64,000 nucleotides of DNA from Rhodoferax sp. (GTDB lineage Bacteria > Pseudomonadota > Gammaproteobacteria > Burkholderiales > Burkholderiaceae_C): NCBI GenBank assembly GCA_013791765.1, contig VMTC01000049.1, positions 1-64,000 on the forward strand. Direction: 5' to 3'. The notes under the pieces are model-generated. The model saw only the letters and a list, made by a program, of their open reading frames with translations, made no database searches and was not told where the DNA came from. Below, one piece after another: positions 1 through 64,000 of the stretch (positions are counted from its first letter, which is position 1; each line of letters starts with the position of its first letter). The position numbers and the translations under genes are program-made.

Positions 1-13
1 CAATCGCTCGCAG

Positions 14-103
14 AATCAGTCGGGTGATGCGCTTTGCGCAGGTAAAGGAGGAGAACGCGCAGCGGGCGGGGGACACGTAGCAAAGCGCATCGCCCGGCTG
101 ATT
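14..103 (+). repeat. Hairpin element, copy A (conserved core, private arms)
   Basis: Two 24-base arms (14-37 and 80-103) are inverted repeats of each other with 22 of 24 positions pairing. They enclose a core that reads GCAGGTAAAGGAGGAG at its left end and GGGGGACACG at its right end. The same core occurs at about 33023-33057 (inverted) and 33143-33184, but with entirely different arms that again pair only with each other. It lies just past the 3' end of relA, so it may act as a transcription end or an mRNA-stabilising hairpin; that role is inference. Confidence 0.7.
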
Positions 104-201
104 CACCCACCATCGTGATATCAGCCCTGATCCAATAGACACACCTGAGTGCTTCGGAAAAAAATCATTCATCTGAAGCTACTTATTTTGAATCGCACCC
201 C

Positions 202-2457
202 TCAGCGCCGCCGCGCCGACTTCACGCCCGACAACTCCGCCACCACGCCCAGCACCTTGTGCAGCCGCCCGGCATCCGACACTTCCACCGTGAAGGTCAT
301 CCAGGCGATGCCCTTGATGGACTGCGTCTGCACACCCACGACGTTCATTTTTTCTTTGGTAAAGACCTCTGAAATATCGCGCAGCAGGCCTTGGCGATCG
401 ATGGCGTGCACCGCCACGTCCACCGGGTACACCGCACTTCCGCTCGATCCGGTTGCAGCCGCTGGCGCTTGGCCCCATTCCACCTCGATGACTCGCTCGC
501 CATTTTGGGCAATCATCTCGCGCAGGTTGGAGCAGTCAAAGCGGTGTACGCTGACGCCCTTGCCGCGCGTGACAAAACCACAAATTGGGTCAGGTGGGGC
601 CGGCTTGCAGCACTTGGCAAGCTGGGTCATGAGTGAATCAACACCCACTACCAGCAGCCCCCCCTTGGACGGATTGGCAGCGCTGCGCGGCTTGCGCAAA
701 AGCGGTTCTTCATCCGCCGGTTCCGGCTCGGGTGGGTGCAGCAAGGTCTCGATATTGCGCAAGGAAAATTCGTCCTTGCCGACCACTTCAAACAGGTTGT
801 CGGCCGAATTAAACCCCAACTGCGCCGCCAGGTCCTGCAATTTGAGCGCGGTCTTGCCCTCGCGCTGCAGCAGTTTCTCGACCGCCTCGCGCCCTTTGGC
901 CACGGTTTCATGCAGCGCCAGCGCATTGAACCAGGCGCGCACCTTGGACCGCGCCCGGTGGCTCACCAGGTAGCCTTGCTCGGCCATCAGCCAGTCGCGC
1001 GACGGCCCGCCCTCCTTGGCCACCGTCACCTCCACCGTCTGGCCGTTTTTGAGCGGCGTGTTCAAAGGCACCATCACGCCATCAATGCGGGCACCCCGGC
1101 AGCGGTGGCCCAGATCGGTGTGCAGGCTGTAGGCAAAATCGACGGCCGTTGCGCCTTGCGGCAACTCCACAATGGTCGCATCGGGCGTCAAGACATAAAC
1201 GCGCTCATCCAGACCGACATCCTGCGCCGCCGTACCCGAGAGGTCACGCTCCCACGCCAGCAACTGGCGCAGCACGGCAATCTTGGCGTCGTAGGCGCTG
1301 CTGGCCGATACACCGGCGTAGCCCTTGACACCGGCTTCCTTGTAGGCCCAATGGGCGGCCACACCATGCTCGGCATGGTCGTGCATGGCCTGGGTGCGAA
1401 TCTGGATCTCGATCGGCAAACCGACTGAGTCGCGCACCACCGTGTGCAAGGACTGGTAGCCATTCGCCTTGGGCTTGGCAATGTAGTCGTCAAATTCCTC
1501 AGAAATCGGCGTGAACTGGCTGTGGACCCAGCTCAAAGCGGTGTAGCAATCCGCAATGCTGTCCACCACAACGCGCAGCGCCCGAATGTCATAGACCTGG
1601 TCAAAATTGAGCGATTTGCCGCGCATCTTCTTGACGATGCTGTAGATGTGTTTGGGCCGCCCCTGCACCGTGGCGTGCATGCCCTGCGCCTTCAGGTCGG
1701 ACTCGAGCTGCAGCCGCAATTGTTCGATGTGCAATTCACGCTCGGAGCGCTTTTCGTCGAGCAGGCTGGCCACCTCGTGGTAGGTGTTGGGCTCCAGGAA
1801 ACGAAACCCCAGGTCTTCCATCTCCCACTTGATTTCCCAGATGCCCAGCCGGTTGGCCAGCGGCGCAAACACCTGCAAGGCTTCGCGCGCCACGCCCGCT
1901 GGCGCATCCTGGCGGGCCGCCACAAAAAAACGCAGCGTTTGCAGGCGCGAGGCCAGTCGCAGCATCACCACGCGCAAGTCGCGCGAGAAAGCAAGCAGCA
2001 TCTTGCGCACATTCTCGGTCTGGGCGGCCGCGGTTTGCGCCAGCGGAATGCCGGTCGCGGCGCGCTCGCTGGCCACCTGCGCCTGGCGCGCCTGGCGCTG
2101 CACCCGCACCAGTTTGGTGGTTTCAACCGCCAGCGCGGCAAAGTTGTCGCCAAAGGCTTTGGCGATCACCTCTTGCGGCTTGTTCAAGTGGTCACAGGCA
2201 TAGACGAGGTAACTGGCGGCCTGCATCGCCTCAGAACCGCCAATGGTCTTGAGAATGGCCGCGACCGCATCGGCATGGGCGAGCGTGTTTTCGCCGGTAT
2301 CGAGCGTTTCGCTGGCCAACAGCGGCTCGGCAAAGGCGCGAGCGCGCGCCAACGCATGGGGTTGCTCGGGCTGCGCCTGTGAGGTCGCCGCCAGCAACTG
2401 CGTCACTGGCTGGGCTGAAGAGGCCGAGCCCGTCGGCTCGTTAGACAGGGTTTTCAT
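202..2457 (-). CDS. relA: GTP pyrophosphokinase RelA, (p)ppGpp synthetase
   Basis: 751-residue RelA/SpoT-family enzyme that makes the alarmone (p)ppGpp from ATP and GTP/GDP on starved ribosomes. The N-terminal hydrolase-like domain (about 45-200) lacks the HD metal pair: where SpoT has HD this protein reads YACDHL. The synthetase domain carries GRPKH (about 265) and EFDD (about 319), the ExDD form typical of RelA rather than the RxKD of bifunctional SpoT. A TGS domain (about 419-480) starts with RVYVLTPDA and an ACT domain (about 676-751) closes the protein. The ATG at 2457 is preferred over the TTG two codons upstream. The gene follows an alpha/beta hydrolase by only 14 bases, so the two probably share a transcript. 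Family assignment is firm; lack of hydrolase activity is inferred from the missing HD. Confidence 0.95.
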   Translation of the reverse strand: MKTLSNEPTGSASSAQPVTQLLAATSQAQPEQPHALARARAFAEPLLASETLDTGENTLAHADAVAAILKTIGGSEAMQAASYLVYACDHLNKPQEVIAKAFGDNFAALAVETTKLVRVQRQARQAQVASERAATGIPLAQTAAAQTENVRKMLLAFSRDLRVVMLRLASRLQTLRFFVAARQDAPAGVAREALQVFAPLANRLGIWEIKWEMEDLGFRFLEPNTYHEVASLLDEKRSERELHIEQLRLQLESDLKAQGMHATVQGRPKHIYSIVKKMRGKSLNFDQVYDIRALRVVVDSIADCYTALSWVHSQFTPISEEFDDYIAKPKANGYQSLHTVVRDSVGLPIEIQIRTQAMHDHAEHGVAAHWAYKEAGVKGYAGVSASSAYDAKIAVLRQLLAWERDLSGTAAQDVGLDERVYVLTPDATIVELPQGATAVDFAYSLHTDLGHRCRGARIDGVMVPLNTPLKNGQTVEVTVAKEGGPSRDWLMAEQGYLVSHRARSKVRAWFNALALHETVAKGREAVEKLLQREGKTALKLQDLAAQLGFNSADNLFEVVGKDEFSLRNIETLLHPPEPEPADEEPLLRKPRSAANPSKGGLLVVGVDSLMTQLAKCCKPAPPDPICGFVTRGKGVSVHRFDCSNLREMIAQNGERVIEVEWGQAPAAATGSSGSAVYPVDVAVHAIDRQGLLRDISEVFTKEKMNVVGVQTQSIKGIAWMTFTVEVSDAGRLHKVLGVVAELSGVKSARRR

Positions 2458-2471
2458 TTGCAAACCATCCG

Positions 2472-3371
2472 TTATTCATCCAGGAAAAAGGAGGCGACGG
2501 CTTGCACCTGGTTATCGGCGATGAAGGTCGGCGCGTGGCCCACACCGGCAAACTCCACCAACCGGGCCTTGGGGCCGCGCGCCATCATGGCTTGCGCCGT
2601 CTGGCGCGAGAGCAAATCTGACTCGGCACCGCGAATCAGCAAGGTTTTAGCCTTAATCTGGTCATAGGACTGCCACAGCAAGGCCTCCCCTTGCGCGGCA
2701 GACTCAGGCGTCACAGCCTTGAAAGGTTCCGCCAGCGCCGGGTCATAGTGCAGCGTGAGCCGACCACTGCCGTCCCCCAGCGGTTTGAGCAAGGGGCGGC
2801 TCAAAGCCAGCCATTGGGCCGGCGTGTGCGGACCAAAACTGCTGGCAATCTCCCACAGGGCATCGGCGGCCTGTTGTTCCGAGTCAAACGCACCGACATT
2901 TCCCAAATACTGGCCAATGCGTTGCAGGGCCTGCCATTCAATCACCGGGCCGACATCATTGAGCCCCAGACGACGTACTTGGGCAAAGGCGGGCGCCTGC
3001 GCCAGACCGGCCACCACGATGCCAATCAAGCCGCCCATGCTGGTACCGAGCCAGTCCAGCGTGGTGGGCTGCAATTGCGCCAACAAGGCCAGCATATCGG
3101 CTGCGTAATTTGGAATCTGGTAGCCCTGCGGGTCCTTCAGCCAATCGCTTTTGCCACGGCCCGCCACATCCGGGCACACCACGCGCAGCGTGCCTCCAGC
3201 GCGCTCGCATAGCGCCTGCGCCAGCACATCAAAGTCACGCCCCTGGCGCGTCAGGCCATGCACGCAGACCAGCACATGGCCCGCCTCGGGGTTGCCCCAT
3301 TGCCAATAGGCCATGCGATGACCACCGGCTGCGTCAGGACACAGAACGAAATTGAGAGAAGGCTCGGTCAT
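2472..3371 (-). CDS. Alpha/beta-fold hydrolase
   Basis: 299-residue cytoplasmic alpha/beta hydrolase with no signal peptide. Visible landmarks are the oxyanion-side HGLTRQGRDF near residue 40, the nucleophile elbow GTSMGG with Ser near residue 110, an acidic residue in RGAESDLLS, and the catalytic His in GVGHAPTF near residue 277. The substrate cannot be read from sequence; C-C hydrolases, esterases and haloperoxidase-like proteins share this pattern. The start at MTEPSL is chosen because the longer open frame upstream would run antisense through the 5' end of the hydroxybutyrate dehydrogenase gene and has no family-like sequence. It lies directly upstream of relA on the same strand and is divergent from hbdH. 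Confidence 0.85.
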   Translation of the reverse strand: MTEPSLNFVLCPDAAGGHRMAYWQWGNPEAGHVLVCVHGLTRQGRDFDVLAQALCERAGGTLRVVCPDVAGRGKSDWLKDPQGYQIPNYAADMLALLAQLQPTTLDWLGTSMGGLIGIVVAGLAQAPAFAQVRRLGLNDVGPVIEWQALQRIGQYLGNVGAFDSEQQAADALWEIASSFGPHTPAQWLALSRPLLKPLGDGSGRLTLHYDPALAEPFKAVTPESAAQGEALLWQSYDQIKAKTLLIRGAESDLLSRQTAQAMMARGPKARLVEFAGVGHAPTFIADNQVQAVASFFLDE

Positions 3372-3504
3372 GGTGGGGTTGAGGGTTTGATAAAGTCGCA
3401 GCGTAGTACAAGGATGCACGGGAATTGCGTCAACCCCTGTGCCCTCACAATGCCCACATCGTAATTCAATCACAGTTGACCCCAACCCCACACGGAGAAA
3501 CCTC

Positions 3505-4275
3505 ATGCTCAAAGGTAAAACAGCGCTCGTCACCGGCTCCACCAGCGGTATCGGCCTTGGCATCGCCAAAGCCCTGGCCGCCCAGGGCGCCAACATCGTG
3601 CTCAACGGCTTTGGCGACGTCGAGGGCCCCAAGGCCGAGGTCGCGGCGCTGGGTGTCAAGGTGGCTTACCACGGCGCCGATATGAGCCGGCCGGCCGAGA
3701 TTGAAGACATGATCAAATTCGCGCAGGCGCAGTTTGGCCAGGTCGATATTCTGGTCAACAACGCCGGCATCCAGCATGTGGCGCGGGTCGAGAACTTCCC
3801 GGTAGAGCGATGGGACGCCATCATCGCCATCAACATGAGCAGCGCTTTTCATGCCACGCGCTTAGCGCTGCCAGCGATGCAAAAGGCCAATTGGGGCCGC
3901 ATCATCAACGTCGCCTCGGTGCACGGCCTGGTCGCCTCTGCTGAAAAATCAGCTTACGTGACGGCCAAGCACGGCGTGGTCGGCCTGACCAAGGTCACCG
4001 CGCTGGAAAACGCCACCACCGGCGTCACCTGCAACGCCATTTGCCCCGGCTGGGTGCTGACGCCGCTGGTGCAGAAGCAGGTCGATGCCAAGGCTGCTGC
4101 TGGCGACATCAGCAACGCTGAAGCCACCAAACAACTGCTGAGTGAAAAAGAACCCTCGCTGCAATTTACTACCCCCGAAGAGCTGGGCGCTCTGGCCGTG
4201 TTCTTCTGCTCACCGGCGGGCAACAATGTGCGCGGCGTTGCCTGGAACATGGACGGCGGCTGGGTGGCTCAGTAG
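3505..4275 (+). CDS. hbdH: D-3-hydroxybutyrate dehydrogenase (SDR family)
   Basis: 256-residue short-chain dehydrogenase, the usual length for NAD-dependent 3-hydroxybutyrate dehydrogenase, which oxidises D-3-hydroxybutyrate to acetoacetate during PHB or ketone-body use. The Rossmann motif TGSTSGIG follows the N terminus, NNAG appears near residue 88, and the catalytic Ser (NVASVHG), Tyr and Lys (YVTAKHG, about 151-155) are present. The C-terminal region FFCSPAGNNVRGVAWNMDGG matches the family. A GGAGAAA ribosome-binding site sits 5 bases before the ATG at 3505, which rules out the longer N-terminal extension. A PHB-depolymerase-type esterase elsewhere in the window (49.4-50.4 kb) supports PHB metabolism in this organism. 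Confidence 0.92.
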   Translation: MLKGKTALVTGSTSGIGLGIAKALAAQGANIVLNGFGDVEGPKAEVAALGVKVAYHGADMSRPAEIEDMIKFAQAQFGQVDILVNNAGIQHVARVENFPVERWDAIIAINMSSAFHATRLALPAMQKANWGRIINVASVHGLVASAEKSAYVTAKHGVVGLTKVTALENATTGVTCNAICPGWVLTPLVQKQVDAKAAAGDISNAEATKQLLSEKEPSLQFTTPEELGALAVFFCSPAGNNVRGVAWNMDGGWVAQ

Positions 4276-4279
4276 CGCT

Positions 4280-4343
4280 ATATTAATAGTAGCGTATTAC
4301 CAATACAAGACGCGGGCCAGAGGCTGATTTTGTATAAATTTAT
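4280..4343 (+). repeat. About 60-bp interspersed repeat, copy 1
   Basis: AT-rich ends (TTAATAGTAGCG at the left, TTTTGTATAAATTT at the right) flank a GC-rich centre GCGGGCCAGAGGCTG. It fills the gap between the convergent hbdH and tsaD genes. Related copies are at 12203, 14501, 35755, 45857, 49311, 50583 and 61446. Confidence 0.75.
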
Positions 4344-4351
4344 GAGCAATT

Positions 4352-5428
4352 TCAACTTGCCACCGGCAGATCGGCCAGCGGCCAGCGTGGCCTGACGTCA
4401 AAGGCATAGACATGGGTGGCGGCTTGCTGGCCGGACTGCAGACGCATGGCAGCGGCCATGGCGATCATGGCGCCGTTGTCGGTGCACAGATGCAACTCGG
4501 GGTAATGCACGCGCACGCCGCGCTGGGCGCACGCCGCATTGAGCTGCGCGCGCAAGCTGCGGTTGGCGCCGACACCGCCGGCCACCACCAAACGCTTGAG
4601 ATCGGTTTGACTTAAAGCGGCCAGTGACTTCTTCACCAGCACCTCCACAATGGCGGCCTGGGTGGAGGCCGCCAGGTCAGCCAGCACCTGCACCGGCAAG
4701 GCCTCGACCGCAACGCCTGCGACCAGCGCGAGCTTTTTGGCCTGCACCATCACCGCCGTTTTCAGACCGGCAAAAGAAAAATCAAGATTGCCGCTTTTCA
4801 GCAAGGGGCGCGGCAACTTGAATTCGCTTGGGTCCCCCTGCTCTGCCAGTTTCGATAGTGCCGGGCCACCCGGGTAGCCCAGACCCAGCAGCTTGGCCGA
4901 CTTGTCAAAGGCCTCGCCGGCGGCGTCATCAATCGTCTCGCCGAGCAGCTCGTAACGCCCGACCCCATCCACCCGCATCAACTGCGTGTGCCCGCCCGAC
5001 ACCAGCAGCGCCACAAACGGGAATTCGGGTGGATCCGCGCTCAAGAAGGGCGACAGCAAATGCCCTTCGAGATGGTGCATGCCGAGCACTGGCTTGCCCA
5101 GGGCCGCGGCCAGTGCGCAGGCCACGCCCGCGCCCACCAGCAAGGCGCCGGCCAGTCCCGGGCCCCGCGTGAACGCGACCACGTCGACATCTGCCAGGGT
5201 TCGTCCCGAAGCAGCCAAAACCTGCTCAGTCAGAGGCAGCACGCGGCGAATGTGGTCGCGGCTGGCCAGCTCGGGCACCACGCCGCCGTAGGCCTGGTGC
5301 ATCTCAATCTGGCTGTACAGCGCATCGGCCAGCAGCAGCGGCAAGGCCTCGCCCTGCACCTGCACCAACGCCACGCCGGTTTCGTCACACGAGGACTCGA
5401 TTCCCAACACGCAGTAGTCTTTTGCCAT
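4352..5428 (-). CDS. tsaD: tRNA N6-threonylcarbamoyladenosine transferase TsaD
   Basis: 358-residue Kae1/TsaD/Gcp protein that transfers the threonylcarbamoyl group to A37 of ANN-decoding tRNAs, with TsaB and TsaE. The N terminus [14 protein letters not shown] is the family signature. The metal-binding motif HHLEGH appears near residue 112-117, and the ASKHA nucleotide-binding pieces [18 protein letters not shown] and [13 protein letters not shown] follow in order. The ATG at 5428 (MAKDYCVLG) is chosen over a codon eight residues upstream because it matches the usual start. It is convergent with hbdH, with an interspersed repeat just past its stop codon. Identification is very secure. Confidence 0.96.
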
Positions 5429-5501
5429 AGCCGGCGAGTTTAGGGGATACACGCCAGCGCATGAACGGGCTCGATTGAGCTCACCGCACGCCGTGGCCGA
5501 C

Positions 5502-6128
5502 TTAACGCCGCACCGTCAACCCTAAGCCGGTCAGATAGGCCCCGATACTCACTTCGGCAACTTTCACCAGCGCAAACGCCTGCGGTGCCAGCAACCAGGT
5601 GTGGATCAGACCGACCACCAGCGCATGCAGGCCCTGCGCCGCCATCAAGGGCGAGATCGGCAAAATCACGGCTTGGCGCGTACTCGTGTCCTGCAGGCTG
5701 AGCGCCATGCGTTGCACCGCCTCGGTTTGGGTCTGCAACTGGCGCGCCTTGACCGCCAACAGCTCATCAACGTACTCCACCTTCAGCGTGGCGACCTCAA
5801 AAACGCGGCGTGTGCGCTCGTCCGAGGAAATTTTGCGCATCGCATCCACAATGGCGTGCTGCAGAGCGTCAAGCGGATCGCGCCCGTCATCTGCGCCAAT
5901 GCTCTGCAGCGTGGTCTCCATCGGCAGCGTGATGCGCGCCATCATGGCGTTGAACAAATCCGCCTTGTTCTTGAAATGCCAGTAAATGGCGCCCCGACTC
6001 ACGCCCGCCGCTTCGGCAATGGCTTGCAAGGAAGTGCGCGACACCCCTTGTTCATAAAACACCCGCTCGGCCGCATCGAGCAATTGCTCATGCGTGGCGA
6101 AAGCTTCTTCTTTGGTGCAACGGGCCAT
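5502..6128 (-). CDS. TetR/AcrR-family repressor of the adjacent RND efflux operon
   Basis: 208-residue TetR-family regulator. The N-terminal DNA-binding domain carries the helix-turn-helix [20 protein letters not shown] at about residues 34-53; the C-terminal helical domain resembles AcrR/TtgR ligand-binding domains in length and spacing. It is transcribed divergently from a complete RND efflux operon, and a 24-base AcrR-like operator lies between them (6172-6195). The expected role is repression of the pump operon and of itself, relieved by a hydrophobic ligand. Function is inferred from family and context; the ligand is unknown. Confidence 0.9.
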
Positions 6129-6171
6129 GGCGAAAAATCAACTCCTGAAGGTTGGGAAACACCCATTGTAT

Positions 6172-6195
6172 TTTATACATTCAAGCATGTATGTA
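6172..6195. promoter_or_regulatory. AcrR/TtgR-like operator
   Basis: Read on the minus strand the site begins TACATACAT and continues through TTGAATGTAT, matching 19 of 24 positions of the E. coli AcrR operator as I recall it. It is the only strong palindrome in the 143-base gap between the divergent TetR gene and the efflux adaptor gene, so it is well placed to control both promoters. Confidence 0.65.
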
Positions 6196-6271
6196 TAATT
6201 CCTGAAAATAATTCTTGTGTCAATATTGCGCCATCACGCGCTTTGTCGCCCTTCTTTTTCGGAAACACACC

Positions 6272-7501
6272 ATGCTTGAAACCTTTGCCAGGCCATCGAT
6301 CCGCGCACCCCAATTGCAGCTTTTTAGCACCCTCGCATTAAGCGCCTTGCTAGTCGCGTGCGGCCAGGGCAACGCCCCGCCCGCAGGCCCCGGTGGTCCG
6401 GGCGGCGCAGCGCCAGCGGCCGAGGTCGGCGTGATCATCGTCAAGCCGGGCGATGTCGGTTTGGTGACGGAACTGCCAGGCCGGTTGGAGGCCTCACGCG
6501 TGGCCCAGGTGCGGGCGCGGGTGGCGGGCATTTTGCAGAAACGCCGCTTTGTGGAGGGCAGCGAGGTCAAGGCCGGGCAAGCCTTGTTTGACATCGACGC
6601 CGGCCCGTACCAGGCCGTCTTTGCCAGCGCCCAGGCGCAGCAGGCCAAGGCCGAAGCCAACCTGATGCAAGCCAGTGCGCAGGCTGAGCGCTTCAAACCG
6701 CTGATCGAAGCCAAGGCCATCAGCCAGCAAGAGTTTGTTAGCGCCCAGGCGGCGCAAAAGCAGGCCGAGGCCGACGTCGCCATGGGCAAAGCGGCGGTGC
6801 AAAGCGCGCGCATCAATCTGGGTTACGCAACGATCACCGCACCCATTTCCGGCCACATTGGCCGCGCTTTGGTGACTGAAGGCGCCCTGGTGGGCCAGGG
6901 TGAAGCAACGCAACTGGCGTTAATTCAGCAGATTGATCCCCTGTATGTCAACTTCACCCAATCGGCCTCCGAGGTGATGCAGCTGCGCCGCGCCATGGAG
7001 GCCGGTCAGCTCAAACGCGCCGGCAGCAAAGCCGCCAGCGTGCGCGTGGTGCTGGAAGACGGCACCGAGTACGCGCGTGCCGGCAAGCTGCTGTTCTCGG
7101 ACCTGACGGTGGACGCCAGCAGCGGCCAGATCACCTTGCGGGCCGAGGTGCCCAACCCGGGCGGCACGCTGCTACCCGGCCTGTTTGTGCGCGTGCGACT
7201 GGAACAAGCCCAGGCCAGCAACGCCATCACACTGCCGCAGCAGGCAGTGACGCGTTCGCCCCAGGGCGACTCGGTCATGGTGGTGGCGGCCGACGGCAAG
7301 GTGGCGCCGCGCCCGGTGAAGGTGGGCGGTCAGCAAAATGGCCAGTGGGTGATCCTGGACGGCCTCAAGGCCGGTGAGCAGGTGATGGTGGACGGCTTCC
7401 AGAAGCTGCGCGGGGGTGCGCCGGTCAAGGCGGTACCGTGGCAGGCACCGGGCAGCGCGCCCGCCACAGCGGCCAGCCCCGCCGCAAGCGCTGCACGCTA
7501 A
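6272..7501 (+). CDS. RND efflux periplasmic adaptor lipoprotein (AcrA/MexA type)
   Basis: 409-residue membrane fusion protein of a tripartite RND pump. The N terminus has a basic-hydrophobic stretch followed by the lipobox LVAC (Cys near residue 29) and a Gly/Pro-rich linker. The lipoyl-like half-motifs, a coiled-coil hairpin with heptad-like AQAQQAKAEANL and AQAAQKQAEADVA segments (about 115-185), and the beta-barrel domain (LYVNFTQSASEV) follow in standard order. The ATG at 6272 is preferred because it places the lipobox at the usual distance. It is the first gene of a three-gene operon, 12 bases before the pump gene, and is probably repressed by the divergent TetR protein. Confidence 0.93.
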   Translation: MLETFARPSIRAPQLQLFSTLALSALLVACGQGNAPPAGPGGPGGAAPAAEVGVIIVKPGDVGLVTELPGRLEASRVAQVRARVAGILQKRRFVEGSEVKAGQALFDIDAGPYQAVFASAQAQQAKAEANLMQASAQAERFKPLIEAKAISQQEFVSAQAAQKQAEADVAMGKAAVQSARINLGYATITAPISGHIGRALVTEGALVGQGEATQLALIQQIDPLYVNFTQSASEVMQLRRAMEAGQLKRAGSKAASVRVVLEDGTEYARAGKLLFSDLTVDASSGQITLRAEVPNPGGTLLPGLFVRVRLEQAQASNAITLPQQAVTRSPQGDSVMVVAADGKVAPRPVKVGGQQNGQWVILDGLKAGEQVMVDGFQKLRGGAPVKAVPWQAPGSAPATAASPAASAAR

Positions 7502-7513
7502 GGAGCCCCCTTC

Positions 7514-10500
7514 ATGGCCAAATTTTTTATTGACCGGCCCATCTTTGCGTGGGTTATTGCCTTGTTCATCATCGTGATGGGCTCGGTGGCCATCACCCAG
7601 CTGCCGATTGCCCAGTACCCCCCGGTGGCGCCGCCATCCATCGTGATCTCGGCCAGCTACCCCGGCGCCTCGGCCCAGACGCTGGAAGACAGCGTGCTGT
7701 CGATCGTCGAACAAGAGATGAACGGCTCGCCCGGCCTGCTGTACATGGAGTCGGTCGCGCAAGCCAACGGTAGCGGCTCCATCACGCTGAGCTTTCAGCC
7801 CGGCACCAACCCCGACCTGGCGCAGGTGGACGTGCAAAACCGCCTGAGCCGCGCCTCGCCGCGCCTGCCCTCGGCGGTGACGCAACAAGGTGTGCGGGTG
7901 GACAAGGCGCGCAGCAACTTCTTGCTGTTCACCATTCTCTCGTCCGATGACCCGGCGATGGACCCGGTGGCTCTGGGCGACTACGCCTCGCGCAGCATTC
8001 TGCCCGAACTGCAGCGCATCAACGGGGTCGGTCAGGCGCAACTGTTTGGCACCGAACGCGCCATGCGCATCTGGATCGACCCGGCCAAGCTGCAGGGCTT
8101 CAAGCTGTCGGCCAGCGACGTCACCGCCGCCATTCGCGCCCAAAACGCGCAGGTCTCAGCCGGTGAGATCGGCAGCTTGCCCAATGTGGCGGGCCAGGGC
8201 ATCGCGGCCACCGTGGTGGTGAGCGGCCAACTGACAAGCGTGGCGGAGTTTGGCAATGTGGTGCTGCGTGCCAACCTTGACGGCTCCAGCGTGCGCTTGA
8301 AAGACGTGGCCCGCATCGAACTTGGCGCCCAGGCCTACGCCACCTCAGCGCGGCTCAATGGCAAACCCTCCACCGGCATCGGCGTGCAGCTCTCGCCCAG
8401 CGGTAACGCGCTGGCCACGGCCAAAGCGGTGCGCACGCGCATGGCCGAGCTGGAAAAGTTCTTTCCCAAGGGCGTGAGCTGGGCCATTCCCTACGACAGC
8501 TCGCGCTTCATTGAAACCTCGCTGCGCCAGGTGGCAGAGACCTTGTTGGAGGCCATCGCCCTGGTGTTCCTGGTGATGTTCTTGTTCTTGCAGGACTGGC
8601 GCTACACCCTCATCCCGACGCTGGTGGTGCCGGTGGCGCTCTTGGGCACTTTTGCCACGCTGCTGGCGTTTGGTTTCTCGATCAACGTGCTGACCATGTT
8701 TGCCATGGTGCTGGTGATCGGCATTGTGGTGGACGACGCCATTGTGGTGGTGGAAAACGTCGAGCGCATCATGAGCGAAGAAGGGCTGTCGCCGCTTGAC
8801 GCCACGCGCAAGGCGATGGGGCAGATTTCGGGCGCCATCATTGGTGTGACCGTGGTGCTGATCTCGGTGTTTGTGCCGCTGGGCTTCTTCAGCGGCTCCA
8901 TCGGCAATATTTACCGCCAGTTTGCCGCCGTGATGGGCGTGTCGATCGCGTTCTCGGCCTTTCTGGCGCTCTCGCTGACACCGGCTTTGTGCGCCACGTT
9001 ATTGAAGCCGGTCGAGGCCGGCCATCACCATGCCAAGACCGGCTTCTTTGGCTGGTTCAACCGGGGCTTTGCCAAGACCGCCAAGGGCTATGAAAAAGGC
9101 GTGGCCAAAATGCTGCCGCGTGCCGCGCGCTACCTGGTGATCTACCTGGCCATTGTGGCCGGTGCCGCGTGGACCTACCAGCGCCTGCCGACCTCGTTTT
9201 TGCCCAACGAAGACCAGGGCACCATGCTAGTCAACGTGCAGTTGCCGCCCGGCGCCACGCGGGATCGCACGCTGGCGGTGATGGAGCAGGTGGAGGGCTT
9301 TGTGCTCAAGCAGCCCGAGGTGCAAGGCATGGTCAGCGTGCTGGGTTTCAGCTTTTCTGGCCAGGGCCAAAACGCAGCGCTGGCCTTTGTCACGCTCAAA
9401 GACTGGTCCGAACGCAAGGGGGCTGGCAGTTCGGCGCAGGCCGTGGCGGGGCGCGCCTTTGGAGCCTTGAGCGGCATTCGCGACGCCTTCATCTTCCCCC
9501 TGAGCCCGCCGCCCATTCCTGAGCTGGGTTCGTCATCGGGCTTCAGCTTCCGGCTGCAAGACCGCGCCGGTCTGGGCCACGAGGCCCTGCTGGGCGCGCG
9601 CAACCAGCTGGTCGGCATGGCGTCCAAAAGCAAGGTGCTCACCCAGGTGCGCCCTGACGGCCTGGAAGACGCGCCGCAACTGCAGCTCGACATTGACCGC
9701 GACAAGGCCAGCGCCCTGGGTGTGAGCTTTGAGGCCATCAACGCCACCATTTCTACCGCACTGGGCTCCAGCTATGCCAACGACTTTCCCAACGCCGGGC
9801 GCCTGCAGCGGGTGATGGTGCAAGCCGATGCACCGGCGCGCATGCAACCGGACGACCTGCTCAGGCTCAATGTGAAAGGCAACGCGGGCCAGATGGTGCC
9901 GCTGTCCGCCTTTGCCAGCACGCGCTGGGTGACGGGGGCCATGCAGACCGTGCGCTACAACGGCTACCCCGCGATGCGCATCGGCGGCAGCGCAGCGCCC
10001 GGCTACAGCACCGGGGCCGCGCTGGCAGAGATGGAGCAACTTGCCAGCCAATTACCGGCCGGCTTTGGCTTTGAATGGACCGGCACCTCGCGTGAAGAAA
10101 AGCTCGCGGGCTCGCAGGCCATGATTCTGTATGGCTTTGCCATTTTGTCGGTGTTCTTGTGTCTGGCCGCTCTTTATGAGAGTTGGACCATTCCGCTGGC
10201 CGTCGTTCTGGTGGTGCCGCTCGGGGTGCTGGGCGTGATTCTGGCGACACTCTTACGCGTGTATGCCAACGACGTGTACTTTCAGGTGGGCCTGATCACG
10301 ATCATCGGCCTGTCCGCAAAGAACGCGATTTTGATCATCGAATTTGCCAAGGACCTGCAGGCGCAGGGCAAGAGCGTAATCGCTTCTGCCCTGGAGGCCG
10401 CGCACCTGCGCTTTCGCCCGATCGTGATGACCTCGCTGGCTTTTACCCTGGGCGTGCTGCCGCTCGCTTTGGCCAGCGGCGCCGGGTCGGCCAGCCAGCG

Positions 10501-10669
10501 CGCCATCGGCACGGGGGTGATCGGCGGCATCCTGACCGGCACCACGCTGGCGGTGATTTTTGTACCGATCTTTTTTGTGGTGGTGCGTACGCTGTTCAAA
10601 GACAGCGCACGCCAGCAGCAAGTTCACCTTGAACAGGCAGCGCACATGGGAGTGCATTCGCATGAATAA
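7514..10669 (+). CDS. RND multidrug efflux transporter (AcrB/MexB, HAE1 family)
   Basis: 1051-residue proton-driven inner-membrane pump with the HAE1 start MAKFFIDRPIFAWVIALFI. The proton-relay aspartates lie in GIVVDDAIVVVENV at residues 407-408, as in E. coli AcrB, and the partner lysine is in GLSAKNAILIIEF (about 936). Twelve membrane spans and two large periplasmic loops fit the length. The phenylalanine-rich porter region and the QLPPGATRDRT segment are recognisable. It is preceded by a good ribosome site (AAGGAG) and overlaps the outer-membrane gene by 8 bases, so stoichiometric expression with both partners is likely. Substrates cannot be deduced beyond hydrophobic or amphiphilic compounds. 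Confidence 0.96.
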   Translation: MAKFFIDRPIFAWVIALFIIVMGSVAITQLPIAQYPPVAPPSIVISASYPGASAQTLEDSVLSIVEQEMNGSPGLLYMESVAQANGSGSITLSFQPGTNPDLAQVDVQNRLSRASPRLPSAVTQQGVRVDKARSNFLLFTILSSDDPAMDPVALGDYASRSILPELQRINGVGQAQLFGTERAMRIWIDPAKLQGFKLSASDVTAAIRAQNAQVSAGEIGSLPNVAGQGIAATVVVSGQLTSVAEFGNVVLRANLDGSSVRLKDVARIELGAQAYATSARLNGKPSTGIGVQLSPSGNALATAKAVRTRMAELEKFFPKGVSWAIPYDSSRFIETSLRQVAETLLEAIALVFLVMFLFLQDWRYTLIPTLVVPVALLGTFATLLAFGFSINVLTMFAMVLVIGIVVDDAIVVVENVERIMSEEGLSPLDATRKAMGQISGAIIGVTVVLISVFVPLGFFSGSIGNIYRQFAAVMGVSIAFSAFLALSLTPALCATLLKPVEAGHHHAKTGFFGWFNRGFAKTAKGYEKGVAKMLPRAARYLVIYLAIVAGAAWTYQRLPTSFLPNEDQGTMLVNVQLPPGATRDRTLAVMEQVEGFVLKQPEVQGMVSVLGFSFSGQGQNAALAFVTLKDWSERKGAGSSAQAVAGRAFGALSGIRDAFIFPLSPPPIPELGSSSGFSFRLQDRAGLGHEALLGARNQLVGMASKSKVLTQVRPDGLEDAPQLQLDIDRDKASALGVSFEAINATISTALGSSYANDFPNAGRLQRVMVQADAPARMQPDDLLRLNVKGNAGQMVPLSAFASTRWVTGAMQTVRYNGYPAMRIGGSAAPGYSTGAALAEMEQLASQLPAGFGFEWTGTSREEKLAGSQAMILYGFAILSVFLCLAALYESWTIPLAVVLVVPLGVLGVILATLLRVYANDVYFQVGLITIIGLSAKNAILIIEFAKDLQAQGKSVIASALEAAHLRFRPIVMTSLAFTLGVLPLALASGAGSASQRAIGTGVIGGILTGTTLAVIFVPIFFVVVRTLFKDSARQQQVHLEQAAHMGVHSHE

Positions 10670-12161
10670 GAAATATATGCCTTTTAGGCCACTAGCCCGC
10701 GTGGCTATTGCACATGCAGCTACCTTGTTGATAGCAGGCTGTTCACTCATGCCGACCTTCGAGCGCCCGCCGGCACCGGTGGCCACGCAGTGGCCCGGCA
10801 CCGCAGCCACGGCGGGCAGCACGCTAGCGGCCGCTGAACTGGCCTGGCAGGACTTTTTCACCGATGCCACGCTCAAACAGCTGATTGACACGGCACTTCG
10901 CAACAACCGCGACCAGCGCATTGCACTGTTACGCGTAGAGCAGGCGCGCGCCCAACTGGGCATCCGGCGTGCGGATCAGTTTCCCACGCTGGCCGCCACC
11001 GCCACGGGTTCGCGCACGCCCAGCAGCTCCGGCGGCATCAACAGCAGCTACGCGGCCGGACTGACCGTGACGGCCTACGAGCTTGATTTCTTTGGCCGCG
11101 TCGCCAGCCTCAAGGAACAGGCGCTGGCCCAGTATCTGGCCACCTTTGATGCCAGCCAGACCACGCAGATCAGCCTGATCGCCACCGTGGCGCAGGGCTG
11201 GATCAACCTGCTGGCCGACGAAGAACTGCTCGCCGCGTCACACCAGACGCTGGCCACACGCCAGGATTCGCTCAAGCTGGTCAGCTTGCGCCTGCAGTAT
11301 GGCGCCAGCTCCGAGCTGGACCAGAACCTGGCCGAGTCGCTCTTGCAGGGCGCGCGCGTCACGCTGGCGCAGCAGACGCAAAAGCGCGCGCTCGACGAGA
11401 ACGCGCTGGTGCTGCTGCTGGGCCAGGCCCTGCCCGAGGCGGCGCGGCAACGTCTGCAAGCCAGGCCGGCTGCTACGCAAGCAGCGCCAGGCCAGAGCGC
11501 TGCGCTACCCAATGCGCCAGCCGGCGGACTCACGCAACTGCAGTTTGCCGAACTACCGGCCGGCCTGCCCTCGGACCTGCTCACGCGCCGCCCCGACATT
11601 CGCCAGGCCGAGCAGCTGCTGATCGCCAGCAACGCCAACATCGGTGCCGCCCGGGCCGCGTTTTTTCCGCGCATTGCGCTGACCGCCGGTGCCGGGTCAG
11701 CCAGCAGCGAACTCGCTGGCTTGTTCAAGAACGGTTCCTGGGGCTTTACGCTGGCCCCAAACCTGGTGCTCCCGATTTTTGACGCCGGACGCAACCAGGC
11801 CAATCTGGACGCGGCCCAAGTCGGACGCGACATTGCCGTGGCGCAGTATGAACAGGCGATTCAAAGCGCATTCCGTGAAGTGGCCGATGCACTGGCCGGG
11901 CGCGACACGCTCGCCAGCCAGCTGCGAGCCAGCCAGGCGCAACTGCAGGCCGAGGCCGGGCGCGCGCGCCTGACCCAACTGCGCTACGACAACGGCGCTG
12001 CCAGTCAACTCGAATGGTTAGATGCCCAGCGCTCCCTGTTTGCCGCCCAACAGGCGCTGGTGCAAACCCGCCTGGCCTACCTGCACAACCAGATCGCGCT
12101 GTACAAGACGCTGGGGGGTGGGGTCGTCACCCAAGCGGCTGCCGCTGCGTCAGCCCAATGA
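10662..12161 (+). CDS. RND efflux outer-membrane lipoprotein (OprM/NodT family)
   Basis: 499-residue TolC-like outer-membrane factor that completes the pump. The signal peptide ends in the lipobox IAGC, then comes the family start LMPTFERP, two repeated outer-membrane efflux domains (about 70-260 and 290-480) and the conserved TRRPDIRQAEQ segment near residue 308. The start overlaps the pump stop codon. The signal peptide is odd: bases 10671-10732, coding residues 4-24, match the chromosome's interspersed repeat (GCCCGCGT core and CATGCAGCTA), so the export signal seems built from repeat DNA. An interspersed copy also lies 41 bases past the stop. Confidence 0.93.
   Translation: MNKKYMPFRPLARVAIAHAATLLIAGCSLMPTFERPPAPVATQWPGTAATAGSTLAAAELAWQDFFTDATLKQLIDTALRNNRDQRIALLRVEQARAQLGIRRADQFPTLAATATGSRTPSSSGGINSSYAAGLTVTAYELDFFGRVASLKEQALAQYLATFDASQTTQISLIATVAQGWINLLADEELLAASHQTLATRQDSLKLVSLRLQYGASSELDQNLAESLLQGARVTLAQQTQKRALDENALVLLLGQALPEAARQRLQARPAATQAAPGQSAALPNAPAGGLTQLQFAELPAGLPSDLLTRRPDIRQAEQLLIASNANIGAARAAFFPRIALTAGAGSASSELAGLFKNGSWGFTLAPNLVLPIFDAGRNQANLDAAQVGRDIAVAQYEQAIQSAFREVADALAGRDTLASQLRASQAQLQAEAGRARLTQLRYDNGAASQLEWLDAQRSLFAAQQALVQTRLAYLHNQIALYKTLGGGVVTQAAAAASAQ
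10671..10732 (-). repeat. Interspersed repeat copy inside a signal-peptide coding region
   Basis: The segment AGGCCACTAGCCCGCGTGG followed by TATTGCACATGCAGCTA aligns with intergenic copies such as 45857-45912 (GCCTCTAGCCCGCGTG, then TATGCGTATGCAGCTA). It is read in frame as residues 4-24 of the outer-membrane efflux lipoprotein and supplies most of its hydrophobic core. Confidence 0.6.
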
Positions 12162-12202
12162 CTCGGTCGTTCGCGTCGCTTGCTTGGCGCAGGTTTCTAC
12201 TG

Positions 12203-12262
12203 TTAATTAAATAGCTGCTTGCGCACAGTTGACGAATACAGGCTGGATTCTTATAAATTTCT
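12203..12262 (+). repeat. About 60-bp interspersed repeat, copy 2
   Basis: Begins TTAATTAAATAGCTGCTTGC and ends GGATTCTTATAAATTTC, with a degenerate centre (ATACAGGCTGG). It lies 41 bases past the end of the efflux operon. Confidence 0.7.
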
Positions 12263-12630
12263 AGCGGAGTCAGCGAATCTTGCGGGGGCCTGATGCCACC
12301 CTGCACGAAACGAACGATCCAGCGTTAGTGGACGCTGTAGTAGCGAGACTGAATCAAGTGAAGGCGCCGAGGCTTCTAAGCCTCCCGTCAAGTTGACCGA
12401 CTACAGTTCTCGCCACCTGCAATCGAAGGTCACGTTTCGCGAGGTGACCGTCAAATGCCCCCCGATGGGGCTGGCATAAGGAGTAAGGTTAGATTGTGCG
12501 AAGCCGCGATCTGAACCATTTGTTGGACGAGCCCGGTTCAACCCCTCGTTCCAGCGCAGGGAGCGCCAACTTTAGGCCTCGAGGTCCAGGTCCGACGGTC
12601 GTGCAGATCGCGGTCCAGGGCCAGTGACAT
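12263..12630. other. Gene-free stretch with several small hairpins
   Basis: No open frame with a recognisable product. Three hairpins follow closely: GAGGCTT/AAGCCTC near 12370-12386, GGTCAC/GTGACC near 12428-12449, and ATGCC-CCCC/GGGG-GGCAT near 12454-12476. A short protein-like stretch without a start (HETNDPALVDAVVARLNQV in the + frame near 12306-12362) suggests a decayed gene. No U-run follows any hairpin. It could be a relic of an inserted gene or a structured RNA; neither can be shown here. Confidence 0.35.
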
Positions 12631-12828
12631 CTAGATCAAGGGTTTTTCTTCGGTGGGTACAGGATCAGCCTCATCCGGGATCTTGGGGTCGTCAGACACA
12701 TGATGTTCCATCGGCGTCTTCTTGCCCGGCTGCGGCGTCTTATCCGCACCTGGCGCAACCTCTTCACCGTGGTGGTGCTTCTCTTGCTGCACCTTCTTGT
12801 CGTGGGCAATGTTGCGCGGGTCAGTCAT
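12631..12828 (-). CDS. Small hydrophilic His/Lys/Pro-rich protein, unknown function
   Basis: 65 residues starting MTDPRNIAHDKKVQQEKHHH, with no membrane segment or signal peptide. Composition is dominated by charged residues and Pro, with HHH near residue 18 and HH near residue 42, so it is probably disordered. The ATG at 12828 is preferred over the longer frame because AGGAG lies 11 bases upstream and the upstream extension has different composition. It sits alone between gene-poor stretches. I do not recognise a family with certainty; stress-related disordered proteins of this kind are common in Burkholderiales, but that is only an impression. Confidence 0.65.
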   Translation of the reverse strand: MTDPRNIAHDKKVQQEKHHHGEEVAPGADKTPQPGKKTPMEHHVSDDPKIPDEADPVPTEEKPLI

Positions 12829-12956
12829 GGCATGCTCTCCTGAAAAATAAGCAGATCGAATTGTCGCCCGAAGACCGTCCCCCTCCAGTAGGACAAGCCG
12901 CCATCGGAGCTCGGACAACACCGGCATCGAGACTCACTGATTGCACCCGGCGATGC

Positions 12957-13019
12957 CTGGTTGACGACATTTACCGTGGCCGGTTGACGACATCGATGTT
13001 GGCCGGTTAGCGGCACAAG
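12957..13019. repeat. Tandem 23-bp units resembling an IS21-type end
   Basis: Units begin CTGGTTGACGACAT (12957), CCGGTTGACGACAT (12980) and CCGGTTAGCGGCA (13003), spaced exactly 23 bases. Regular repeats of about this size are found in the ends of IS21-family elements, where transposase binds. No transposase gene is near, so this may be an orphan end left by a past insertion. The rest of 12829-13176 holds only the leader of the alcohol dehydrogenase gene. Confidence 0.45.
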
Positions 13020-13176
13020 AGTCAGTCATTCACCAGGAGGAATCACTTTTTTCACCCCCAGCCCATTGGTCTCCAAGAATAGGCGAGGCGTTTACCCTGA
13101 CGCACTAACCGCGTATCATTTTAAATTGCCATTTCGAGCCACGCTCGAAGTCCCATTCACTACCAAAGGAGCAAAT

Positions 13177-14274
13177 ATGTCCAGCATGATGAAAGCCGCG
13201 GTATTTGTAGAACCCGGACGCATTGAACTTGTTGACAAGCGAATCCCAGACGTGGGCCCCAACGATGCGTTGATCCGCATCACAACCACCACCATTTGCG
13301 GGACCGATATTCATATTCTGAAGGGCGAGTACCCCGTAGCCAAGGGTCTGACCATTGGACATGAGCCTGTTGGCGTCATCGAAAAACTGGGCAGCGCTGT
13401 TCAGGGTTACAAAGAAGGCCAGCGCGTCATTGCTGGCGCAATTTGCCCCAATTTCAACTCCTATGCAGCGCAGGATGGAGCGCCATCACAGGACGGTAGC
13501 TACCTTATCCCTTCCGGACTTTGTGGTTGCCACGGCTTAAAAGCTACCGCAGGTTGGCGCTTTGGCAATCTGATTGACGGCACGCAGGCTGAGTATGTGC
13601 TGGTTCCTGACGCAGAGGGCAATCTGGCGCCCATTCCAGATGGCTTGACCGATGAACAGGTACTGATGTGCCCGGACATCATGTCTACCGGTTTCAAGGG
13701 CGCTGAGAACGCCAACATCAGAATTGGTGACACAGTGGTGATCTTTGCCCAAGGTCCGATTGGTTTGTGTGCCACTGCTGGGGCTCGTTTACTCGGTGCC
13801 AGCACCATCATTACCGTCGACGGCAACGATCACCGTCTGGGTATTTCCAAGAAAATGGGCGCGGACTTGACCCTGAACTTCAAGAACTGCGACGTGGTCG
13901 CTGAAATCATGAAGATCACCAATGGGCGCGGCGCGGATTCGGCTATTGAAGCGCTGGGCACACAGGCTACATTTGAGTCGGCGCTGCGTGTGCTCAAGCC
14001 CGGTGGCACCCTATCGAGCTTGGGGGTGTATTCCAGCGACTTAAACATACCGCTTTCCGCTTTTGCCGCCGGACTCGGTGACCACAGAATCAATACAGCG
14101 CTGTGCCCAGGCGGCAAGGAACGCATGCGTCGCCTGCTTAATGTGGTTGCTTCCGGCCGGGTCGACCTTGGTGTTTTGGTGACCCACTCGTACAAGCTAG
14201 AAGACATCGTCGCGGCTTACGACCTGTTCGCCCATCAGCGTGATGGTGTTCTCAAGATTGCTATTAAGCCGTAA
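13177..14274 (+). CDS. Zinc-dependent alcohol dehydrogenase, secondary-alcohol type
   Basis: 365-residue medium-chain dehydrogenase. The catalytic zinc ligands are recognisable as Cys in TICGTDIH (about 39), His in IGHEPVG (about 61) and Asp in CPDIMSTGFKGAENA, the last matching the Cys/His/Asp pattern of bacterial isopropanol dehydrogenases. The nucleotide-binding motif is FAQGPIGLCATAGA. The Cys-rich structural-zinc lobe of classic ADHs is absent, also as in that subgroup. AAAGGAG stands 5 bases before the ATG at 13177. Base composition is visibly lower in GC than the neighbours, and the gene is flanked by IS-end-like repeats and an interspersed repeat, suggesting acquisition. It probably acts on short secondary alcohols or ketones; substrate is inference. 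Confidence 0.88.
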   Translation: MSSMMKAAVFVEPGRIELVDKRIPDVGPNDALIRITTTTICGTDIHILKGEYPVAKGLTIGHEPVGVIEKLGSAVQGYKEGQRVIAGAICPNFNSYAAQDGAPSQDGSYLIPSGLCGCHGLKATAGWRFGNLIDGTQAEYVLVPDAEGNLAPIPDGLTDEQVLMCPDIMSTGFKGAENANIRIGDTVVIFAQGPIGLCATAGARLLGASTIITVDGNDHRLGISKKMGADLTLNFKNCDVVAEIMKITNGRGADSAIEALGTQATFESALRVLKPGGTLSSLGVYSSDLNIPLSAFAAGLGDHRINTALCPGGKERMRRLLNVVASGRVDLGVLVTHSYKLEDIVAAYDLFAHQRDGVLKIAIKP

Positions 14275-14500
14275 AGCTAACCTGAAAACGAGTCATTTGC
14301 CCCGTTTTGGCGGTGTTTCTTTTTTGATGTTTTGCTGTAACTGCGAAGTCAACATAAAACCCGGTCGTATCGATCATGCCAGTCAATGGGTAGTATTCAA
14401 CGTCGGCTATCTGGCAGGTAGTTTTGAAAATGCTATAGCCGCAATGTGTCTTCAGGCATCGCTCACACTTGCAGGTCTTCGCTTAGTTTTGGAGTCTTAT

Positions 14501-14565
14501 GAATTATATTAATAGCTGCCAACGCATATTCAACGCGGGCTAGAGGCCATATTCTTATAAATTCT
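14501..14565 (+). repeat. About 60-bp interspersed repeat, copy 3
   Basis: Well-preserved copy: ATTAATAGCTGCC at the left, GCGGGCTAGAGGCCATAT in the centre, TCTTATAAATTC at the right. Its right end supplies the stop codon of eda on the other strand. The 280-base gap 14275-14554 otherwise shows no convincing gene. Confidence 0.8.
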
Positions 14566-15181
14566 TGGTAGCGCGCGCCAGTTCGGTGATGCGCGCCCAG
14601 TCGCCCTGCGCCAAGGCGTCAAAGGGCACCAGCCAGGAGCCACCGACGCACAGCACATTGGGCAGTGCCAGCAAATCGGGGGCGTTCTGCAGTGTCACAC
14701 CACCGGTCGGGCAAAACCTGACGTCAAAGAACGGACCGCTCCAGGCTTTGAGCATGGCCGCGCCGCCCGCCTGCAGCGCCGGGAAGAACTTCAGTTCGGT
14801 AAAGCCTGATTCCAGCGCCTGCATGATCTCGCTGCCGGTCGCCACGCCCGGCAACAGCGCCAGACCGACATCGCGGCACGCCTGACCTACGGCCGGGGTA
14901 AAGCCGGGACTCACCGCAAATTGGGCACCGGCCATGGCGGCGGCCTGGGCATCGGCGCGGCTACGCACGGTGCCGGCGCCGACCACGGCCTCGGGCACGT
15001 CCCGGGCAATGGCCTCGATGCAGGCCAGCGCCTGCGGCGTGCGCAGCGTCACCTCCAGCATGCGGATGCCGCCAGCGACTAAGGCGCGCGCCATCGGCAC
15101 GGCGTGCGCCAGGTCGTTCAACACAATCACCGGGATCACCGGCGCGTCCTGCATCACTTGCAGTGCGGTCAAATTCTTCAT
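14555..15181 (-). CDS. eda: 2-dehydro-3-deoxyphosphogluconate (KDPG) aldolase
   Basis: 208-residue class I aldolase that splits KDPG into pyruvate and glyceraldehyde 3-phosphate, the second Entner-Doudoroff step. Family landmarks are MLEVTLRTPQAL with the catalytic Glu, VGAGTVRS, the KFFPA motif containing the Schiff-base lysine (LKFFPALQAGG), and RFCPTGGVT. The ATG at 15181 is preferred over a TTG seven codons upstream. It lies 32 bases downstream of edd on the same strand, the usual edd-eda operon. The last codons and the stop (ATKNL, then TAA) fall inside the start of an interspersed repeat, so the repeat arrived right at the gene's end. Confidence 0.95.
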   Translation of the reverse strand: MKNLTALQVMQDAPVIPVIVLNDLAHAVPMARALVAGGIRMLEVTLRTPQALACIEAIARDVPEAVVGAGTVRSRADAQAAAMAGAQFAVSPGFTPAVGQACRDVGLALLPGVATGSEIMQALESGFTELKFFPALQAGGAAMLKAWSGPFFDVRFCPTGGVTLQNAPDLLALPNVLCVGGSWLVPFDALAQGDWARITELARATKNL

Positions 15182-15213
15182 AGGTGTTGTCTCAATTTCC
15201 AAGTGAATTCAAA

Positions 15214-17034
<1,821 letters not shown>

Positions 17035-17050
17035 GATTTCCTCAAATATT

Positions 17051-17125
17051 GGTAACTTAATTACATTTACCATGTTACTCGGAGTCTATAGCCCTGTTTG
17101 CTTTGGCAGTTACCAGAGAGTTACC
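17051..17125. promoter_or_regulatory. Candidate edd operator region (GGTAA/TTACC sites)
   Basis: Between divergent edd and pdxH lies GGTAACTTAATTACA (17051-17065). Its reverse complement, TGTAATTAAGTTACC, resembles the HexR site TGTAATTAAATTACA known from gammaproteobacteria. It overlaps a GGTAA...TTACC inverted repeat (17051-17071). Two direct GTTACC copies follow at 17109 and 17120. Position right before the edd start codon supports repression of edd-eda; the regulator is not identified. Confidence 0.45.
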
Positions 17126-17181
17126 ACGCTCGCTGAGCACCTGTGCGGCGCCAAGATCAACCTGCCTATACTCACCCAACT

Positions 17182-17835
17182 ATGACCTCCATCGCCGACC
17201 TCCGCAAAAGCTACGAACGCGCCGAACTCAACGAAGACGCTTCCCACCCCGACCCGCTGCAGCAGTTTGACAAATGGTTAAGAGAAGCCATCTCAAGCGA
17301 AGTGCCCGAACCCAACGCCATGACCGTGGCCACCGTGGCCAGCAACCTGCGCCCGAGCACACGCGTGGTGCTGATCAAGGGCTATGACGTGCGTGGCATC
17401 ACCTGGTTCACGAACTATGAGAGCCGCAAGGGCCAGGAACTAGCGGGCAACCCCTATGCCGCGCTGCAGTTTCATTGGGTGGAACTGGAGCGCGTGGTGC
17501 GCATCGAGGGCTTGGTAGAAAAAATAAGCGACGAAGAAAGCGACAGCTACTTTCACAGCCGGCCACTCGATTCCCGCATTGGCGCCTGGGCCAGCCCGCA
17601 AAGCCAGGTGATCTCGGGGCGCGGCGTGCTGGTGGCGAACGCGGCCAAATATGGTGCCAAATTCTTGCTCAACCCGCCGCGCCCGCCGCACTGGGGTGGC
17701 TACCGGCTTGAGCCCGATAGCTGGCAATTCTGGCAAGGCCGCAAAAGCCGCCTACATGACCGGTTGCGCTACAGCCTGGAAAGTTCAGGCCCGAACGGCG
17801 CGCCGCCTTGGTTGCGCGAGCGGCTTGCGCCTTGA
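17182..17835 (+). CDS. pdxH: Pyridoxine/pyridoxamine 5'-phosphate oxidase
   Basis: 217-residue FMN-dependent oxidase that forms pyridoxal 5'-phosphate from PNP or PMP. Starts with [14 protein letters not shown], then shows the FMN and substrate segments [64 protein letters not shown] and the C-terminal RLHDRLRY...RLAP ending, all characteristic of PdxH. The ATG at 17182 is used; the longer frame would extend into the edd control region. Divergent from edd. Confidence 0.95.
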
Positions 17836-17885
17836 TGGCGTTGGGCCAGCGCAAAACCTGACTGACAAGCCGGCCTACGGGCAGC

Positions 17886-18833
17886 TCACAGCAACCCCAC
17901 CAGCGCCATCACCAGCGTGAGAGTCACCAGCGCCAGGACGGTCGACACCGCCATGCTGGCCGTCACCAGCTCTTCAGCGACCTGATAACGCTGCGAAAAC
18001 AAAAATACATTGGCGCCGATGGGCAATGCCGCGGTCACGACCATCACGCTCAAAGGCAAGCCACTCAGCCCCAAGCCCCAACACAGCAGCGCCACCAGCG
18101 CCGGGAACGCCAGATTCTTGAGCAAACTCAAGCCCAGCGCCGCCTTGAGATGCTCGCCAATGCGCACTACAGTCAGCGTCACGCCCACCAACACCAGGGC
18201 CACCGGACCAAAGGCGTTGCCCAGCAACTGCAGCGGGCGGTCCACCACGTCGGGCAGCACCCAGCCGGTCTGTGCAAACAGCAAGCCCACGATGATCGGC
18301 AAGGGCACTGGATGGATGATGCCGCTGCGCACCGCGCCCAGCACCGTGAGCAGCATGGGCTGACTGCTCCCCTTCCCCGCCGCAGCTTTCTCGCGCGCCA
18401 CCGCCAGCTCCAGCACCACGGTGGCAAAGGTCAGCAACACCAGCGCGTGCACCGAGATCAGCGTGAACAAAGTGATCAAGCCCGCCTGACCGTAAGCCAG
18501 GCCCACCAGCGGGATGCCAATCATCACCGTGTTGCTGAAGGTGGCCGCCAGCGCCAGCACGGCCGCGCGGCGCGTGCCGCCTTGCCAGAACAGAACGAAA
18601 ACAAACAATGCAATAGCCGCCACAAAGTACATCAGCACCGGCCTGAAGTTGAGCTGCTCCACATGCACCGTGCTCATGGTGCGAAACAGCAGCGCGGGTG
18701 TGAGCACCATGAACACCAGATTTGACAAGTCTTTTATGGCCGCATCCCTTATCCATCCTGCACGGCCAGCTATAAAACCAATAGCTACCAGCAAGACCAC
18801 CGGCAGCAGGGAAGAAAGCACCGGGTTGGTCAT
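17886..18833 (-). CDS. AEC-family transporter (auxin efflux carrier superfamily)
   Basis: 315-residue membrane protein with about ten hydrophobic spans, five on each side of a charged central loop (VAREKAAAGKG, about 150), the AEC layout. N-terminal VVLLVAIGFIAGRAGW and ...LVFMVLTPALLFRTM are typical. Bacterial AEC proteins export or import organic acids such as malate or malonate; the substrate cannot be read here. Its start overlaps the stop of the upstream GGDEF/EAL gene by 4 bases (ATGA), so the two are translationally coupled. It ends convergently with pdxH. Confidence 0.88.
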   Translation of the reverse strand: MTNPVLSSLLPVVLLVAIGFIAGRAGWIRDAAIKDLSNLVFMVLTPALLFRTMSTVHVEQLNFRPVLMYFVAAIALFVFVLFWQGGTRRAAVLALAATFSNTVMIGIPLVGLAYGQAGLITLFTLISVHALVLLTFATVVLELAVAREKAAAGKGSSQPMLLTVLGAVRSGIIHPVPLPIIVGLLFAQTGWVLPDVVDRPLQLLGNAFGPVALVLVGVTLTVVRIGEHLKAALGLSLLKNLAFPALVALLCWGLGLSGLPLSVMVVTAALPIGANVFLFSQRYQVAEELVTASMAVSTVLALVTLTLVMALVGLL

Positions 18834-21800
18834 GCCGCTTCAGCCGGCTCCAAAAAGCTAGCCAGCGCCGCGACCGGCACGGGGCGGCCAAAGAAATAGC
18901 CCTGGAAATTCAAGCAGCCTTCGCCCGCCAGAAAGTCCCGTTGCGCCTGCGTCTCCACCCCCTCGGCAATCACCATCATGCCCAGGCCGCGCCCCATCGC
19001 CACCGTGGCGCTGACCAATGCGGCGTCCTTCGGGTTGGTCAATGCATCATTGACGAAGGACTGGTCAATCTTGATCTGGTCCAGCGGCAGCCGTTTGAGG
19101 TAGGAAAGCGATGAATACCCGGTGCCAAAGTCATCGAGTGAAAAACCGACGCCATGGGCCTTGAGTGCCACCATCTTGGCGATGATGGCCCCCACGTCCT
19201 TGACCAGCAGGCTCTCGGTCAGCTCCAGTTTGAGCCGGTTTGGGGGGGCTTTCGTGCGTTCCAACGTGGCCAATACGTCAGAGACGAAGCTCCCCTGGTG
19301 AAACTGCAAGGCGCTCACGTTCACGGCAATCGTCAGGTGCGCGGTGTGAGGCTGCGCGCCCCAAAGGTGAAGCTGATGGCAGGCGGTTTCCATCACCCAC
19401 TGGCCCAAGGCCAAGATCAGGCCGGTTTCCTCAGCCAGTGGAATAAATTGTGCCGGAGACACCATGCCGCGCAGCGGATGCTGCCAGCGCACCAAGGCCT
19501 CAACGCCGGTCATATCACCATGCTGGTTCACCTGCGGCTGGTAATACAGCAGGAACTGCTTGTCTTGCAGGCCCAGGCGCATATCGGCCTCCAGAGCGGC
19601 GCGCGCGCTGATGGCCGCCTGCACCTCGGGGTCAAAAAAGCGCAGCGTGTTGCGCCCGGCGTCCTTGGCCTGGTACAGCGCCAGGTCGGCCCGTTTGAGC
19701 AGTTCGTCGACGCTGTCCCGACTGGCGTTGAACAGGGCCACACCGACACTGGCACTGGCGTGGTGCGTAAAGTGGCCAAACGGATAGGGCTGGCGCAAAG
19801 CCTCAAGAATCTTCTGCGCCACGGCCTCGGCCTGCGTTGCGGCCACACTTTGCTGCTCGCTCAAATCCTGCAGCATGACAACAAAATCATCGCCCCCCAG
19901 GCGCGCCACCGTGTCGCCTTCACGCACGCAGTGGTTGATGCGCTGCGCCACCTGTTGCAGCATCACGTCGCCTTGCTGATGGCCGTGGGTTTCGTTGAGC
20001 AACTTGAAATTATCAATATCGATGAACAGCAGGGCCCCATTGCGTTGGCTGCGCGTGCCCGCTGCCAGCACCTGTTGCAACCGGTCGATCAGCAGACGCC
20101 GGTTGGGCAGGCCGGTCAGCAAGTCATAAAAAGCCAGATGCTCAATTTCAGCCTCAGCCGCCTTGCGCTTCGTGATGTCTTCCTTGATCGCCAGATAATG
20201 AATCGGTTGACCCTGCGCATCAAAAATCGGCGCGATCGCCGCCTGCTCCCAGTACAGCGTGCCGTTCTTGCGCCGGTTGTGAAACTCGCCATGCCAGGTC
20301 TGGCCCGTTAACAACGTCGCCCACATGTCTCGGTACTCCTGCACCGACTTTTCATGCGAGGACCAGATGCGCGGGTTTTGCCCGATGACCTCGGCGCGCT
20401 GGTACCCGCTGACCTGCTCAAACATCGGGTTGACGTATTCAATCAGCCCCTGCGGATCGCTGATGATGATGGACACGGGCGATTGCTCGACCGCCGCCGA
20501 CAGGGTGATCAAGGATTCTTGTGCTTGCTTTTGCTCGGTCACGTCCGATACAAAACCGTGCCACAGCACCGCGCCATCATCAAGTTGCTGCGGTGCCGCC
20601 TGGCTTGAAAGCCAGCGCAGGGAGCCATCCTCGAGGCGGACCCGGTAGTCGTGCTTCCAGGGCGTCAGGGTTTTGGCCGAGGCGGCTATGGCATCCTGAA
20701 CAGCGGGCAGATCCTGCGGGTCAATCATGGCAAAGACCTGGGCGCCGTCCTTGCGCATATCGTCCACCTTGGTGCGGTAAATATCGCGCACGCCCTTGCT
20801 GGCAAAAGGAAAGCAGGAACTGCCATCGGGGCGCAGCAAATACTGGAACACCAGGCCGGGCACGTGGTCGGTCAGGCTTGTCAATTGCGCCAGGCTGTGG
20901 CGTTGCGCGGCCGAATGCCGCTGCCTGATCACTCCATACCAGGACAGCAGCGCCGCCAGGGCCAGCAACAGCCCGCTGAGCACCGCCGCTTCGCGCAAGC
21001 GCTGCGCGCGGGTTTGCGCTTGTTCAGCCAACACCGCCGAGTGCTCCAGGCCAACCAGTACCAGCACCGGATAAGACGGCAGTTTTTTGAAGTGATAAAC
21101 ACGCTCGATACCGTCGGTGACTGCACGGTAAGCTAACGTGCCACTGGTATCACCCCGGGCAATACCCGCAAATATCGGGCTCGCCGCGGCATTGCCAGCG
21201 AATGTTTCTGTGCCGGCGGTCTTGCGCGCAAACAAGGTCCCGGTCAAACCATACAGGGCGGCAACTCCCTCTTGACCCAGCTGAAGTTCGCCGTAAAAGC
21301 GGGTGAAATAAGTTGGATCTAGCGCCACTACCACGACACCGGAAAACTGGCCGTCATCGCCCACGAGCCGACGCGAAAGCTGAATCGACCAGTGGCCATG
21401 AGCGCGGTCAAACTCAGGCTTTGCGATATACAGCACGTCGCTGGCAACCGCCCGCAAGGCTTTGAAGTACTCCTGGTCGGACACATTCAGGCGGCCGCCC
21501 AGCGCCAGGCTGCTCATCTCAAGAATGCCCGAGGCATCAAAAATGCTGACCTGATGAATGATTCTTTTGTCAAACACCCCCTCCACGCCCATCGCTCGGA
21601 GGTCTAGATGGCCCGGGGAATGCTGGTATTCCGAACGAACCAGGTACAGAATTTGGTCCACGCTGTAGAAAATGCGCTCGGCATGCTCCTGGCCGACCCG
21701 CGCCAGATTGACGATCTGGCTTTCGGCGCCTGCCATGGTTTTGCGGTGGTCGTCATCGATCAGGCGAAAAGTGTGCCACCAGACCGCCGCAAATACCAAG

Positions 21801-21874
21801 GCGGCCAGCAACCAGATCAGTACATGGTGATTAAGCCGGGCCAGTGCGCCGATACGTTGACGAAAGAATGGCAT
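18830..21874 (-). CDS. Membrane PAS-GGDEF-EAL cyclic-di-GMP signalling protein
   Basis: 1014 residues. A signal-anchor helix (about 17-37) and a second helix (LSGLLLALAALLSWYG, about 300) bracket a periplasmic sensor that resembles Cache domains. Two PAS domains follow (about 330-450 and 465-585), then a GGDEF domain with the active-site variant RLGGDDF near residue 680, and an EAL domain starting GVEALVRWQHP and containing DDFGTGYSSLSYLK and KIDQSFV. Both catalytic sites look intact, so it could make or degrade cyclic-di-GMP. The start at MPFFRQRIG is chosen for the signal-anchor distance. It overlaps the downstream AEC transporter gene by 4 bases. Confidence 0.9.
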   Translation of the reverse strand: MPFFRQRIGALARLNHHVLIWLLAALVFAAVWWHTFRLIDDDHRKTMAGAESQIVNLARVGQEHAERIFYSVDQILYLVRSEYQHSPGHLDLRAMGVEGVFDKRIIHQVSIFDASGILEMSSLALGGRLNVSDQEYFKALRAVASDVLYIAKPEFDRAHGHWSIQLSRRLVGDDGQFSGVVVVALDPTYFTRFYGELQLGQEGVAALYGLTGTLFARKTAGTETFAGNAAASPIFAGIARGDTSGTLAYRAVTDGIERVYHFKKLPSYPVLVLVGLEHSAVLAEQAQTRAQRLREAAVLSGLLLALAALLSWYGVIRQRHSAAQRHSLAQLTSLTDHVPGLVFQYLLRPDGSSCFPFASKGVRDIYRTKVDDMRKDGAQVFAMIDPQDLPAVQDAIAASAKTLTPWKHDYRVRLEDGSLRWLSSQAAPQQLDDGAVLWHGFVSDVTEQKQAQESLITLSAAVEQSPVSIIISDPQGLIEYVNPMFEQVSGYQRAEVIGQNPRIWSSHEKSVQEYRDMWATLLTGQTWHGEFHNRRKNGTLYWEQAAIAPIFDAQGQPIHYLAIKEDITKRKAAEAEIEHLAFYDLLTGLPNRRLLIDRLQQVLAAGTRSQRNGALLFIDIDNFKLLNETHGHQQGDVMLQQVAQRINHCVREGDTVARLGGDDFVVMLQDLSEQQSVAATQAEAVAQKILEALRQPYPFGHFTHHASASVGVALFNASRDSVDELLKRADLALYQAKDAGRNTLRFFDPEVQAAISARAALEADMRLGLQDKQFLLYYQPQVNQHGDMTGVEALVRWQHPLRGMVSPAQFIPLAEETGLILALGQWVMETACHQLHLWGAQPHTAHLTIAVNVSALQFHQGSFVSDVLATLERTKAPPNRLKLELTESLLVKDVGAIIAKMVALKAHGVGFSLDDFGTGYSSLSYLKRLPLDQIKIDQSFVNDALTNPKDAALVSATVAMGRGLGMMVIAEGVETQAQRDFLAGEGCLNFQGYFFGRPVPVAALASFLEPAEAA

Positions 21875-22067
21875 GGCTTTCAGTAGCAAAGCGTGTGGCC
21901 CGGGTTGTTGGTGTGGCACACCCGATCTCGGGCTGCTTGGCACAGTAGCTTAGGTGCCGACGGTGCGCGGCCTGTTTCATTTCAAAAGGACTGAGTATCT
22001 TCGACCCGAAAATCTGCAAGCCTGATTCAGATCAAGCATCGGCACACTAATTCAATTGTTCCCGGGC

Positions 22068-22610
22068 TCATGGCCCGGGCTCGGCACCCGGTGCACCAGA
22101 GGCTGCGCCCGCACAGTCTGCACACACCCCGCGCACCGCCAGGTCCAGGCTCAGGCCCTGGTAACCCAGGGCTTTCAGGGCGAGCAAAGCGTTTTGCGCG
22201 GCCACCTCCAAATCAAGCGCATTGCCCTGCAAGGTAGCCTGCAACGGCTGGTCGCGGTGGCAGCTTTGGCACTCAAAGTGCGGCATGGCCTGCACGCTCG
22301 CAGGCATGGCCTGGTAGCGGCGCACCCGGTTGGCGTCGACCCGGCACAAGAGCAGACCGACTTGCGTCAGCCGGTCGATCAGACGGTACAAGGTGACGCG
22401 GTCAAGCGTGCCGCCGCCCTCGTCTGGCGCTTGTCCATCCGCAGCACTGGCATCTTGCAAGGCCGCCTGCAACTGGGCGTGGGTGTAACTGGTGCCGGGG
22501 TGCGCCAACAACCAGCCCAACACCAGCCGCGCCGCGCCGGTGCGACGCAGACCGTGGGCTGAGAGCAAGGCATCAATCGGATCAGTTGAACTCAAGCGGG
22601 TGACTGGCAT
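22068..22610 (-). CDS. zur: Zinc uptake regulator, Fur family
   Basis: 180-residue Fur-family repressor. The winged-helix part includes RTGAARLVLGWLLAHPGTSYTHAQL and LDRVTLYRLIDRLTQVGLL, and the metal-binding half has HFECQSCHRDQPL and a second CxxC (CADC) near the C terminus, the structural zinc site. Assignment to Zur rather than Fur rests on its being divergent from a zinc-type ABC importer with two candidate Zur boxes in the shared gap. The ATG at 22610 is preferred to a TTG four codons upstream. Confidence 0.85.
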   Translation of the reverse strand: MPVTRLSSTDPIDALLSAHGLRRTGAARLVLGWLLAHPGTSYTHAQLQAALQDASAADGQAPDEGGGTLDRVTLYRLIDRLTQVGLLLCRVDANRVRRYQAMPASVQAMPHFECQSCHRDQPLQATLQGNALDLEVAAQNALLALKALGYQGLSLDLAVRGVCADCAGAASGAPGAEPGP

Positions 22611-22653
22611 CGTGGTGGACAAATCAGATTTTCTTCAACTGTCGGGTATTATT

Positions 22654-22696
22654 GCAATTGAGTTGCGTTAGACTATAGCGCAATTGAGTTGCATTA
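22654..22696. promoter_or_regulatory. Two tandem Zur-type operator boxes
   Basis: GCAATTGAGTTGCGTTA (22654-22670) and GCAATTGAGTTGCATTA (22680-22696) are near-identical 17-base boxes starting exactly 26 bases apart. Each contains the inverted repeat GCAA-N5-TTGC. They lie in the 121-base gap between zur and the zinc importer operon and should control both directions. Confidence 0.75.
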
Positions 22697-22731
22697 TCGC
22701 TGCAATCCCCATCTTTCGAATTAGCAAAAAA

Positions 22732-22920
22732 ATGTCACACCCAACGCATGAGCACAACCACCCGAACGCCCCTGCGCCGCACCCCACACGGCCCCACCAG
22801 CCACGCAGCGTGCTGGCCTGGCCGGCTTGGCTGCGCGTGCTGGCGGTGTTGCCGCTGCTGCTGACCCTGTGGCTGGCAGTGTGGTGGGCCAATGCCGGGG
22901 CGGGAGCGGTGCCGTGGTAA
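22732..22920 (+). CDS. Small His-rich N-terminal, single-span membrane protein of the zinc operon
   Basis: 62 residues: MSHPTHEHNHPNAPAP, then a Pro/Arg stretch, then one membrane helix (about 33-55, VLAVLPLLLTLWLAVWW). Four His in the first 11 residues could bind zinc or nickel. It is the first gene after the Zur boxes and its stop overlaps the znuC start (TAATG), so coupling to the importer is likely. I do not recognise a named family. It could be an accessory subunit or a leader that couples translation of znuC. Confidence 0.6.
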   Translation: MSHPTHEHNHPNAPAPHPTRPHQPRSVLAWPAWLRVLAVLPLLLTLWLAVWWANAGAGAVPW

Positions 22921-23651
22921 TGGTCGACAACCTGACGGTGAGCTACCGCCAGCATCCAGCTCTGCATCACATCAGTGGCCAGTTTGCGCCCGGCGCGCTC
23001 ACCGCCGTGATTGGCCCTAACGGCTCGGGCAAAAGCACCCTGCTTAAAAGCATCATGGGCTTGATCAAGCCCGAAGGCGGGCGTGTTTTGCTGACCACAG
23101 CGCGCGAGCGCGTCGCCTACCTGCCGCAAATGACCGAGATTGACCGCAGCTTTCCGATGCCGGTGCGCGATTGCGTGCTGCTGGGCTGCTGGAGCGCCGT
23201 GGGTGCTTGGGGCGGCGTCAGTGCGGCTCTGTTGGCCCGGGCCGATGCCGCGATTGCCACCGTGGGGCTCGAAGGTTTTGAGCGACGCACGGTGGGGTCG
23301 CTGTCCAGCGGGCAGTTTCAGCGCGTGCTGTTTGCGCGCCTGCTGATGCAGGAGGCCGACCTGATTTTGCTCGACGAGCCCTTCAACGCCATGGATTCGC
23401 GCACCACGGCCGTGCTGCTGGCGCTGATTCACCAATGGCATGCGCAAGGCCGCACCGTGATCGCCGTGCTGCACGACGACGCGCAGGTGCGCGCGCACTT
23501 TGGGCAAACGGTGCTGCTGGCGCGCGAGCTGGTGGCCTGGGGCGATACCGAGCAGGTGCTGACCGAACCCAATTTACAGCGCGCCCGCGCCTTGGCCGAG
23601 GCCTGGGACGACAACGCCGACATCTGTCACACCGACGAGGCCAGCGCATGA
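22920..23651 (+). CDS. znuC: Zinc ABC transporter ATP-binding protein
   Basis: 243-residue ABC ATPase of the metal (ZnuC/MntB) branch. Walker A GPNGSGKST at about 32-40, Q-loop YLPQMTEIDRSFP, signature LSSGQFQRV, Walker B DLILLDEP and the switch His in VIAVLHDD. The ATG at 22920 overlaps the stop of the small His-rich gene by one base, and the end overlaps znuB (ATGATG). With ZnuB and ZnuA it drives high-affinity zinc uptake. Zinc rather than manganese is inferred from Zur. Confidence 0.9.
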   Translation: MVDNLTVSYRQHPALHHISGQFAPGALTAVIGPNGSGKSTLLKSIMGLIKPEGGRVLLTTARERVAYLPQMTEIDRSFPMPVRDCVLLGCWSAVGAWGGVSAALLARADAAIATVGLEGFERRTVGSLSSGQFQRVLFARLLMQEADLILLDEPFNAMDSRTTAVLLALIHQWHAQGRTVIAVLHDDAQVRAHFGQTVLLARELVAWGDTEQVLTEPNLQRARALAEAWDDNADICHTDEASA

Positions 23652-24532
23652 TGTTGCTTTGGGAATGGCTGATCGGCCCCTTTGCCGAATTCGCTTTCAT
23701 GCGCCGCGCACTGGTGGCCACGCTGGCGTTGGCCATCAGCGCGGCACCTCTGGGTGTGTTCTTGACGCTGCGGCGCATGAGCCTGCTGGGCGATGCCCTG
23801 AGCCACGCGGTGCTGCCGGGCGTGGCCATAGGCTTCATGCTGTTTGGCCTGTCGCTGCCCGCGATGGCGCTGGGCGGTGTGGTGGCGGGGCTGCTGGTGG
23901 CGGCGATTGCCGGCGTGGTCAGCCGCGCCACCAGCTTAAAAGAAGATGCCAGCCTGGCAGCCATCTACCTGGTGGCGCTGGCCCTGGGCGTGACGCTGAT
24001 CTCGCGCCAGGGCAGTCAGCTCGACCTGCTGCATATTTTGTTTGGCAGCGCGCTGGGCGTCGATGCACCAGGCCTGCTGCTGGTCGCCAGCGTAGCCAGT
24101 GTGAGCGTGATCGCGCTGGCCGCACTGTACCGAGGGCTCGTGCTGGAGACCTTTGACCCGGTGTTTCTGGCCGCATCGGCTGGGCGCAAAGGCAGCCGTC
24201 CCTGGATCTGGCAACAGAGCTTTTTGATGCTGGTCGTCATCAACCTGGTGGCGGGGTTTCAGACCCTGGGCACGCTCATGGCGGTCGGCCTGATGATGCT
24301 GCCCGCCGTCTCCAGCCGACTCTGGCATGACTCGTTGAGTGCCCAGCTGCTCAACGCCAGCGCGCAAGCGGCTCTGGCTGGGGTGGCAGGGCTGCTGCTG
24401 TCCTACCACCTCGATACCCCCAGTGGCCCGACCATCATCGGTTGCGCCGGGCTGCTCTACGGCGTGTCGCTGTTGATTTCACCTAGCGGCTGGTTGCCCC
24501 AAATCCTCAAGCGCCCGCACCGGGTCGGCTAA
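23648..24532 (+). CDS. znuB: Zinc ABC transporter permease
   Basis: 294-residue ABC-3 family permease with about eight hydrophobic spans. The family region LGDALSHAVLPGVAIGF occurs near residue 45, and LVVINLVAGFQTLGTLMAVGLMM is typical of the later helices. The ATG at 23648 overlaps the ATPase stop, showing translational coupling; a longer upstream frame runs through znuC and is not real. The C terminus ends with a short basic tail (LKRPHRVG). Confidence 0.9.
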   Translation: MMLLWEWLIGPFAEFAFMRRALVATLALAISAAPLGVFLTLRRMSLLGDALSHAVLPGVAIGFMLFGLSLPAMALGGVVAGLLVAAIAGVVSRATSLKEDASLAAIYLVALALGVTLISRQGSQLDLLHILFGSALGVDAPGLLLVASVASVSVIALAALYRGLVLETFDPVFLAASAGRKGSRPWIWQQSFLMLVVINLVAGFQTLGTLMAVGLMMLPAVSSRLWHDSLSAQLLNASAQAALAGVAGLLLSYHLDTPSGPTIIGCAGLLYGVSLLISPSGWLPQILKRPHRVG

Positions 24533-24569
24533 GTTGATCCATTTTCTTGACACAACTGAAAACCAATTC

Positions 24570-25481
24570 ATGAAACGCCAAACCCTGAAACTCCTCGCCC
24601 TGTCGGCACTCACCCTTGGCGCACTCCTGCCCTTGCCTGGCATAGCCGCTGAGCCTATACCCGTGGTGGCTTCTTTCAGCATTCTGGGTGACCTGGTGCA
24701 GGTGGTCGGGGGGGAGCGCGTCAAAGTCACCACTTTGGTAGGAGTAGACGCTGACGCACACACCTTCGAGCCGAAACCGCTTGATGCCAAAACCATTCTG
24801 CAGTCGCGCCTCTTCGTCATCAACGGACTCAACTTTGAGCCCTGGGCGCAAAAATTGGCGAAGTCAACCAACTACAAGGGACAGATGCTAGCGGCCTCAG
24901 AAGGCATCAAGCCACGCAGCATGCCACCCGAAAAAGGCCACAATCACGCTGATACCGACCCGCACGCGTGGCAAGACCCCAACAACGTCGTTTTGTATGT
25001 CAAAAATATAGCCAAATCACTCGCCAGCCTGGACCCAGCGGGCGCTATTCACTATCAAAAAAATAGTGCCAAATACATTGAAGAACTGCAAGCGCTGGAC
25101 CAGTTCACGCTGGCGCAGTTTGCGCCTTTGACTGCCAAACAGCGCCAGGTCATCACCTCGCACGATGCCTTTGGCTATTTCGCCGCGCGCTACCAGATCA
25201 GGTTTTTGGCACCGCAAGGCATCAATGCCGACCTCGATCCCAGCGCGAAAGAAGTGGCGCAATTGATCCGCCAAATCAAGCGCGACCAGATCAAAGCAGT
25301 TTTTGTGGAGAACATGAGCAACCCCAAACTGCTGGCCCAAATCGCCCAGGACACCGGCGTCACCCTGGGCGCCAAACTGTATGTGGATGCGCTCTCTGGC
25401 CCCAGCGAGCCCGGTTCGACCTACCTGAAGATGATGCGCCACAACGTGGCGCAGTTGGTGGCGGGCATGCGGCAAAACTGA
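24570..25481 (+). CDS. znuA: Periplasmic zinc-binding protein of the ABC importer
   Basis: 303-residue cluster A-I substrate-binding protein. A signal peptide (MKRQTLKLLALSALTLGALL...AA) covers about 1-27. Metal ligands are His in VGVDADAHTFEP, His in ADTDPHAWQDP, His in ITSHDAFGYF and an acidic residue near FVENMSNPK. The His-rich loop common in ZnuA is present only in short form (KGHNHAD, about 125-131). Last gene of the zinc operon, 37 bases after znuB. A segment near 25003-25070 has weak similarity to the interspersed repeats, too weak to call. Confidence 0.9.
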   Translation: MKRQTLKLLALSALTLGALLPLPGIAAEPIPVVASFSILGDLVQVVGGERVKVTTLVGVDADAHTFEPKPLDAKTILQSRLFVINGLNFEPWAQKLAKSTNYKGQMLAASEGIKPRSMPPEKGHNHADTDPHAWQDPNNVVLYVKNIAKSLASLDPAGAIHYQKNSAKYIEELQALDQFTLAQFAPLTAKQRQVITSHDAFGYFAARYQIRFLAPQGINADLDPSAKEVAQLIRQIKRDQIKAVFVENMSNPKLLAQIAQDTGVTLGAKLYVDALSGPSEPGSTYLKMMRHNVAQLVAGMRQN

Positions 25482-25670
25482 CGGGTGCAGCTCGGTTCCA
25501 GCCAAAATGGCTTGATATGCAACAAGGTCGGCATGACTTGCACCTGACAGGCCGCCAAATGGCTTTACCATGATTGCAGTCGTTGGCCGACTCTGGCCGA
25601 CTCACTGGCGCCCTGGCAAGTCAATCAACCCGTGTCGCCAGGTTGGCCCACTGAAAGCAAGGCATCTGAT

Positions 25671-27167
25671 ATGAACACCGCCGAATGGATTTCCCGCAAC
25701 GTCGCCAAGTTGCTGCCGGCCGCAAATTCAATCGAAAAAATGGCCACAACCCCGATAGCAAATGCGCGAGCCGCTGTGAGTCTTGCGCCTGCTCCGGCCC
25801 CGACCGGCCCCATCGCCAGCGCGACTTCCCGCTCCTTGCCTGAGCGTCTGGCAGGCAGCTTGCGCCACAAAGACGAGGCGCTGTCACCGCGCCTGCTGCG
25901 TCGCATCTTGACTGAACTGCAGGCCATCCTGGACAACCAGGTCAGCGAGGTCGAAGGTGGCCGACGCGCCAGCGAGTTCGCCCAGTGGTATGGCGCCGCC
26001 TTGCCGGCGCAACGGCGCGACTGTTGGCTGCTGATGAGCGAGCAGTTTGCCCCTGACCCCGACCTGATCGAGGCCGCGCGCAGCCACTACACGGCGGCCC
26101 AAAATACCCTTGATGCCGGGCAAGCCGAAATCCGCTTGCGCCAGGCCTTGGTGTCACCGCGCAGCCGTCTGTTGCAGCGCTTTGCGGCCTTCCCCGAGGG
26201 CATGCAATTTTTGCTTGACTTGCGCACTGACTTGCTGGCTCACCTGAAAAGCGAAAAGCGCCTGCTGGCGCTGGACGGCGAGCTCGAACACTTGTTCTCT
26301 GGCTGGTTTGATGTGGCCTTTTTGGAGTTGCGCCGCATCAGCTGGGACTCCCCCGCCTCGCTGATCGAAAAACTGATCAAGTACGAAGCGGTGCATGACA
26401 TTCGTGACTGGAATGACGTCAAGAACCGGCTGGATGCGGACCGCCGCTGTTATGGCTTCTTCCATCCGCAGCTGCCCAATGAACCTTTGATCTTTGTCGA
26501 GGTGGCGCTGCTTGACAAACTGCCTTGCGCCATATCGCCCTTGCTCGACGAAGCGGCCGCGCCCGCGGACCTGAGCAAAGCGAGCACCGCCATTTTTTAC
26601 TCGATCAGCAGCACCCAGAGCGGTCTGCGCGGCGTGAGCTTTGGCGACTCGCTGATCAAACGCGTGGTGGAGACCCTCAAGGTCGAGTTTCCCCGCCTGC
26701 GCACTTTCGCCACCCTGTCGCCGATACCGGGATTTCGCAGCTGGCTAGGCAAGAACGCGAGCGCCATGCTGGCTCGGCTTGATGTAAAAGCCCGTGCTGC
26801 GCTGGCCAGCGCGGTCGGCGCTGAGCCCATCACGCCGGCCCACTTGCTGACAGCGGCCGAACAGGCGCAAACGCTCGACGCCCAGTCGCCGCTGCGCCAT
26901 TTCTTGATGCAATGCGCCGCCCATTACCTGGGCCGAGAGCTGGTGCAGGGCAAGCCGCTGGACCCGGTCACGCGCTTTCATTTGGGCAATGGCGCCCGGA
27001 TTGAGCGGCTGAACTGGGGCGGCGATTTCTCCAGCAAAGGCGTCAAGCAGTCCTACGGCATGATGGTCAATTACCTGTATGACCTGAAACGCCTGGACCG
27101 GTACCGGGCGCAGTTTGCCAACAGCAAACTGGCGGTTTCAAGCGAAATTGAGACGCTGGGCTTTTGA
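25671..27167 (+). CDS. Malonyl-CoA decarboxylase
   Basis: 498-residue MCD-family enzyme (malonyl-CoA to acetyl-CoA and CO2). The N-terminal helical domain is followed by the acetyltransferase-like catalytic domain. Signatures are FHPQLPNEPLIFVEVAL (about 265-281), FYSISSTQSGLRGVSFG, the catalytic Ser-His region ATLSPIPGFRSWL, and FHLGNGARIERLNWGGD near the C terminus. No partner malonyl-CoA synthetase or transporter is adjacent in this window, although this gene is often next to one. The first 50 residues are Ala/Pro-rich and may be a linker. Start ATG 25671 has no strong ribosome site. Confidence 0.92.
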   Translation: MNTAEWISRNVAKLLPAANSIEKMATTPIANARAAVSLAPAPAPTGPIASATSRSLPERLAGSLRHKDEALSPRLLRRILTELQAILDNQVSEVEGGRRASEFAQWYGAALPAQRRDCWLLMSEQFAPDPDLIEAARSHYTAAQNTLDAGQAEIRLRQALVSPRSRLLQRFAAFPEGMQFLLDLRTDLLAHLKSEKRLLALDGELEHLFSGWFDVAFLELRRISWDSPASLIEKLIKYEAVHDIRDWNDVKNRLDADRRCYGFFHPQLPNEPLIFVEVALLDKLPCAISPLLDEAAAPADLSKASTAIFYSISSTQSGLRGVSFGDSLIKRVVETLKVEFPRLRTFATLSPIPGFRSWLGKNASAMLARLDVKARAALASAVGAEPITPAHLLTAAEQAQTLDAQSPLRHFLMQCAAHYLGRELVQGKPLDPVTRFHLGNGARIERLNWGGDFSSKGVKQSYGMMVNYLYDLKRLDRYRAQFANSKLAVSSEIETLGF

Positions 27168-27264
27168 GCGAATTAGGGGCGTTCCCCTTCGAGCCACACG
27201 ATTTCTGAAGGCGCACGCAGGCATACTGCCAGGTTTAGCGCAAGCGCCCACACAAGGAATAAAA

Positions 27265-27465
27265 ATGACCATTTGCCCCATCGCCATCGCCGTCGGCTGT
27301 AAAAAATGCCCGATCTTCAAAGTCTGCCCGGTCAAGTCCGTGATCGGTGACGTGCCCAAGGCCGGGGCCAAGCCAGCTGCCAAGGTAGTGGCCAAGTCAG
27401 TAGCCAAACCGGCAGCCAAAGTAGTCGCCAAGTCAGCACCAGCGCGCAAAAAAACCAGGAAATAA
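27265..27465 (+). CDS. Small four-cysteine protein with Lys/Ala-rich tail
   Basis: 66 residues. The N-terminal third, CPIAIAVGCKKCPIFKVCP, has four cysteines at 4, 12, 15 and 21, a likely zinc or iron-sulfur knuckle. The rest is a basic repeat with two copies of PAAKVVAKS and ends RKKTRK, like histone-H1 or AlgP tails. A clear ribosome site AAGGAA lies 6 bases before the ATG. It is tucked between malonyl-CoA decarboxylase and dapC. I do not recognise a named family. It may bind DNA, RNA or polyphosphate through the tail; that is inference. Confidence 0.7.
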   Translation: MTICPIAIAVGCKKCPIFKVCPVKSVIGDVPKAGAKPAAKVVAKSVAKPAAKVVAKSAPARKKTRK

Positions 27466-27535
27466 GCCGCTCTTGCGGCGCCAGTTGATGCTCTGGTGGG
27501 CAGGCGTGCACATCAGGCACCGATAATCGCTGCCC

Positions 27536-28765
27536 ATGAATCCACTGCTCGCCCTTTTGCAGCCCTACCCCTTTGAGCGGCTGCGCCAACTTCTCTCCAG
27601 CGTGACACCCAATCCGGCACTGCGGCCGATCAGCCTCGGGCTAGGGGAACCCAAACACGCCACCCCTGCCTTCATTCAACAAGCCATGATCGAGGCCATT
27701 GGGCGCACGCCCAGCGGCCTGGCCAGCTACCCGGCCACCCAGGGCGAGCCCGCGCTGCGCGAAGCTTTTGCTAAATGGCTTAAAAGGCGCTACGACATCG
27801 ACGTTGACCCGGCCACGCAAATGCTGCCGGTCAATGGCTCGCGCGAGGCGCTGTTCGCCCTGACCCAGGCCGTTGTCAACCCCGGAGCAAAGCAGCTCAG
27901 TGGTGAAAAGCCGCTGGTGGTCTGCCCCAATCCTTTTTACCAAATCTACGAAGGCGCCACGCTGCTGGCCGGGGCCGAGCCCTACTACGTGGCGAGCGAC
28001 CCGGCGCGCAACTTTGCCCCCGACTGGGCCAGCGTGCCCGCAGCAGTATGGGCGCGCACCCAGCTGCTGATCGTCTGCTCGCCCGGCAACCCGACCGGCG
28101 CGGTGATGCCCTTGTCCGAATGGCAACTGCTGTTCGAGCTGAGCGACCAGCATGGTTTTGTCATCGGCTCCGACGAGTGCTACAGCGAGATCTATTTCCG
28201 CGACGACGCCCAGGGTGGGCCGCCGCTGGGCGGCATGGAGGCCGCGGCCAAACTTGGCCGCCTGGACTTCAAGAACCTGATTTCGCTCACCAGCCTGTCC
28301 AAGCGCAGCAATGTGCCGGGTATGCGCAGTGGTTTTGTCGCTGGCGACGCCGCCCTCATCGCGCAATTTCTGCTCTACCGCACCTACCACGGCTGCGCCA
28401 TGAGCCCGGTGGTGCAGGCCGCCAGCCTGGCCGCCTGGCGCGACGAGCAGCACGTGGTGGAAAACCGCGCGCTGTACCGCAGCAAATTCGCTCAGGTCAC
28501 ACCGATCCTGGCCGAAGTGCTGGACGTGGCGCTGCCCGATGCAGGCTTTTATTTGTGGGCCAAAGTCAAGGGCAATGACACCGACTTTGCCCGCGACTTG
28601 TTCGCTCTTTACAATGTGACGGTTTTACCCGGCTCCTATGTGGCGCGTGAGTTCCACTGCAGCAATCCCGGCGCCGGTCGAATTCGCATGGCGCTGGTGG
28701 CTGAAACGGCCGAATGTGTGCAAGCGGCCCAGCGCATCGCGCAATTTGTCAAATCCAGAAACTGA
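27536..28765 (+). CDS. dapC: Succinyldiaminopimelate transaminase
   Basis: 409-residue class I/II aminotransferase acting in lysine and peptidoglycan precursor synthesis (N-succinyl-2-amino-6-ketopimelate to N-succinyl-LL-DAP). Starts [20 protein letters not shown], as in betaproteobacterial DapC. PLP-binding features: NPGNPTGAV region ([10 protein letters not shown], about 180), DECYSEIYF, and [15 protein letters not shown] with the Schiff-base Lys. It is followed by dapD after 35 bases and heads the dapC-dapD-pilU-dapE-prmB cluster. Confidence 0.93.
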
Positions 28766-28800
28766 AACCCCAGCGGTTTCGCCTCCCGAGAACAACTTTC

Positions 28801-29625
28801 ATGACGCAACAACTGCAATCCATCATTGACGCCGCCTGGGAAGACCGCGCCAATTTATCGCCCAGCGCAGCCCCCAAAGAAGTGCTCGATGCGGTCGAGC
28901 ACGTTATTTCTGACCTCAATTGCGGGCGCCTGCGTGTGGCCACGCGTGAAGGCGTGGGCCAGTGGACCACGCACCAGTGGATCAAGAAGGCCGTGCTGCT
29001 GAGCTTCAGACTCACCGACAACCAGGTGATGAAAGCCGGTGATCTGGGTTTCTATGACAAGGTGCCGACCAAATTTGCCGGCATGGACGAAGAAGCATTC
29101 AGGGCCTCGGGCGTGCGCATCGTGCCACCCGCCGTGGCGCGGCGCGGCAGCTTTGTGGCCAAGGGCGTGATCCTGATGCCCTCCTACGTCAACATCGGCG
29201 CCTACGTGGATGAAGGCACGATGGTTGACACCTGGGCCACGGTGGGCTCCTGTGCGCAGATCGGCAAGCACGTGCATTTGAGCGGTGGTGTCGGCATTGG
29301 CGGCGTGCTCGAGCCGATGCAGGCCGGCCCGACCATCATTGAGGACAACTGCTTCATCGGCGCGCGCTCCGAAGTGGTCGAAGGCGTGATCGTGGAAGAA
29401 AACTCCGTCATCTCGATGGGCGTTTACCTCGGGCAAAGCACCCCCATTTACGACCGCGCAACCGATACCGTCAGCTATGGCCGCATTCCCAGTGGCTCGG
29501 TCGTCATCAGTGGCAGCCTGCCCAAGAACGAGGGCAAATACAGCCTGTACGCGGCCATCATCGTGAAGCGCGTGGATGCGCAAACGCGATCCAAGACCAG
29601 CTTGAACGACTTGCTGCGCGACTGA
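28801..29625 (+). CDS. dapD: Tetrahydrodipicolinate N-succinyltransferase
   Basis: 274-residue left-handed beta-helix transferase that succinylates tetrahydrodipicolinate with succinyl-CoA. Hexapeptide repeats run through the middle ([39 protein letters not shown]), followed by [19 protein letters not shown] and the C-terminal [17 protein letters not shown]. The ATG at 28801 matches known DapD starts ([14 protein letters not shown]). Second gene in the dap operon. Confidence 0.96.
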
Positions 29626-29665
29626 TTGTCTAGCGCCAGTCACGCCAAATTACCCGGGTTTCAGC

Positions 29666-30862
29666 ATGGCAACCACTGCAGCAAGCGCGACCAAGGCCAC
29701 GCCGGGCACCTCCGGCACGATGGAGCGCATTCTTCGCCTGATGAGCGAGAAGAAGGCCTCCGACGTTTATCTGTCCGCCCACTCACCGGCGCTGATCCGC
29801 ATCAACGGCCAGTGCGTGCCGATCAACAACCAGCAACTGCCGCCCGAGGCGCCGCGCAATTTGCTGGCGGAGATTTTGCCGCCCAACCGCATCGAAGAGC
29901 TGGAAGAGCTCAACGAGCTCAACATGGGTTGGTCAATGGCGGGCGTGGGCCGCTTTCGCATCAGCGCGATGCGCCAGCGCGGCTCGATTGCGGCGGTGAT
30001 TCGCTACATCTCGGTCGACATCCCGCCGCTCGACACCTTGGGCGTGCCGATGATCCTGAGTCAGCTGATCATGGAAAAACGCGGCCTGCTGCTGATGGTA
30101 GGCGCCACCGGCGCGGGCAAAAGCACCACCATGGCCGCCATCATTGACCATCGCAATGCCAATGCCACTGGCCACATCCTGACAATTGAAGACCCGCTGG
30201 AGTATTTGTTCCGCAACAAGCGCTCGGTGGTGAATCAGCGCGAGGTCGGCACCGACACCCAATCGACCCACACCGCGCTGAAGAACGCCCTGCGCCAGGC
30301 CCCGGACGTGATCATGATTGGCGAAATCCGCGACCGTGAAACCATGTCGGCAGCGATTGCCTACGCCCAGACCGGCCATTTGTGTCTGGCCACCCTGCAC
30401 GCCAACAACAGCGCCCAGGCGCTCAACCGGATTCTGAGTTTCTACCCGGTCGAGGTGCGCGAAACCATGCTGGCCGACCTGTCGGCCGCGCTCAAGGCGA
30501 TTGTGTCGCAGCGACTCTTGCGCACCACGGGCGGCGGGCGCATCCCGGCAGTCGAGATCATGCTCAACACCAACCTGGTGGCCGAAATGATTGGAAATGG
30601 CGATTTTTCCGGCGTCAAGGAGGCCATGGAGAAGTCAATGGCCGAGGGCGGCCAGACTTTTGAGCAAGACATCGCGCGCCTGATCATGGACGGCGTGGTG
30701 GACCGCAAGGAAGGGCTGCTCAACTCGGACTCCCCCACCAATTTGATGTGGCGCCTGCAAAACGACTTCAACGCCCGGACACAAGCGCCCGTGGACACCG
30801 AAGACCCGGATGATCACCCCTCTTTCACCGAAATCACGCTCGACGTGATGCACGGCTCCTGA
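29666..30862 (+). CDS. pilU: PilT/PilU-family type IV pilus retraction ATPase
   Basis: 398-residue secretion ATPase. After an Ala/Thr-rich start come the PilU-like [20 protein letters not shown], Walker [10 protein letters not shown] (about 145-153), the Asp box [12 protein letters not shown], Walker B IMIGEIRD and the His box [12 protein letters not shown]. The insert [17 protein letters not shown] and the acidic C-terminal tail favour PilU over PilT. Its place between dapD and dapE, with gaps of 40 and 13 bases, is unusual: no other pilus gene is in the window. It may be co-transcribed with lysine genes. The subtype (PilU or PilT paralogue) is uncertain. Confidence 0.88.
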
Positions 30863-30875
30863 CCCCTCACCGCGA

Positions 30876-32057
30876 ATGCTGATGCCTAAAACCCTGCACC
30901 TGGCCGAACAACTGATCGCCCGAGCCTCACTCACGCCCGACGATGCCGGCTGCCAGCAAATCATCGCGCAGCGCCTGCGCCCACTGGGTTTCGTCTGTGA
31001 AACCATCAGCAGCGGTCCGATTAATGCGCTGGTCACTAATTTATGGGCAAAACGGGCTCCAGCCCGCGTGTATACTGAGCAATCAGCTACTAAATTGATT
31101 GTGATGGCCGGTCATACTGACGTCGTGCCAAGCGGCCCGGCGCAGCAGTGGCGCAGCCAGCCCTTCACACCGACCCAACTGGAGGGCAAGTTGTATGGCC
31201 GCGGCGCCGCCGACATGAAGACCTCGCTGGCCGCGTTCGTCGTGGCTACCGAAGAGTTCTTGGCTGCGCAGCCTGACACGCCTTTATCGATAGCATTCCT
31301 GATCACCAGTGACGAGGAAGGCCCAGCGCTGGACGGCACGCTCAAGGTCTGTGAAACGCTGCAGGCGCGCGGCGAACGCATCGACTACTGCATCGTCGGT
31401 GAGCCCACCTCTTTGGCGCGCACCGGCGACATGATCAAGAATGGCCGGCGCGGCACGCTCAGCGCACGCTTGACGGTCAAAGGCGTGCAAGGCCACATCG
31501 CCTACCCGCACCTGGCGAAAAACCCGATCCATCTGGTGGCCCCGGCCTTGGCCGAGCTCGTCGGCATCGAATGGGACCACGGCAACGCCTTCTTCCAGCC
31601 CACCACCTGGCAGATCAGCAACATCCACAGCGGCACCGGCGCCAGCAATGTGATTCCGGGTGCGGTGGTGATTGACTTCAACTTCCGTTTTTCCACCGAG
31701 TCCACCCCCGAGTCGCTGCAGACCCGGTTGGCCGCCGTGCTGGAGCGCCACGAGCTCGATTACGACCTGGCCTGGACGCTCGGCGGCACGCCGTTCCTGA
31801 CCGAGCCCGGCACGCTGGTGGACGCGATGGTGGATGCCATCAAGCAAGAGACCGGCCTCACTACCGCGTTATCCACCACTGGCGGCACCAGCGACGGCCG
31901 CTTCATTGCCAAAATCTGCCCGCAAGTGATCGAGTTCGGCCCGCCCAACGCCAGCATCCACAAGATCGACGAACACATCAATATCGCTGACATCGAGCCT
32001 TTGAAAAACATCTATAGGCGCGTGCTGGAAAACCTGAGTGCGGGGCCAGCAGCATGA
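30876..32057 (+). CDS. dapE: Succinyl-diaminopimelate desuccinylase with an in-frame repeat insert
   Basis: 393-residue M20 metallopeptidase that releases LL-DAP from N-succinyl-LL-DAP; E. coli DapE is 375. Metal and catalytic motifs are [40 protein letters not shown] and the C-terminal HKIDEHIN. Between NLWAKR and VMAGHTD there are about nine extra residues ([14 protein letters not shown] region). The DNA here, 31038-31096, matches the interspersed repeat, so a copy seems to have been inserted in frame just before the first metal ligand. The stop overlaps prmB by 4 bases. Confidence 0.94.
31038..31096 (-). repeat. Interspersed repeat copy inserted in frame in dapE
   Basis: AATTTATGGGC, CGGGCTCCAGCCCGCGTG and ATCAGCTACTAAATT occur in the same order and spacing as in intergenic copies read in this orientation (for example the reverse of 14501-14565). 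The reading frame of dapE is kept. Confidence 0.65.
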
Positions 32058-33013
32058 CGCTGCTGGAGTTGATTGAAGCGGCCGCCGCCCAGCTCACCGA
32101 GGCCGGTGTGGCCTTTGGCCACGGCACCACCAACGCCTTTGACGAAGCCGCGTGGCTGGTGCTGTGGCAGCTCGGGCTGCCGCTCGACACGCCACTCGAT
32201 GGCGCAACCGATGAAGCGGAATTTATAGCCAATCAGCCCGTAGCCCCCGCAGAACAAGCGCAAGTAGCTACGCTTTTAGCTAAAAGAATCAGCTCCCGCC
32301 AGCCTGGCGCCTACCTGACGAAAGAGGCCTGGCTCATGGGTGTGCCGTTCTACGTGGACGAGCGCGCCATCGTGCCACGCTCCTTGATTGCCGAGTTGCT
32401 GGTGGACGGCGCCCTGGACTACTGGCTCAGCGACGCCACGCACGCGGTGCTGGATCTGTGCAGCGGCAACGGCAGCCTGGCGGTGCTGGCCGCCATGGCC
32501 TACCCGGATGTGACGGTGGATGCCTCTGACTTGTCAAAGGACGCGCTGGCGGTGGCCCGCATCAACGTTGATAAACATGGTTTGGGCGGGCGCATCACTT
32601 TGATCGAATCGGATGGCTTTGCCAAGCTGCCGGGCCGCTACGACCTGATTTTGTGCAACCCGCCTTATGTCAACCTGCAGAGCATGGCGGCGCTGCCGCC
32701 TGAATTTCACGCCGAGCCCGCGCTGGCGCTCGATGGCAACCGCGCGGGCGGCCAGGACGGCATGGACTTCATCCGCAGGCTGCTGATGGAGGCGCCGCAG
32801 CACATGAATGAAAACGCGGTGCTGGTGCTGGAAATCGGCAACGAGCGGGCGCACTTTGAAGCGGCATTCCCCCAGTTAGCGGCGATCTGGCTGGAAACCA
32901 GCGCCGGTGAAGACCAGGTGCTGCTACTTGAGCGTGAAGAACTTTTGGCGCTATTGCGGGGGCCGAAGCCAGAGTCCTTACGTGTGCCGAAGCCAGACGG
33001 GCTGGGCGAGTGA
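32054..33013 (+). CDS. prmB: Ribosomal protein uL3 glutamine methyltransferase PrmB
   Basis: 319-residue SAM-dependent methyltransferase that modifies a glutamine of ribosomal protein uL3. The SAM motif is [16 protein letters not shown] (about 131-146), and the catalytic NPPY lies at about 201-204 ([14 protein letters not shown]). The PrmB-specific [25 protein letters not shown] precedes them. Start overlaps the dapE stop (ATGA). The last 15 or so residues ([17 protein letters not shown]) have a different character and are coded by the left arm of a hairpin element (32987-33090). A weak repeat-like stretch occurs at 32220-32285. Confidence 0.93.
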
Positions 33014-33090
33014 CTCCGTTCGTGTCCCCCGCCCGTTCCGGGCTCCTCCTTGACCTCACTACGCCACTCACCCAACCCGTCCGGCTTCTC
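32987..33090 (-). repeat. Hairpin element, copy B
   Basis: Arms of about 27 bases (from GAAGCCAGACGGGCTGGG at 32989 and its partner ending near 33090) pair with few mismatches. The core, read on the minus strand, contains GGTCAAGGAGGAGCCCGG and GGGCGGGGGACACG, the same core as copies A and C. The left arm covers the end and stop codon of prmB. Confidence 0.75.
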
Positions 33091-33124
33091 GAATGGTGGG
33101 AACATGCAACCGCCGCACAGCAGG

Positions 33125-33202
33125 AGTACGGATTGCTGTGAAGCGCAGGTCAAGGAGGAGGCCGAAGGCCGGGGGACACGGAGCTTCACAGCAATCCGTG
33201 CT
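33125..33202 (+). repeat. Hairpin element, copy C
   Basis: Arms at 33125-33144 and 33183-33202 pair over about 19 of 20 bases (ACGGATTGCTGTGAAGC and its complement). The core reads GCAGGTCAAGGAGGAGGCC, a GAA loop, then GGCCGGGGGACACGGAGC. Copy C is inverted relative to copy B, 34 bases away. It lies 56 bases before the ABC-F start. Confidence 0.8.
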
Positions 33203-33257
33203 ACGGCACACCACGACTTGCCACAATGAATTCTCAAGAACATAGCCACCATCAACC

Positions 33258-35213
33258 ATGATCACCTTAAAAAACGTCATCCTGCGCCGCGGCGCCAAAG
33301 TGCTGCTTGACGGCGCCAGTGTCACCCTCAATCCGGGCGAAAAAGTCGGCCTGGTCGGGCGCAATGGCGCGGGCAAGTCCTCGCTGTTTGCGCTGCTCAA
33401 CGGCACGCTGCACGAAGACGGCGGCGAATATTTCATCCCGAGCCAATGGCGCATGGGCCAAGTCGCGCAGGACATGCCCGAGACCGATCAAAGCGCCACC
33501 GACTACGTGGTGGACGGCGACACCACGCTCTTGGCAGCGCAACAGGAAGTCACTGAATCGGAAGCCACCGAGGACTACGACCGCATGGCGCACGCCTACA
33601 TGGCGTTGCAAGACGCGGGTTCGCACGACGCACCGGCGCGCGCGCAGGCTTTGATTCTGGGGCTGGGCTTCAAGACCACCGAGCTCACGAATCCGGTCAA
33701 CAGTTTTTCCGGCGGTTGGCGCATGCGGCTGCAACTGGCGCGCGCGCTGATGTGCCCGAGTGACCTGCTGCTGCTGGACGAGCCCACCAACCACCTGGAC
33801 CTGGACGCGCTGGTGTGGCTGGAGTCCTGGCTCAAGAAGTACGAAGGCACGATGATCGTGATCAGCCACGATCGCGAGTTTCTGGACGCAGTGACCAACG
33901 TCACGCTGCACATCGATGCCGCCAAGCTGACGCGCTATGGCGGCAACTACAGCAAGTTCGAGGACATGCGCGCCGAGCAGATGAACCTGCAGCAAAACGC
34001 CTTTGCCAAGCAGCAGGACAAGATTGCCCACCTGCAAAAGTTCATTGCGCGCTTCAAGGCCAAGGCCAGCAAGGCCAAGCAGGCGCAAAGCCGGGTCAAG
34101 GCGCTGGACCGCATGGAAAAGATCGCGCCGCTATTGAGTGAGGCCGACTTCACCTTTGAATTCAAGGAACCCGCCAACCTTCCCAATCCGATGCTGTCGA
34201 TGACGGGCGTGAGCTTTGGCTACCCGCCGCCCGACGATGCACCGGCGGGCACGGCGCCGACCGTGATCGTCAAGAACGTCAGCCGCTCAGTGCTGGCGGG
34301 TCAGCGCATCGGCATCCTGGGTGCCAACGGCCAGGGCAAGTCGACGGTGGTCAAAACCATCGCGCGCGAACTGCAGGCCTTGGAGGGCGAAATTACTGAG
34401 GGCAAGGGCCTAAACATTGGTTACTTCGCGCAGCAGGAACTGGACGTGTTGCGCCCTGCTGACACCCCGCTGGAACACATGATCCGCATGGTCAAGGACA
34501 TGACGGCGCTGGGCAAGATTGCCGGCCAGGCCACGCGCGAGCAGGACCTGCGCAGTTTTCTGGGCACCTTCAACTTTGGCGGCGACATGGTCAAGCAGGC
34601 CGTGGGCAGCATGAGCGGCGGCGAAAAAGCGCGGCTGGTGCTGTGCATGATCGTCTGGCAGCGCCCGAACCTCTTGCTGCTCGATGAGCCGACCAACCAC
34701 CTGGACCTGGCCACGCGCGAAGCCCTCTCGATGGCGCTCAACGAGTTTGAAGGCACGGTGATGCTGGTCAGCCATGACCGGGCGCTGCTCCGCGCGGTCT
34801 GCGACGAGTTCTGGATGGTCTCGCGCGGTGGCGTTGAGCCCTTCGACGGCGACCTGGACGACTACCAGCGCTATTTGTTAGATGAAGCCAAGCGCCAGCG
34901 CGAAGCCATCAAGGAGGCCGCCAGCGCCAGCGCCAAGGCCGAGCGCAAGGCCCTGGCCGAAGCGGCGGCCAAGCCGAAAGTCAAGGTGGCGTCCAGCGGC
35001 GTCAAGCGCCAGCTCGAACAGTGCGAGGCGCGCATGGCAGTGCTCAACGGCGAAGGAGCTTCTCTGGAGGGCCTACTCTCCAAATCGCCGCCGCCGTCGG
35101 ACTATGCCGAGCTGGGCAACCGGCTCAAGGCCGTCAACGACGAACTGCAAATCCTGGAAGAGCAATGGTTGACGCTGTCGGGGCAGGTGGAAGCGGCTGG
35201 TGTTTCGCACTGA
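33258..35213 (+). CDS. ABC-F family ATPase (YheS-like)
   Basis: 651-residue soluble protein with two ABC domains and no membrane spans. First domain: Walker A GRNGAGKSSL (about 34-43), signature SFSGGWRMRL, Walker B LLLLDEPTNHLDLDALVWLE. The ABC-F linker with FIARFKAKASKAKQAQSRVKAL follows (about 255-275). Second domain: GANGQGKST (about 354), SMSGGEKARL, LLLLDEPTNHLD. The C terminus is a charged coiled-coil rich in Lys, Glu and Ala. Order and length match E. coli YheS better than Uup or EttA. ABC-F proteins act on the ribosome, often rescuing stalled translation; the exact role is not known from sequence. Confidence 0.92.
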   Translation: MITLKNVILRRGAKVLLDGASVTLNPGEKVGLVGRNGAGKSSLFALLNGTLHEDGGEYFIPSQWRMGQVAQDMPETDQSATDYVVDGDTTLLAAQQEVTESEATEDYDRMAHAYMALQDAGSHDAPARAQALILGLGFKTTELTNPVNSFSGGWRMRLQLARALMCPSDLLLLDEPTNHLDLDALVWLESWLKKYEGTMIVISHDREFLDAVTNVTLHIDAAKLTRYGGNYSKFEDMRAEQMNLQQNAFAKQQDKIAHLQKFIARFKAKASKAKQAQSRVKALDRMEKIAPLLSEADFTFEFKEPANLPNPMLSMTGVSFGYPPPDDAPAGTAPTVIVKNVSRSVLAGQRIGILGANGQGKSTVVKTIARELQALEGEITEGKGLNIGYFAQQELDVLRPADTPLEHMIRMVKDMTALGKIAGQATREQDLRSFLGTFNFGGDMVKQAVGSMSGGEKARLVLCMIVWQRPNLLLLDEPTNHLDLATREALSMALNEFEGTVMLVSHDRALLRAVCDEFWMVSRGGVEPFDGDLDDYQRYLLDEAKRQREAIKEAASASAKAERKALAEAAAKPKVKVASSGVKRQLEQCEARMAVLNGEGASLEGLLSKSPPPSDYAELGNRLKAVNDELQILEEQWLTLSGQVEAAGVSH

Positions 35214-35285
35214 GGAAGCAGGCATTCTCGGGAATGAAAATTATTTGACGGTGAGTTGTGGGTCATTTGCTGACGCCTGTTCTTT

Positions 35286-35743
35286 CCCCCACTCACTCCC
35301 CCCGCCCTCTCTCGCCCCGCCGGGCGAAAGAGGGAGCCAACAGCCACATTTGGCCGCGTCTTTGAAGGTGGGACGTACTCGCGCCAATTGGCGTTGGGGC
35401 AGCGCTTAATCTGAGTGATCTGAGTGAGCGGCTTGCGGGCGACTAGTCGCTGGGTTGGCGCCACTTTGAGGCCAGCGCGCAGTCCGGTAGGTCGTGTTAG
35501 CCGCCAGGCGTAACCCGACATGCAAGCCCGCAAGCAAGGACGTCGGGTTACGCTACGCTAACCCGACCTCGACTGCGTCCTACTTGACTCTGGCTGTTTG
35601 GCTACAGCGACCGGTCGCTGCCTTGCCTTCACTTTGAGGCCAGCACGCTGTGGCGCACAGAGTTCCCGCCTTCAAACACGCGGCCAGATGAAGCTCCCCT
35701 CTTTCGCCCGGCGGGGCGAGAGAGGGGTTGGGGGAGTGAGTGG
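35286..35743. repeat. Inverted-repeat-bounded block between ABC-F gene and dnaE
   Basis: Left arm 35286-35373 and right arm 35660-35743 are inverted repeats (the C-rich ACTCACTCCCCC, then TCTCGCCCCGCCGGGCGAAA, then TGGCCGCGT and TTTGAAGG). Inside, the direct repeat CACTTTGAGGCCAGC occurs at 35462 and 35630. No gene is apparent in the 592-base gap 35214-35805; it is entirely repeat DNA. It could be a degenerate mobile cassette or two independent REP-like elements in opposite orientation. Confidence 0.65.
35486..35570. repeat. Paired REP-like palindromes
   Basis: GTCGTGTTAGCC...GGCGTAACCCGAC (about 35490-35519) is followed by GTCGGGTTA-CGCTACGC-TAACCCGAC (35542-35567), a 9-base stem. The core GTCGGGTTACGC is a common bacterial REP-type sequence. 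The two palindromes are related to each other. Confidence 0.7.
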
Positions 35744-35754
35744 AGAAAAATAAC

Positions 35755-35816
35755 TATAAAATTAATAGCTACTCAAGCATACAGCACGAGGGCTAGAGCC
35801 ATATTTCACTCATAAA
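35755..35816 (+). repeat. About 60-bp interspersed repeat, copy 4
   Basis: ATAAAATTAATAGCTAC at the left, GAGGGCTAGAGCCATAT in the centre, TTCACTCATAAAC at the right. The right end overlaps the last codons and stop of dnaE on the minus strand. Confidence 0.8.
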
Positions 35817-38800
35817 CAATCTCAGCCTTGCCGGCCCCGGCCTGGACCCGCCAGCCCGCCAGCGCGGCGTTGCTGGGGTAGAACTTGGCACTGTCGCCCA
35901 ACTGCAATTCCGCCGTCGCCCGAACGCCCTCGCCCTCGCCCTCGCCCTGGCACGTCAGCTTTAAGCGAACCCCCATACCGCGCAGCAACTCGCCCTGCTC
36001 GGTGACCTCGCGCAGCGGCGGGTAGTCCCGCGCCATGCGCGCCACATCGGGCGCCTGGCCGGGCTGTGTGCTCACCACCAGGCGCAAAAACTTGCCAAAG
36101 CGGCAGCGCGCCTGCTCCAAGTCCCATATCTGCGTCACGGTGAGCTGCATGCCGCCGGAAAAACGATCCGGCTTGAGCTGGCCCATGACGATCACCAGTT
36201 CGTCGTCCTTGAGCAGATGCTTGTGCGCCGCGATCAGCGCTTCATCGGCCCGCGCCTCGATCACGCCCGATTTGTCGTCCAGCTTGAACAGCGCCAGCTT
36301 GCCGCGCTGGCCGTTGATGACGCGAAAGTCGTTGATGATGCCGGCCAGCAACTGCGGCTCGCGGATGTCAATCAGGTCGTCGATCTGGCGCTTGGCAAAG
36401 CGGCGCACTTCCAGAGTCACCTCGTCAAACAGGTGGCCCGACAAATAAAAGCCGACGGCGGTTTTCTCATAGGTGAGCCGCTCTTTCACGCCCCACGGCA
36501 GCGCCTGCACCAGCTCGGGCTCCTGCGTGCTCGAGCCTTGCGCGTCATCCATCATGTCGAACAGCCCGCCCTGGTTGGCGTTGGCCAGCGCGGCGGCGCC
36601 GAACTCGAACGCCAGGTCGGTGGAGGCCAGCAGGCTGGCGCGGTTGAGTTGAATCGCGTCAAAGGCACCGGCCTTGATCAGCGCCTCGACCGTGCGCTTG
36701 TTGACACGCGAACGGTCCACCCGCGCGCAAAAATCAAACAGGCTCTTGAACGGCCCGGCCACGTCGCCCATGGGCCCGGTGGCGCGGCCTTCGCGCGCCG
36801 CCACAATCGCCTCAATCGCCTGCTGGCCACTGCCCTTGATGGCGCTCAGGCCATAGCGAATCACCTTGTCGGAGATCGGCTCAAAGCGGCTGCCGCCCCG
36901 GTTCACATCGGGCGGCTCAAACGTCAAGCCCATTTTCAAAGCGTCTTCATACAAGACCTTGAGCTTGTCGGTGTCGCCCATTTCCACCGTCATGTTGGCG
37001 CAAAAGAACTCGGCCGTGTAGTGCACCTTGAGCCAGGCCGTGTGGTAAGCCAACAGGGAGTAGGCAGCGGCGTGTGACTTGTTGAAGCCATAGCCGGCAA
37101 ATTTCTCCATCAAGTCAAAGACCTCGTCGGCCTTGGCTTGGTTGATGTCGTTCTTGGCAGCACCGTCGCGGAAGATCTGGCGGTGCTTGGCCATCTCGTC
37201 GGCGTCTTTCTTGCCCATGGCTCGGCGCAGCATGTCGGCACCGCCCAGCGAGTAGCCGCCCAGAATCTGTGCCGTTTGCATCACCTGCTCCTGGTAGACC
37301 ATGATGCCGTAGGTCTCGCTCAGCATCTCGGCCACCAGCGGGTGCGGGTACTCCACCACCTCGCGCCCATGCTTGCGCGCCACAAAGCTCGGGATCAGGT
37401 CCATCGGGCCGGGCCGGTACAGGGCGTTGAGCGCAATCAGGTCTTCCAGGCGGGTCGGCTTGGCGTCTTTGAGCATGCCCTGCATGCCGCGCGATTCAAA
37501 CTGGAACACGGCCTCGGTCTTGCCTTCCTGAAACAGCTTGTAGACGCGCGCGTCGTCCAGCGGCAGGTTCTCAAAGGCGAAGTTCTCCTGGCCTTTGTGG
37601 CGCGTCATGATGAAGTCGCGCGCAATCTCCAAAATGGTGAGTGTTGCCAGGCCCAAAAAGTCGAACTTGACCAGGCCAATGGCTTCGACGTCGTATTTGT
37701 CAAACTGGCTCACCGCCGCGTCGCTGCCGGGCTGCTGGTACAGCGGGCAAAAGTCGGTCAGCTTGCCCGGCGCAATCAGCACGCCACCGGCGTGCATGCC
37801 AACGTTGCGCGTCAGGCCCTCGAGCTTGCGCGCCAGTTCCAGCAGGGTCTTGACGTCTTCTTCCTTGGCCTCGCGCTCGGCCAGCAGTGGCTCGGCCTCG
37901 ACCGCGTACACGGTTTTGTCGTCTTTCTTGCGATCGGCTGGGGGCAACTGCAGGCTGACGCTGACGCCCGGCTTGTTCGGGATCAGCTTGCTGATGCCGT
38001 CGCAAAAGGTGTAACTCATGTCGAGCACACGCCCGACGTCGCGCACGGCAGCACGCGCGGCCATGGTGCCGAAGGTGACGATCTGGCTGACGGCGTCCTT
38101 GCCGTATTTGCTCTTGACGTAATCGATCACCAGGTTGCGATTGGTCTGGCAAAAGTCGATGTCAAAGTCGGGCATCGAGACCCGCTCCGGGTTCAAAAAG
38201 CGCTCGAACAGCAGGTTGTAGCGCAGCGGGTCCAGGTCGGTGATCTTGAGCGAATAGGCCACCAGCGAACCGGCACCAGAACCGCGCCCCGGCCCCACCG
38301 GGCAGCCGTTTTTCTTGGCCCAGATGATGAAGTCACCGACGATCAAAAAGTAGCCGGGGAAACCCATCTTGACGATGGTGTCAAGCTCAAATTCAAGCCG
38401 ATCCAGGTAGCGCGGCAGCTCCTTATCACGCAGCAAAGCATCCGGGTAAAGATGCGCCATGCGCTCCTGCAAGCCTTGGTGCGAGGCGTAGCGAAAGTAC
38501 TCGTCCGGCGTCATGCGCTGGCCGTTGACCTCGGGCGTCGGAAAGTCCGGCAACTGCGGCTTGTCCAGCACCAGGGTCAGGTTGCAGCGCTTGGCAATCT
38601 CCAGCGTGTTGGCGATGCTTGATGGCACATCGGCAAACAGCGCCTGCATCTGCGCACTGGACTTGAAATACTGCTCGCGCGTGAAGCGGCGCACGCGGCG
38701 CGGGTTGCTCAAAATCTCACCATCGGCAATGCACACACGCGCCTCATGCGCTTCAAAATCATCCGGCCCGGCAAACTGCACCGGATGCGTCGCCACCACC

Positions 38801-39375
38801 GGTAAACCCGCCCGCGCCGCCAACTGCACCGTGGCCACCACTTGCGCTTCGTCGTCACTGCGGCCGGCGCGTTGCAGCTCAAGGTAGAACCGATGCGGAA
38901 ACACGCCGCCCAACTGCAGCGCGACGTCCAGCGCACGCTCGACATCGCCTTGCACCAGCGCCTGCCCGATGGGTCCAGCCTGCGCGCCGGACAAGACGAT
39001 CAAGCCCTCGCCCAGTTCCTTCAGCCAGTCCAGCTTGAGACTGGCCTGCGCCTTGCTGCCCTGCTGCGTCCAGGCGCGCGCCAGCAACTCCGACAAATTG
39101 AGGTAACCCTGCTTGTTTTGCACCAGCAATAAGAGGCGCGACAGCGCGCTGGCGTCCTGGCCCAGGCCCTCGAGCCAGATTTCGGCGCCGATGAGCGGTT
39201 TCACGCCGGCTTTACGCGCCGCTTTGTAGAATTTGATGGCGCCAAACAGGTTGCTCAGGTCGGTAATGGCCAGGGCCGGCTGGGCATCAAGCGCTGCTGC
39301 CTTGACGCTGTCGCCAATGCGGTTGGTGCCGTCAACGACGGAAAACTCAGTGTGGAGACGAAGATGGACAAACAT
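35806..39375 (-). CDS. dnaE: DNA polymerase III alpha subunit
   Basis: 1189-residue replicative polymerase. The PHP domain starts FVHLRLHTEFSVVDG; the palm catalytic motif PDFDIDFC lies near residues 400-407; then come GPGRGSGAGSLVAYSL, fingers, the tandem HhH region, the beta-clamp contact region and an OB fold (QLLAGIINDFRVINGQRGKLALFKLDD). The PHP metal ligands look partly replaced, as is normal for DnaE with a separate proofreading subunit. A short tandem of CGCCCT units gives GEGEGEG near the C terminus. The stop lies in an interspersed repeat. Single copy of dnaE1 type; essential. Confidence 0.97.
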   Translation of the reverse strand: MFVHLRLHTEFSVVDGTNRIGDSVKAAALDAQPALAITDLSNLFGAIKFYKAARKAGVKPLIGAEIWLEGLGQDASALSRLLLLVQNKQGYLNLSELLARAWTQQGSKAQASLKLDWLKELGEGLIVLSGAQAGPIGQALVQGDVERALDVALQLGGVFPHRFYLELQRAGRSDDEAQVVATVQLAARAGLPVVATHPVQFAGPDDFEAHEARVCIADGEILSNPRRVRRFTREQYFKSSAQMQALFADVPSSIANTLEIAKRCNLTLVLDKPQLPDFPTPEVNGQRMTPDEYFRYASHQGLQERMAHLYPDALLRDKELPRYLDRLEFELDTIVKMGFPGYFLIVGDFIIWAKKNGCPVGPGRGSGAGSLVAYSLKITDLDPLRYNLLFERFLNPERVSMPDFDIDFCQTNRNLVIDYVKSKYGKDAVSQIVTFGTMAARAAVRDVGRVLDMSYTFCDGISKLIPNKPGVSVSLQLPPADRKKDDKTVYAVEAEPLLAEREAKEEDVKTLLELARKLEGLTRNVGMHAGGVLIAPGKLTDFCPLYQQPGSDAAVSQFDKYDVEAIGLVKFDFLGLATLTILEIARDFIMTRHKGQENFAFENLPLDDARVYKLFQEGKTEAVFQFESRGMQGMLKDAKPTRLEDLIALNALYRPGPMDLIPSFVARKHGREVVEYPHPLVAEMLSETYGIMVYQEQVMQTAQILGGYSLGGADMLRRAMGKKDADEMAKHRQIFRDGAAKNDINQAKADEVFDLMEKFAGYGFNKSHAAAYSLLAYHTAWLKVHYTAEFFCANMTVEMGDTDKLKVLYEDALKMGLTFEPPDVNRGGSRFEPISDKVIRYGLSAIKGSGQQAIEAIVAAREGRATGPMGDVAGPFKSLFDFCARVDRSRVNKRTVEALIKAGAFDAIQLNRASLLASTDLAFEFGAAALANANQGGLFDMMDDAQGSSTQEPELVQALPWGVKERLTYEKTAVGFYLSGHLFDEVTLEVRRFAKRQIDDLIDIREPQLLAGIINDFRVINGQRGKLALFKLDDKSGVIEARADEALIAAHKHLLKDDELVIVMGQLKPDRFSGGMQLTVTQIWDLEQARCRFGKFLRLVVSTQPGQAPDVARMARDYPPLREVTEQGELLRGMGVRLKLTCQGEGEGEGVRATAELQLGDSAKFYPSNAALAGWRVQAGAGKAEIVYE

Positions 39376-39505
39376 GGCTTCATTCTAATTTGCAGGGCCA
39401 GGCGCAGCGACCGGGGCGACCAACCCAAGAACCTGTATCTGGTTGTCACACGATTGATCCAGCGCATACATCCACTGCACCAACCCGGTGCATACTTGCG
39501 CAAGA

Positions 39506-40135
39506 ATGAATAAACTGCAAATACTCGTTGTCGACGACCACGCGCTGGTGCGCGAAGGCTTGTGCCAGATCCTTCAGGGGCTGGACGAACCGGTCGAAGT
39601 GCTTCAAGCGCAGCATGGCCCGCGTGCTTTTGAATTGGCGGCCTTGCATCCTGATCTTGATCTGGTGCTGCTGGACTATGACTTGCCCGGCATGAACGGC
39701 CTGGACGCGCTCAAGGTCTTGGGCCAGGCGCATCCCGAGCTCCCGATCCTGATGCTCTCGGGCATGGCCAACCCGCAAATCGTGCGCAGTGCGCTGGCCT
39801 GCGGCGCAGCCGGTTTTTTGTCCAAGAATGGCGACAGCTTGGAGTTGCTGAGCGCTGTTCGCCTGGTGCTGGCCGGTGAGGTTTATGTTCGCGTCGATTT
39901 ACTGGCGTCGGCCAAGACCCAGCCCCAATTCACCTTGCGTCAGGGCGAGGTCCTGACTCTGTTGCTGGAGGGCCGCTCGAACAAGAACATCAGTGATGTG
40001 CTGGCGCTGAGCGACGACACCGTCAAGAACCATGTCACCGCCCTCTTACGCGCCTTTGACGTCAAGACCCGGGTGCAACTGGTGCTCGCTGCCAGCCGCC
40101 AGGGTTACGCCCCGTCATCCGCGCAATCCATCTGA
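39506..40135 (+). CDS. NarL/FixJ-family response regulator
   Basis: 209-residue two-component regulator. Receiver domain: acidic pair in ILVVDDHALVREG, phospho-acceptor Asp in LVLLDYDLPGMNG (about 57), and Lys in GFLSKNG. The C-terminal LuxR-type helix-turn-helix is LLEGRSNKNISDVLALSDDTVKNHV (about 150-175). The ATG at 39506 is chosen six codons into the longer frame to match LQILVVDD. Its 3' end overlaps the convergent hybrid histidine kinase gene by 31 bases, and the two are the obvious cognate pair. Confidence 0.9.
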   Translation: MNKLQILVVDDHALVREGLCQILQGLDEPVEVLQAQHGPRAFELAALHPDLDLVLLDYDLPGMNGLDALKVLGQAHPELPILMLSGMANPQIVRSALACGAAGFLSKNGDSLELLSAVRLVLAGEVYVRVDLLASAKTQPQFTLRQGEVLTLLLEGRSNKNISDVLALSDDTVKNHVTALLRAFDVKTRVQLVLAASRQGYAPSSAQSI

Positions 40136-42069
40136 GCCGCCAGGCTCAGACGCCGCAGCAGGCTGCGCAACTTGGCCGGGCGCACCGGTTTGTGCAACAA
40201 GCTCAGTGATGCGGCCTGAGCCGCCTGCAGCAGCGTAGCGTCAGTGTCACCGCTGATCAGGCAGGCCGGTATCAAGCAGCCAGCTTCAGCGCGTAATTGA
40301 CGAATCACCTCAATGCCGTTTTCACCGCCTGGCAAACGGTAATCGGCCACGATCACATCGGGCACGGCACCATTCTTGAGCAGTTGGAGCGCCGCTGCGA
40401 GCGCGTCGGCCCCCGCCACATCGACCCGCCATGAGGCCAACAAGCTCAGCAGCGCGTCACGCACCAGCGGATCGTCTTCGATCACCAGCACACGCAGGCC
40501 ACCCACGTCATCAAAGCGGCTCGGGCGCAGCGCGCTGCGCCGCTCATGGGCTTGGCCGGGCGGTGCCAGGGGCACGCGCAAGCTAAAGCGTGTGCCAGCG
40601 CCTACACGGGAGCGCATTTGCAGCGGGTAGCCGAGCAACTGCGCGCTGCGCTCGACAATGCTGAGCCCCAGCCCCAGGCCCTTGTTGCGATCACGCTCAC
40701 TGTTGCCCACCTGGTAAAACTCATTGAAGACGGCAAGGTGGTGCTCCGGCGCGATGCCAATGCCACTGTCCCAGACCTCGATGCGCACATGCTGAGCATC
40801 AAAGCAGGGCCGACAGGCCAGCAGCACGCTGCCCGTTGCTGTGTAGCGCAAGGCGTTGCCGAGCAGGTTGAGCACAATCCGATGCAGCAAGGCCGAGTCG
40901 CTCAGCACCCAAACCGGTGTCGGGCGCACGCGCAAACGCAGCCCCTTTTGCTGTGCGCTCAATGCCAGACTGTCACGCAACTGTTCAAACAGATCGGCCA
41001 ACGCGAACGGGCGCAACTGCACCTGCACCGCACCCGACTCCAAGCGCGAGACGTCAAGCAGGGCATCGAGCAATGTCTGCAGCGCCTGCACCGATTCTTC
41101 CAGGCTGCCAACCAGATCCCGAGTCGGCGCGTCGTGTGGCAACTGCCCCAGCCGCGCCACAAAAAGGCCCAGTGCGTGCATCGGCTGGCGCAAATCGTGA
41201 CTGGCTGCGGCCAGAAAGCGCGATTTGGACAAGTTGGCGGCCTCCGCTTCTTCCTTCTTCTCGCGCAAAGCCAGCGTTGCCGTGGCAATGCGCTGCTCAA
41301 GTTCATCGCGACCAGACTCGATTCGCTGCGCCATCAGGTTAAGCCCCTGCTGCACAGCGCGCAAAGGGTCATCGGGCGAAACCCGGGCGCGCGCCGACAA
41401 CTCGCCCGCACCAATGCGGTCGATCAGCCTGGCCACGCGCGCCACCGGACGAATCACGCCGCGCCCCAAGCGCACCGCCAATAGCGCGCCAAACAACAGG
41501 CCACCCAAGGTGATGGCGATGCCGGTCCACAGCATCTGACGCTCGCTCTGTCTTAAAGCCGCACGCGAAAACTCCACCAGCACATGGCCCGCGGCGGGCG
41601 GCGTCGGCCGTGCGGATATAGCCTCCCCCAAGGTGTTGTCCTGCACAAGGTAGCCGTCGTCAAAAGCGAGCGAACTGGCTGTGATCGGCTACAGCAGCAG
41701 GTCGATCTGGGTACGAGGATCAAACTGCTCAATCTCCAACAAACCCAGGATTGGCGGGGCCGCATAGCCGGACAGGCCTGCACGCACCAGGATCTGGCCT
41801 TTGGCACCCAACACCATCACTGAGCGAACGCCGGCTTCGCGCAGCGCACCACTGGCCAGGCTTTGCAGGTGGTTGATGTTGCCGGAAAACACGCCGTATT
41901 CACAGGCCGTGGCCAGTTGACGCGTCAGGGCGCGAGCGCGCTGGCTGTGCGCCGTCTTGATGTCCTCAAAGCGGAAAAACAGGAACACCCCCGCGAGCAA
42001 GACGGCCACCAGTGTCACCGGCAACACCGCCGCCAACAACATCCGGTTGCGGATACCGACCAGCTTCAT
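40105..42069 (-). pseudogene. Hybrid sensor histidine kinase interrupted by an in-frame amber codon
   Basis: Reading on the minus strand, 126 codons (signal anchor, start of the periplasmic sensor, ending RTQIDLLL) are followed by TAG at 41691-41689. The same frame then continues without a break (PITASSLAFDDGYLVQ...) through a second membrane helix and HAMP, DHp with SHDLRQPMHALG (His near 292), HATPase (LLGNALRYTA, GIGIAPEH, GLGLGLSIV) and a C-terminal receiver (Asp in VADYRLPG, about 574). The total would be 654 residues. A CAG-to-TAG change would explain it. The gene could be dead, read through, or restarted at GTG 41646 without a sensor. It follows the binding-protein gene with a 4-base overlap. 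Confidence 0.85.
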
Positions 42070-42998
42070 GGCGACTCCTGCGCGCGCAGCAAGCGCGTGC
42101 GCAAGGCCGCCGCGTCAAGCCTCAAACCCAACGAGTGCGCCACATGCTCATTGACGGCCACGCTGAAGTCCTGGGAGTACAGCGGCGTGGCCGATAAAGC
42201 CTTGCCTTGCAAGACGGCTGCGACCAGTGTGGCGGCTTGCTGGCCGACCTGCTCGGGCGTGACGTGCAGTGCCAGCAAGGCGCCGGCTTGCACATAGGCG
42301 GGTGAAAAGGCCACCATCGGCACCTTGGCCCGAAAGGAGGCGAGCAAGATATTTTGGATGCTGCTGCGGTTAAAAACCTGCGGGTCCGCCAGGGCCAGCA
42401 GCACATCGGCGCCATCAAGCGCCTGCTTAAGCGCCGGAAACAGCAGCTCGCCCTGTTCGACGCTGCCTTCCAGCAAACGCAAGCCCCGCGCCTTGGCGAG
42501 GGTTCGCAGCGCCGGGGCCTGCGCTTGCGATTCAGCCCCCCACAGCACGCCAATACGCCTGGCCTCGGGCAAGGCGAACTCAATCAAGCTCAGTTGCCGG
42601 CTCAGAGGCTGATCCAGATACAGGGCCGAAAACTGCCTGGAGGCCTTGCGCCCACTGCTGCGCAACACCTGCTCGAAACTGCTGCGCGGCAACAGCGCGC
42701 ACAGCACCGGCGCTGGCAAACCGGCCTGCGCCAAGGCCTGCGCCGCTTGGGTACCGAGTGCCACAAACAAGGTTGGATTCAAGTTGGTTACGCCCGCAAA
42801 TTCTGTGGCCGTGAGCAACAGCATGTCGTAGCGCAAGCCGCCATTGCGCTCGAGTTCACTCACCAGGGTCTGCGCCGCCTGCGCATAGGCCGGGCTGCGT
42901 TCGCTGCTGACGATCACGACGCTGGCGGCCTGCGCGGTCAACACGGCGCAGCAGCCGAGCCAGCAGCTCAGCAACAGGCAGCGCAGGCGATGCAGCAT
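42066..42998 (-). CDS. Periplasmic ABC-type substrate-binding protein linked to the sensor kinase
   Basis: 310 residues with a signal peptide (MLHRLRCLLLSCWLGCC...QA, about 1-24). It resembles the ABC substrate-binding (TrpX/DUF534-like) fold: VVIVSSERSPAYAQAAQTLV, LFVALGTQAAQAL, EARRIGVLWGAESQ and VAFSPAYVQAGALLAL. No permease or ATPase genes are near. It overlaps the histidine kinase start and follows the TonB receptor by 11 bases, so it probably acts as the ligand-sensing partner of the kinase rather than in transport. Confidence 0.8.
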   Translation of the reverse strand: MLHRLRCLLLSCWLGCCAVLTAQAASVVIVSSERSPAYAQAAQTLVSELERNGGLRYDMLLLTATEFAGVTNLNPTLFVALGTQAAQALAQAGLPAPVLCALLPRSSFEQVLRSSGRKASRQFSALYLDQPLSRQLSLIEFALPEARRIGVLWGAESQAQAPALRTLAKARGLRLLEGSVEQGELLFPALKQALDGADVLLALADPQVFNRSSIQNILLASFRAKVPMVAFSPAYVQAGALLALHVTPEQVGQQAATLVAAVLQGKALSATPLYSQDFSVAVNEHVAHSLGLRLDAAALRTRLLRAQESP

Positions 42999-43009
42999 CG
43001 GCAGCGGCC

Positions 43010-45127
43010 TCAGTTTTCCAGTTGCAGGGTGACGAAGGCGCGGCGCTGAAACTCAAATTCTCCTGCGAAGTCTTGATAGGGTGAACCCAGGTTCTGCAGC
43101 ACCAGCGCCAACTCGCCCCGATTGCGGCCTGCGCGCAGGGGAACACCCAAGCGCAGGTCGGTGCGGCGCATGCGCGCCGACTCGGGCTCACCCGTCCCCT
43201 GCCCACGCGACGTGCTGTTTTCCTGATGAGTCAGACTCAAATCCAGTCCACCAGGCAGCTTCTGAGAAAAGATGAGCGTGCTAGCCAGTTTGGGCGCCGC
43301 CCTGAGCGTGTCTTGGTCGACCGATTGAATATCGATATAGGCTTGATTGAAGATCAACTGCGCATCGCGCCAGGGCCGCCATTTCAACTGGTACTCAAGA
43401 CCCTCAATGGTGAAATCCTCGGCGTTGACATAGTCCCAAGCACTCGAGGCAAAATTCTCAGGGTGCCGATAGTCCCACGGACTCGATGGAAAAATCGAGG
43501 TGCCAGCGGGCAACTCATAGCGCCGGCCCCGAACGAAGCCGACCAGCCGTTCCTGGAATAAACGCACATCCACAGCTGCGCGCAGTCGCGCAAATTCGCC
43601 AAAATAGCCCAACTCGCGCACCAGCAAACGCTCCGGTTTAACATTGCCACTGGCCAGCGCGGTTACCTTTAGTAAAACGTCATTGGACACATAGCGCACG
43701 TCGGCAAATTGCTCAAACGTACTGTTTGAACGATGGGCTTTGGAAACCCCAACGCGCAGGGTCTGGCCCTGGGCGAGGTGCCAGTTGACCATCAACCGTG
43801 GCGAAAAACTGTCGCCGCTGATGCTGTTTCTTTCGTACATGCCGCCAGCATTAAGCAGTGCGTTGTCGGCAAAACGCCATTCAGCATTGCCGAACAAGCG
43901 GGTGTAATCGGTTCGCAGAGCGGCCTGTGTGTTGTAAAGCGCCTGCGAGACGACCTGCTCGCGCCTGAGTTCACCGCCCAGCACCACACGAAGTGCAGAG
44001 CTGTGGCGCAAGGTGTGCTGTAAAGACAGGACGCTACTGGCGGCGTGGCCGTTGACATTGCTGTCAATGCTGTCACTCACATTTGCCCAGTTTTTTTTCC
44101 ACTGCGTGACCGCTGCAATTGCCCCGTCCGGCATAGCCGCTGCTTGAGTCTTGTAGTTGAGCAGCGAAACAGCAAAGCCATCGCGGACCTTTTCTTGCGT
44201 ATGCGAGAAACTCAGCGCCACATCTTCATCCGCTCCCAAACTGTGTCGCCAGTCGAGTTGCGCATAGCCAGAGCCAAAAGAACGCTCGCGCGGCGGATCG
44301 CCCTCCTTGCTGGCAAAGCCTTTGCCGGAATCAATCGTGAAGCCCCCGGCGCGCAACGCGATTTCATCCCGCGCACTGGCACGCAGGTCAGCGCGAAAGT
44401 TAAGGCGGTTGATCTGGTTGTGACCGTTCGACCCGCTCAGTCCATCGTCAGCGCGTCGGTCGAGCCCAAGGCGCATCGTGGCTTCGCCCCGCCCCCAGCC
44501 GATGCTGGCCTGCGCATCACGAATGCCGTTTTCGCCGTGCGCCAGGGTGCCCCGCCCGCCCAGGGTGTCGATGCTATGGCGCGTCACAATATTAATGACC
44601 CCAAGCATGGCACGCGCACCATAGCTGGCCGAGTTGGAGCCACGCAGCACCTCGATGCGCTCGATATCAGCCAGCGCCACAGTTTGCAAGCCGGTGGCTG
44701 TGCCACCAGAAAAATAGGGCGAGTACACCGAGCGCCCGTCAACCAGCACCTGAATACGGCCGGAGTAGGCTTCAAACCCCCCGTGGTAACTGGCCAGTGG
44801 CGCCCCGCTTTCAAACGCGGTACTGGTCTGAAAGCCCGGTACCAGGCGCAGCAGGTCGGCCACATCGCGCCCTCCCGACAGGCGAATCATGTCGCGGTCC
44901 AGGATGGTCACGGCACCCGGCGTCTCGTCCAGGCGCTGGGGCATACGCGACACCGACAGCACGATTGGCATGTCCATCAGATAGTGGGCCTCGGACAGCG
45001 CGCTGGCGTGCGGGTCTAGCGCCGGCAGGGGCTCACGCGCCTGCGCCATGACAAATTCAGTGCTGACAAGCAGAAAAAACGCTGTACTCCAAGGGCGCCG
45101 GCTCAAACGTAACGTTTTGTGTCTCAT
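43010..45127 (-). CDS. TonB-dependent outer-membrane receptor
   Basis: 705 residues with a signal peptide ending near AQA (about 29). Plug domain (about 55-165): RLDETPGAVTILDRDMIRLSGGRDVADLL, GFEAYSGRIQVLVDGRSVYSP and EVLRGSNSASYGARAMLGVINIVT. The beta-barrel ends in the aromatic-type terminus RAFVTLQLEN. The upstream MDMPIVLSVS may be the TonB box. The start at MRHKTLRL is chosen to place the signal peptide. Ligand is unknown; it heads a cluster with a binding protein, sensor kinase and regulator, suggesting substrate-induced signalling. Confidence 0.9.
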   Translation of the reverse strand: MRHKTLRLSRRPWSTAFFLLVSTEFVMAQAREPLPALDPHASALSEAHYLMDMPIVLSVSRMPQRLDETPGAVTILDRDMIRLSGGRDVADLLRLVPGFQTSTAFESGAPLASYHGGFEAYSGRIQVLVDGRSVYSPYFSGGTATGLQTVALADIERIEVLRGSNSASYGARAMLGVINIVTRHSIDTLGGRGTLAHGENGIRDAQASIGWGRGEATMRLGLDRRADDGLSGSNGHNQINRLNFRADLRASARDEIALRAGGFTIDSGKGFASKEGDPPRERSFGSGYAQLDWRHSLGADEDVALSFSHTQEKVRDGFAVSLLNYKTQAAAMPDGAIAAVTQWKKNWANVSDSIDSNVNGHAASSVLSLQHTLRHSSALRVVLGGELRREQVVSQALYNTQAALRTDYTRLFGNAEWRFADNALLNAGGMYERNSISGDSFSPRLMVNWHLAQGQTLRVGVSKAHRSNSTFEQFADVRYVSNDVLLKVTALASGNVKPERLLVRELGYFGEFARLRAAVDVRLFQERLVGFVRGRRYELPAGTSIFPSSPWDYRHPENFASSAWDYVNAEDFTIEGLEYQLKWRPWRDAQLIFNQAYIDIQSVDQDTLRAAPKLASTLIFSQKLPGGLDLSLTHQENSTSRGQGTGEPESARMRRTDLRLGVPLRAGRNRGELALVLQNLGSPYQDFAGEFEFQRRAFVTLQLEN

Positions 45128-45217
45128 CAGACCAATGTACCCGATTGCCCGGCCTCGCTCAGGGCTGCAGCAGAACGGCGGCACAGCCCGCGCTCCTGCA
45201 CGCCATAATGGCGCATC

Positions 45218-45856
45218 ATGGCCAAAACCGCACGTTCCAATACCGACACCACCGATATCACCGACGTCAGCGCAACCGAGGTCCCCAACGGTCTTCGCCA
45301 CAAGCTGGGCGACGCCATTTTGGGGCTGGTGTTGCGCGTGCCTGGCTCCAGCGAACGCGAAGTGGCGCAGCCCGAGAAGCGCGCCCGCGCGCTCGGGCGC
45401 ACTGCGGCCCGAAAGGCGGGCATGATGGCCGGGTCGCTGGCGCTTCCCCCCGGTTTTCTGGGCTGGCTGACGATCGTGCCGGAGCTGGTGGGGGTCTGGA
45501 AGCTGCAGGCGCAAATGGTGTCGGACATCGCCGCGGTCTATGGCAAGCACGCCACGCTGGGGCGCGAGCAGATGATTTACTGTCTGTTCAAACACGTCTC
45601 GGCGCAGCTTTTTCGCGATGTGGTGGTGCGAGTGGGCGACCGCTTTATTGTCAAGACCGCCTCGCTGGGTTTCATCCAGTCGGCCGCGCGATTGCTGGGC
45701 GTGAAGGTGACGCAGCGAATCATTGGCAAGAGCGCCACCCGCTTTGTGCCACTGCTCGGCGCCATCGGCGTCAGCGCCTACGCCTACTTTGACACGCAGC
45801 AAGTGGCCAAAACAGCGATCGAGTTGTTTGCTAAGGAAATTGTGCTCGATATTTAG
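45218..45856 (+). CDS. EcsC-like protein
   Basis: 212 residues without a signal peptide. The middle part AGMMAGSLALPPGFLGWLTIVPELVGVWKLQAQMVSDIA resembles EcsC-family proteins, which have amphipathic helices and weakly hydrophobic segments. Function in this family is not settled. It is divergent from the TonB receptor gene by about 90 bases and ends where an interspersed repeat begins. Confidence 0.6.
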   Translation: MAKTARSNTDTTDITDVSATEVPNGLRHKLGDAILGLVLRVPGSSEREVAQPEKRARALGRTAARKAGMMAGSLALPPGFLGWLTIVPELVGVWKLQAQMVSDIAAVYGKHATLGREQMIYCLFKHVSAQLFRDVVVRVGDRFIVKTASLGFIQSAARLLGVKVTQRIIGKSATRFVPLLGAIGVSAYAYFDTQQVAKTAIELFAKEIVLDI

Positions 45857-45912
45857 ATAAAATAAGCCTCTAGCCCGCGTGTACTATGCGTATGCAGCTA
45901 TATTTTATATAG
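45857..45912 (-). repeat. About 60-bp interspersed repeat, copy 5
   Basis: In reverse orientation: ATAAAATAAGCCTCTAGCCC, GCGTGTACTATGCG, then TATGCAGCTATATTTTATAT. It starts at the base after the EcsC-like stop codon and sits in the convergent gap before the next gene. Confidence 0.8.
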
Positions 45913-45918
45913 CATATC

Positions 45919-46218
45919 TCAAACTTCTGGTGGCTTGTACTCCTTGATTTCCTTGACTTCGGCGTCAATCACATTGGCGTCATCGCGCCGGGGTGGCGCG
46001 CCGTTCGCCGGTGGGCGATAAAAGCGCTGCCACGTCCCTTGCCGGTTGAACTGAAAGGTCCAGGCTCTCACGGGCTGGCCGGTGAGCTTGGCCCATAACG
46101 CGCGCAGCAGCCACAGTGCCAGCACCACCAGAGCAAGCACCAAAAAGCTGGCCATGAAGATCAAGCCAGCCAGCAACAGCGCCACGCGCACCAAAAATCC
46201 AAAAATCGTATTCATCAT
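45919..46218 (-). CDS. Small membrane protein, unknown function
   Basis: 99 residues (or 98 from the second ATG). One long or two short hydrophobic helices (about 5-40, FLVRVALLLAGLIFMASFLVLALVVLALWLLRAL in part) are followed by a basic-aromatic stretch and an acidic end with VIDAEVKEIKEYKPPEV-type tail. No family recognised. It lies between an interspersed repeat and dinG on the same strand as dinG, 140 bases past its stop. Confidence 0.7.
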   Translation of the reverse strand: MMNTIFGFLVRVALLLAGLIFMASFLVLALVVLALWLLRALWAKLTGQPVRAWTFQFNRQGTWQRFYRPPANGAPPRRDDANVIDAEVKEIKEYKPPEV

Positions 46219-46358
46219 CACTTTCAATTCAAAGCAGCCCTGATGCAGCCAGAATAGTCCATTCGGCAAACCCCCACGGGGGCCAAGGAGCTTTCGGGAT
46301 TCAACGCAGAAAGCACTTGCGGCCACAGCCCGCCATTACAAGCCCAGGGCGCGCCACG

Positions 46359-48509
46359 CTACATCGCCCGCAACACGCCCCTTGAGCGCCGCAACACGGC
46401 GTAGGCGGGCAGGCCTTGCAGCATGCGCCTCCCAAAACCCATGGTGAGCAGGCGCCGGTCGTAGCAGATCACGGTCGCTACATCGTCTTCGGTGCGGATC
46501 GCGCGTCCGGTCCACTGCAGGAGCCGGATGCCGGTGGCGGGCACCACCAGTTCAGAAAAGGGGTCGCGCCCGACACTTTTGAGCCATTCGGAGCGCGCTT
46601 CTTCAACCGGGTCCGACGGCGGGCTGAACGGCAACTTGGCAATCAGCACTGTCTCGCACAGGCGTCCGGGCAGGTCCAGCCCTTCGCCAAAGGACTGCAG
46701 GCCAAAGATCACCGAGGCCCGACCCGACTCGACCCGCGCCTGGTGCGTGGCCAGCAGGCGCGCGCGGGACATTTGCCCCTGCACCAGCACCACGTCCTGC
46801 AGCGTGGGGCTCAGCGCGTCCACCGCCGCCTTCATCTGCACGCGCGAGGTAAACAGCGCGAGCGCGCCGTGTTCGATCTGGCTCAAATCGAGCAGCAACT
46901 CGGCCACCAGCTCGCGCGTGTAGGCCGCCACGTCTTTCGGGTCGGCTGCGGTCTCGACCACGATCAGGCGGCCTTGGGTGGCGTAGTTGAAGGGGCTGAC
47001 GACTTCCAGCGTGGACACCGTGGCGTCGTTATCTAACCCGGCCTCCTGCAGGAAAAAATCAAAACTGCCGCAACTCGTCAACGTGGCCGAGGTGATGACA
47101 GCGCCGCGCACCTGGCGCCACAGGCTTTGCTGCAAGAGTGCGCCCGGCACGATCGGGCAGGCGTGGGCGCTCATGAAAACCAGGCCAGAGCTGGTGTCGG
47201 ACTTGAGCCACTTGGCCAGCGGCTGCGGCTCGTGCGCCAGCATCATGGCGCTGGTGGCCAGCACGCTGGTGAGCTTGGGCGCCAGCGGCCCGAGCTTGGC
47301 GTACAGGAGCGAGCTGCTCAGCGCCAGCGACGGGTCTTCCTTGGCCCGGCGCTTTAACTCAGTGCCCAAGGCTTCTAACACCTTGGACAAGCCCCGGGCA
47401 TGACCCTGAATCAGCGTCATCGGGTCTTGCAGCACATCTGGCAGCACGCCATTCTTGAAACGCTGGGTGCCATCAAAACCGCTGCCACCGCTCTGCAGCA
47501 AATCCATGGCGATGCGGTTGACGTCAAACAAGGCGGTCTTGAGCTGCTGCGCCAGCGTGCTCACATCCTGCTCGGGCACGCGGTTGATCTTCTCGCTCAC
47601 CTCCAGCAAGATTTTGGGCAGCTTGTCGAGCCAGCGCAGGCTGGACAGGTCCATGCTGCTGGAGAACTGGTCCAGCGCGACCGCGGGCAGGTGGTGCCCT
47701 TCGTCAAACACGACCAGGCATTTTTCCAGCTCGGGCAGCGCATTCATGCCCAGCGAAGCGAGCACCAGGTCATGGTTGGCAACGATGACATTGGCCTCGG
47801 CCAGCTGGGTGCGCGCCTGGTAGTAGCTGCAATCGCGAAAGCGCGGGCAATGGCGCGCGGTGCAGCTGTGGCGCTCGGCGGCCACGGCCGACCAGTCGCG
47901 CGCATCGGGCTGCTCGGCCAGCTTGTCGCGGTCGCCGTCCCATTTGCCCTGACTTAGTGCGCTGGCGAGCGCGTCATAAAGCTTGAAGCGGCGCTCCTCG
48001 GAGTCCACACCCTGCAACTGGGCGGCAAAGGCCGCGCGCGGCGGCGGCGTGTCTTCATCCACGCCAAACAGTTCGTCGGTGAGCTCTTGGCCGCCCGGGC
48101 CTGCGAGGCGCTCGAGCTTGAACTTGCAGACGTAGCGGCCCCGGCCCTTGGCCAGCGCAAATACAAAAGGCGTCTCCAGCACCGCCGCCAGTGCCGGCAG
48201 GTCCTTGGTCATCAATTGCTCTTGCAGCGCCACCGTCGCGGTGGAGATGACAACCCGGGTCTTGCGCGCCAGCGCCAGCGCCACCGTGGTGGCCAGGTAA
48301 GCGGCCGACTTGCCCACGCCGGTGCCGGCCTGAATCACTGCAATCGACTTGTTGGGGTCGCCATGCTCGCCCAGCGTCACACCGGCCAAGGTGCTGGCAA
48401 TTTGCTGCGCCATGTCGCGCTGGCCGGTGCGCGAGCGAAAGCCTGCAGTGGCGCCGACCATCTGGTCAAAAGCGGCCAGCGACAGGCCCGCCAGCTCGTC
48501 GGTACTCAC
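46359..48509 (-). CDS. dinG: ATP-dependent DNA helicase DinG
   Basis: 716 residues from the GTG at 48509, the same as E. coli DinG. Superfamily 2 XPD-like helicase with Walker A QAGTGVGKSAA (about 58), DEGHH box (about 265) and the iron-sulfur cysteines in GRYVCKF and CTARHCPRFRDC (about 127 and 215-226). Motif VI is QWTGRAIRTEDD near the C terminus. DinG unwinds R-loops and forked DNA. The start is uncertain: the frame is open to 48599, overlapping higA, with only TTG or GTG codons. No LexA box is apparent upstream. Confidence 0.9.
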   Translation of the reverse strand: MSTDELAGLSLAAFDQMVGATAGFRSRTGQRDMAQQIASTLAGVTLGEHGDPNKSIAVIQAGTGVGKSAAYLATTVALALARKTRVVISTATVALQEQLMTKDLPALAAVLETPFVFALAKGRGRYVCKFKLERLAGPGGQELTDELFGVDEDTPPPRAAFAAQLQGVDSEERRFKLYDALASALSQGKWDGDRDKLAEQPDARDWSAVAAERHSCTARHCPRFRDCSYYQARTQLAEANVIVANHDLVLASLGMNALPELEKCLVVFDEGHHLPAVALDQFSSSMDLSSLRWLDKLPKILLEVSEKINRVPEQDVSTLAQQLKTALFDVNRIAMDLLQSGGSGFDGTQRFKNGVLPDVLQDPMTLIQGHARGLSKVLEALGTELKRRAKEDPSLALSSSLLYAKLGPLAPKLTSVLATSAMMLAHEPQPLAKWLKSDTSSGLVFMSAHACPIVPGALLQQSLWRQVRGAVITSATLTSCGSFDFFLQEAGLDNDATVSTLEVVSPFNYATQGRLIVVETAADPKDVAAYTRELVAELLLDLSQIEHGALALFTSRVQMKAAVDALSPTLQDVVLVQGQMSRARLLATHQARVESGRASVIFGLQSFGEGLDLPGRLCETVLIAKLPFSPPSDPVEEARSEWLKSVGRDPFSELVVPATGIRLLQWTGRAIRTEDDVATVICYDRRLLTMGFGRRMLQGLPAYAVLRRSRGVLRAM

Positions 48510-48567
48510 GGGCAGGCCTGTCGCTGGGGATGACTGGATGGATTTGGCACAGCCGGGAGAAGCGCTC

Positions 48568-48975
48568 TCATCCGGCGAACATGCTGATGGGCACACCAAA
48601 GCGGGCAGCCAGCGCTTTGGTCTGCCGCAAATTGAGTGAGCGGCGTGCGTTCAAGATTTCAGACACCTTGGACTGGTTGCCGATTTCAGGCAGGTCTTTT
48701 TGACGCAAGCCGTCACGTTCCATGAAGAAACGCAAGGCCTCCAGAGCCGTCATTTGCGCTGGCATCGGGTAGTGATGCTGCTCGTAGGCAGACACCAGTT
48801 CGCCTACCGCCACAGTCAACCCGGCCAGTGCGTGCGATTCATCGGAGCCGCCGGCATCGAGCAGCGCATCCAGCGACTCAACCAGCGCCTGGTATTGCGC
48901 CTCGTTGGTGGGCGGCGTCAACAGGGGTGCCACATAGGCCCAGTGCGTGATGGCGGCGGCCAGTCTTGCATTCAT
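48568..48975 (-). CDS. higA: HigA-type antitoxin (helix-turn-helix)
   Basis: 135 residues. The C-terminal HTH domain includes RDGLRQKDLPEIGNQSKVSEILNARRSLN, the usual HigA DNA-binding motif; the N-terminal half is the toxin-binding part. It overlaps the toxin gene by 4 bases, toxin first, which is the normal higBA order. Expected to neutralise HigB and repress the operon. Just downstream on the same strand is dinG. Confidence 0.88.
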   Translation of the reverse strand: MNARLAAAITHWAYVAPLLTPPTNEAQYQALVESLDALLDAGGSDESHALAGLTVAVGELVSAYEQHHYPMPAQMTALEALRFFMERDGLRQKDLPEIGNQSKVSEILNARRSLNLRQTKALAARFGVPISMFAG

Positions 48976-49256
48976 TTCCAGTCTCCTTTGTCGTATTGCC
49001 GGTGTGTCAGGATCGCCCGGATAAACACCCGACCGGTATTGAAGTGAATCGCAGCGATGACTCTGAGTTTGTTGCCCCCCACGTCAAAAACATACTTGTC
49101 AGCCACTTTGTCGGTCGCCGGAAAACACATTTTTACGTCAGCAAAATGACCCCATGACGCTCTCTTTGTCAGCCGATACCATTGCTCAAGCGCACGACTG
49201 CAATCCACATGCAAAGCCTGTGCAGCAAGGATTTTGGCGTGGCTAATAATATGCAT
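48972..49256 (-). CDS. higB: HigB-type mRNA interferase toxin
   Basis: 94 residues of the RelE-like HigB family: starts MHIISHAKI, then LEQWYRLTKRASWGHFADVK, VFDVGGNKLRVIAAIHFNTG and RVFIRAILTHRQYDKG, all conserved in this toxin group. It would cleave mRNA at the ribosome. The chain is complete with no sign of decay, so the pair is probably functional. Confidence 0.9.
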   Translation of the reverse strand: MHIISHAKILAAQALHVDCSRALEQWYRLTKRASWGHFADVKMCFPATDKVADKYVFDVGGNKLRVIAAIHFNTGRVFIRAILTHRQYDKGDWK

Positions 49257-49310
49257 CAGTTAAATTTTATCCCAATTTAGGATGAATTGGATGGCAAACC
49301 CATTTGAATT

Positions 49311-49376
49311 AATTTCATAGCTGCCCGCGCTTTACTGACGAGGGCTGCAGGGCAATTTTGTATGAAATTTCTCAGA
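49311..49376 (+). repeat. About 60-bp interspersed repeat, copy 6
   Basis: TTAATTTCATAGCTGCC at the left, GACGAGGGCTGCAGGGC in the centre, TTTTGTATGAAATTTC at the right. It abuts the stop codon of the PHB-depolymerase-type gene (minus strand) and lies just beyond the higB start. Confidence 0.75.
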
Positions 49377-50406
49377 CCACAGCGGCCACGCGGGCGAATT
49401 GCTTTTGCGCGAAGGCCCAGATCATGCGGGAGGCATCGGGCCCTGCCGGATCGCTGTAGGGCTGGCCGGCAGCGCCGCCGCTCCAGCCATGGCCCAGACC
49501 CTGCACGGCGCACAGGGTGGCGACCACTTGGCCGCCGACCCGGTAATCGGTGAGGATCGCGGCATGACGCTTGCCGCGCTGCACCGTGCGCGGCTGGCCC
49601 GCTTTGGCCTGCACCCGCGCCGCCCACAGCCGCGCCGCGTCAAAGCCGTTGCCGTGCGCGACAATGTGATCCGCACTGCCATGAATCACCAGCAGCCCTG
49701 GCAAATGGGTGCCCGCAGCCAGTGGCGCCAACGCCACAACAGCGCTGCGACGCCCGCGCATGGCGCTCATCGCGGTTACCGACGAGTGGGCCACCCCCGG
49801 ACCAATGCCTGAATGCATCACGACGGCGCTAAAGCGCGCGGGCTGCAGAGCCCCCACCAGCGCCGCCATCCCGGCACCGGCTGAAAAGCCGGCAATGGCG
49901 ATGCGGGTCGGGTCAACCGCCTGCTTCAGGCTGACCTGATCGATCGCGGCCATGATGGCAGCCGCTTCGGCCTGCGCGCGCCCGGTGCGGGTGTCAAACC
50001 AGTTCCAGCAACCCTGCGGATTCGAGAGCCGGTCTTGCTCGGGGTACAGCACCAGAAAGCGCTGGCGATCGGCAAGCCGGTTCATCTGGCTGATGGCGGC
50101 CAGCGTTTTTGCGTCTTGCGAGCAACCGTGCAGCATCACCAGCAAGGGCAGGCGTTCGTTGCGACCCACGCCCGGGGGCTGATGCAGGTGGTAGCGGCGC
50201 GCACCGGTGGCGCCCAGCGTCACGCCCGCGCGCAAAGCGGGCGCTGTGGGTGTGGGTTTTTTGGCAATGGCCTTGGGCAGCCTGGGCGCCGCACGCAAGG
50301 CCTTGGTCACGGCTTGGGTGCCAGCACGCACTGCAGTGCGCGTCATGGCCTTTATCGTGCGTTGGAGCGAACGGCTCCAAAGGTTGCCGGTGGTACGTCT
50401 TTTCAT
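49372..50406 (-). CDS. PHB depolymerase family esterase
   Basis: 344 residues. Catalytic features: HGCSQDAKTLA (oxyanion region), lipase box GFSAGAGM with Ser near 170, Asp in ADHIVAHGN region, and His in GLGHGWSGG. The first 55 residues are basic and Ala/Pro/Lys-rich with no clear signal peptide, suggesting an intracellular enzyme or one that binds PHB granules or nucleic acid by its tail. The family (esterase_phb) includes PHB depolymerases and other esterases such as feruloyl or xylan esterases. A 34-codon frame just upstream (50507-50403) overlaps its ATG but has little support. Confidence 0.88.
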   Translation of the reverse strand: MKRRTTGNLWSRSLQRTIKAMTRTAVRAGTQAVTKALRAAPRLPKAIAKKPTPTAPALRAGVTLGATGARRYHLHQPPGVGRNERLPLLVMLHGCSQDAKTLAAISQMNRLADRQRFLVLYPEQDRLSNPQGCWNWFDTRTGRAQAEAAAIMAAIDQVSLKQAVDPTRIAIAGFSAGAGMAALVGALQPARFSAVVMHSGIGPGVAHSSVTAMSAMRGRRSAVVALAPLAAGTHLPGLLVIHGSADHIVAHGNGFDAARLWAARVQAKAGQPRTVQRGKRHAAILTDYRVGGQVVATLCAVQGLGHGWSGGAAGQPYSDPAGPDASRMIWAFAQKQFARVAAVV

Positions 50407-50582
50407 GTGATTGGGAATTGGGGTTGTTCTTGCATGGGTTTGAATCGAGGGGCTGCCACGGCCACTTCGGTCGCCACCGCCGCTTCAAGATCCTCAAGCA
50501 TGTTCATTTGCTGCCAGTCGGTCTGTTCGCTGGCATACCGACAGGGCCGGCAACAAAGCCTAAAAACACAGCTTGATTATCC

Positions 50583-50650
50583 AAATAATTTATATCAAAT
50601 AGGGCTCTAGCCCACGTCAATTAAGCCTGGCATGCTATTGATTTATACAA
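50583..50650 (-). repeat. About 60-bp interspersed repeat, copy 7
   Basis: Reverse orientation: ATAATTTATATCAAATAGGG, CTCTAGCCCACGT, then GCATGCTATTGATTTATAC. It lies in the 312-base gap 50407-50718 between the divergent esterase and ppx genes. The rest of the gap shows no recognised gene. Confidence 0.7.
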
Positions 50651-50718
50651 ACTAAAAGCGTCGCCGAGCGGTCCAAGCCAAATGCTATGCTGCACCCCCA
50701 AACACAGGAAGAATAAAG

Positions 50719-52236
50719 ATGCAAGAAGGAACGCGCCTGGCGGCAGTCGATTTGGGCTCCAACAGCTTTCGCCTTGAAATTGGCCGGATCGAACACGGTC
50801 AGTTCTTCCGCACCGAATATTTGAAGGAAACCGTGCGCCAGGGCAATGGCTTGGATGTGAACCGCAATCTGACCCTTGATGCCATGCAGCGCGGCTGGGA
50901 TTGCATGGCCCGCTTTGGTGAACGCCTGGCGGGCTTTAACGTGGCCGAGGTGCGCGCGGTGGCGACGCAAACGCTGCGCGAAGCGCATAACCGTGACGAA
51001 TTTCTGTTGCCTGCGAACAAGTTGTTAGGCTTTCAGATTGATGTGATCTCGGGCCGGGAAGAGGCCCGCCTGATTTACCAGGGCGTGGCCCAAACGCTAC
51101 CGCACGGGAACGAGCGCCGCCTGGTGATTGACATTGGCGGACGCTCGACCGAGCTGATCCTGGGCCAGGGCGTCGAGCCCACCCAGATGGAGTCGTACCG
51201 GGTTGGCAGTGTGGCCTGGTCATCGCGTTATTTTCCCGACAACCATTTCACCCCGCGCGCCTTTGAAATGGCCGAAATTGCCGCCAAGGCGGTGCTGGAC
51301 GAGGCGCTCGCCATCTACCGGCGTGACGCATGGGATGTGGCCTACGGCTCAGCCGGTACCGTGAACGCAGTGGCCGATGTGTTGGCTGCAGCCGGCTGGC
51401 CGACCAGCCACGTCAGCCGCGCGGGACTGGACTGGCTACAAGAAAAGCTGCTCAGCGCCCAAAGCGCTGACCGCCTGCGCCTGGCGGGCATGCGAGATGA
51501 CCGGCGCGCCATCATTGGTGGCGGCTTGAGCATTTTGCGGGCGGTGTTTGACTTGCTGCAGATCGACCAGATGGAGCAGGCCAGCGGCGGCCTGCGCCAC
51601 GGGCTGTTGTTTGACCTGATGGGCGTCAGGCAAGATGAGACGGATGTGCGCGCGCGCTCGGTGCAGCGGCTCGCGGCCAAGTTCGGCAGCAACACCGCGC
51701 ATGGCTTGCGTGTGGGCCAGGTGGCCAAAAATTTGCTGGCACAGCTACAAGGCAACTCCTTTGACGCGCTGAACCCAGCAGCGAACCCTGCCGCAGAACG
51801 CTTGCAGCGCAAGCTCGAATGGGCCGCCAAGTTGCATGACATTGGCAGCCACATCTCGCACACCGACTATCACAAGCACGGCGCCTACATTCTGGACAAC
51901 GCCGATGCCATGGGCTTTACCTTGCCCGAGCTGCACCGACTCAGCCTGCTGGTGTTGGGGCACCGCGGCAAACTGCGCAAACTCGAGGTCGACTTTGCTG
52001 ACGCGCAGTTTGTGCAACAGTTGCTGTGCCTGCGCCTGGCGGTGATTTTGTGCCACGCCCGGCGCGACCCCGATGTGGCGGGTTTGACCCTTGAGCGCGT
52101 GCGCAAGGCCAACGCCTTTCACCTGGCCTGGCGCGTCGGCTGGGCCCAGGCCTTTCCGCAATCAGCGCACCTGCTGCGCGAAGAAGTGCTGGCCTGGCAA
52201 AAGACGCCGTGGTCCCTGACGCTGGGCGAGAGCTGA
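50719..52236 (+). CDS. ppx: Exopolyphosphatase (Ppx/GppA family)
   Basis: 505-residue ASKHA phosphatase that removes phosphate from polyphosphate ends; the GppA-type activity on pppGpp is also possible. Signatures: AAVDLGSNSFRLEI at the N terminus, VISGREEARLIYQGV, VIDIGGRSTELILG, GSAGTVNAV and the C-terminal HD-like helical domain (HDIGSHISHTDYHKHGAYIL, about 380-400). AGGAAGA lies 6-7 bases before the ATG. ppk1 at the window end is its synthetic counterpart. Confidence 0.93.
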   Translation: MQEGTRLAAVDLGSNSFRLEIGRIEHGQFFRTEYLKETVRQGNGLDVNRNLTLDAMQRGWDCMARFGERLAGFNVAEVRAVATQTLREAHNRDEFLLPANKLLGFQIDVISGREEARLIYQGVAQTLPHGNERRLVIDIGGRSTELILGQGVEPTQMESYRVGSVAWSSRYFPDNHFTPRAFEMAEIAAKAVLDEALAIYRRDAWDVAYGSAGTVNAVADVLAAAGWPTSHVSRAGLDWLQEKLLSAQSADRLRLAGMRDDRRAIIGGGLSILRAVFDLLQIDQMEQASGGLRHGLLFDLMGVRQDETDVRARSVQRLAAKFGSNTAHGLRVGQVAKNLLAQLQGNSFDALNPAANPAAERLQRKLEWAAKLHDIGSHISHTDYHKHGAYILDNADAMGFTLPELHRLSLLVLGHRGKLRKLEVDFADAQFVQQLLCLRLAVILCHARRDPDVAGLTLERVRKANAFHLAWRVGWAQAFPQSAHLLREEVLAWQKTPWSLTLGES

Positions 52237-52298
52237 GCGCCAGCGCGGTCGCGTTACCGCGGGTGCAACTGGCAGTAGCAGCTTAACAAGGCAGCAGC

Positions 52299-52326
52299 TT
52301 GACACGCCTTTATTAAACTGTATAAA
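52299..52326 (+). promoter_or_regulatory. Sigma70-type promoter of the Lys-rich gene
   Basis: TTGACA (52299-52304), 16 bases, then TATAAA (52321-52326), 33 bases before the ATG at 52359. The direct repeat ACTGTATA occurs at 52317 and 52326 and could be an autoregulatory site of the ribbon-helix-helix-like product. Confidence 0.55.
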
Positions 52327-52358
52327 CTGTATATATCGTTATTTTCAAGGAATGCAGC

Positions 52359-52877
52359 ATGGCAACCACAACCGAAAAGCCCGTCACCACGAGCACGCCC
52401 AGTGCGACCCTGGCCCCCGCGCCAGTCCAGGCCAAGACTGTGACGAGTACCAAGGCGCCGGTGAAGGCGGCACGCAAGCCGGCCACTAAAAGGCCAGCCA
52501 CACCAGTCAAGACATCGGTCAAGCCGGCAGTCAGAGCGGCAGTCAAAGTCGCGGTCAAGCCTTTGGTCAAGGCTACACCCATCAAAACCGTGGCCAAGGC
52601 CGTGAGACAGCCGGCGCCACCGCCCAGTACCGACAAAACAGACAAAACCAATAAGGACAAAAAGCCCAAGCTGGTGCGTGACAGCTTCACTATTCCCAAG
52701 GCTGAATACACCGTGCTTGATGAACTCAAGCAACGCACCGGCAAGCTGCTGTCCACCGCCAAAAAAAGCGAATTGATCCGCGCCGGCATCAAGGCCCTGG
52801 CGGCCATGTCCGATGCTGCGTTGTTGGCCGCTTTGAAAGCCGTGCCCGCCATCAAGACGGGACGACCAAAAAAATAG
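52359..52877 (+). CDS. Lys/Ala/Pro-rich protein with ribbon-helix-helix-like C-terminal domain
   Basis: 172 residues in two parts. Residues 1-90 are a disordered, very basic run of KPA/KAPVK motifs like histone H1 or AlgP. Residues 100-172 (LVRDSFTIPKAEYTVLDEL, KKSELIRAGIKAL) have a beta-strand followed by two helices as in ribbon-helix-helix DNA-binding proteins, ending TGRPKK. It has its own strong promoter and lies 122 bases past ppx. Likely a nucleoid or polyphosphate-binding protein; the function is not established. Confidence 0.75.
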   Translation: MATTTEKPVTTSTPSATLAPAPVQAKTVTSTKAPVKAARKPATKRPATPVKTSVKPAVRAAVKVAVKPLVKATPIKTVAKAVRQPAPPPSTDKTDKTNKDKKPKLVRDSFTIPKAEYTVLDELKQRTGKLLSTAKKSELIRAGIKALAAMSDAALLAALKAVPAIKTGRPKK

Positions 52878-52958
52878 TGGCCTGTGCGGGGCGCTGATGT
52901 GCCAGGCCTGAACACGGCCGACCCGCTTAATCCTTGCCACCTCTGAACCAGGCTCGCG

Positions 52959-53879
52959 ATGGCACTTAACAACATTCTCATGTTTCTGGCCTTGACCGGC
53001 CTGTATGAACCCTCTGCCGTCCAGCAATTGCCGGACGGGAGCTTCCTGGTGGTTGAAGATGAAAAAGAGCAGCCGTTCAGCCTGCTCAGCATCCAACCCG
53101 ACGGCAAGGTCAGTAGCAAGGCGCTAAAGGCCGGACTGTTTCAGTGGGGCGACACCTTCTGGAAACTCGACGACCTTGAAGCGCTGGCGCTCGACCGATC
53201 CGGCTATGTGTATGCCAGCACCTCGCATTCACGCAACAGCGGCGGCGGCGAGAAGAAGCACCGCGACAAACTGGTCCGTTTCAAAGTCGAAGGAAGCCGC
53301 GTGGTCGAGCCCCAGGTGGTCACCGGGCTGAAATCCGCTTTGGCAGCAAAGCATCCGGTGCTGGCTGCGGCCGCTGCCCTGCGTGATGTCAAGACCGACG
53401 GCGGGTTCAATATTGAGGCGATCGAGATCAGCCCCGACCAGCGACTGCTGATTGGTTTTCGCAGTCCGCTGCTGGGCCATCGGGCCATCATCGCCAGCGT
53501 CGAGAACCCCGGCGCCCTGTTCGACAACGGCGCAGCACCACAGGTCGCGCCAACGCTCATTACGCTCGATCTCGGCGGCAACGGGATTCGTGGCATGGCC
53601 TACATTGCCGCTCTCGGCGCTTACCTGATCATCAGCGGCCCGGTTGGCAGCCAGGCGGCAAATTTTGGGCTCTGGTTCTGGAGCGGGGCGCCCGCTGCGC
53701 CGGCGCGCCGCGTCACCGTGCCGGGTTTGCCGGGCTTTGAGCATGCCGAAGGGGTGAGCGCAGCGCTGATCGACGGCCAGCCGCGCATTCTCATCGTCAG
53801 CGACGACGGCAGCCGGCAAGAGGGGCGCTACGCCCGGTATTTGCTGCTTGACCCGGCGCAACTGCAGATCGCGCCCTAA
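52959..53879 (+). CDS. DUF3616-like beta-propeller protein
   Basis: 306 residues without a signal peptide. Repeated strands such as GLYEPSAVQQLPDGSFLVVEDE, DDLEALALDRSGYVYA, NIEAIEISPDQRLLIGFRSPL and LDLGGNGIRGMAYI suggest a propeller fold; they match my memory of DUF3616 proteins, whose role is unknown. It lies between the Lys-rich gene and mgtC on the same strand, with gaps of 81 and 38 bases. Confidence 0.7.
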   Translation: MALNNILMFLALTGLYEPSAVQQLPDGSFLVVEDEKEQPFSLLSIQPDGKVSSKALKAGLFQWGDTFWKLDDLEALALDRSGYVYASTSHSRNSGGGEKKHRDKLVRFKVEGSRVVEPQVVTGLKSALAAKHPVLAAAAALRDVKTDGGFNIEAIEISPDQRLLIGFRSPLLGHRAIIASVENPGALFDNGAAPQVAPTLITLDLGGNGIRGMAYIAALGAYLIISGPVGSQAANFGLWFWSGAPAAPARRVTVPGLPGFEHAEGVSAALIDGQPRILIVSDDGSRQEGRYARYLLLDPAQLQIAP

Positions 53880-53917
53880 GCGACAAGCACGCCAATAGAC
53901 CCAAAGGCCCCTTTTCT

Positions 53918-55168
53918 ATGGAAAATTACCACCTGGCGCTGCGTTTCGCTGTGGCCATTGGTCTGGGCATGCTGCTGGGCTTGGAGCGTGAACGCAGCAA
54001 GGTCGAGGACGGTGGCGCGGGGGTGCGCACATTCGCGCTCATCGCCCTCAGTGGCGCTCTGGCCGGCCATCTCGGCCAGAATCTGGGGCTTGACTGGCTG
54101 GCGCTGGCGCTGTTCGTCGCCATTGCGGCGCTGATCGTCGGCATGTATGTGGTGACGGCGCAGCGCGGCGACACCGGCATTACCACCGAGGTCTCGGCCT
54201 TGCTGGCATTCTTGCTGGGACTGCTGTGCGCGCGGGGCCAGCTGCAGCTGGCGAGCTGGATCGCAGTGGCCATGGCACTGCTGCTCGCACTCAAGGACTG
54301 GCTGCACCAACTCGCCAAACATATCAACACCACCGACGTTGAGGCGACGCTGAAATTTTGCATCGTCACGCTCATCATCCTGCCCTTGGTGCCCGACATC
54401 AACTACGGGCCAGCGCCCATGGATGTGATCAACCCGTACAAGATCTGGCTGATGGTGGTGCTGATCTCGGCGCTGAACTTCAGCAGCTACCTGCTGATCA
54501 AGATCGTGGGGCCCGAGCATGGCGTGGGCTTGGCCGGCCTGCTTGGCGGCCTGGCCTCCAGTACCGCCGTCACGCTCGGCTTCGCGCAGCGCAGCCGGCA
54601 AACCAACGCCGATGCCTCGGCGCTGGCGCTGGGCATTGTGCTGGCCTGGACGGTGATGTTCTTTCGGGTCGCGCTCATGACCGCGCTGATCAGTTGGCAG
54701 CTTGGCCGCCAGATCGCCTGGGCGATGGGCCTGCTGTGCGTGGCCGGTCTGGGCGCAAGCTATTGGCTGTGGCAGCGCAACAAAAAGCGCGAACGTGGGC
54801 AGATCGAGCCCGGCAACAACCCGTTTGAGCTTGATGAGGCGATCAAGTTTGGGCTGCTATTTGGCGTGGTGCTGCTGCTCGCGCGGGCCGCGCAGGTCTA
54901 TCTGGGCGACATGGGCCTGTATATTGCGGCCGCCGTGGCGGGCTTGAGCGACGTGGACGCCATCACACTGGCCATGGCCGACCTGGTGCGCAGCGACGCC
55001 TCCAACCTGCAGGTCGCAGCGCGTGCCATCGTGATCGCGGTCATGGCCAACACCTTGACCAAAAGCGTGATGGCGATCGGTTTGGGCTCAGCCGAACTGC
55101 GTCGCATCACGCTGCCGATTGCCATCGCACTGCTGGCAACGGGCGCCATCGGTGCGCTGCTGCTCTGA
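53918..55168 (+). CDS. MgtC/SapB N-terminal plus DUF4010 membrane protein
   Basis: 416 residues with about 12 hydrophobic spans. The N-terminal part (RFAVAIGLGMLLGLERERSK, GVRTFALIALSGALAG) is MgtC-like; the C-terminal part (LIKIVGPEHGVGLAGLLGGLASSTAVTLGFA and GLSDVDAITLAMADL) is DUF4010. Such fused proteins are common in proteobacteria; a transport role is suspected but not shown. Its stop is followed by a hairpin terminator shared with the convergent GGDEF gene. Confidence 0.85.
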   Translation: MENYHLALRFAVAIGLGMLLGLERERSKVEDGGAGVRTFALIALSGALAGHLGQNLGLDWLALALFVAIAALIVGMYVVTAQRGDTGITTEVSALLAFLLGLLCARGQLQLASWIAVAMALLLALKDWLHQLAKHINTTDVEATLKFCIVTLIILPLVPDINYGPAPMDVINPYKIWLMVVLISALNFSSYLLIKIVGPEHGVGLAGLLGGLASSTAVTLGFAQRSRQTNADASALALGIVLAWTVMFFRVALMTALISWQLGRQIAWAMGLLCVAGLGASYWLWQRNKKRERGQIEPGNNPFELDEAIKFGLLFGVVLLLARAAQVYLGDMGLYIAAAVAGLSDVDAITLAMADLVRSDASNLQVAARAIVIAVMANTLTKSVMAIGLGSAELRRITLPIAIALLATGAIGALLL

Positions 55169-55169
55169 A

Positions 55170-55206
55170 CACAAAACCCGGGGTGGCCACAGCGCCGGGT
55201 TGTGCC
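55170..55206. terminator. Bidirectional terminator-like hairpin
   Basis: CACAAAACCCGG (from 55170) pairs with CCGGGTTGTG (55195-55204) between the convergent mgtC-type gene and the GGDEF gene. The stem is 7 GC-rich pairs plus further flanking pairs, placed where both transcripts should end. Confidence 0.6.
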
Positions 55207-55208
55207 GT

Positions 55209-56222
55209 CTAGCAAGCACTGAAGTCAGCGGTGTCGCGCACCAGCAGACCGACACCATGGGTCTTGGCGTCATGCTTGGCCCGGGCGGCCACCGTGGCGA
55301 CCTGTTGCGCATTGGAATATTCACCGTGCGCCACCTTGACAGCGCCGACAGAAATAGTGGTCAGCGGGAAGAACCGTGACACACCATAGCGGTCTTCAGC
55401 GTGAATGCCGCCCGCCGCGCAGGCAGACAGATCGAACAGCTCAACGGCGCACTCGGCAAACTTGGCAATAAACCTCTCGCATTGCAACTGCCAGTCGGCG
55501 CTTTGATACAGGATGATGAAATCGTCGCCGCCGACATGCCCGACAAAGTCACGCCGCGGATCGCAATGTGCCAAAGCCAGGCGCGCCACCAGACGAATCA
55601 TTTCGTCGCCGCGCCAATAGCCGTATTGGTCGTTGAAGGGTTTGAAGTTATTCAGGTCGGCGTAGCAGACGACAAAATCCACACCACGCTTCAAGAGTCG
55701 CTCGATGTGCTGGCTGATCGGAATGTTTCCAGGCAAAAAGGTCAAGGGATTGGCATGACGGGCGGCTTCAATTCGCGCCTCCATGACCGAGCGAACCAAC
55801 TGGTCGCTGGTGCCCAGACCCAGATAACGGCCATTCTCCGTCACGATAAATCCATCCGCCAGATAGCGTTGATCGTCCGAGGTGAGGATGCCGATCAGTT
55901 CGTCCACATTATGATTTTGCTCGATCAGGCGCGGTTCCTGATTCGCATGAACCAGGCATGCCCTGCGTCCCCATAGCTCGCGGTAATAGAGCTTGCTGTA
56001 CTCGTTCATGAAACTTGAGCGGTTGATGATCGCCACCGGCCGGGTGCCATCAAGCAGAGCGATCGCATGCAGCTTGTCGTGGGCCAGGAATACCTTCGCG
56101 AGCTCGTCGTTGCTCGCATCGATTCCAAGCGTGGGCGCCTGCAACACCATGAGGCGGTTCAAGGTCCCTGCATTGGATGCGCGCCGCAGCTCGGGAAATA
56201 CCACAATTTTGCGCTCACGCAT
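55209..56222 (-). CDS. CBS-GGDEF part of a frameshifted EAL-CBS-GGDEF protein
   Basis: The frame is open from 56456, but family-like sequence begins at FFWGRPAELPRERIEEQALE, exactly where the EAL half leaves off in another frame. From MRERKIVVFPELRR (56222) it has the CBS-pair-like region (LIGILTSDDQRYLADGFIVTENGRYLGLG) and a GGDEF domain with the variant HVGGDDFIILYQ. About 337 residues if translated alone. The break is a run of eight A (56279-56286): with seven, the two halves form one protein of about 640 residues. It could be a sequencing error, a recent mutation or a phase-variable switch. Confidence 0.75.
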   Translation of the reverse strand: MRERKIVVFPELRRASNAGTLNRLMVLQAPTLGIDASNDELAKVFLAHDKLHAIALLDGTRPVAIINRSSFMNEYSKLYYRELWGRRACLVHANQEPRLIEQNHNVDELIGILTSDDQRYLADGFIVTENGRYLGLGTSDQLVRSVMEARIEAARHANPLTFLPGNIPISQHIERLLKRGVDFVVCYADLNNFKPFNDQYGYWRGDEMIRLVARLALAHCDPRRDFVGHVGGDDFIILYQSADWQLQCERFIAKFAECAVELFDLSACAAGGIHAEDRYGVSRFFPLTTISVGAVKVAHGEYSNAQQVATVAARAKHDAKTHGVGLLVRDTADFSAC

Positions 56223-56262
56223 CACCTCCAGGGCTTGCTCCTCAATGCGCTCACGCGGCAGT

Positions 56263-57141
56263 TCAGCCGGGCGACCCCAAAAAAAAGCCCTGCCCGTAGG
56301 CAATGCCGAGATCACGCAGCACGCGCATGTCATCCGCACTCTCAATGCCCTCTGCCACCAGGGCGGTATCAAAAATGGTGGCAATCTGTTGCAGGGCCTG
56401 AATTGTCTTGAGCTTGTCGGCGTGTTGGCTGATGTCCTTGGTGAAGTACTTGTCAATTTTCACGATTTCGGGTTTGAGTTGTGACCACAGTCGAAGACTC
56501 GACCGGCCGTCACCAAAATCATCCAGCGCGATCGCCACGCCGAGCGCCCGTATGTCGGCGATAGCATTGGCAAAGTGATCCATGTCAGGCACCCGCTCGT
56601 ACTCGGTAATCTCGAGCACCAGCCGACGCGGCAGCACACCCAAGCCCTTGGCCAGTTCGATCAGGGCGTCGCGCCCGCATTGCTTGATGAGTTGCACCAA
56701 CACTTGCGCGCTGATATTGACAAACAGACGTCCGGGTTGCGAGAGCGCGCCCCACTGGTCCACGGCGGCGATGATGCACAGGTTTTCAAATTCGTAGTTC
56801 AACTTTTCATGCGCTGCGGCCGCCAGCAACACGTCGGGCGTATGAAATGAACTGCCCTGTGGCCCACGAATCAGCGCTTCATGGGCATAGATGGAACCGT
56901 CGAGCAGCGACACGATGGGTTGATAGACCGGGTAGAGCCCGGGGCCGCGCATCAGATGAGCCAGCGGGCCAACGCCACGGCGCACTGCCGGTGAACGCGT
57001 CACCATCAGCATGGATCTGGCACTGCCTGGGCGCGCGTGGCGCGCATCCTTTGAAATGAAATGGGGGGCAGGCCCTGCTGAAGCGGCGGCTGCTGGGTTC
57101 ATCGTCAATGGCATCGCCAAATTTGGTTCTTGTTGTTGCAT
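56263..57141 (-). CDS. EAL part of a frameshifted EAL-CBS-GGDEF protein
   Basis: 292 residues from MQQQEPNLAMP. A flexible start is followed by an EAL domain: YPVYQPIVSLLDGSIYAHEALIRG, RLFVNISAQVL, LVLEITEYERV, IALDDFGDGRSSLRLW, KIDKYFTKDI and LVAEGIESADD. The canonical EAL triplet is EAL in HEALIRG. The frame ends FFLGSPG and a stop just past a run of eight T (minus strand), whereas relatives continue FFWGRP into CBS and GGDEF domains. So the protein is truncated at the end of the EAL fold and may still bind or cleave cyclic-di-GMP. Confidence 0.78.
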   Translation of the reverse strand: MQQQEPNLAMPLTMNPAAAASAGPAPHFISKDARHARPGSARSMLMVTRSPAVRRGVGPLAHLMRGPGLYPVYQPIVSLLDGSIYAHEALIRGPQGSSFHTPDVLLAAAAHEKLNYEFENLCIIAAVDQWGALSQPGRLFVNISAQVLVQLIKQCGRDALIELAKGLGVLPRRLVLEITEYERVPDMDHFANAIADIRALGVAIALDDFGDGRSSLRLWSQLKPEIVKIDKYFTKDISQHADKLKTIQALQQIATIFDTALVAEGIESADDMRVLRDLGIAYGQGFFLGSPG

Positions 57142-57243
57142 GGCCAAATTTTCAGGCCCACGCGTGACGTTCTTGCGGCAGTTTGATGACAACGCAGTGA
57201 CAGCAGTCCACCCCCCTTTCTGTTCAGCAGCGCCGACATCAAT

Positions 57244-57459
57244 TTGTTATTCGTCGTGCGACAACTTGATGCCTTGACCCAGCAAAACTCGGCTCTGGTC
57301 GAGGAGTCTGCCGCAGCGGCTGAAGGCCTGAAGGACCAGGCCGCGCGGCTGGCCGACTCTGTCGGGCGGTTTGAACTTGGTACACCCGCTCCAGTGTGCG
57401 CTGCGAGCCACCCTGCCCTCGGATTTGCAAGCCCACTGAGGGCGCTGATCGCCGCCTGA
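57244..57459 (+). pseudogene. C-terminal remnant of a methyl-accepting chemotaxis protein
   Basis: The frame encodes RQLDALTQQNSALVEESA followed by AAEGLKDQAARLADSVGRFEL, the well-known end of MCP signalling domains. Nothing upstream on this strand continues the coiled-coil, so only the last 45 residues or so of a receptor remain. The following 25 codons are not MCP-like. It is squeezed between two oppositely oriented genes and is surely nonfunctional. Confidence 0.75.
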
Positions 57460-57466
57460 GGAGATT

Positions 57467-58480
57467 TCAATACCAATCCTGCAGCGCCTGCGCATGGTGC
57501 CAGGCACGGCTTTCGCCGCGCGGCAACCAAAGCGAATGGCCGCAGGCCGCGCGCGACAAAAAATCCAACAACAACTGATGCTGGCGCAGGACGCGCTGCT
57601 GGCGATGCTCAATCAGGGGATTGAAAATACCGTGGCGTGAGAACAACTGACGGGGATTCTTCTTCACCCAAAGCCAGGAGCCCATCTCCAGGGTGAGAGG
57701 CAAGAAGACGCGCTGCGCCTGGGCACACGATTGTTGGTACAGGTGGTCCCACAGATCACCGTGCGCGAGGTACTGCAGGCTTTGGGGTTCTATCACGTAG
57801 CGGTGGTGACTGTTCGAGCGAACAAAGATGTTTTTGAGTGCATGCATCTCCGCCAAATGAGTGATCGGGGTACGCGTGTGCGCAAACGGAAACCAGATGC
57901 GGTCACTCACGCCAAAACCCGAATGGCAGTCCACACTCAGGCTGAAGTCACGCGCCAGCAATTCGTTCGTCACCACCTCCAGCACCGCCTGATTCTCAGC
58001 TTCCATGGGCGCGTCTTGGACACCGCGGTACCACGGCAAGCCGGAACTGAAACGCTGCCCGCCCACCAAAAACGGCACCGCTTCGGTTGCTTGTACCGGC
58101 GCGTTGCGCATCAGGTCCACACCGTTGGGGTTGGCCCGGGTATTGAGCGCCATGCCCCCTGGGTTGACGATGGGCATAAAGACCATGCGAACGCATTTGA
58201 GCTGCTGGTGCAGCGTGCTGTCCCACTGCAGGCGCATGACCAGGCTTTGCAGGTAGGCAATCACAACGCCCGCGCCGATGCACTCCAAACCATGAACGCC
58301 GCCGAAATAGCCCACAGCCGGCACCTCGCGCGATGAATTGCCCAGCGTAATCACATGAACCGGGTAGCTGCCCCCGCGCGGCAGGGCCACTTCACAGACA
58401 ACGCGGCTCTGCAGCCAGCCGGCACCCAGTTCAATGATGCGTTCCAGCGCTTCGAGTTCGGGCAGTGCCGGTGGATTCAC
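57467..58480 (-). CDS. M14-family zinc carboxypeptidase-like protein
   Basis: 337 residues from the GTG at 58480 (the frame is open to 58582 without a good start). The zinc ligands of M14 peptidases are seen as HGLE in FGGVHGLECIG and a later His in SVDCHSGFG; VNPGGMALNTRANPNGVDLMRN is the substrate-carboxylate region. The catalytic Glu is likely in LTLEMGSWLW near residue 280. No signal peptide, so probably cytoplasmic. Target substrate unknown. Confidence 0.82.
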   Translation of the reverse strand: MNPPALPELEALERIIELGAGWLQSRVVCEVALPRGGSYPVHVITLGNSSREVPAVGYFGGVHGLECIGAGVVIAYLQSLVMRLQWDSTLHQQLKCVRMVFMPIVNPGGMALNTRANPNGVDLMRNAPVQATEAVPFLVGGQRFSSGLPWYRGVQDAPMEAENQAVLEVVTNELLARDFSLSVDCHSGFGVSDRIWFPFAHTRTPITHLAEMHALKNIFVRSNSHHRYVIEPQSLQYLAHGDLWDHLYQQSCAQAQRVFLPLTLEMGSWLWVKKNPRQLFSRHGIFNPLIEHRQQRVLRQHQLLLDFLSRAACGHSLWLPRGESRAWHHAQALQDWY

Positions 58481-58649
58481 GGCGAGCGGGGCGCGATGAC
58501 GACGTAAATCGAGCCAACACCGGCTGCTGCACCCGCCAGGGCAGCACGGCCACGTGTAGGCCGCGTCATTTGGGCTTGACACCAGACTGTCATGAGTCGC
58601 GGGTAAATTGGCGGTTCAACATCCTAATGGCCATTGATGCCCGCCAATC

Positions 58650-58769
58650 ATGCTGCACAAAGCTGCTATTTTCAGAGCCCCAGCACTTGCCGCCTGCTTG
58701 CTTTGGGGTTTTGTCGAGTTCATCGCCCTGCAGCGCGCGCGCTTGCTCAGGCGCCGCAAATACCTTTAA
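58650..58769 (+). CDS. Possible 39-residue single-span membrane peptide
   Basis: MLHKAAIFRAPALAACLLWG begins the frame, followed by FVEFIALQRARLLRRRKYL. It is one membrane helix with a strongly basic cytoplasmic end, a pattern common in real small membrane proteins. No ribosome site is evident. It fills the gap between the M14 and OlsB genes, which otherwise shows nothing. Confidence 0.4.
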   Translation: MLHKAAIFRAPALAACLLWGFVEFIALQRARLLRRRKYL

Positions 58770-58818
58770 ACCTGCATGAGTGAGCACATGGCGTGGATTG
58801 ACAAGCACTCTATTGTCC

Positions 58819-59667
58819 CTATCGGGAACCTAAAAAATGCTTGCGATAGCGCGCCGGCAGATCGTTGATGCGCATCAACATGGGCAGGTCAGCCGTGTTG
58901 AAATCCGGGTCCCAGGCGGGCGCACCTAGAATCTTGGCGCCGAGTCGCAAATAGCCCTTGATCAAGGCGGGGGGCTCGACGCTCAGGCTGTGGTCCAGCT
59001 GATCCACCGGCAGCGGCAAGCGCGGATGCACCTGATGTTCGATCGGCGCCAGATGCGTGGCCTTGAGCTGATGCCAGATGCTGGCAGCCACATCACCGCT
59101 GACAATGCCGTTGTGCAGCATGGGAATGCTGGCGCAGCCAATCATGGTATCGAGCTGATTGCGCACCATGAACTCTGCCAGAGCCCCCCACAAGGCCATG
59201 ATGACACCACCCTGGCGATAGTCTGGATGCACACAACTGCGCCCGAGCTCCACCATGCGCTCACGCAGGCTGCGCAGGCGGGTCAGGTCAAATTCGAGGT
59301 CACTGTAGGTGCTGCCCACGCGCCGGGCCTGGGCCGGTGTGAGCAGGCGGTAGGTTCCTACCACCTCCAGGGTCAAGGCGTCGCGCACCAACAGATGCTC
59401 ACAATAGTTATCAAATAAATCCACATCGTGACCGGGCACGCTGGTATCCAGCCGGGCACCCATTTCCTGGGCGAAAACCTTGAAGCGCAAGCGCTGCGCT
59501 TGGCGTACCTCATCTGCGTTTTTAGCCCATGAAACCATGAGTGCGCCCTTTGCTGGCGCAACGGTAGCTGGGCGCACCGCCAACAGCGGCGCTTGAGGCC
59601 GGTGAAACAAGCCGCGTGGCAAAGAAAGCGGAGACAAAGGAAAGGTTGGGTTGGGTAGCTCTCTCAT
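58819..59667 (-). CDS. olsB: L-ornithine N-alpha-acyltransferase (OlsB)
   Basis: 282-residue GNAT-like acyltransferase that forms lyso-ornithine lipid from ornithine and 3-hydroxyacyl-ACP. Matches the OlsB/hemolysin-like family: RFKVFAQEMGARLDTSVPGHDVDLFDNYCEHLLV, VVGTYRLLTP, ELGRSCVHPDYRQGGVIMALW and PALIKGYLRLGAKILGAPAWDPDFNTADLPMLM. AAAGGAG lies 8 bases before the ATG at 59667. The second enzyme, an OlsA-type acyltransferase, is at 61.5-62.4 kb. Ornithine lipids replace phospholipids under phosphate limitation. Confidence 0.88.
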   Translation of the reverse strand: MRELPNPTFPLSPLSLPRGLFHRPQAPLLAVRPATVAPAKGALMVSWAKNADEVRQAQRLRFKVFAQEMGARLDTSVPGHDVDLFDNYCEHLLVRDALTLEVVGTYRLLTPAQARRVGSTYSDLEFDLTRLRSLRERMVELGRSCVHPDYRQGGVIMALWGALAEFMVRNQLDTMIGCASIPMLHNGIVSGDVAASIWHQLKATHLAPIEHQVHPRLPLPVDQLDHSLSVEPPALIKGYLRLGAKILGAPAWDPDFNTADLPMLMRINDLPARYRKHFLGSR

Positions 59668-59820
59668 AACTGGCTCCTTTAAATAGATGGAAAAACCCGA
59701 ATTGCATCGTGCTGGGCCCCATGTTGGCGGTCTTGCGTGACAACATGGTGGCAGCTTCATGGCAATTGCGTGACAGAACTCGCGCCGGTGACACACTGGT
59801 AGTGCGTTGCAATCACCGTC

Positions 59821-59836
59821 TGGCACGACTTTTGTG
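59821..59836 (+). promoter_or_regulatory. Sigma54-like promoter element
   Basis: TGGCACGACTTTTGTG fits the TGGCACG-N4-TTGCW pattern except that the -12 GC is GT. It lies 65 bases before the CYTH-CHAD start in the divergent gap with olsB. The mismatch is at a critical position, so it is weak. Confidence 0.25.
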
Positions 59837-59900
59837 TCAAAGTAGGAGGTACTCCCCCCGATTTCTCCATCAATTCATCACCGCACCAAGGCCGCCTCCT

Positions 59901-61400
59901 ATGACAAGCCGCATTCCCCGTCGCATGGCGCAAGAGACTGAACTTAAGCTGGCTTTGCCAGGCGCTGATCCGTCGCAGTTGGCAAAGCACCTGGCTCGGC
60001 TGCCCTTGCTGGCACGTCGCAAGATGACGCAACTGCACCTGCACAACGTCTACTACGACACACCCGAGCAAGTATTGCGGCAGGCGCGCATCGCGCTGCG
60101 AATACGGCGCGTTGGCAGCGATGAAAACCCGCAGTGGCTGCAGACTCTCAAAATGGGGGGGCTTGGTGATTCGGCACTGAGCCAACGCGGCGAATGGGAA
60201 GTGCCGGTGACAGATGGCGCACTCGATTTTCAGGCGCTGCACGCCACACCATGGCAGCAGATTGATCCTGATGGCAGCGTGTTTCAGGCGCTGGTGCCAA
60301 GTTTTTCAACGGTTTTTGACCGAACCCTTTGGGTCATTCACAAGCGCGACGGCAGTTGGGTGGAGCTCGCGCTTGACCTGGGGCAGATACAAGCCAATGA
60401 GAGCAAGTCACCGATTTGCGAGCTGGAGCTTGAATTGCTTGCGGGCTCACCCCTTTGCTTGTTTGACATCGCCCGGAAAATTGCAGAAACGACGGCCTTA
60501 TTGCCCGCCAATAGCAGCAAGTCCGAGCGTGGCTACCTGCTGGCCGAAGGCTGTGTGGATGAGCCGCTGCGCGCCCAGCCCCCTGGCCTGAGCACCAAGC
60601 TCTCATGGCAGCAGGCCGCGCAGCGGGTTCTGCGTGAAATGTTCTGCCAGTTCACGACCAACCTGGGTCTGCTGGAAAGCTCTGAGAAGCCCGAGGTCGC
60701 GCACCAGGCGCGGGTGGGTTTGCGCCGTTTTAAAAGCGCATTGCGACTCTTCAAAGTGACGCGTGCGGGCGACGCGATGCCCTCTTGGCAAGCGCTGCAA
60801 CCCCTGCTCAATCTCCTGGGTGAGGTGCGCAATCTTGACGTTGCGTGCACGCAGACCCTGCCTGGGCTCGCTGATGCCTACGCGCACGGCGACAGCCGAC
60901 GGGCGCAAGCCTGGCTGGCCATGCAGGAGGTGGTGGCACAGGCCGCCACGCGCCAACGCACGCTAGCACGCCAGGCACTACGGCACCCTGCAGTCGGTGC
61001 CAGCTTGCTTGAATGGACGCAATGGCTTGAAGGATTGTCAGCGTCAATGGCTGCAGGCAATGCGGCGCATCGACCCAAAGGTTCCTTACGCGGCTGGGCC
61101 AGGCAACGCATCAAGCACCTGCACGCGCAGTTGCAGCTTGCCCTGAAGGACCGCAACAACCCAGACAGCCAGCACCGTGCCCGCATCGTGGCCAAGCGAG
61201 TGCGCTACAGCATCGAGGCATTGCAGCCGCTGCTGCCCAAAAAAAGGTCGCAACGCTGGCACGACCAGGCGAGCGAGCTGCAATTGAACATGGGCACTGC
61301 GCGCGATGTCAGTCTGGCCGTCACCTTGGTTGCCAAGCTAGAAACAGAACCCGGCATGCTTGATTTTTTGCGTGGCGTTGCCAAGGGCATACAAGGATGA
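59901..61400 (+). CDS. CYTH-CHAD domain protein (inorganic triphosphatase type)
   Basis: 499 residues. The N-terminal CYTH domain has the ExExK signature in ETELKL (residues 12-16) and LQTLKMGG, RGEWEVPV, FDRTLWVIHK and SPICELELELL strands, typical of triphosphate tunnel enzymes. The C-terminal CHAD domain (about 237-499) has conserved His and basic residues (VAHQARVGLRRFKSALRLF, HRARIVAKRVRYSIEALQPL) that bind polyphosphate. E. coli YgiF has this architecture and cleaves tripolyphosphate. It lies between olsB and the OlsA-type gene and near ppk1. Confidence 0.9.
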   Translation: MTSRIPRRMAQETELKLALPGADPSQLAKHLARLPLLARRKMTQLHLHNVYYDTPEQVLRQARIALRIRRVGSDENPQWLQTLKMGGLGDSALSQRGEWEVPVTDGALDFQALHATPWQQIDPDGSVFQALVPSFSTVFDRTLWVIHKRDGSWVELALDLGQIQANESKSPICELELELLAGSPLCLFDIARKIAETTALLPANSSKSERGYLLAEGCVDEPLRAQPPGLSTKLSWQQAAQRVLREMFCQFTTNLGLLESSEKPEVAHQARVGLRRFKSALRLFKVTRAGDAMPSWQALQPLLNLLGEVRNLDVACTQTLPGLADAYAHGDSRRAQAWLAMQEVVAQAATRQRTLARQALRHPAVGASLLEWTQWLEGLSASMAAGNAAHRPKGSLRGWARQRIKHLHAQLQLALKDRNNPDSQHRARIVAKRVRYSIEALQPLLPKKRSQRWHDQASELQLNMGTARDVSLAVTLVAKLETEPGMLDFLRGVAKGIQG

Positions 61401-61445
61401 GCTCAAGCAATCGGCCAGTTAGTCACTTCGTTTTTCAGTCCTGAA

Positions 61446-61502
61446 ATAATAGCTGCTGACGCAATAAACACGAGGGCTACAGCCCGATTTGTCTTAAATT
61501 CG
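61446..61502 (+). repeat. About 60-bp interspersed repeat, copy 8
   Basis: AATAATAGCTGCTGACGC, CACGAGGGCTACAGCCCG and TTTGTCTTAAATTC. It lies in the convergent gap between the CYTH-CHAD gene and the acyltransferase. Confidence 0.8.
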
Positions 61503-61552
61503 ACACTATTTTTCGATACTGCGGCGCCCAGCGCGCCATCGCCCCACTGCGC

Positions 61553-62386
61553 TCAACGGTCAGTGGGACTTGCCCGCAGGGCTACCACTGCCCGGCGCAA
61601 GTCGGCGCTCCACACACGCCGTTCACGCCCTTGGGCGTATTGCTGCTCGCCAAACACCAGGGTGGCGCACAACGGCGGTGAATTCAGAATGCGCCAGATG
61701 GAGCCAATCAGCGTGTCCTTGTCGAGGTAGCACGCGGTCTGGCTGTGCGTGGCGCTGGCGCCATCTGAAAACCGAATCGCTGCGGGCAGCACCGGCGCAT
61801 CGGCCGCAATGGCGGCTTGGACCAGGTTGGCATGAAATGGCAGCACACCCACCCCGTCACTGCTGGTGCCCTCTGGAAACACCGCGATGGCGTCGCCAGC
61901 CTGCAGGCGATTTGAGATTTGCTGCACCACACGCAAGGCGTCACGCCGGGACTCGCGCTGGATAAACAAGGTGCCAGCCGCCGCAGCCAAGGTCCCAATC
62001 AGGGGCCAGCGGCCCACTTCGGCTTTGGCAACAAAGCGGCAATGGCAGACCGCATAAATCACGTAAATGTCGAGCCACGAGATGTGGTTGCACACCAGCA
62101 TCAAAGGGCCATGCGTTGGCGGCTTGCCATTAATTTCTGATCTGATAGCAAGATGTACCAGCAGGGCCTGGGCCCAAGCCCGGATTCGTTCTTCTCTTTG
62201 TATAGAGGTCAGCCCCGGAAATCGCAAAACCACGGTACACCAGCCGCTTAGCAGATGCAGCAGCACACGCGCCAGTTTCCAGCTGGCGCGAACCCGCAGA
62301 GCCATCAGGTTCAACCTGGATTCAGCTAAAGAACTGACCATGACAGGATGGCGGCGTCCTGATGACATTTCCGTGAGCCAACCCAT
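61553..62386 (-). CDS. olsA: 1-acyl-sn-glycerol-3-phosphate acyltransferase family protein (OlsA/PlsC)
   Basis: 277 residues. Acyltransferase motifs NHISWLD (HX4D, about 97-103), FVAKAEVGRWPLIG, FIQRESR and FPEGTSSDG are all present. A hydrophobic stretch near residues 40-55 probably anchors it to the inner membrane. It could be a PlsC for phosphatidic acid or OlsA, which acylates lyso-ornithine lipid; proximity to olsB favours OlsA. The start may be at 62386 or 62341. It is 37 bases past sixA, on the same strand. Confidence 0.82.
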   Translation of the reverse strand: MGWLTEMSSGRRHPVMVSSLAESRLNLMALRVRASWKLARVLLHLLSGWCTVVLRFPGLTSIQREERIRAWAQALLVHLAIRSEINGKPPTHGPLMLVCNHISWLDIYVIYAVCHCRFVAKAEVGRWPLIGTLAAAAGTLFIQRESRRDALRVVQQISNRLQAGDAIAVFPEGTSSDGVGVLPFHANLVQAAIAADAPVLPAAIRFSDGASATHSQTACYLDKDTLIGSIWRILNSPPLCATLVFGEQQYAQGRERRVWSADLRRAVVALRASPTDR

Positions 62387-62423
62387 AAGCGCAAGTCCGA
62401 AAAGTCAAGGAAGAATCGCCGGG

Positions 62424-62885
62424 CTAGAGCAAATCTGGCGATTGCACCGTGACGACCACGGTTTGGGACTGCGCATCAGGTTGTCGATGGCGCAGCCACC
62501 AGAGCGCGCCTTTTTTGACGGCACACTCGCTCGCATTCAATCCGAGCAACGCGGCGATGGTTTGCCCCAGGACGGGTTGATGGCCGACCACCAGCACCGT
62601 ACCTTTGGCCGCCGGCCATTGAACCAATTGCAGCAACTGCTCAGTGCTGGCACCGGGCGCCAATTCATCGCGCACTTTGTACTTGCGCCCCAGTGCCTGC
62701 ACCGTTTGCTCGCAACGGCGGGCCGGGCTGACCAAGATGCGTGTTCCTTCGGGTAACTGGCGGTCCAGCCATTTGGCGACCCTTGCGGCTTGTTTCTCAC
62801 CCCGCGCGGTGAGCGCACGGGCCAAGTCGTCGCAACCCTCCACCCAATCCTGCGCCTCGGCATGACGCCATAAAACGAGGTCCAT
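62424..62885 (-). CDS. sixA: Phosphohistidine phosphatase SixA
   Basis: 153-residue histidine phosphatase. The RHG motif is LVLWRHAEAQDW (His near 8) and a second catalytic His is in VVGHQPVLGQ. It would dephosphorylate His-phosphorylated proteins. The ATG directly follows the ppk1 stop codon, and ppk1-sixA is a common pair in betaproteobacteria. Confidence 0.9.
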   Translation of the reverse strand: MDLVLWRHAEAQDWVEGCDDLARALTARGEKQAARVAKWLDRQLPEGTRILVSPARRCEQTVQALGRKYKVRDELAPGASTEQLLQLVQWPAAKGTVLVVGHQPVLGQTIAALLGLNASECAVKKGALWWLRHRQPDAQSQTVVVTVQSPDLL

Positions 62886-62886
62886 C

Positions 62887-64000
62887 TCAGACACCGCGTC
62901 TTTCATCAAGGTCGGCGTAGCGTGCCATCAGGGCCGCTTGCGCGCCATGCGCCAGGCGTGGGTGTTCGGCCTTGACGCGCGCGTAGCTGCCGTCTGGCAA
63001 CAAGTCCCACGCGTCAACGCCGTCATGCAAATAGGCCACCAACTCTTCATCCACAATGCGCTGGCGCTGGACCGGATCGGTGACCGGCCAGGCCAGTTCG
63101 ACCCGACGCAGCATGTTGCGGTTCATCCAGTCGGCGCTGGACAGGTACAACTCTTGCTCCTCATCGTGGCGGAAGTAAAAAACGCGCGAATGCTCCAGAA
63201 ACCTGCCAATGATGGAGCGCACGCGGATGTTGTCGGTGACACCGGGCAACTGCGCCGGCAGCATGCAGGCACCGCGCACGATCAGGTCAATCTTGACGCC
63301 CTTCTGCCCGGCTTGAATCAGCGCGTGAATGAGGGCCTCATCGGTTAAGGCATTCATCTTGGCCACAATCCGAGCGACGCCGCCCGATGCGGCCACGCCG
63401 CCCAATTTGTTGATCTTTTCAAGCAGCTTGCGTTGCAGATAGAACGGGGCCAGCAGCACCCGGTTGAGTTTGGGTAGGCGGCTGTGGCTGGCCAGATGAA
63501 CGAATACATTTTCGACGTCGGCCGTGAGCAGCGGGTCGGCCGTGAGGTGACCCCAATCGGTGTACAGGCGCGCGGTGCGCGGGTTGTAATTGCCGGTGGA
63601 GAGGTGCGCGTAGCGCACCAGGCGCTTGCCTTCGCGGCGGGTGATCAGCATCATCTTGGCATGGGTTTTGAGGCCGACCACACCGTACAAGACCTGTGCC
63701 CCGATGGATTCAAGCATTTCTGACCAGTTGATGTTGGCCTCTTCGTCAAAGCGCGCCTTGAGCTCCACCACCACGGTCACTTCTTTGCCGCGTCGCACCG
63801 CCTCGCGCAGCAGATCCATGAGTTCAGAGTCAACACCGGTGCGGTAGATGGTTTGTTTGATTGCCAGCACCTTCGGGTCATTCACGGCTTCACGCAAAAA
63901 GGCCAAAACGCCGCCAAAACTCTCAAAAGGCTGGTGAATCAGGACGTCGCCCAGCTTGAGTTGCTCAAAAAAAGAGACGCCCGGTGTCAATTGCGTTGGA
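62887..64000 (-). CDS. ppk1: Polyphosphate kinase 1, C-terminal part (5' end outside the window)
   Basis: About 370 residues of the catalytic half of PPK1, which makes polyphosphate from ATP. Visible: FGGVLAFLREAVNDPKVLAIKQTIYR, VTVVVELKARFDEEANINWSE, GLKTHAKMMLITR, the autophosphorylation region YAHLSTGNYNPRTARLYTD with its His, and IVRGACMLPAQLPG, FYFRHDEEQELYLSSADWM. The usual HLGTGNYN is HLSTGNYN here. The gene runs off the right end; the frame is open to the last base. Followed by sixA. Confidence 0.94.
   Translation of the reverse strand, partial: PTQLTPGVSFFEQLKLGDVLIHQPFESFGGVLAFLREAVNDPKVLAIKQTIYRTGVDSELMDLLREAVRRGKEVTVVVELKARFDEEANINWSEMLESIGAQVLYGVVGLKTHAKMMLITRREGKRLVRYAHLSTGNYNPRTARLYTDWGHLTADPLLTADVENVFVHLASHSRLPKLNRVLLAPFYLQRKLLEKINKLGGVAASGGVARIVAKMNALTDEALIHALIQAGQKGVKIDLIVRGACMLPAQLPGVTDNIRVRSIIGRFLEHSRVFYFRHDEEQELYLSSADWMNRNMLRRVELAWPVTDPVQRQRIVDEELVAYLHDGVDAWDLLPDGSYARVKAEHPRLAHGAQAALMARYADLDERRGV

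What the first reader, a model, noticed from the sequence alone, without database searches (positions are those of the whole stretch)
14..33202. Hairpin elements with one conserved core but private, self-complementary arms
Three copies (14-103, 32987-33090, 33125-33202) share a core of about 40 bases: GGTMAAGGAGGAG, a small inner hairpin (often with a GAA loop, GGCC-GAA-GGCC or CCCG-GAA-CGGG), then GGGGGACACG. The flanking arms, 20-27 bases each, are unrelated between copies yet pair with their own partner at 80-95 percent. Ordinary REP elements keep their stem sequence, so here selection or the insertion mechanism preserves pairing rather than sequence. Either the core inserts into the loops of existing hairpins (such as terminators), or it creates an inverted copy of its target. 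The core also carries a strong Shine-Dalgarno-like AAGGAGG in one orientation. I know of no described element of this form.
Basis: seen in the sequence. Interest (0 to 1): 0.75.

Follow-up and report, generated by a model that had tools for sequence, protein, structure and literature searches.

The report
Mobile DNA hairpins with covarying arms
A family of roughly 90-base DNA hairpins scattered through bacteria related to Rhodoferax keeps its folded shape and a short central code while its arm sequences drift, and some copies sit in frame inside protein genes.

Summary
The three window copies belong to a repeat family: 32 exact cores in this genome, 0 for the reversed pattern, with relatives in Rhodoferax, Hydrogenophaga, Curvibacter, Methylibium and others. 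Each is a hairpin of about 90 bases: a 25-bp stem, a purine-rich internal loop (GGTMAAGGAGGAG / GGGGGACACG) and a small inner hairpin. Arms covary strongly (26 of 26 outer pairs with double changes). "Private" is only partly right: 21 of 27 testable own-genome copies share arms, in a ~507-bp MITE-like repeat. At the two sites tested, whole hairpins were gained; neither arm pre-exists beyond chance. New here: neighbouring copies are mostly divergent (23 against 2 convergent and 1 same-strand); G·T far exceeds A·C on the core strand even when antisense to genes, pointing to a folded single strand of fixed polarity, probably ssDNA; 15 of 163 copies lie in frame inside open frames (Mpl, NirB, MutL, PutA, CobB). 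It is probably the Beta-proteobacterial repeat element (BRE) of 2011, whose sequence I could not compare. It works like a Rickettsia palindromic element crossed with REP pairs. No mobilising enzyme was found.

The parts
12..105 (+). Hairpin copy 1 (subfamily A); core 41-77, inner hairpin CGC-GCA-GCG
   Evidence: 80.0 bits; DNA fold z -6.0
1..200 (+). Right part of a ~507-bp MITE-like repeat that carries copy 1; right terminal repeat TTTGAATCGCACCC at 187-200; the left part lies beyond the start of the contig
32989..33088 (-). Hairpin copy 2, left member of a divergent pair; core 33021-33055 (minus strand); its outer arm overlaps the end of prmB including the stop codon
   Evidence: 66.1 bits; DNA fold z -5.7
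33089..33118 (.). Spacer between the two divergent hairpins
33119..33208 (+). Hairpin copy 3, right member of the divergent pair; core 33148-33180, inner hairpin GGCC-GAA-GGCC
   Evidence: 87.0 bits; DNA fold z -7.2
32054..33013 (+). Flanking gene: prmB, ribosomal protein L3 N5-glutamine methyltransferase; its C-terminus runs into copy 2
   Evidence: TIGR03533, 317.7 bits, cut-off 229.7
33258..35213 (+). Flanking gene: ABC-F family ATPase
   Evidence: NF000355, 385.3 bits, cut-off 380

Best explanation
The hairpins are one family of small non-autonomous mobile palindromes of Burkholderiales. What defines a copy is a folded single strand of fixed polarity, the strand that reads GGTMAAGGAGGAG: a 25-bp stem of nearly free sequence, a conserved purine-rich internal loop and a small inner hairpin usually closed by C-GNA-G. 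Copies are inserted whole, often as divergent pairs with about 44 bp between them, mostly between genes and sometimes in frame inside genes. After insertion the arms drift, but changes are compensated, so arms look private while pairing stays. Shown: the fold, covariation, strand bias, pair architecture, presence and absence of whole hairpins at two sites, in-frame copies. Inferred: that the folded strand is ssDNA, that a trans-acting enzyme recognises it, and that this recognition (with some host use or self-templated repair) keeps the pairing.
For: Family and spread. Covariation in 19 elements (two of the 21 candidates, L040 and L126, were left out before aligning): 30 pairs, 96.3% of cells paired, 28 pairs with changes on both sides, 152 double-change cells against 40.9 in shuffles and 17-34 when slid. 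Orthologues between carboxylase subunits (11 of 13 rows, two of another register left out): 12 of 24 pairs with double changes, 500 shuffles mean 6.2, maximum 10. Fixed strand: in 52 elements with dissimilar arms G·T exceeds A·C in 43, the reverse in 2, tie in 7; the excess also holds where the core strand is antisense to both flanking genes (pairs 47:5 and 55:12, singles 38:7, loci L001-L028 and in-ORF copies left out), and at the carboxylase site (26 G·T against 3 A·C cells, my count from the table). Purine-purine mismatches exceed pyrimidine-pyrimidine ones (70:25). Inner loops are C(GCA)G in 23 and C(GAA)G in 13 of 67 distinct inner sequences. Pairs. Whole hairpins present or absent. In-frame copies.
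Against: No mobilising enzyme was found: of 32 fetched loci around Y1 transposase genes (about 1.5 kb each side at most), two of them in the own genome, 31 carry no core-like hairpin and one (L242) a weak, chance-like one. Target-site duplications were not examined systematically. Selection on a transposition signal alone does not readily explain why old copies at fixed sites go on covarying; a host function or hairpin-templated correction may be needed. At a second orthologous site (8 of 9 rows) the number of double-change pairs, 7, was reached by shuffles (maximum 7), though double-change cells, 14, were not (maximum 10). The energy tables used here do not rank GNA triloops above others. Covariation counts sequences, not independent events. 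The order-wide scan found the family in only 12 of 300 genomes.
Confidence: 0.58

Rival explanations
1. RNA element: the hairpins work in transcripts (3' ends, intercistronic stabilisers or processing sites, as REP does in malE-malF, recalled). A divergent pair gives every traversing transcript one hairpin in its core orientation near the 3' side.
For: Copies recur between cistrons: of 163 elements 13 lie between carboxylase subunit genes and 9 between a sugar-binding protein and its permease. Covariation passes through G·T, as G·U would in RNA. The strand bias is somewhat stronger in sense copies (64:5, 44:5, 33:1) than in antisense ones (47:5, 55:12, 38:7). The BRE-containing bprJ region of Bordetella pertussis is transcribed (PMC3110155, passages read).
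Against: Antisense hairpins keep the same direction of bias. Single intergenic copies outside the own genome lie sense 14 and antisense 17 times between co-directional genes. 3 of 15 in-ORF copies are antisense to their gene. Inner loops are mostly triloops rather than the usual RNA tetraloops (the expectation is recalled). No Rfam family reaches its cut-off in the window.
Confidence: 0.25
2. Mutational upkeep: template switching within the hairpin during replication (quasi-palindrome correction) makes imperfect arms perfect, so pairing is preserved without selection.
For: Would explain continued covariation at old fixed sites and inside a gene (Mpl arms differ in all three filled loci yet pair).
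Against: Does not by itself predict the strand bias of remaining mismatches (43 against 2), the conserved core, or the 25-bp edge.
Confidence: 0.2
3. REPIN/BIME moved by a RAYT (Y1) transposase.
For: Inverted pairs, mostly extragenic, ssDNA-like hairpin; 53 of 60 genus genomes have a Y1 match.
Against: No core beside the two own Y1 genes, and only one weak core-like hit in 32 Y1 loci; stems are 25 bp and nearly sequence-free instead of 5-13 bp and conserved (PMC3733652, passages read); genomes with exact cores but no Y1 match exist (G053, 86% complete; G054, 98% complete).
Confidence: 0.12
4. One reading: the core inserts in loops of existing hairpins, or makes an inverted copy of its target.
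For: About 4 bases at the outer end of the Mpl left stem belong to host sequence (CTGGGYGG, coding Leu-Gly) that is also seen in some empty loci.
Against: Arms match empty sites no better than shuffled arms do: at most 18 of 25 in 27 prmB loci and 19 of 25 in 30 Mpl loci, shuffles 17-20; arms are shared between paralogues at unrelated sites.
Confidence: 0.04

Closest known systems
BRE, Beta-proteobacterial repeat element (Hot et al. 2011, PMC3110155; section 14 read whole, other passages seen)
   Same: About 90 bp; Bordetella, Polaromonas (29), Delftia (13), Rhodoferax ferrireducens (4), Azoarcus and others; GC-rich; mostly intergenic, some overlapping ORF ends, some entirely within coding sequence; possible past mobility.
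   Different: In the text read it is a sequence repeat, in part tandem in Bordetella; no hairpin, covariation, strand bias, divergent pairing or reading frame is given there. Its sequence is in a figure and a supplement that I could not read.
Rickettsia palindromic elements (RPE; Ogata et al. 2000/2002, known here from passages of review PMC10969869 and recall)
   Same: Small palindromes (~150 bp) that sit in frame inside unrelated metabolic genes, adding a peptide.
   Different: No sequence relation tested; here a fixed core with nearly free covarying arms, divergent pairs, and hosts outside Rickettsia.
REP / BIME / REPIN (PMC3733652 passages read; others seen as listings)
   Same: Small palindromes, inverted dimers of unlike members, mostly extragenic.
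   Different: REP stems are 5-13 bp and sequence-defined with GTAG or CGTC tags; here 25 bp, sequence nearly free, no link to a Y1 transposase found.
Integron attC sites (recalled)
   Same: Recombination sites recognised as a folded single strand, with structure kept over sequence.
   Different: Conserved parts lie at the ends in attC and in the middle here; no integrase search was made.

Membership tests
BRE (Beta-proteobacterial repeat element) | ~90-bp repeat unit | tested here: met
   99 model hits in 67 loci, 81-112 bases long
BRE (Beta-proteobacterial repeat element) | BRE nucleotide sequence | not testable with these tools
   Figure 6 and supplement not readable; the core strings searched for are not in the main text
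BRE (Beta-proteobacterial repeat element) | Found in Comamonadaceae and Rhodocyclaceae, intergenic and within coding sequence | tested here: met
BRE (Beta-proteobacterial repeat element) | Tandem copies with few bases between them at some Bordetella loci | tested here: inconclusive
   In 67 loci: 23 divergent, 2 convergent and 1 tandem neighbour (L121, gap 3, weak hit); no Bordetella genome was knowingly examined
REP/REPIN with RAYT | Association with a Y1 transposase gene | tested here: not met
   32 Y1 loci, one weak core-like hit (L242), no clear core
REP/REPIN with RAYT | Short, sequence-conserved stem | tested here: not met
   25-bp stem, 26 of 26 outer pairs vary on both sides
Rickettsia palindromic element-like | In-frame copies inside unrelated protein genes | tested here: met
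   15 of 163 inside open frames, in Mpl, NirB, MutL, PutA, CobB, error-prone DNA polymerase and others
Rickettsia palindromic element-like | Sequence relation to RPE | not tested
   No RPE sequence was compared
Known RNA family (Rfam) | Match above gathering score | tested here: not met
   0 matches in the window; permissive search gave three microRNA models below cut-off, best 30.8 bits against 100

The most novel reading that the evidence does not exclude
A class of mobile DNA defined by shape rather than by sequence ends: a folded single strand of one polarity, measured by a 25-bp stem and marked by a purine-rich internal loop, is copied by an unknown trans-acting enzyme as single or divergent paired hairpins into spacers and, in frame, into metabolic genes, with self-templated repair or recognition keeping free-sequence arms paired over genus-level time.
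Probability: 0.3. Interest if true: 0.85.

Novelty: new variant of a known kind. Interest (0 to 1): 0.62.

Why it matters
It shows a DNA repeat that evolves like a structured RNA (compensatory changes through G·T) yet with a strand bias that ignores gene orientation, which makes ssDNA folding in cells testable by comparison. It also extends in-frame selfish palindromes, known mainly from Rickettsia, to beta-proteobacteria with cultured species, and may give the little-studied BRE repeats a structure.

Tried and rejected
Terminators: no T-run seen after the arms in the printed flanks and no fixed gene orientation. Rfam: nothing at the gathering scores in the window; a permissive search of 32940-33240 gave three microRNA models, the best at E 0.0008 with 30.8 bits against a cut-off of 100. 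RAYT/Y1: searched in the own genome and in 100 genomes; one weak core-like hit in 32 fetched loci. Triloop energies: ViennaRNA DNA and RNA tables do not distinguish GNA loops. Own NirB copy as a clean empty-site test: relatives lack 168-180 bp, more than the hairpin, so boundaries stay unclear. Plasmid and phage collections: only 29-base core matches in two Variovorax records, none in phages. Literature: the core strings and the peptide were not found in relevant papers of the held library (no paper, ten unrelated ones); BRE turned up through the listing. The order-wide model scan scored only 14 candidates per genome with stricter filters, so its counts are lower bounds.
Full report
Check of the observation. 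The pattern with both halves of the core occurs 3 times in the window and 0 times in 100 shuffles. The own genome (4.17 Mb) has 32 exact copies, and 0 of the reversed control pattern. In 100 genomes searched, the own one included, 40 have a match; by genus 2 of 41. With a covariance model, 12 of 300 genomes of the order have a match at E up to 0.001.

Anatomy. From the loci fetched by then I took 163 distinct elements with an exact core and at least 35 bases on both sides. The arms pair: 127 of 163 have at least 18 of 22 Watson-Crick pairs, against 8 of 163 after swapping partners between elements; some of those 8 are expected because subfamilies share arms. In 23 dissimilar elements of the commonest register, 25 positions pair at 0.70-1.0, the next four at 0.48-0.57 and those beyond at 0.13-0.43. 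The inner hairpin also varies: 67 distinct inner sequences, with loop C(GCA)G in 23 and C(GAA)G in 13.

Arms are covarying, not strictly private. In a gapless alignment of 19 elements less than 86% alike (one register, one inner length; two of 21 candidates, L040 and L126, left out) the hairpin has 96.3% of cells paired (shuffles 68.5%), 28 of 30 pairs with changes on both sides and 152 double-change cells (shuffles 40.9; slid partners 17-34). Seven of the 19 are orthologues from the carboxylase site. Yet arms are shared within subfamilies. In the own genome 21 of 27 testable copies match one arm sequence; many of these sit in a repeat unit running from -346 to about +162 around the core start, with internal deletions in some copies, and the left end of that unit has 41 matches in the genome. 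The unit has terminal inverted repeats GGGTGCGATTCA.../...TGAATCGCACCC, and in L014 the letters GTTGCA stand outside both ends, so it looks like a MITE. Window copy 14-103 is one of these. Between 22 dissimilar arms of one register a weak consensus remains, above all G at -18 in 21.

Which strand folds. Mismatches in the arms are strongly asymmetric. In 52 elements with arms less than 70% alike, G·T on the core strand exceeds A·C in 43, the reverse in 2, with 7 ties; totals 104 to 15; purine-purine 70 against pyrimidine-pyrimidine 25. If the fold served the mRNA, copies antisense to the operon should show the opposite bias. They do not: in pairs, focal hairpin antisense 47:5, partner antisense 55:12; single copies antisense 38:7 (L001-L028 and in-ORF copies left out). 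Sense copies have somewhat higher ratios (64:5, 44:5, 33:1). Among 11 orthologous elements between carboxylase subunit genes, where the core strand is antisense, 12 of 24 pairs have double changes (500 shuffles: mean 6.2, maximum 10) and the 25-pair table holds 26 G·T and 3 A·C cells (the cell counts are mine). At the sugar-transporter site (8 rows, mostly sense) 7 pairs have double changes, a number that shuffles reach (maximum 7), with 14 double-change cells against a maximum of 10. Only 9 of the dissimilar elements are antisense and intergenic (8 with G·T in excess, 1 against), so this subset is small. The core strands of the three window copies also fold better than their complements as DNA (-28.3 against -22.0, -31.4 against -22.0, -25.9 against -21.3 kcal/mol). 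A single strand of fixed polarity, whatever the gene orientation, points to ssDNA; the GNA triloops fit this (such DNA mini-hairpins are known as extraordinarily stable; papers seen only as a search listing, otherwise recalled). The ViennaRNA tables give no such bonus.

Pairs. In 163 elements a second, often degenerate core with paired arms lies upstream on the other strand 63 times, 52 of them at a core-to-core gap of 80-124 bases; 2 lie downstream on the other strand; 4 same-strand neighbours were found; 201 control windows gave 10 hits. The covariance model, applied to 67 of the fetched loci, gives 99 hits with 23 divergent, 2 convergent and 1 same-strand neighbour within 300 bases; 8 of the 23 divergent spacers are 43-44 bp. 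The window pair 32989-33088 and 33119-33208 is one such pair. The same arrangement appears in genomes of other families of the order, where by eye the core reads more generally RRTMAARGRGGAG...GGRGGACAYK.

Sites. Gene calls here come from a simple home-made hexamer caller. Intergenic copies with two called neighbours lie in ++ 46, -- 40, +- 25, -+ 14 contexts, so divergent promoters are rarer and orientation to transcripts is otherwise about even. Some sites recur: 13 elements lie between carboxylase subunit genes and 9 between genes resembling a sugar-binding protein and its permease (the last two matched below the cut-offs of the named families). The window site is occupied in few relatives: of 30 prmB loci fetched (50 of 60 genus genomes had the gene), the pair is present in 3 (own, G047, G044) and absent from 27; no arm is found in the 27 (best 18 of 25). 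In the own genome the prmB stop codon lies in the outer arm.

Copies inside genes. 15 of 163 elements lie inside open frames. All 15 have core lengths of 37 (14) or 46 (1), equal modulo 3; among similar-armed intergenic copies 18 of 29 share that class (Fisher p = 0.008; frame-breaking insertions would have been missed, so the test is biased in favour). The usual frame reads [SF]AQVKEEPAQRAGDTE, but another frame and, in 3 of 15, the antisense strand also occur. Hosts include Mpl, NirB, MutL, error-prone DNA polymerase, PutA, CobB and a large helicase. Two of the 15 (L102, L134) lie at gene starts and are less certain. For Mpl, three filled loci (Hydrogenophaga pseudoflava L066, Rhodoferax bucti L133, bin L082) can be set against 30 genus loci without a core: the hairpin lies in a loop of variable length between VSARLG and FVIEADEYD, adds 84-99 bases in frame over the shortest loci, and its arms differ in all three yet pair. 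Host CTGGGYGG, coding Leu-Gly, supplies about 4 bases at the outer end of the left stem; otherwise the arms match the empty loci no better than shuffled arms. So a whole hairpin was gained, perhaps with microhomology at one end; I cannot tell one ancestral insertion with later losses from repeated insertion at one site.

What it works like, and what it is. It works like a Rickettsia palindromic element (in-frame palindromes) combined with the inverted dimers of REP elements. Membership in REPIN/RAYT is not met: the stem is long and nearly sequence-free, and none of 32 fetched Y1 loci carries a clear core. The probable identity is BRE of Hot et al. 2011 (PMC3110155; I read section 14 and passages): ~90 bp, overlapping taxa, intergenic and intragenic, function unknown there.

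Mechanism. Most likely: a trans-acting enzyme recognises the folded core strand and inserts whole hairpins, single or paired. That old copies keep covarying suggests continuing recognition, a host use, or hairpin-templated correction; I cannot separate these. No enzyme was found. Confidence 0.58 for the whole account; the family, fold, covariation and strand bias themselves are much firmer.

Noticed in passing
window 1-200; loci L001-L028, L335-L364: A MITE-like repeat of about 507 bp (terminal repeats GGGTGCGATTCA/TGAATCGCACCC) with 41 left-end matches in the genome carries the hairpin core; several assembly contigs begin or end in it.
   Followed up: partly
L014 and kin, about 180-290 bases before the core: The MITE holds a second long hairpin (GGGCYATGCGCATGCGGTTTTGGGGTG... 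/ CACCCCAAAGCCCGGTCGCATAGCCC, by eye) with a different inner sequence.
   Followed up: no
L305-L311 (Mpl gene, same loop): Seven genus genomes carry other in-frame extra stretches of 12-56 codons, without the core, at the loop of Mpl where the hairpin sits elsewhere; a spot where in-frame insertions seem tolerated.
   Followed up: no
L188, L190, L195, L210, L213 (prmB downstream region): Relatives without the pair often carry a different repeat-like stretch there (TCATTGCGGGC...GACCCGCAATCC, GGATC...GTCCGGGATGACAA).
   Followed up: no
search of 100 genomes: 53 of 60 genomes of the genus have a Y1 transposase-like match, often a single protein of about 240 aa, as a domesticated RAYT might be; no clear core lies beside the ones fetched.
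   Followed up: partly
L063, 7368-7413: One IMG/VR viral contig carries a copy with pairing arms near the end of the fetched stretch.
   Followed up: no
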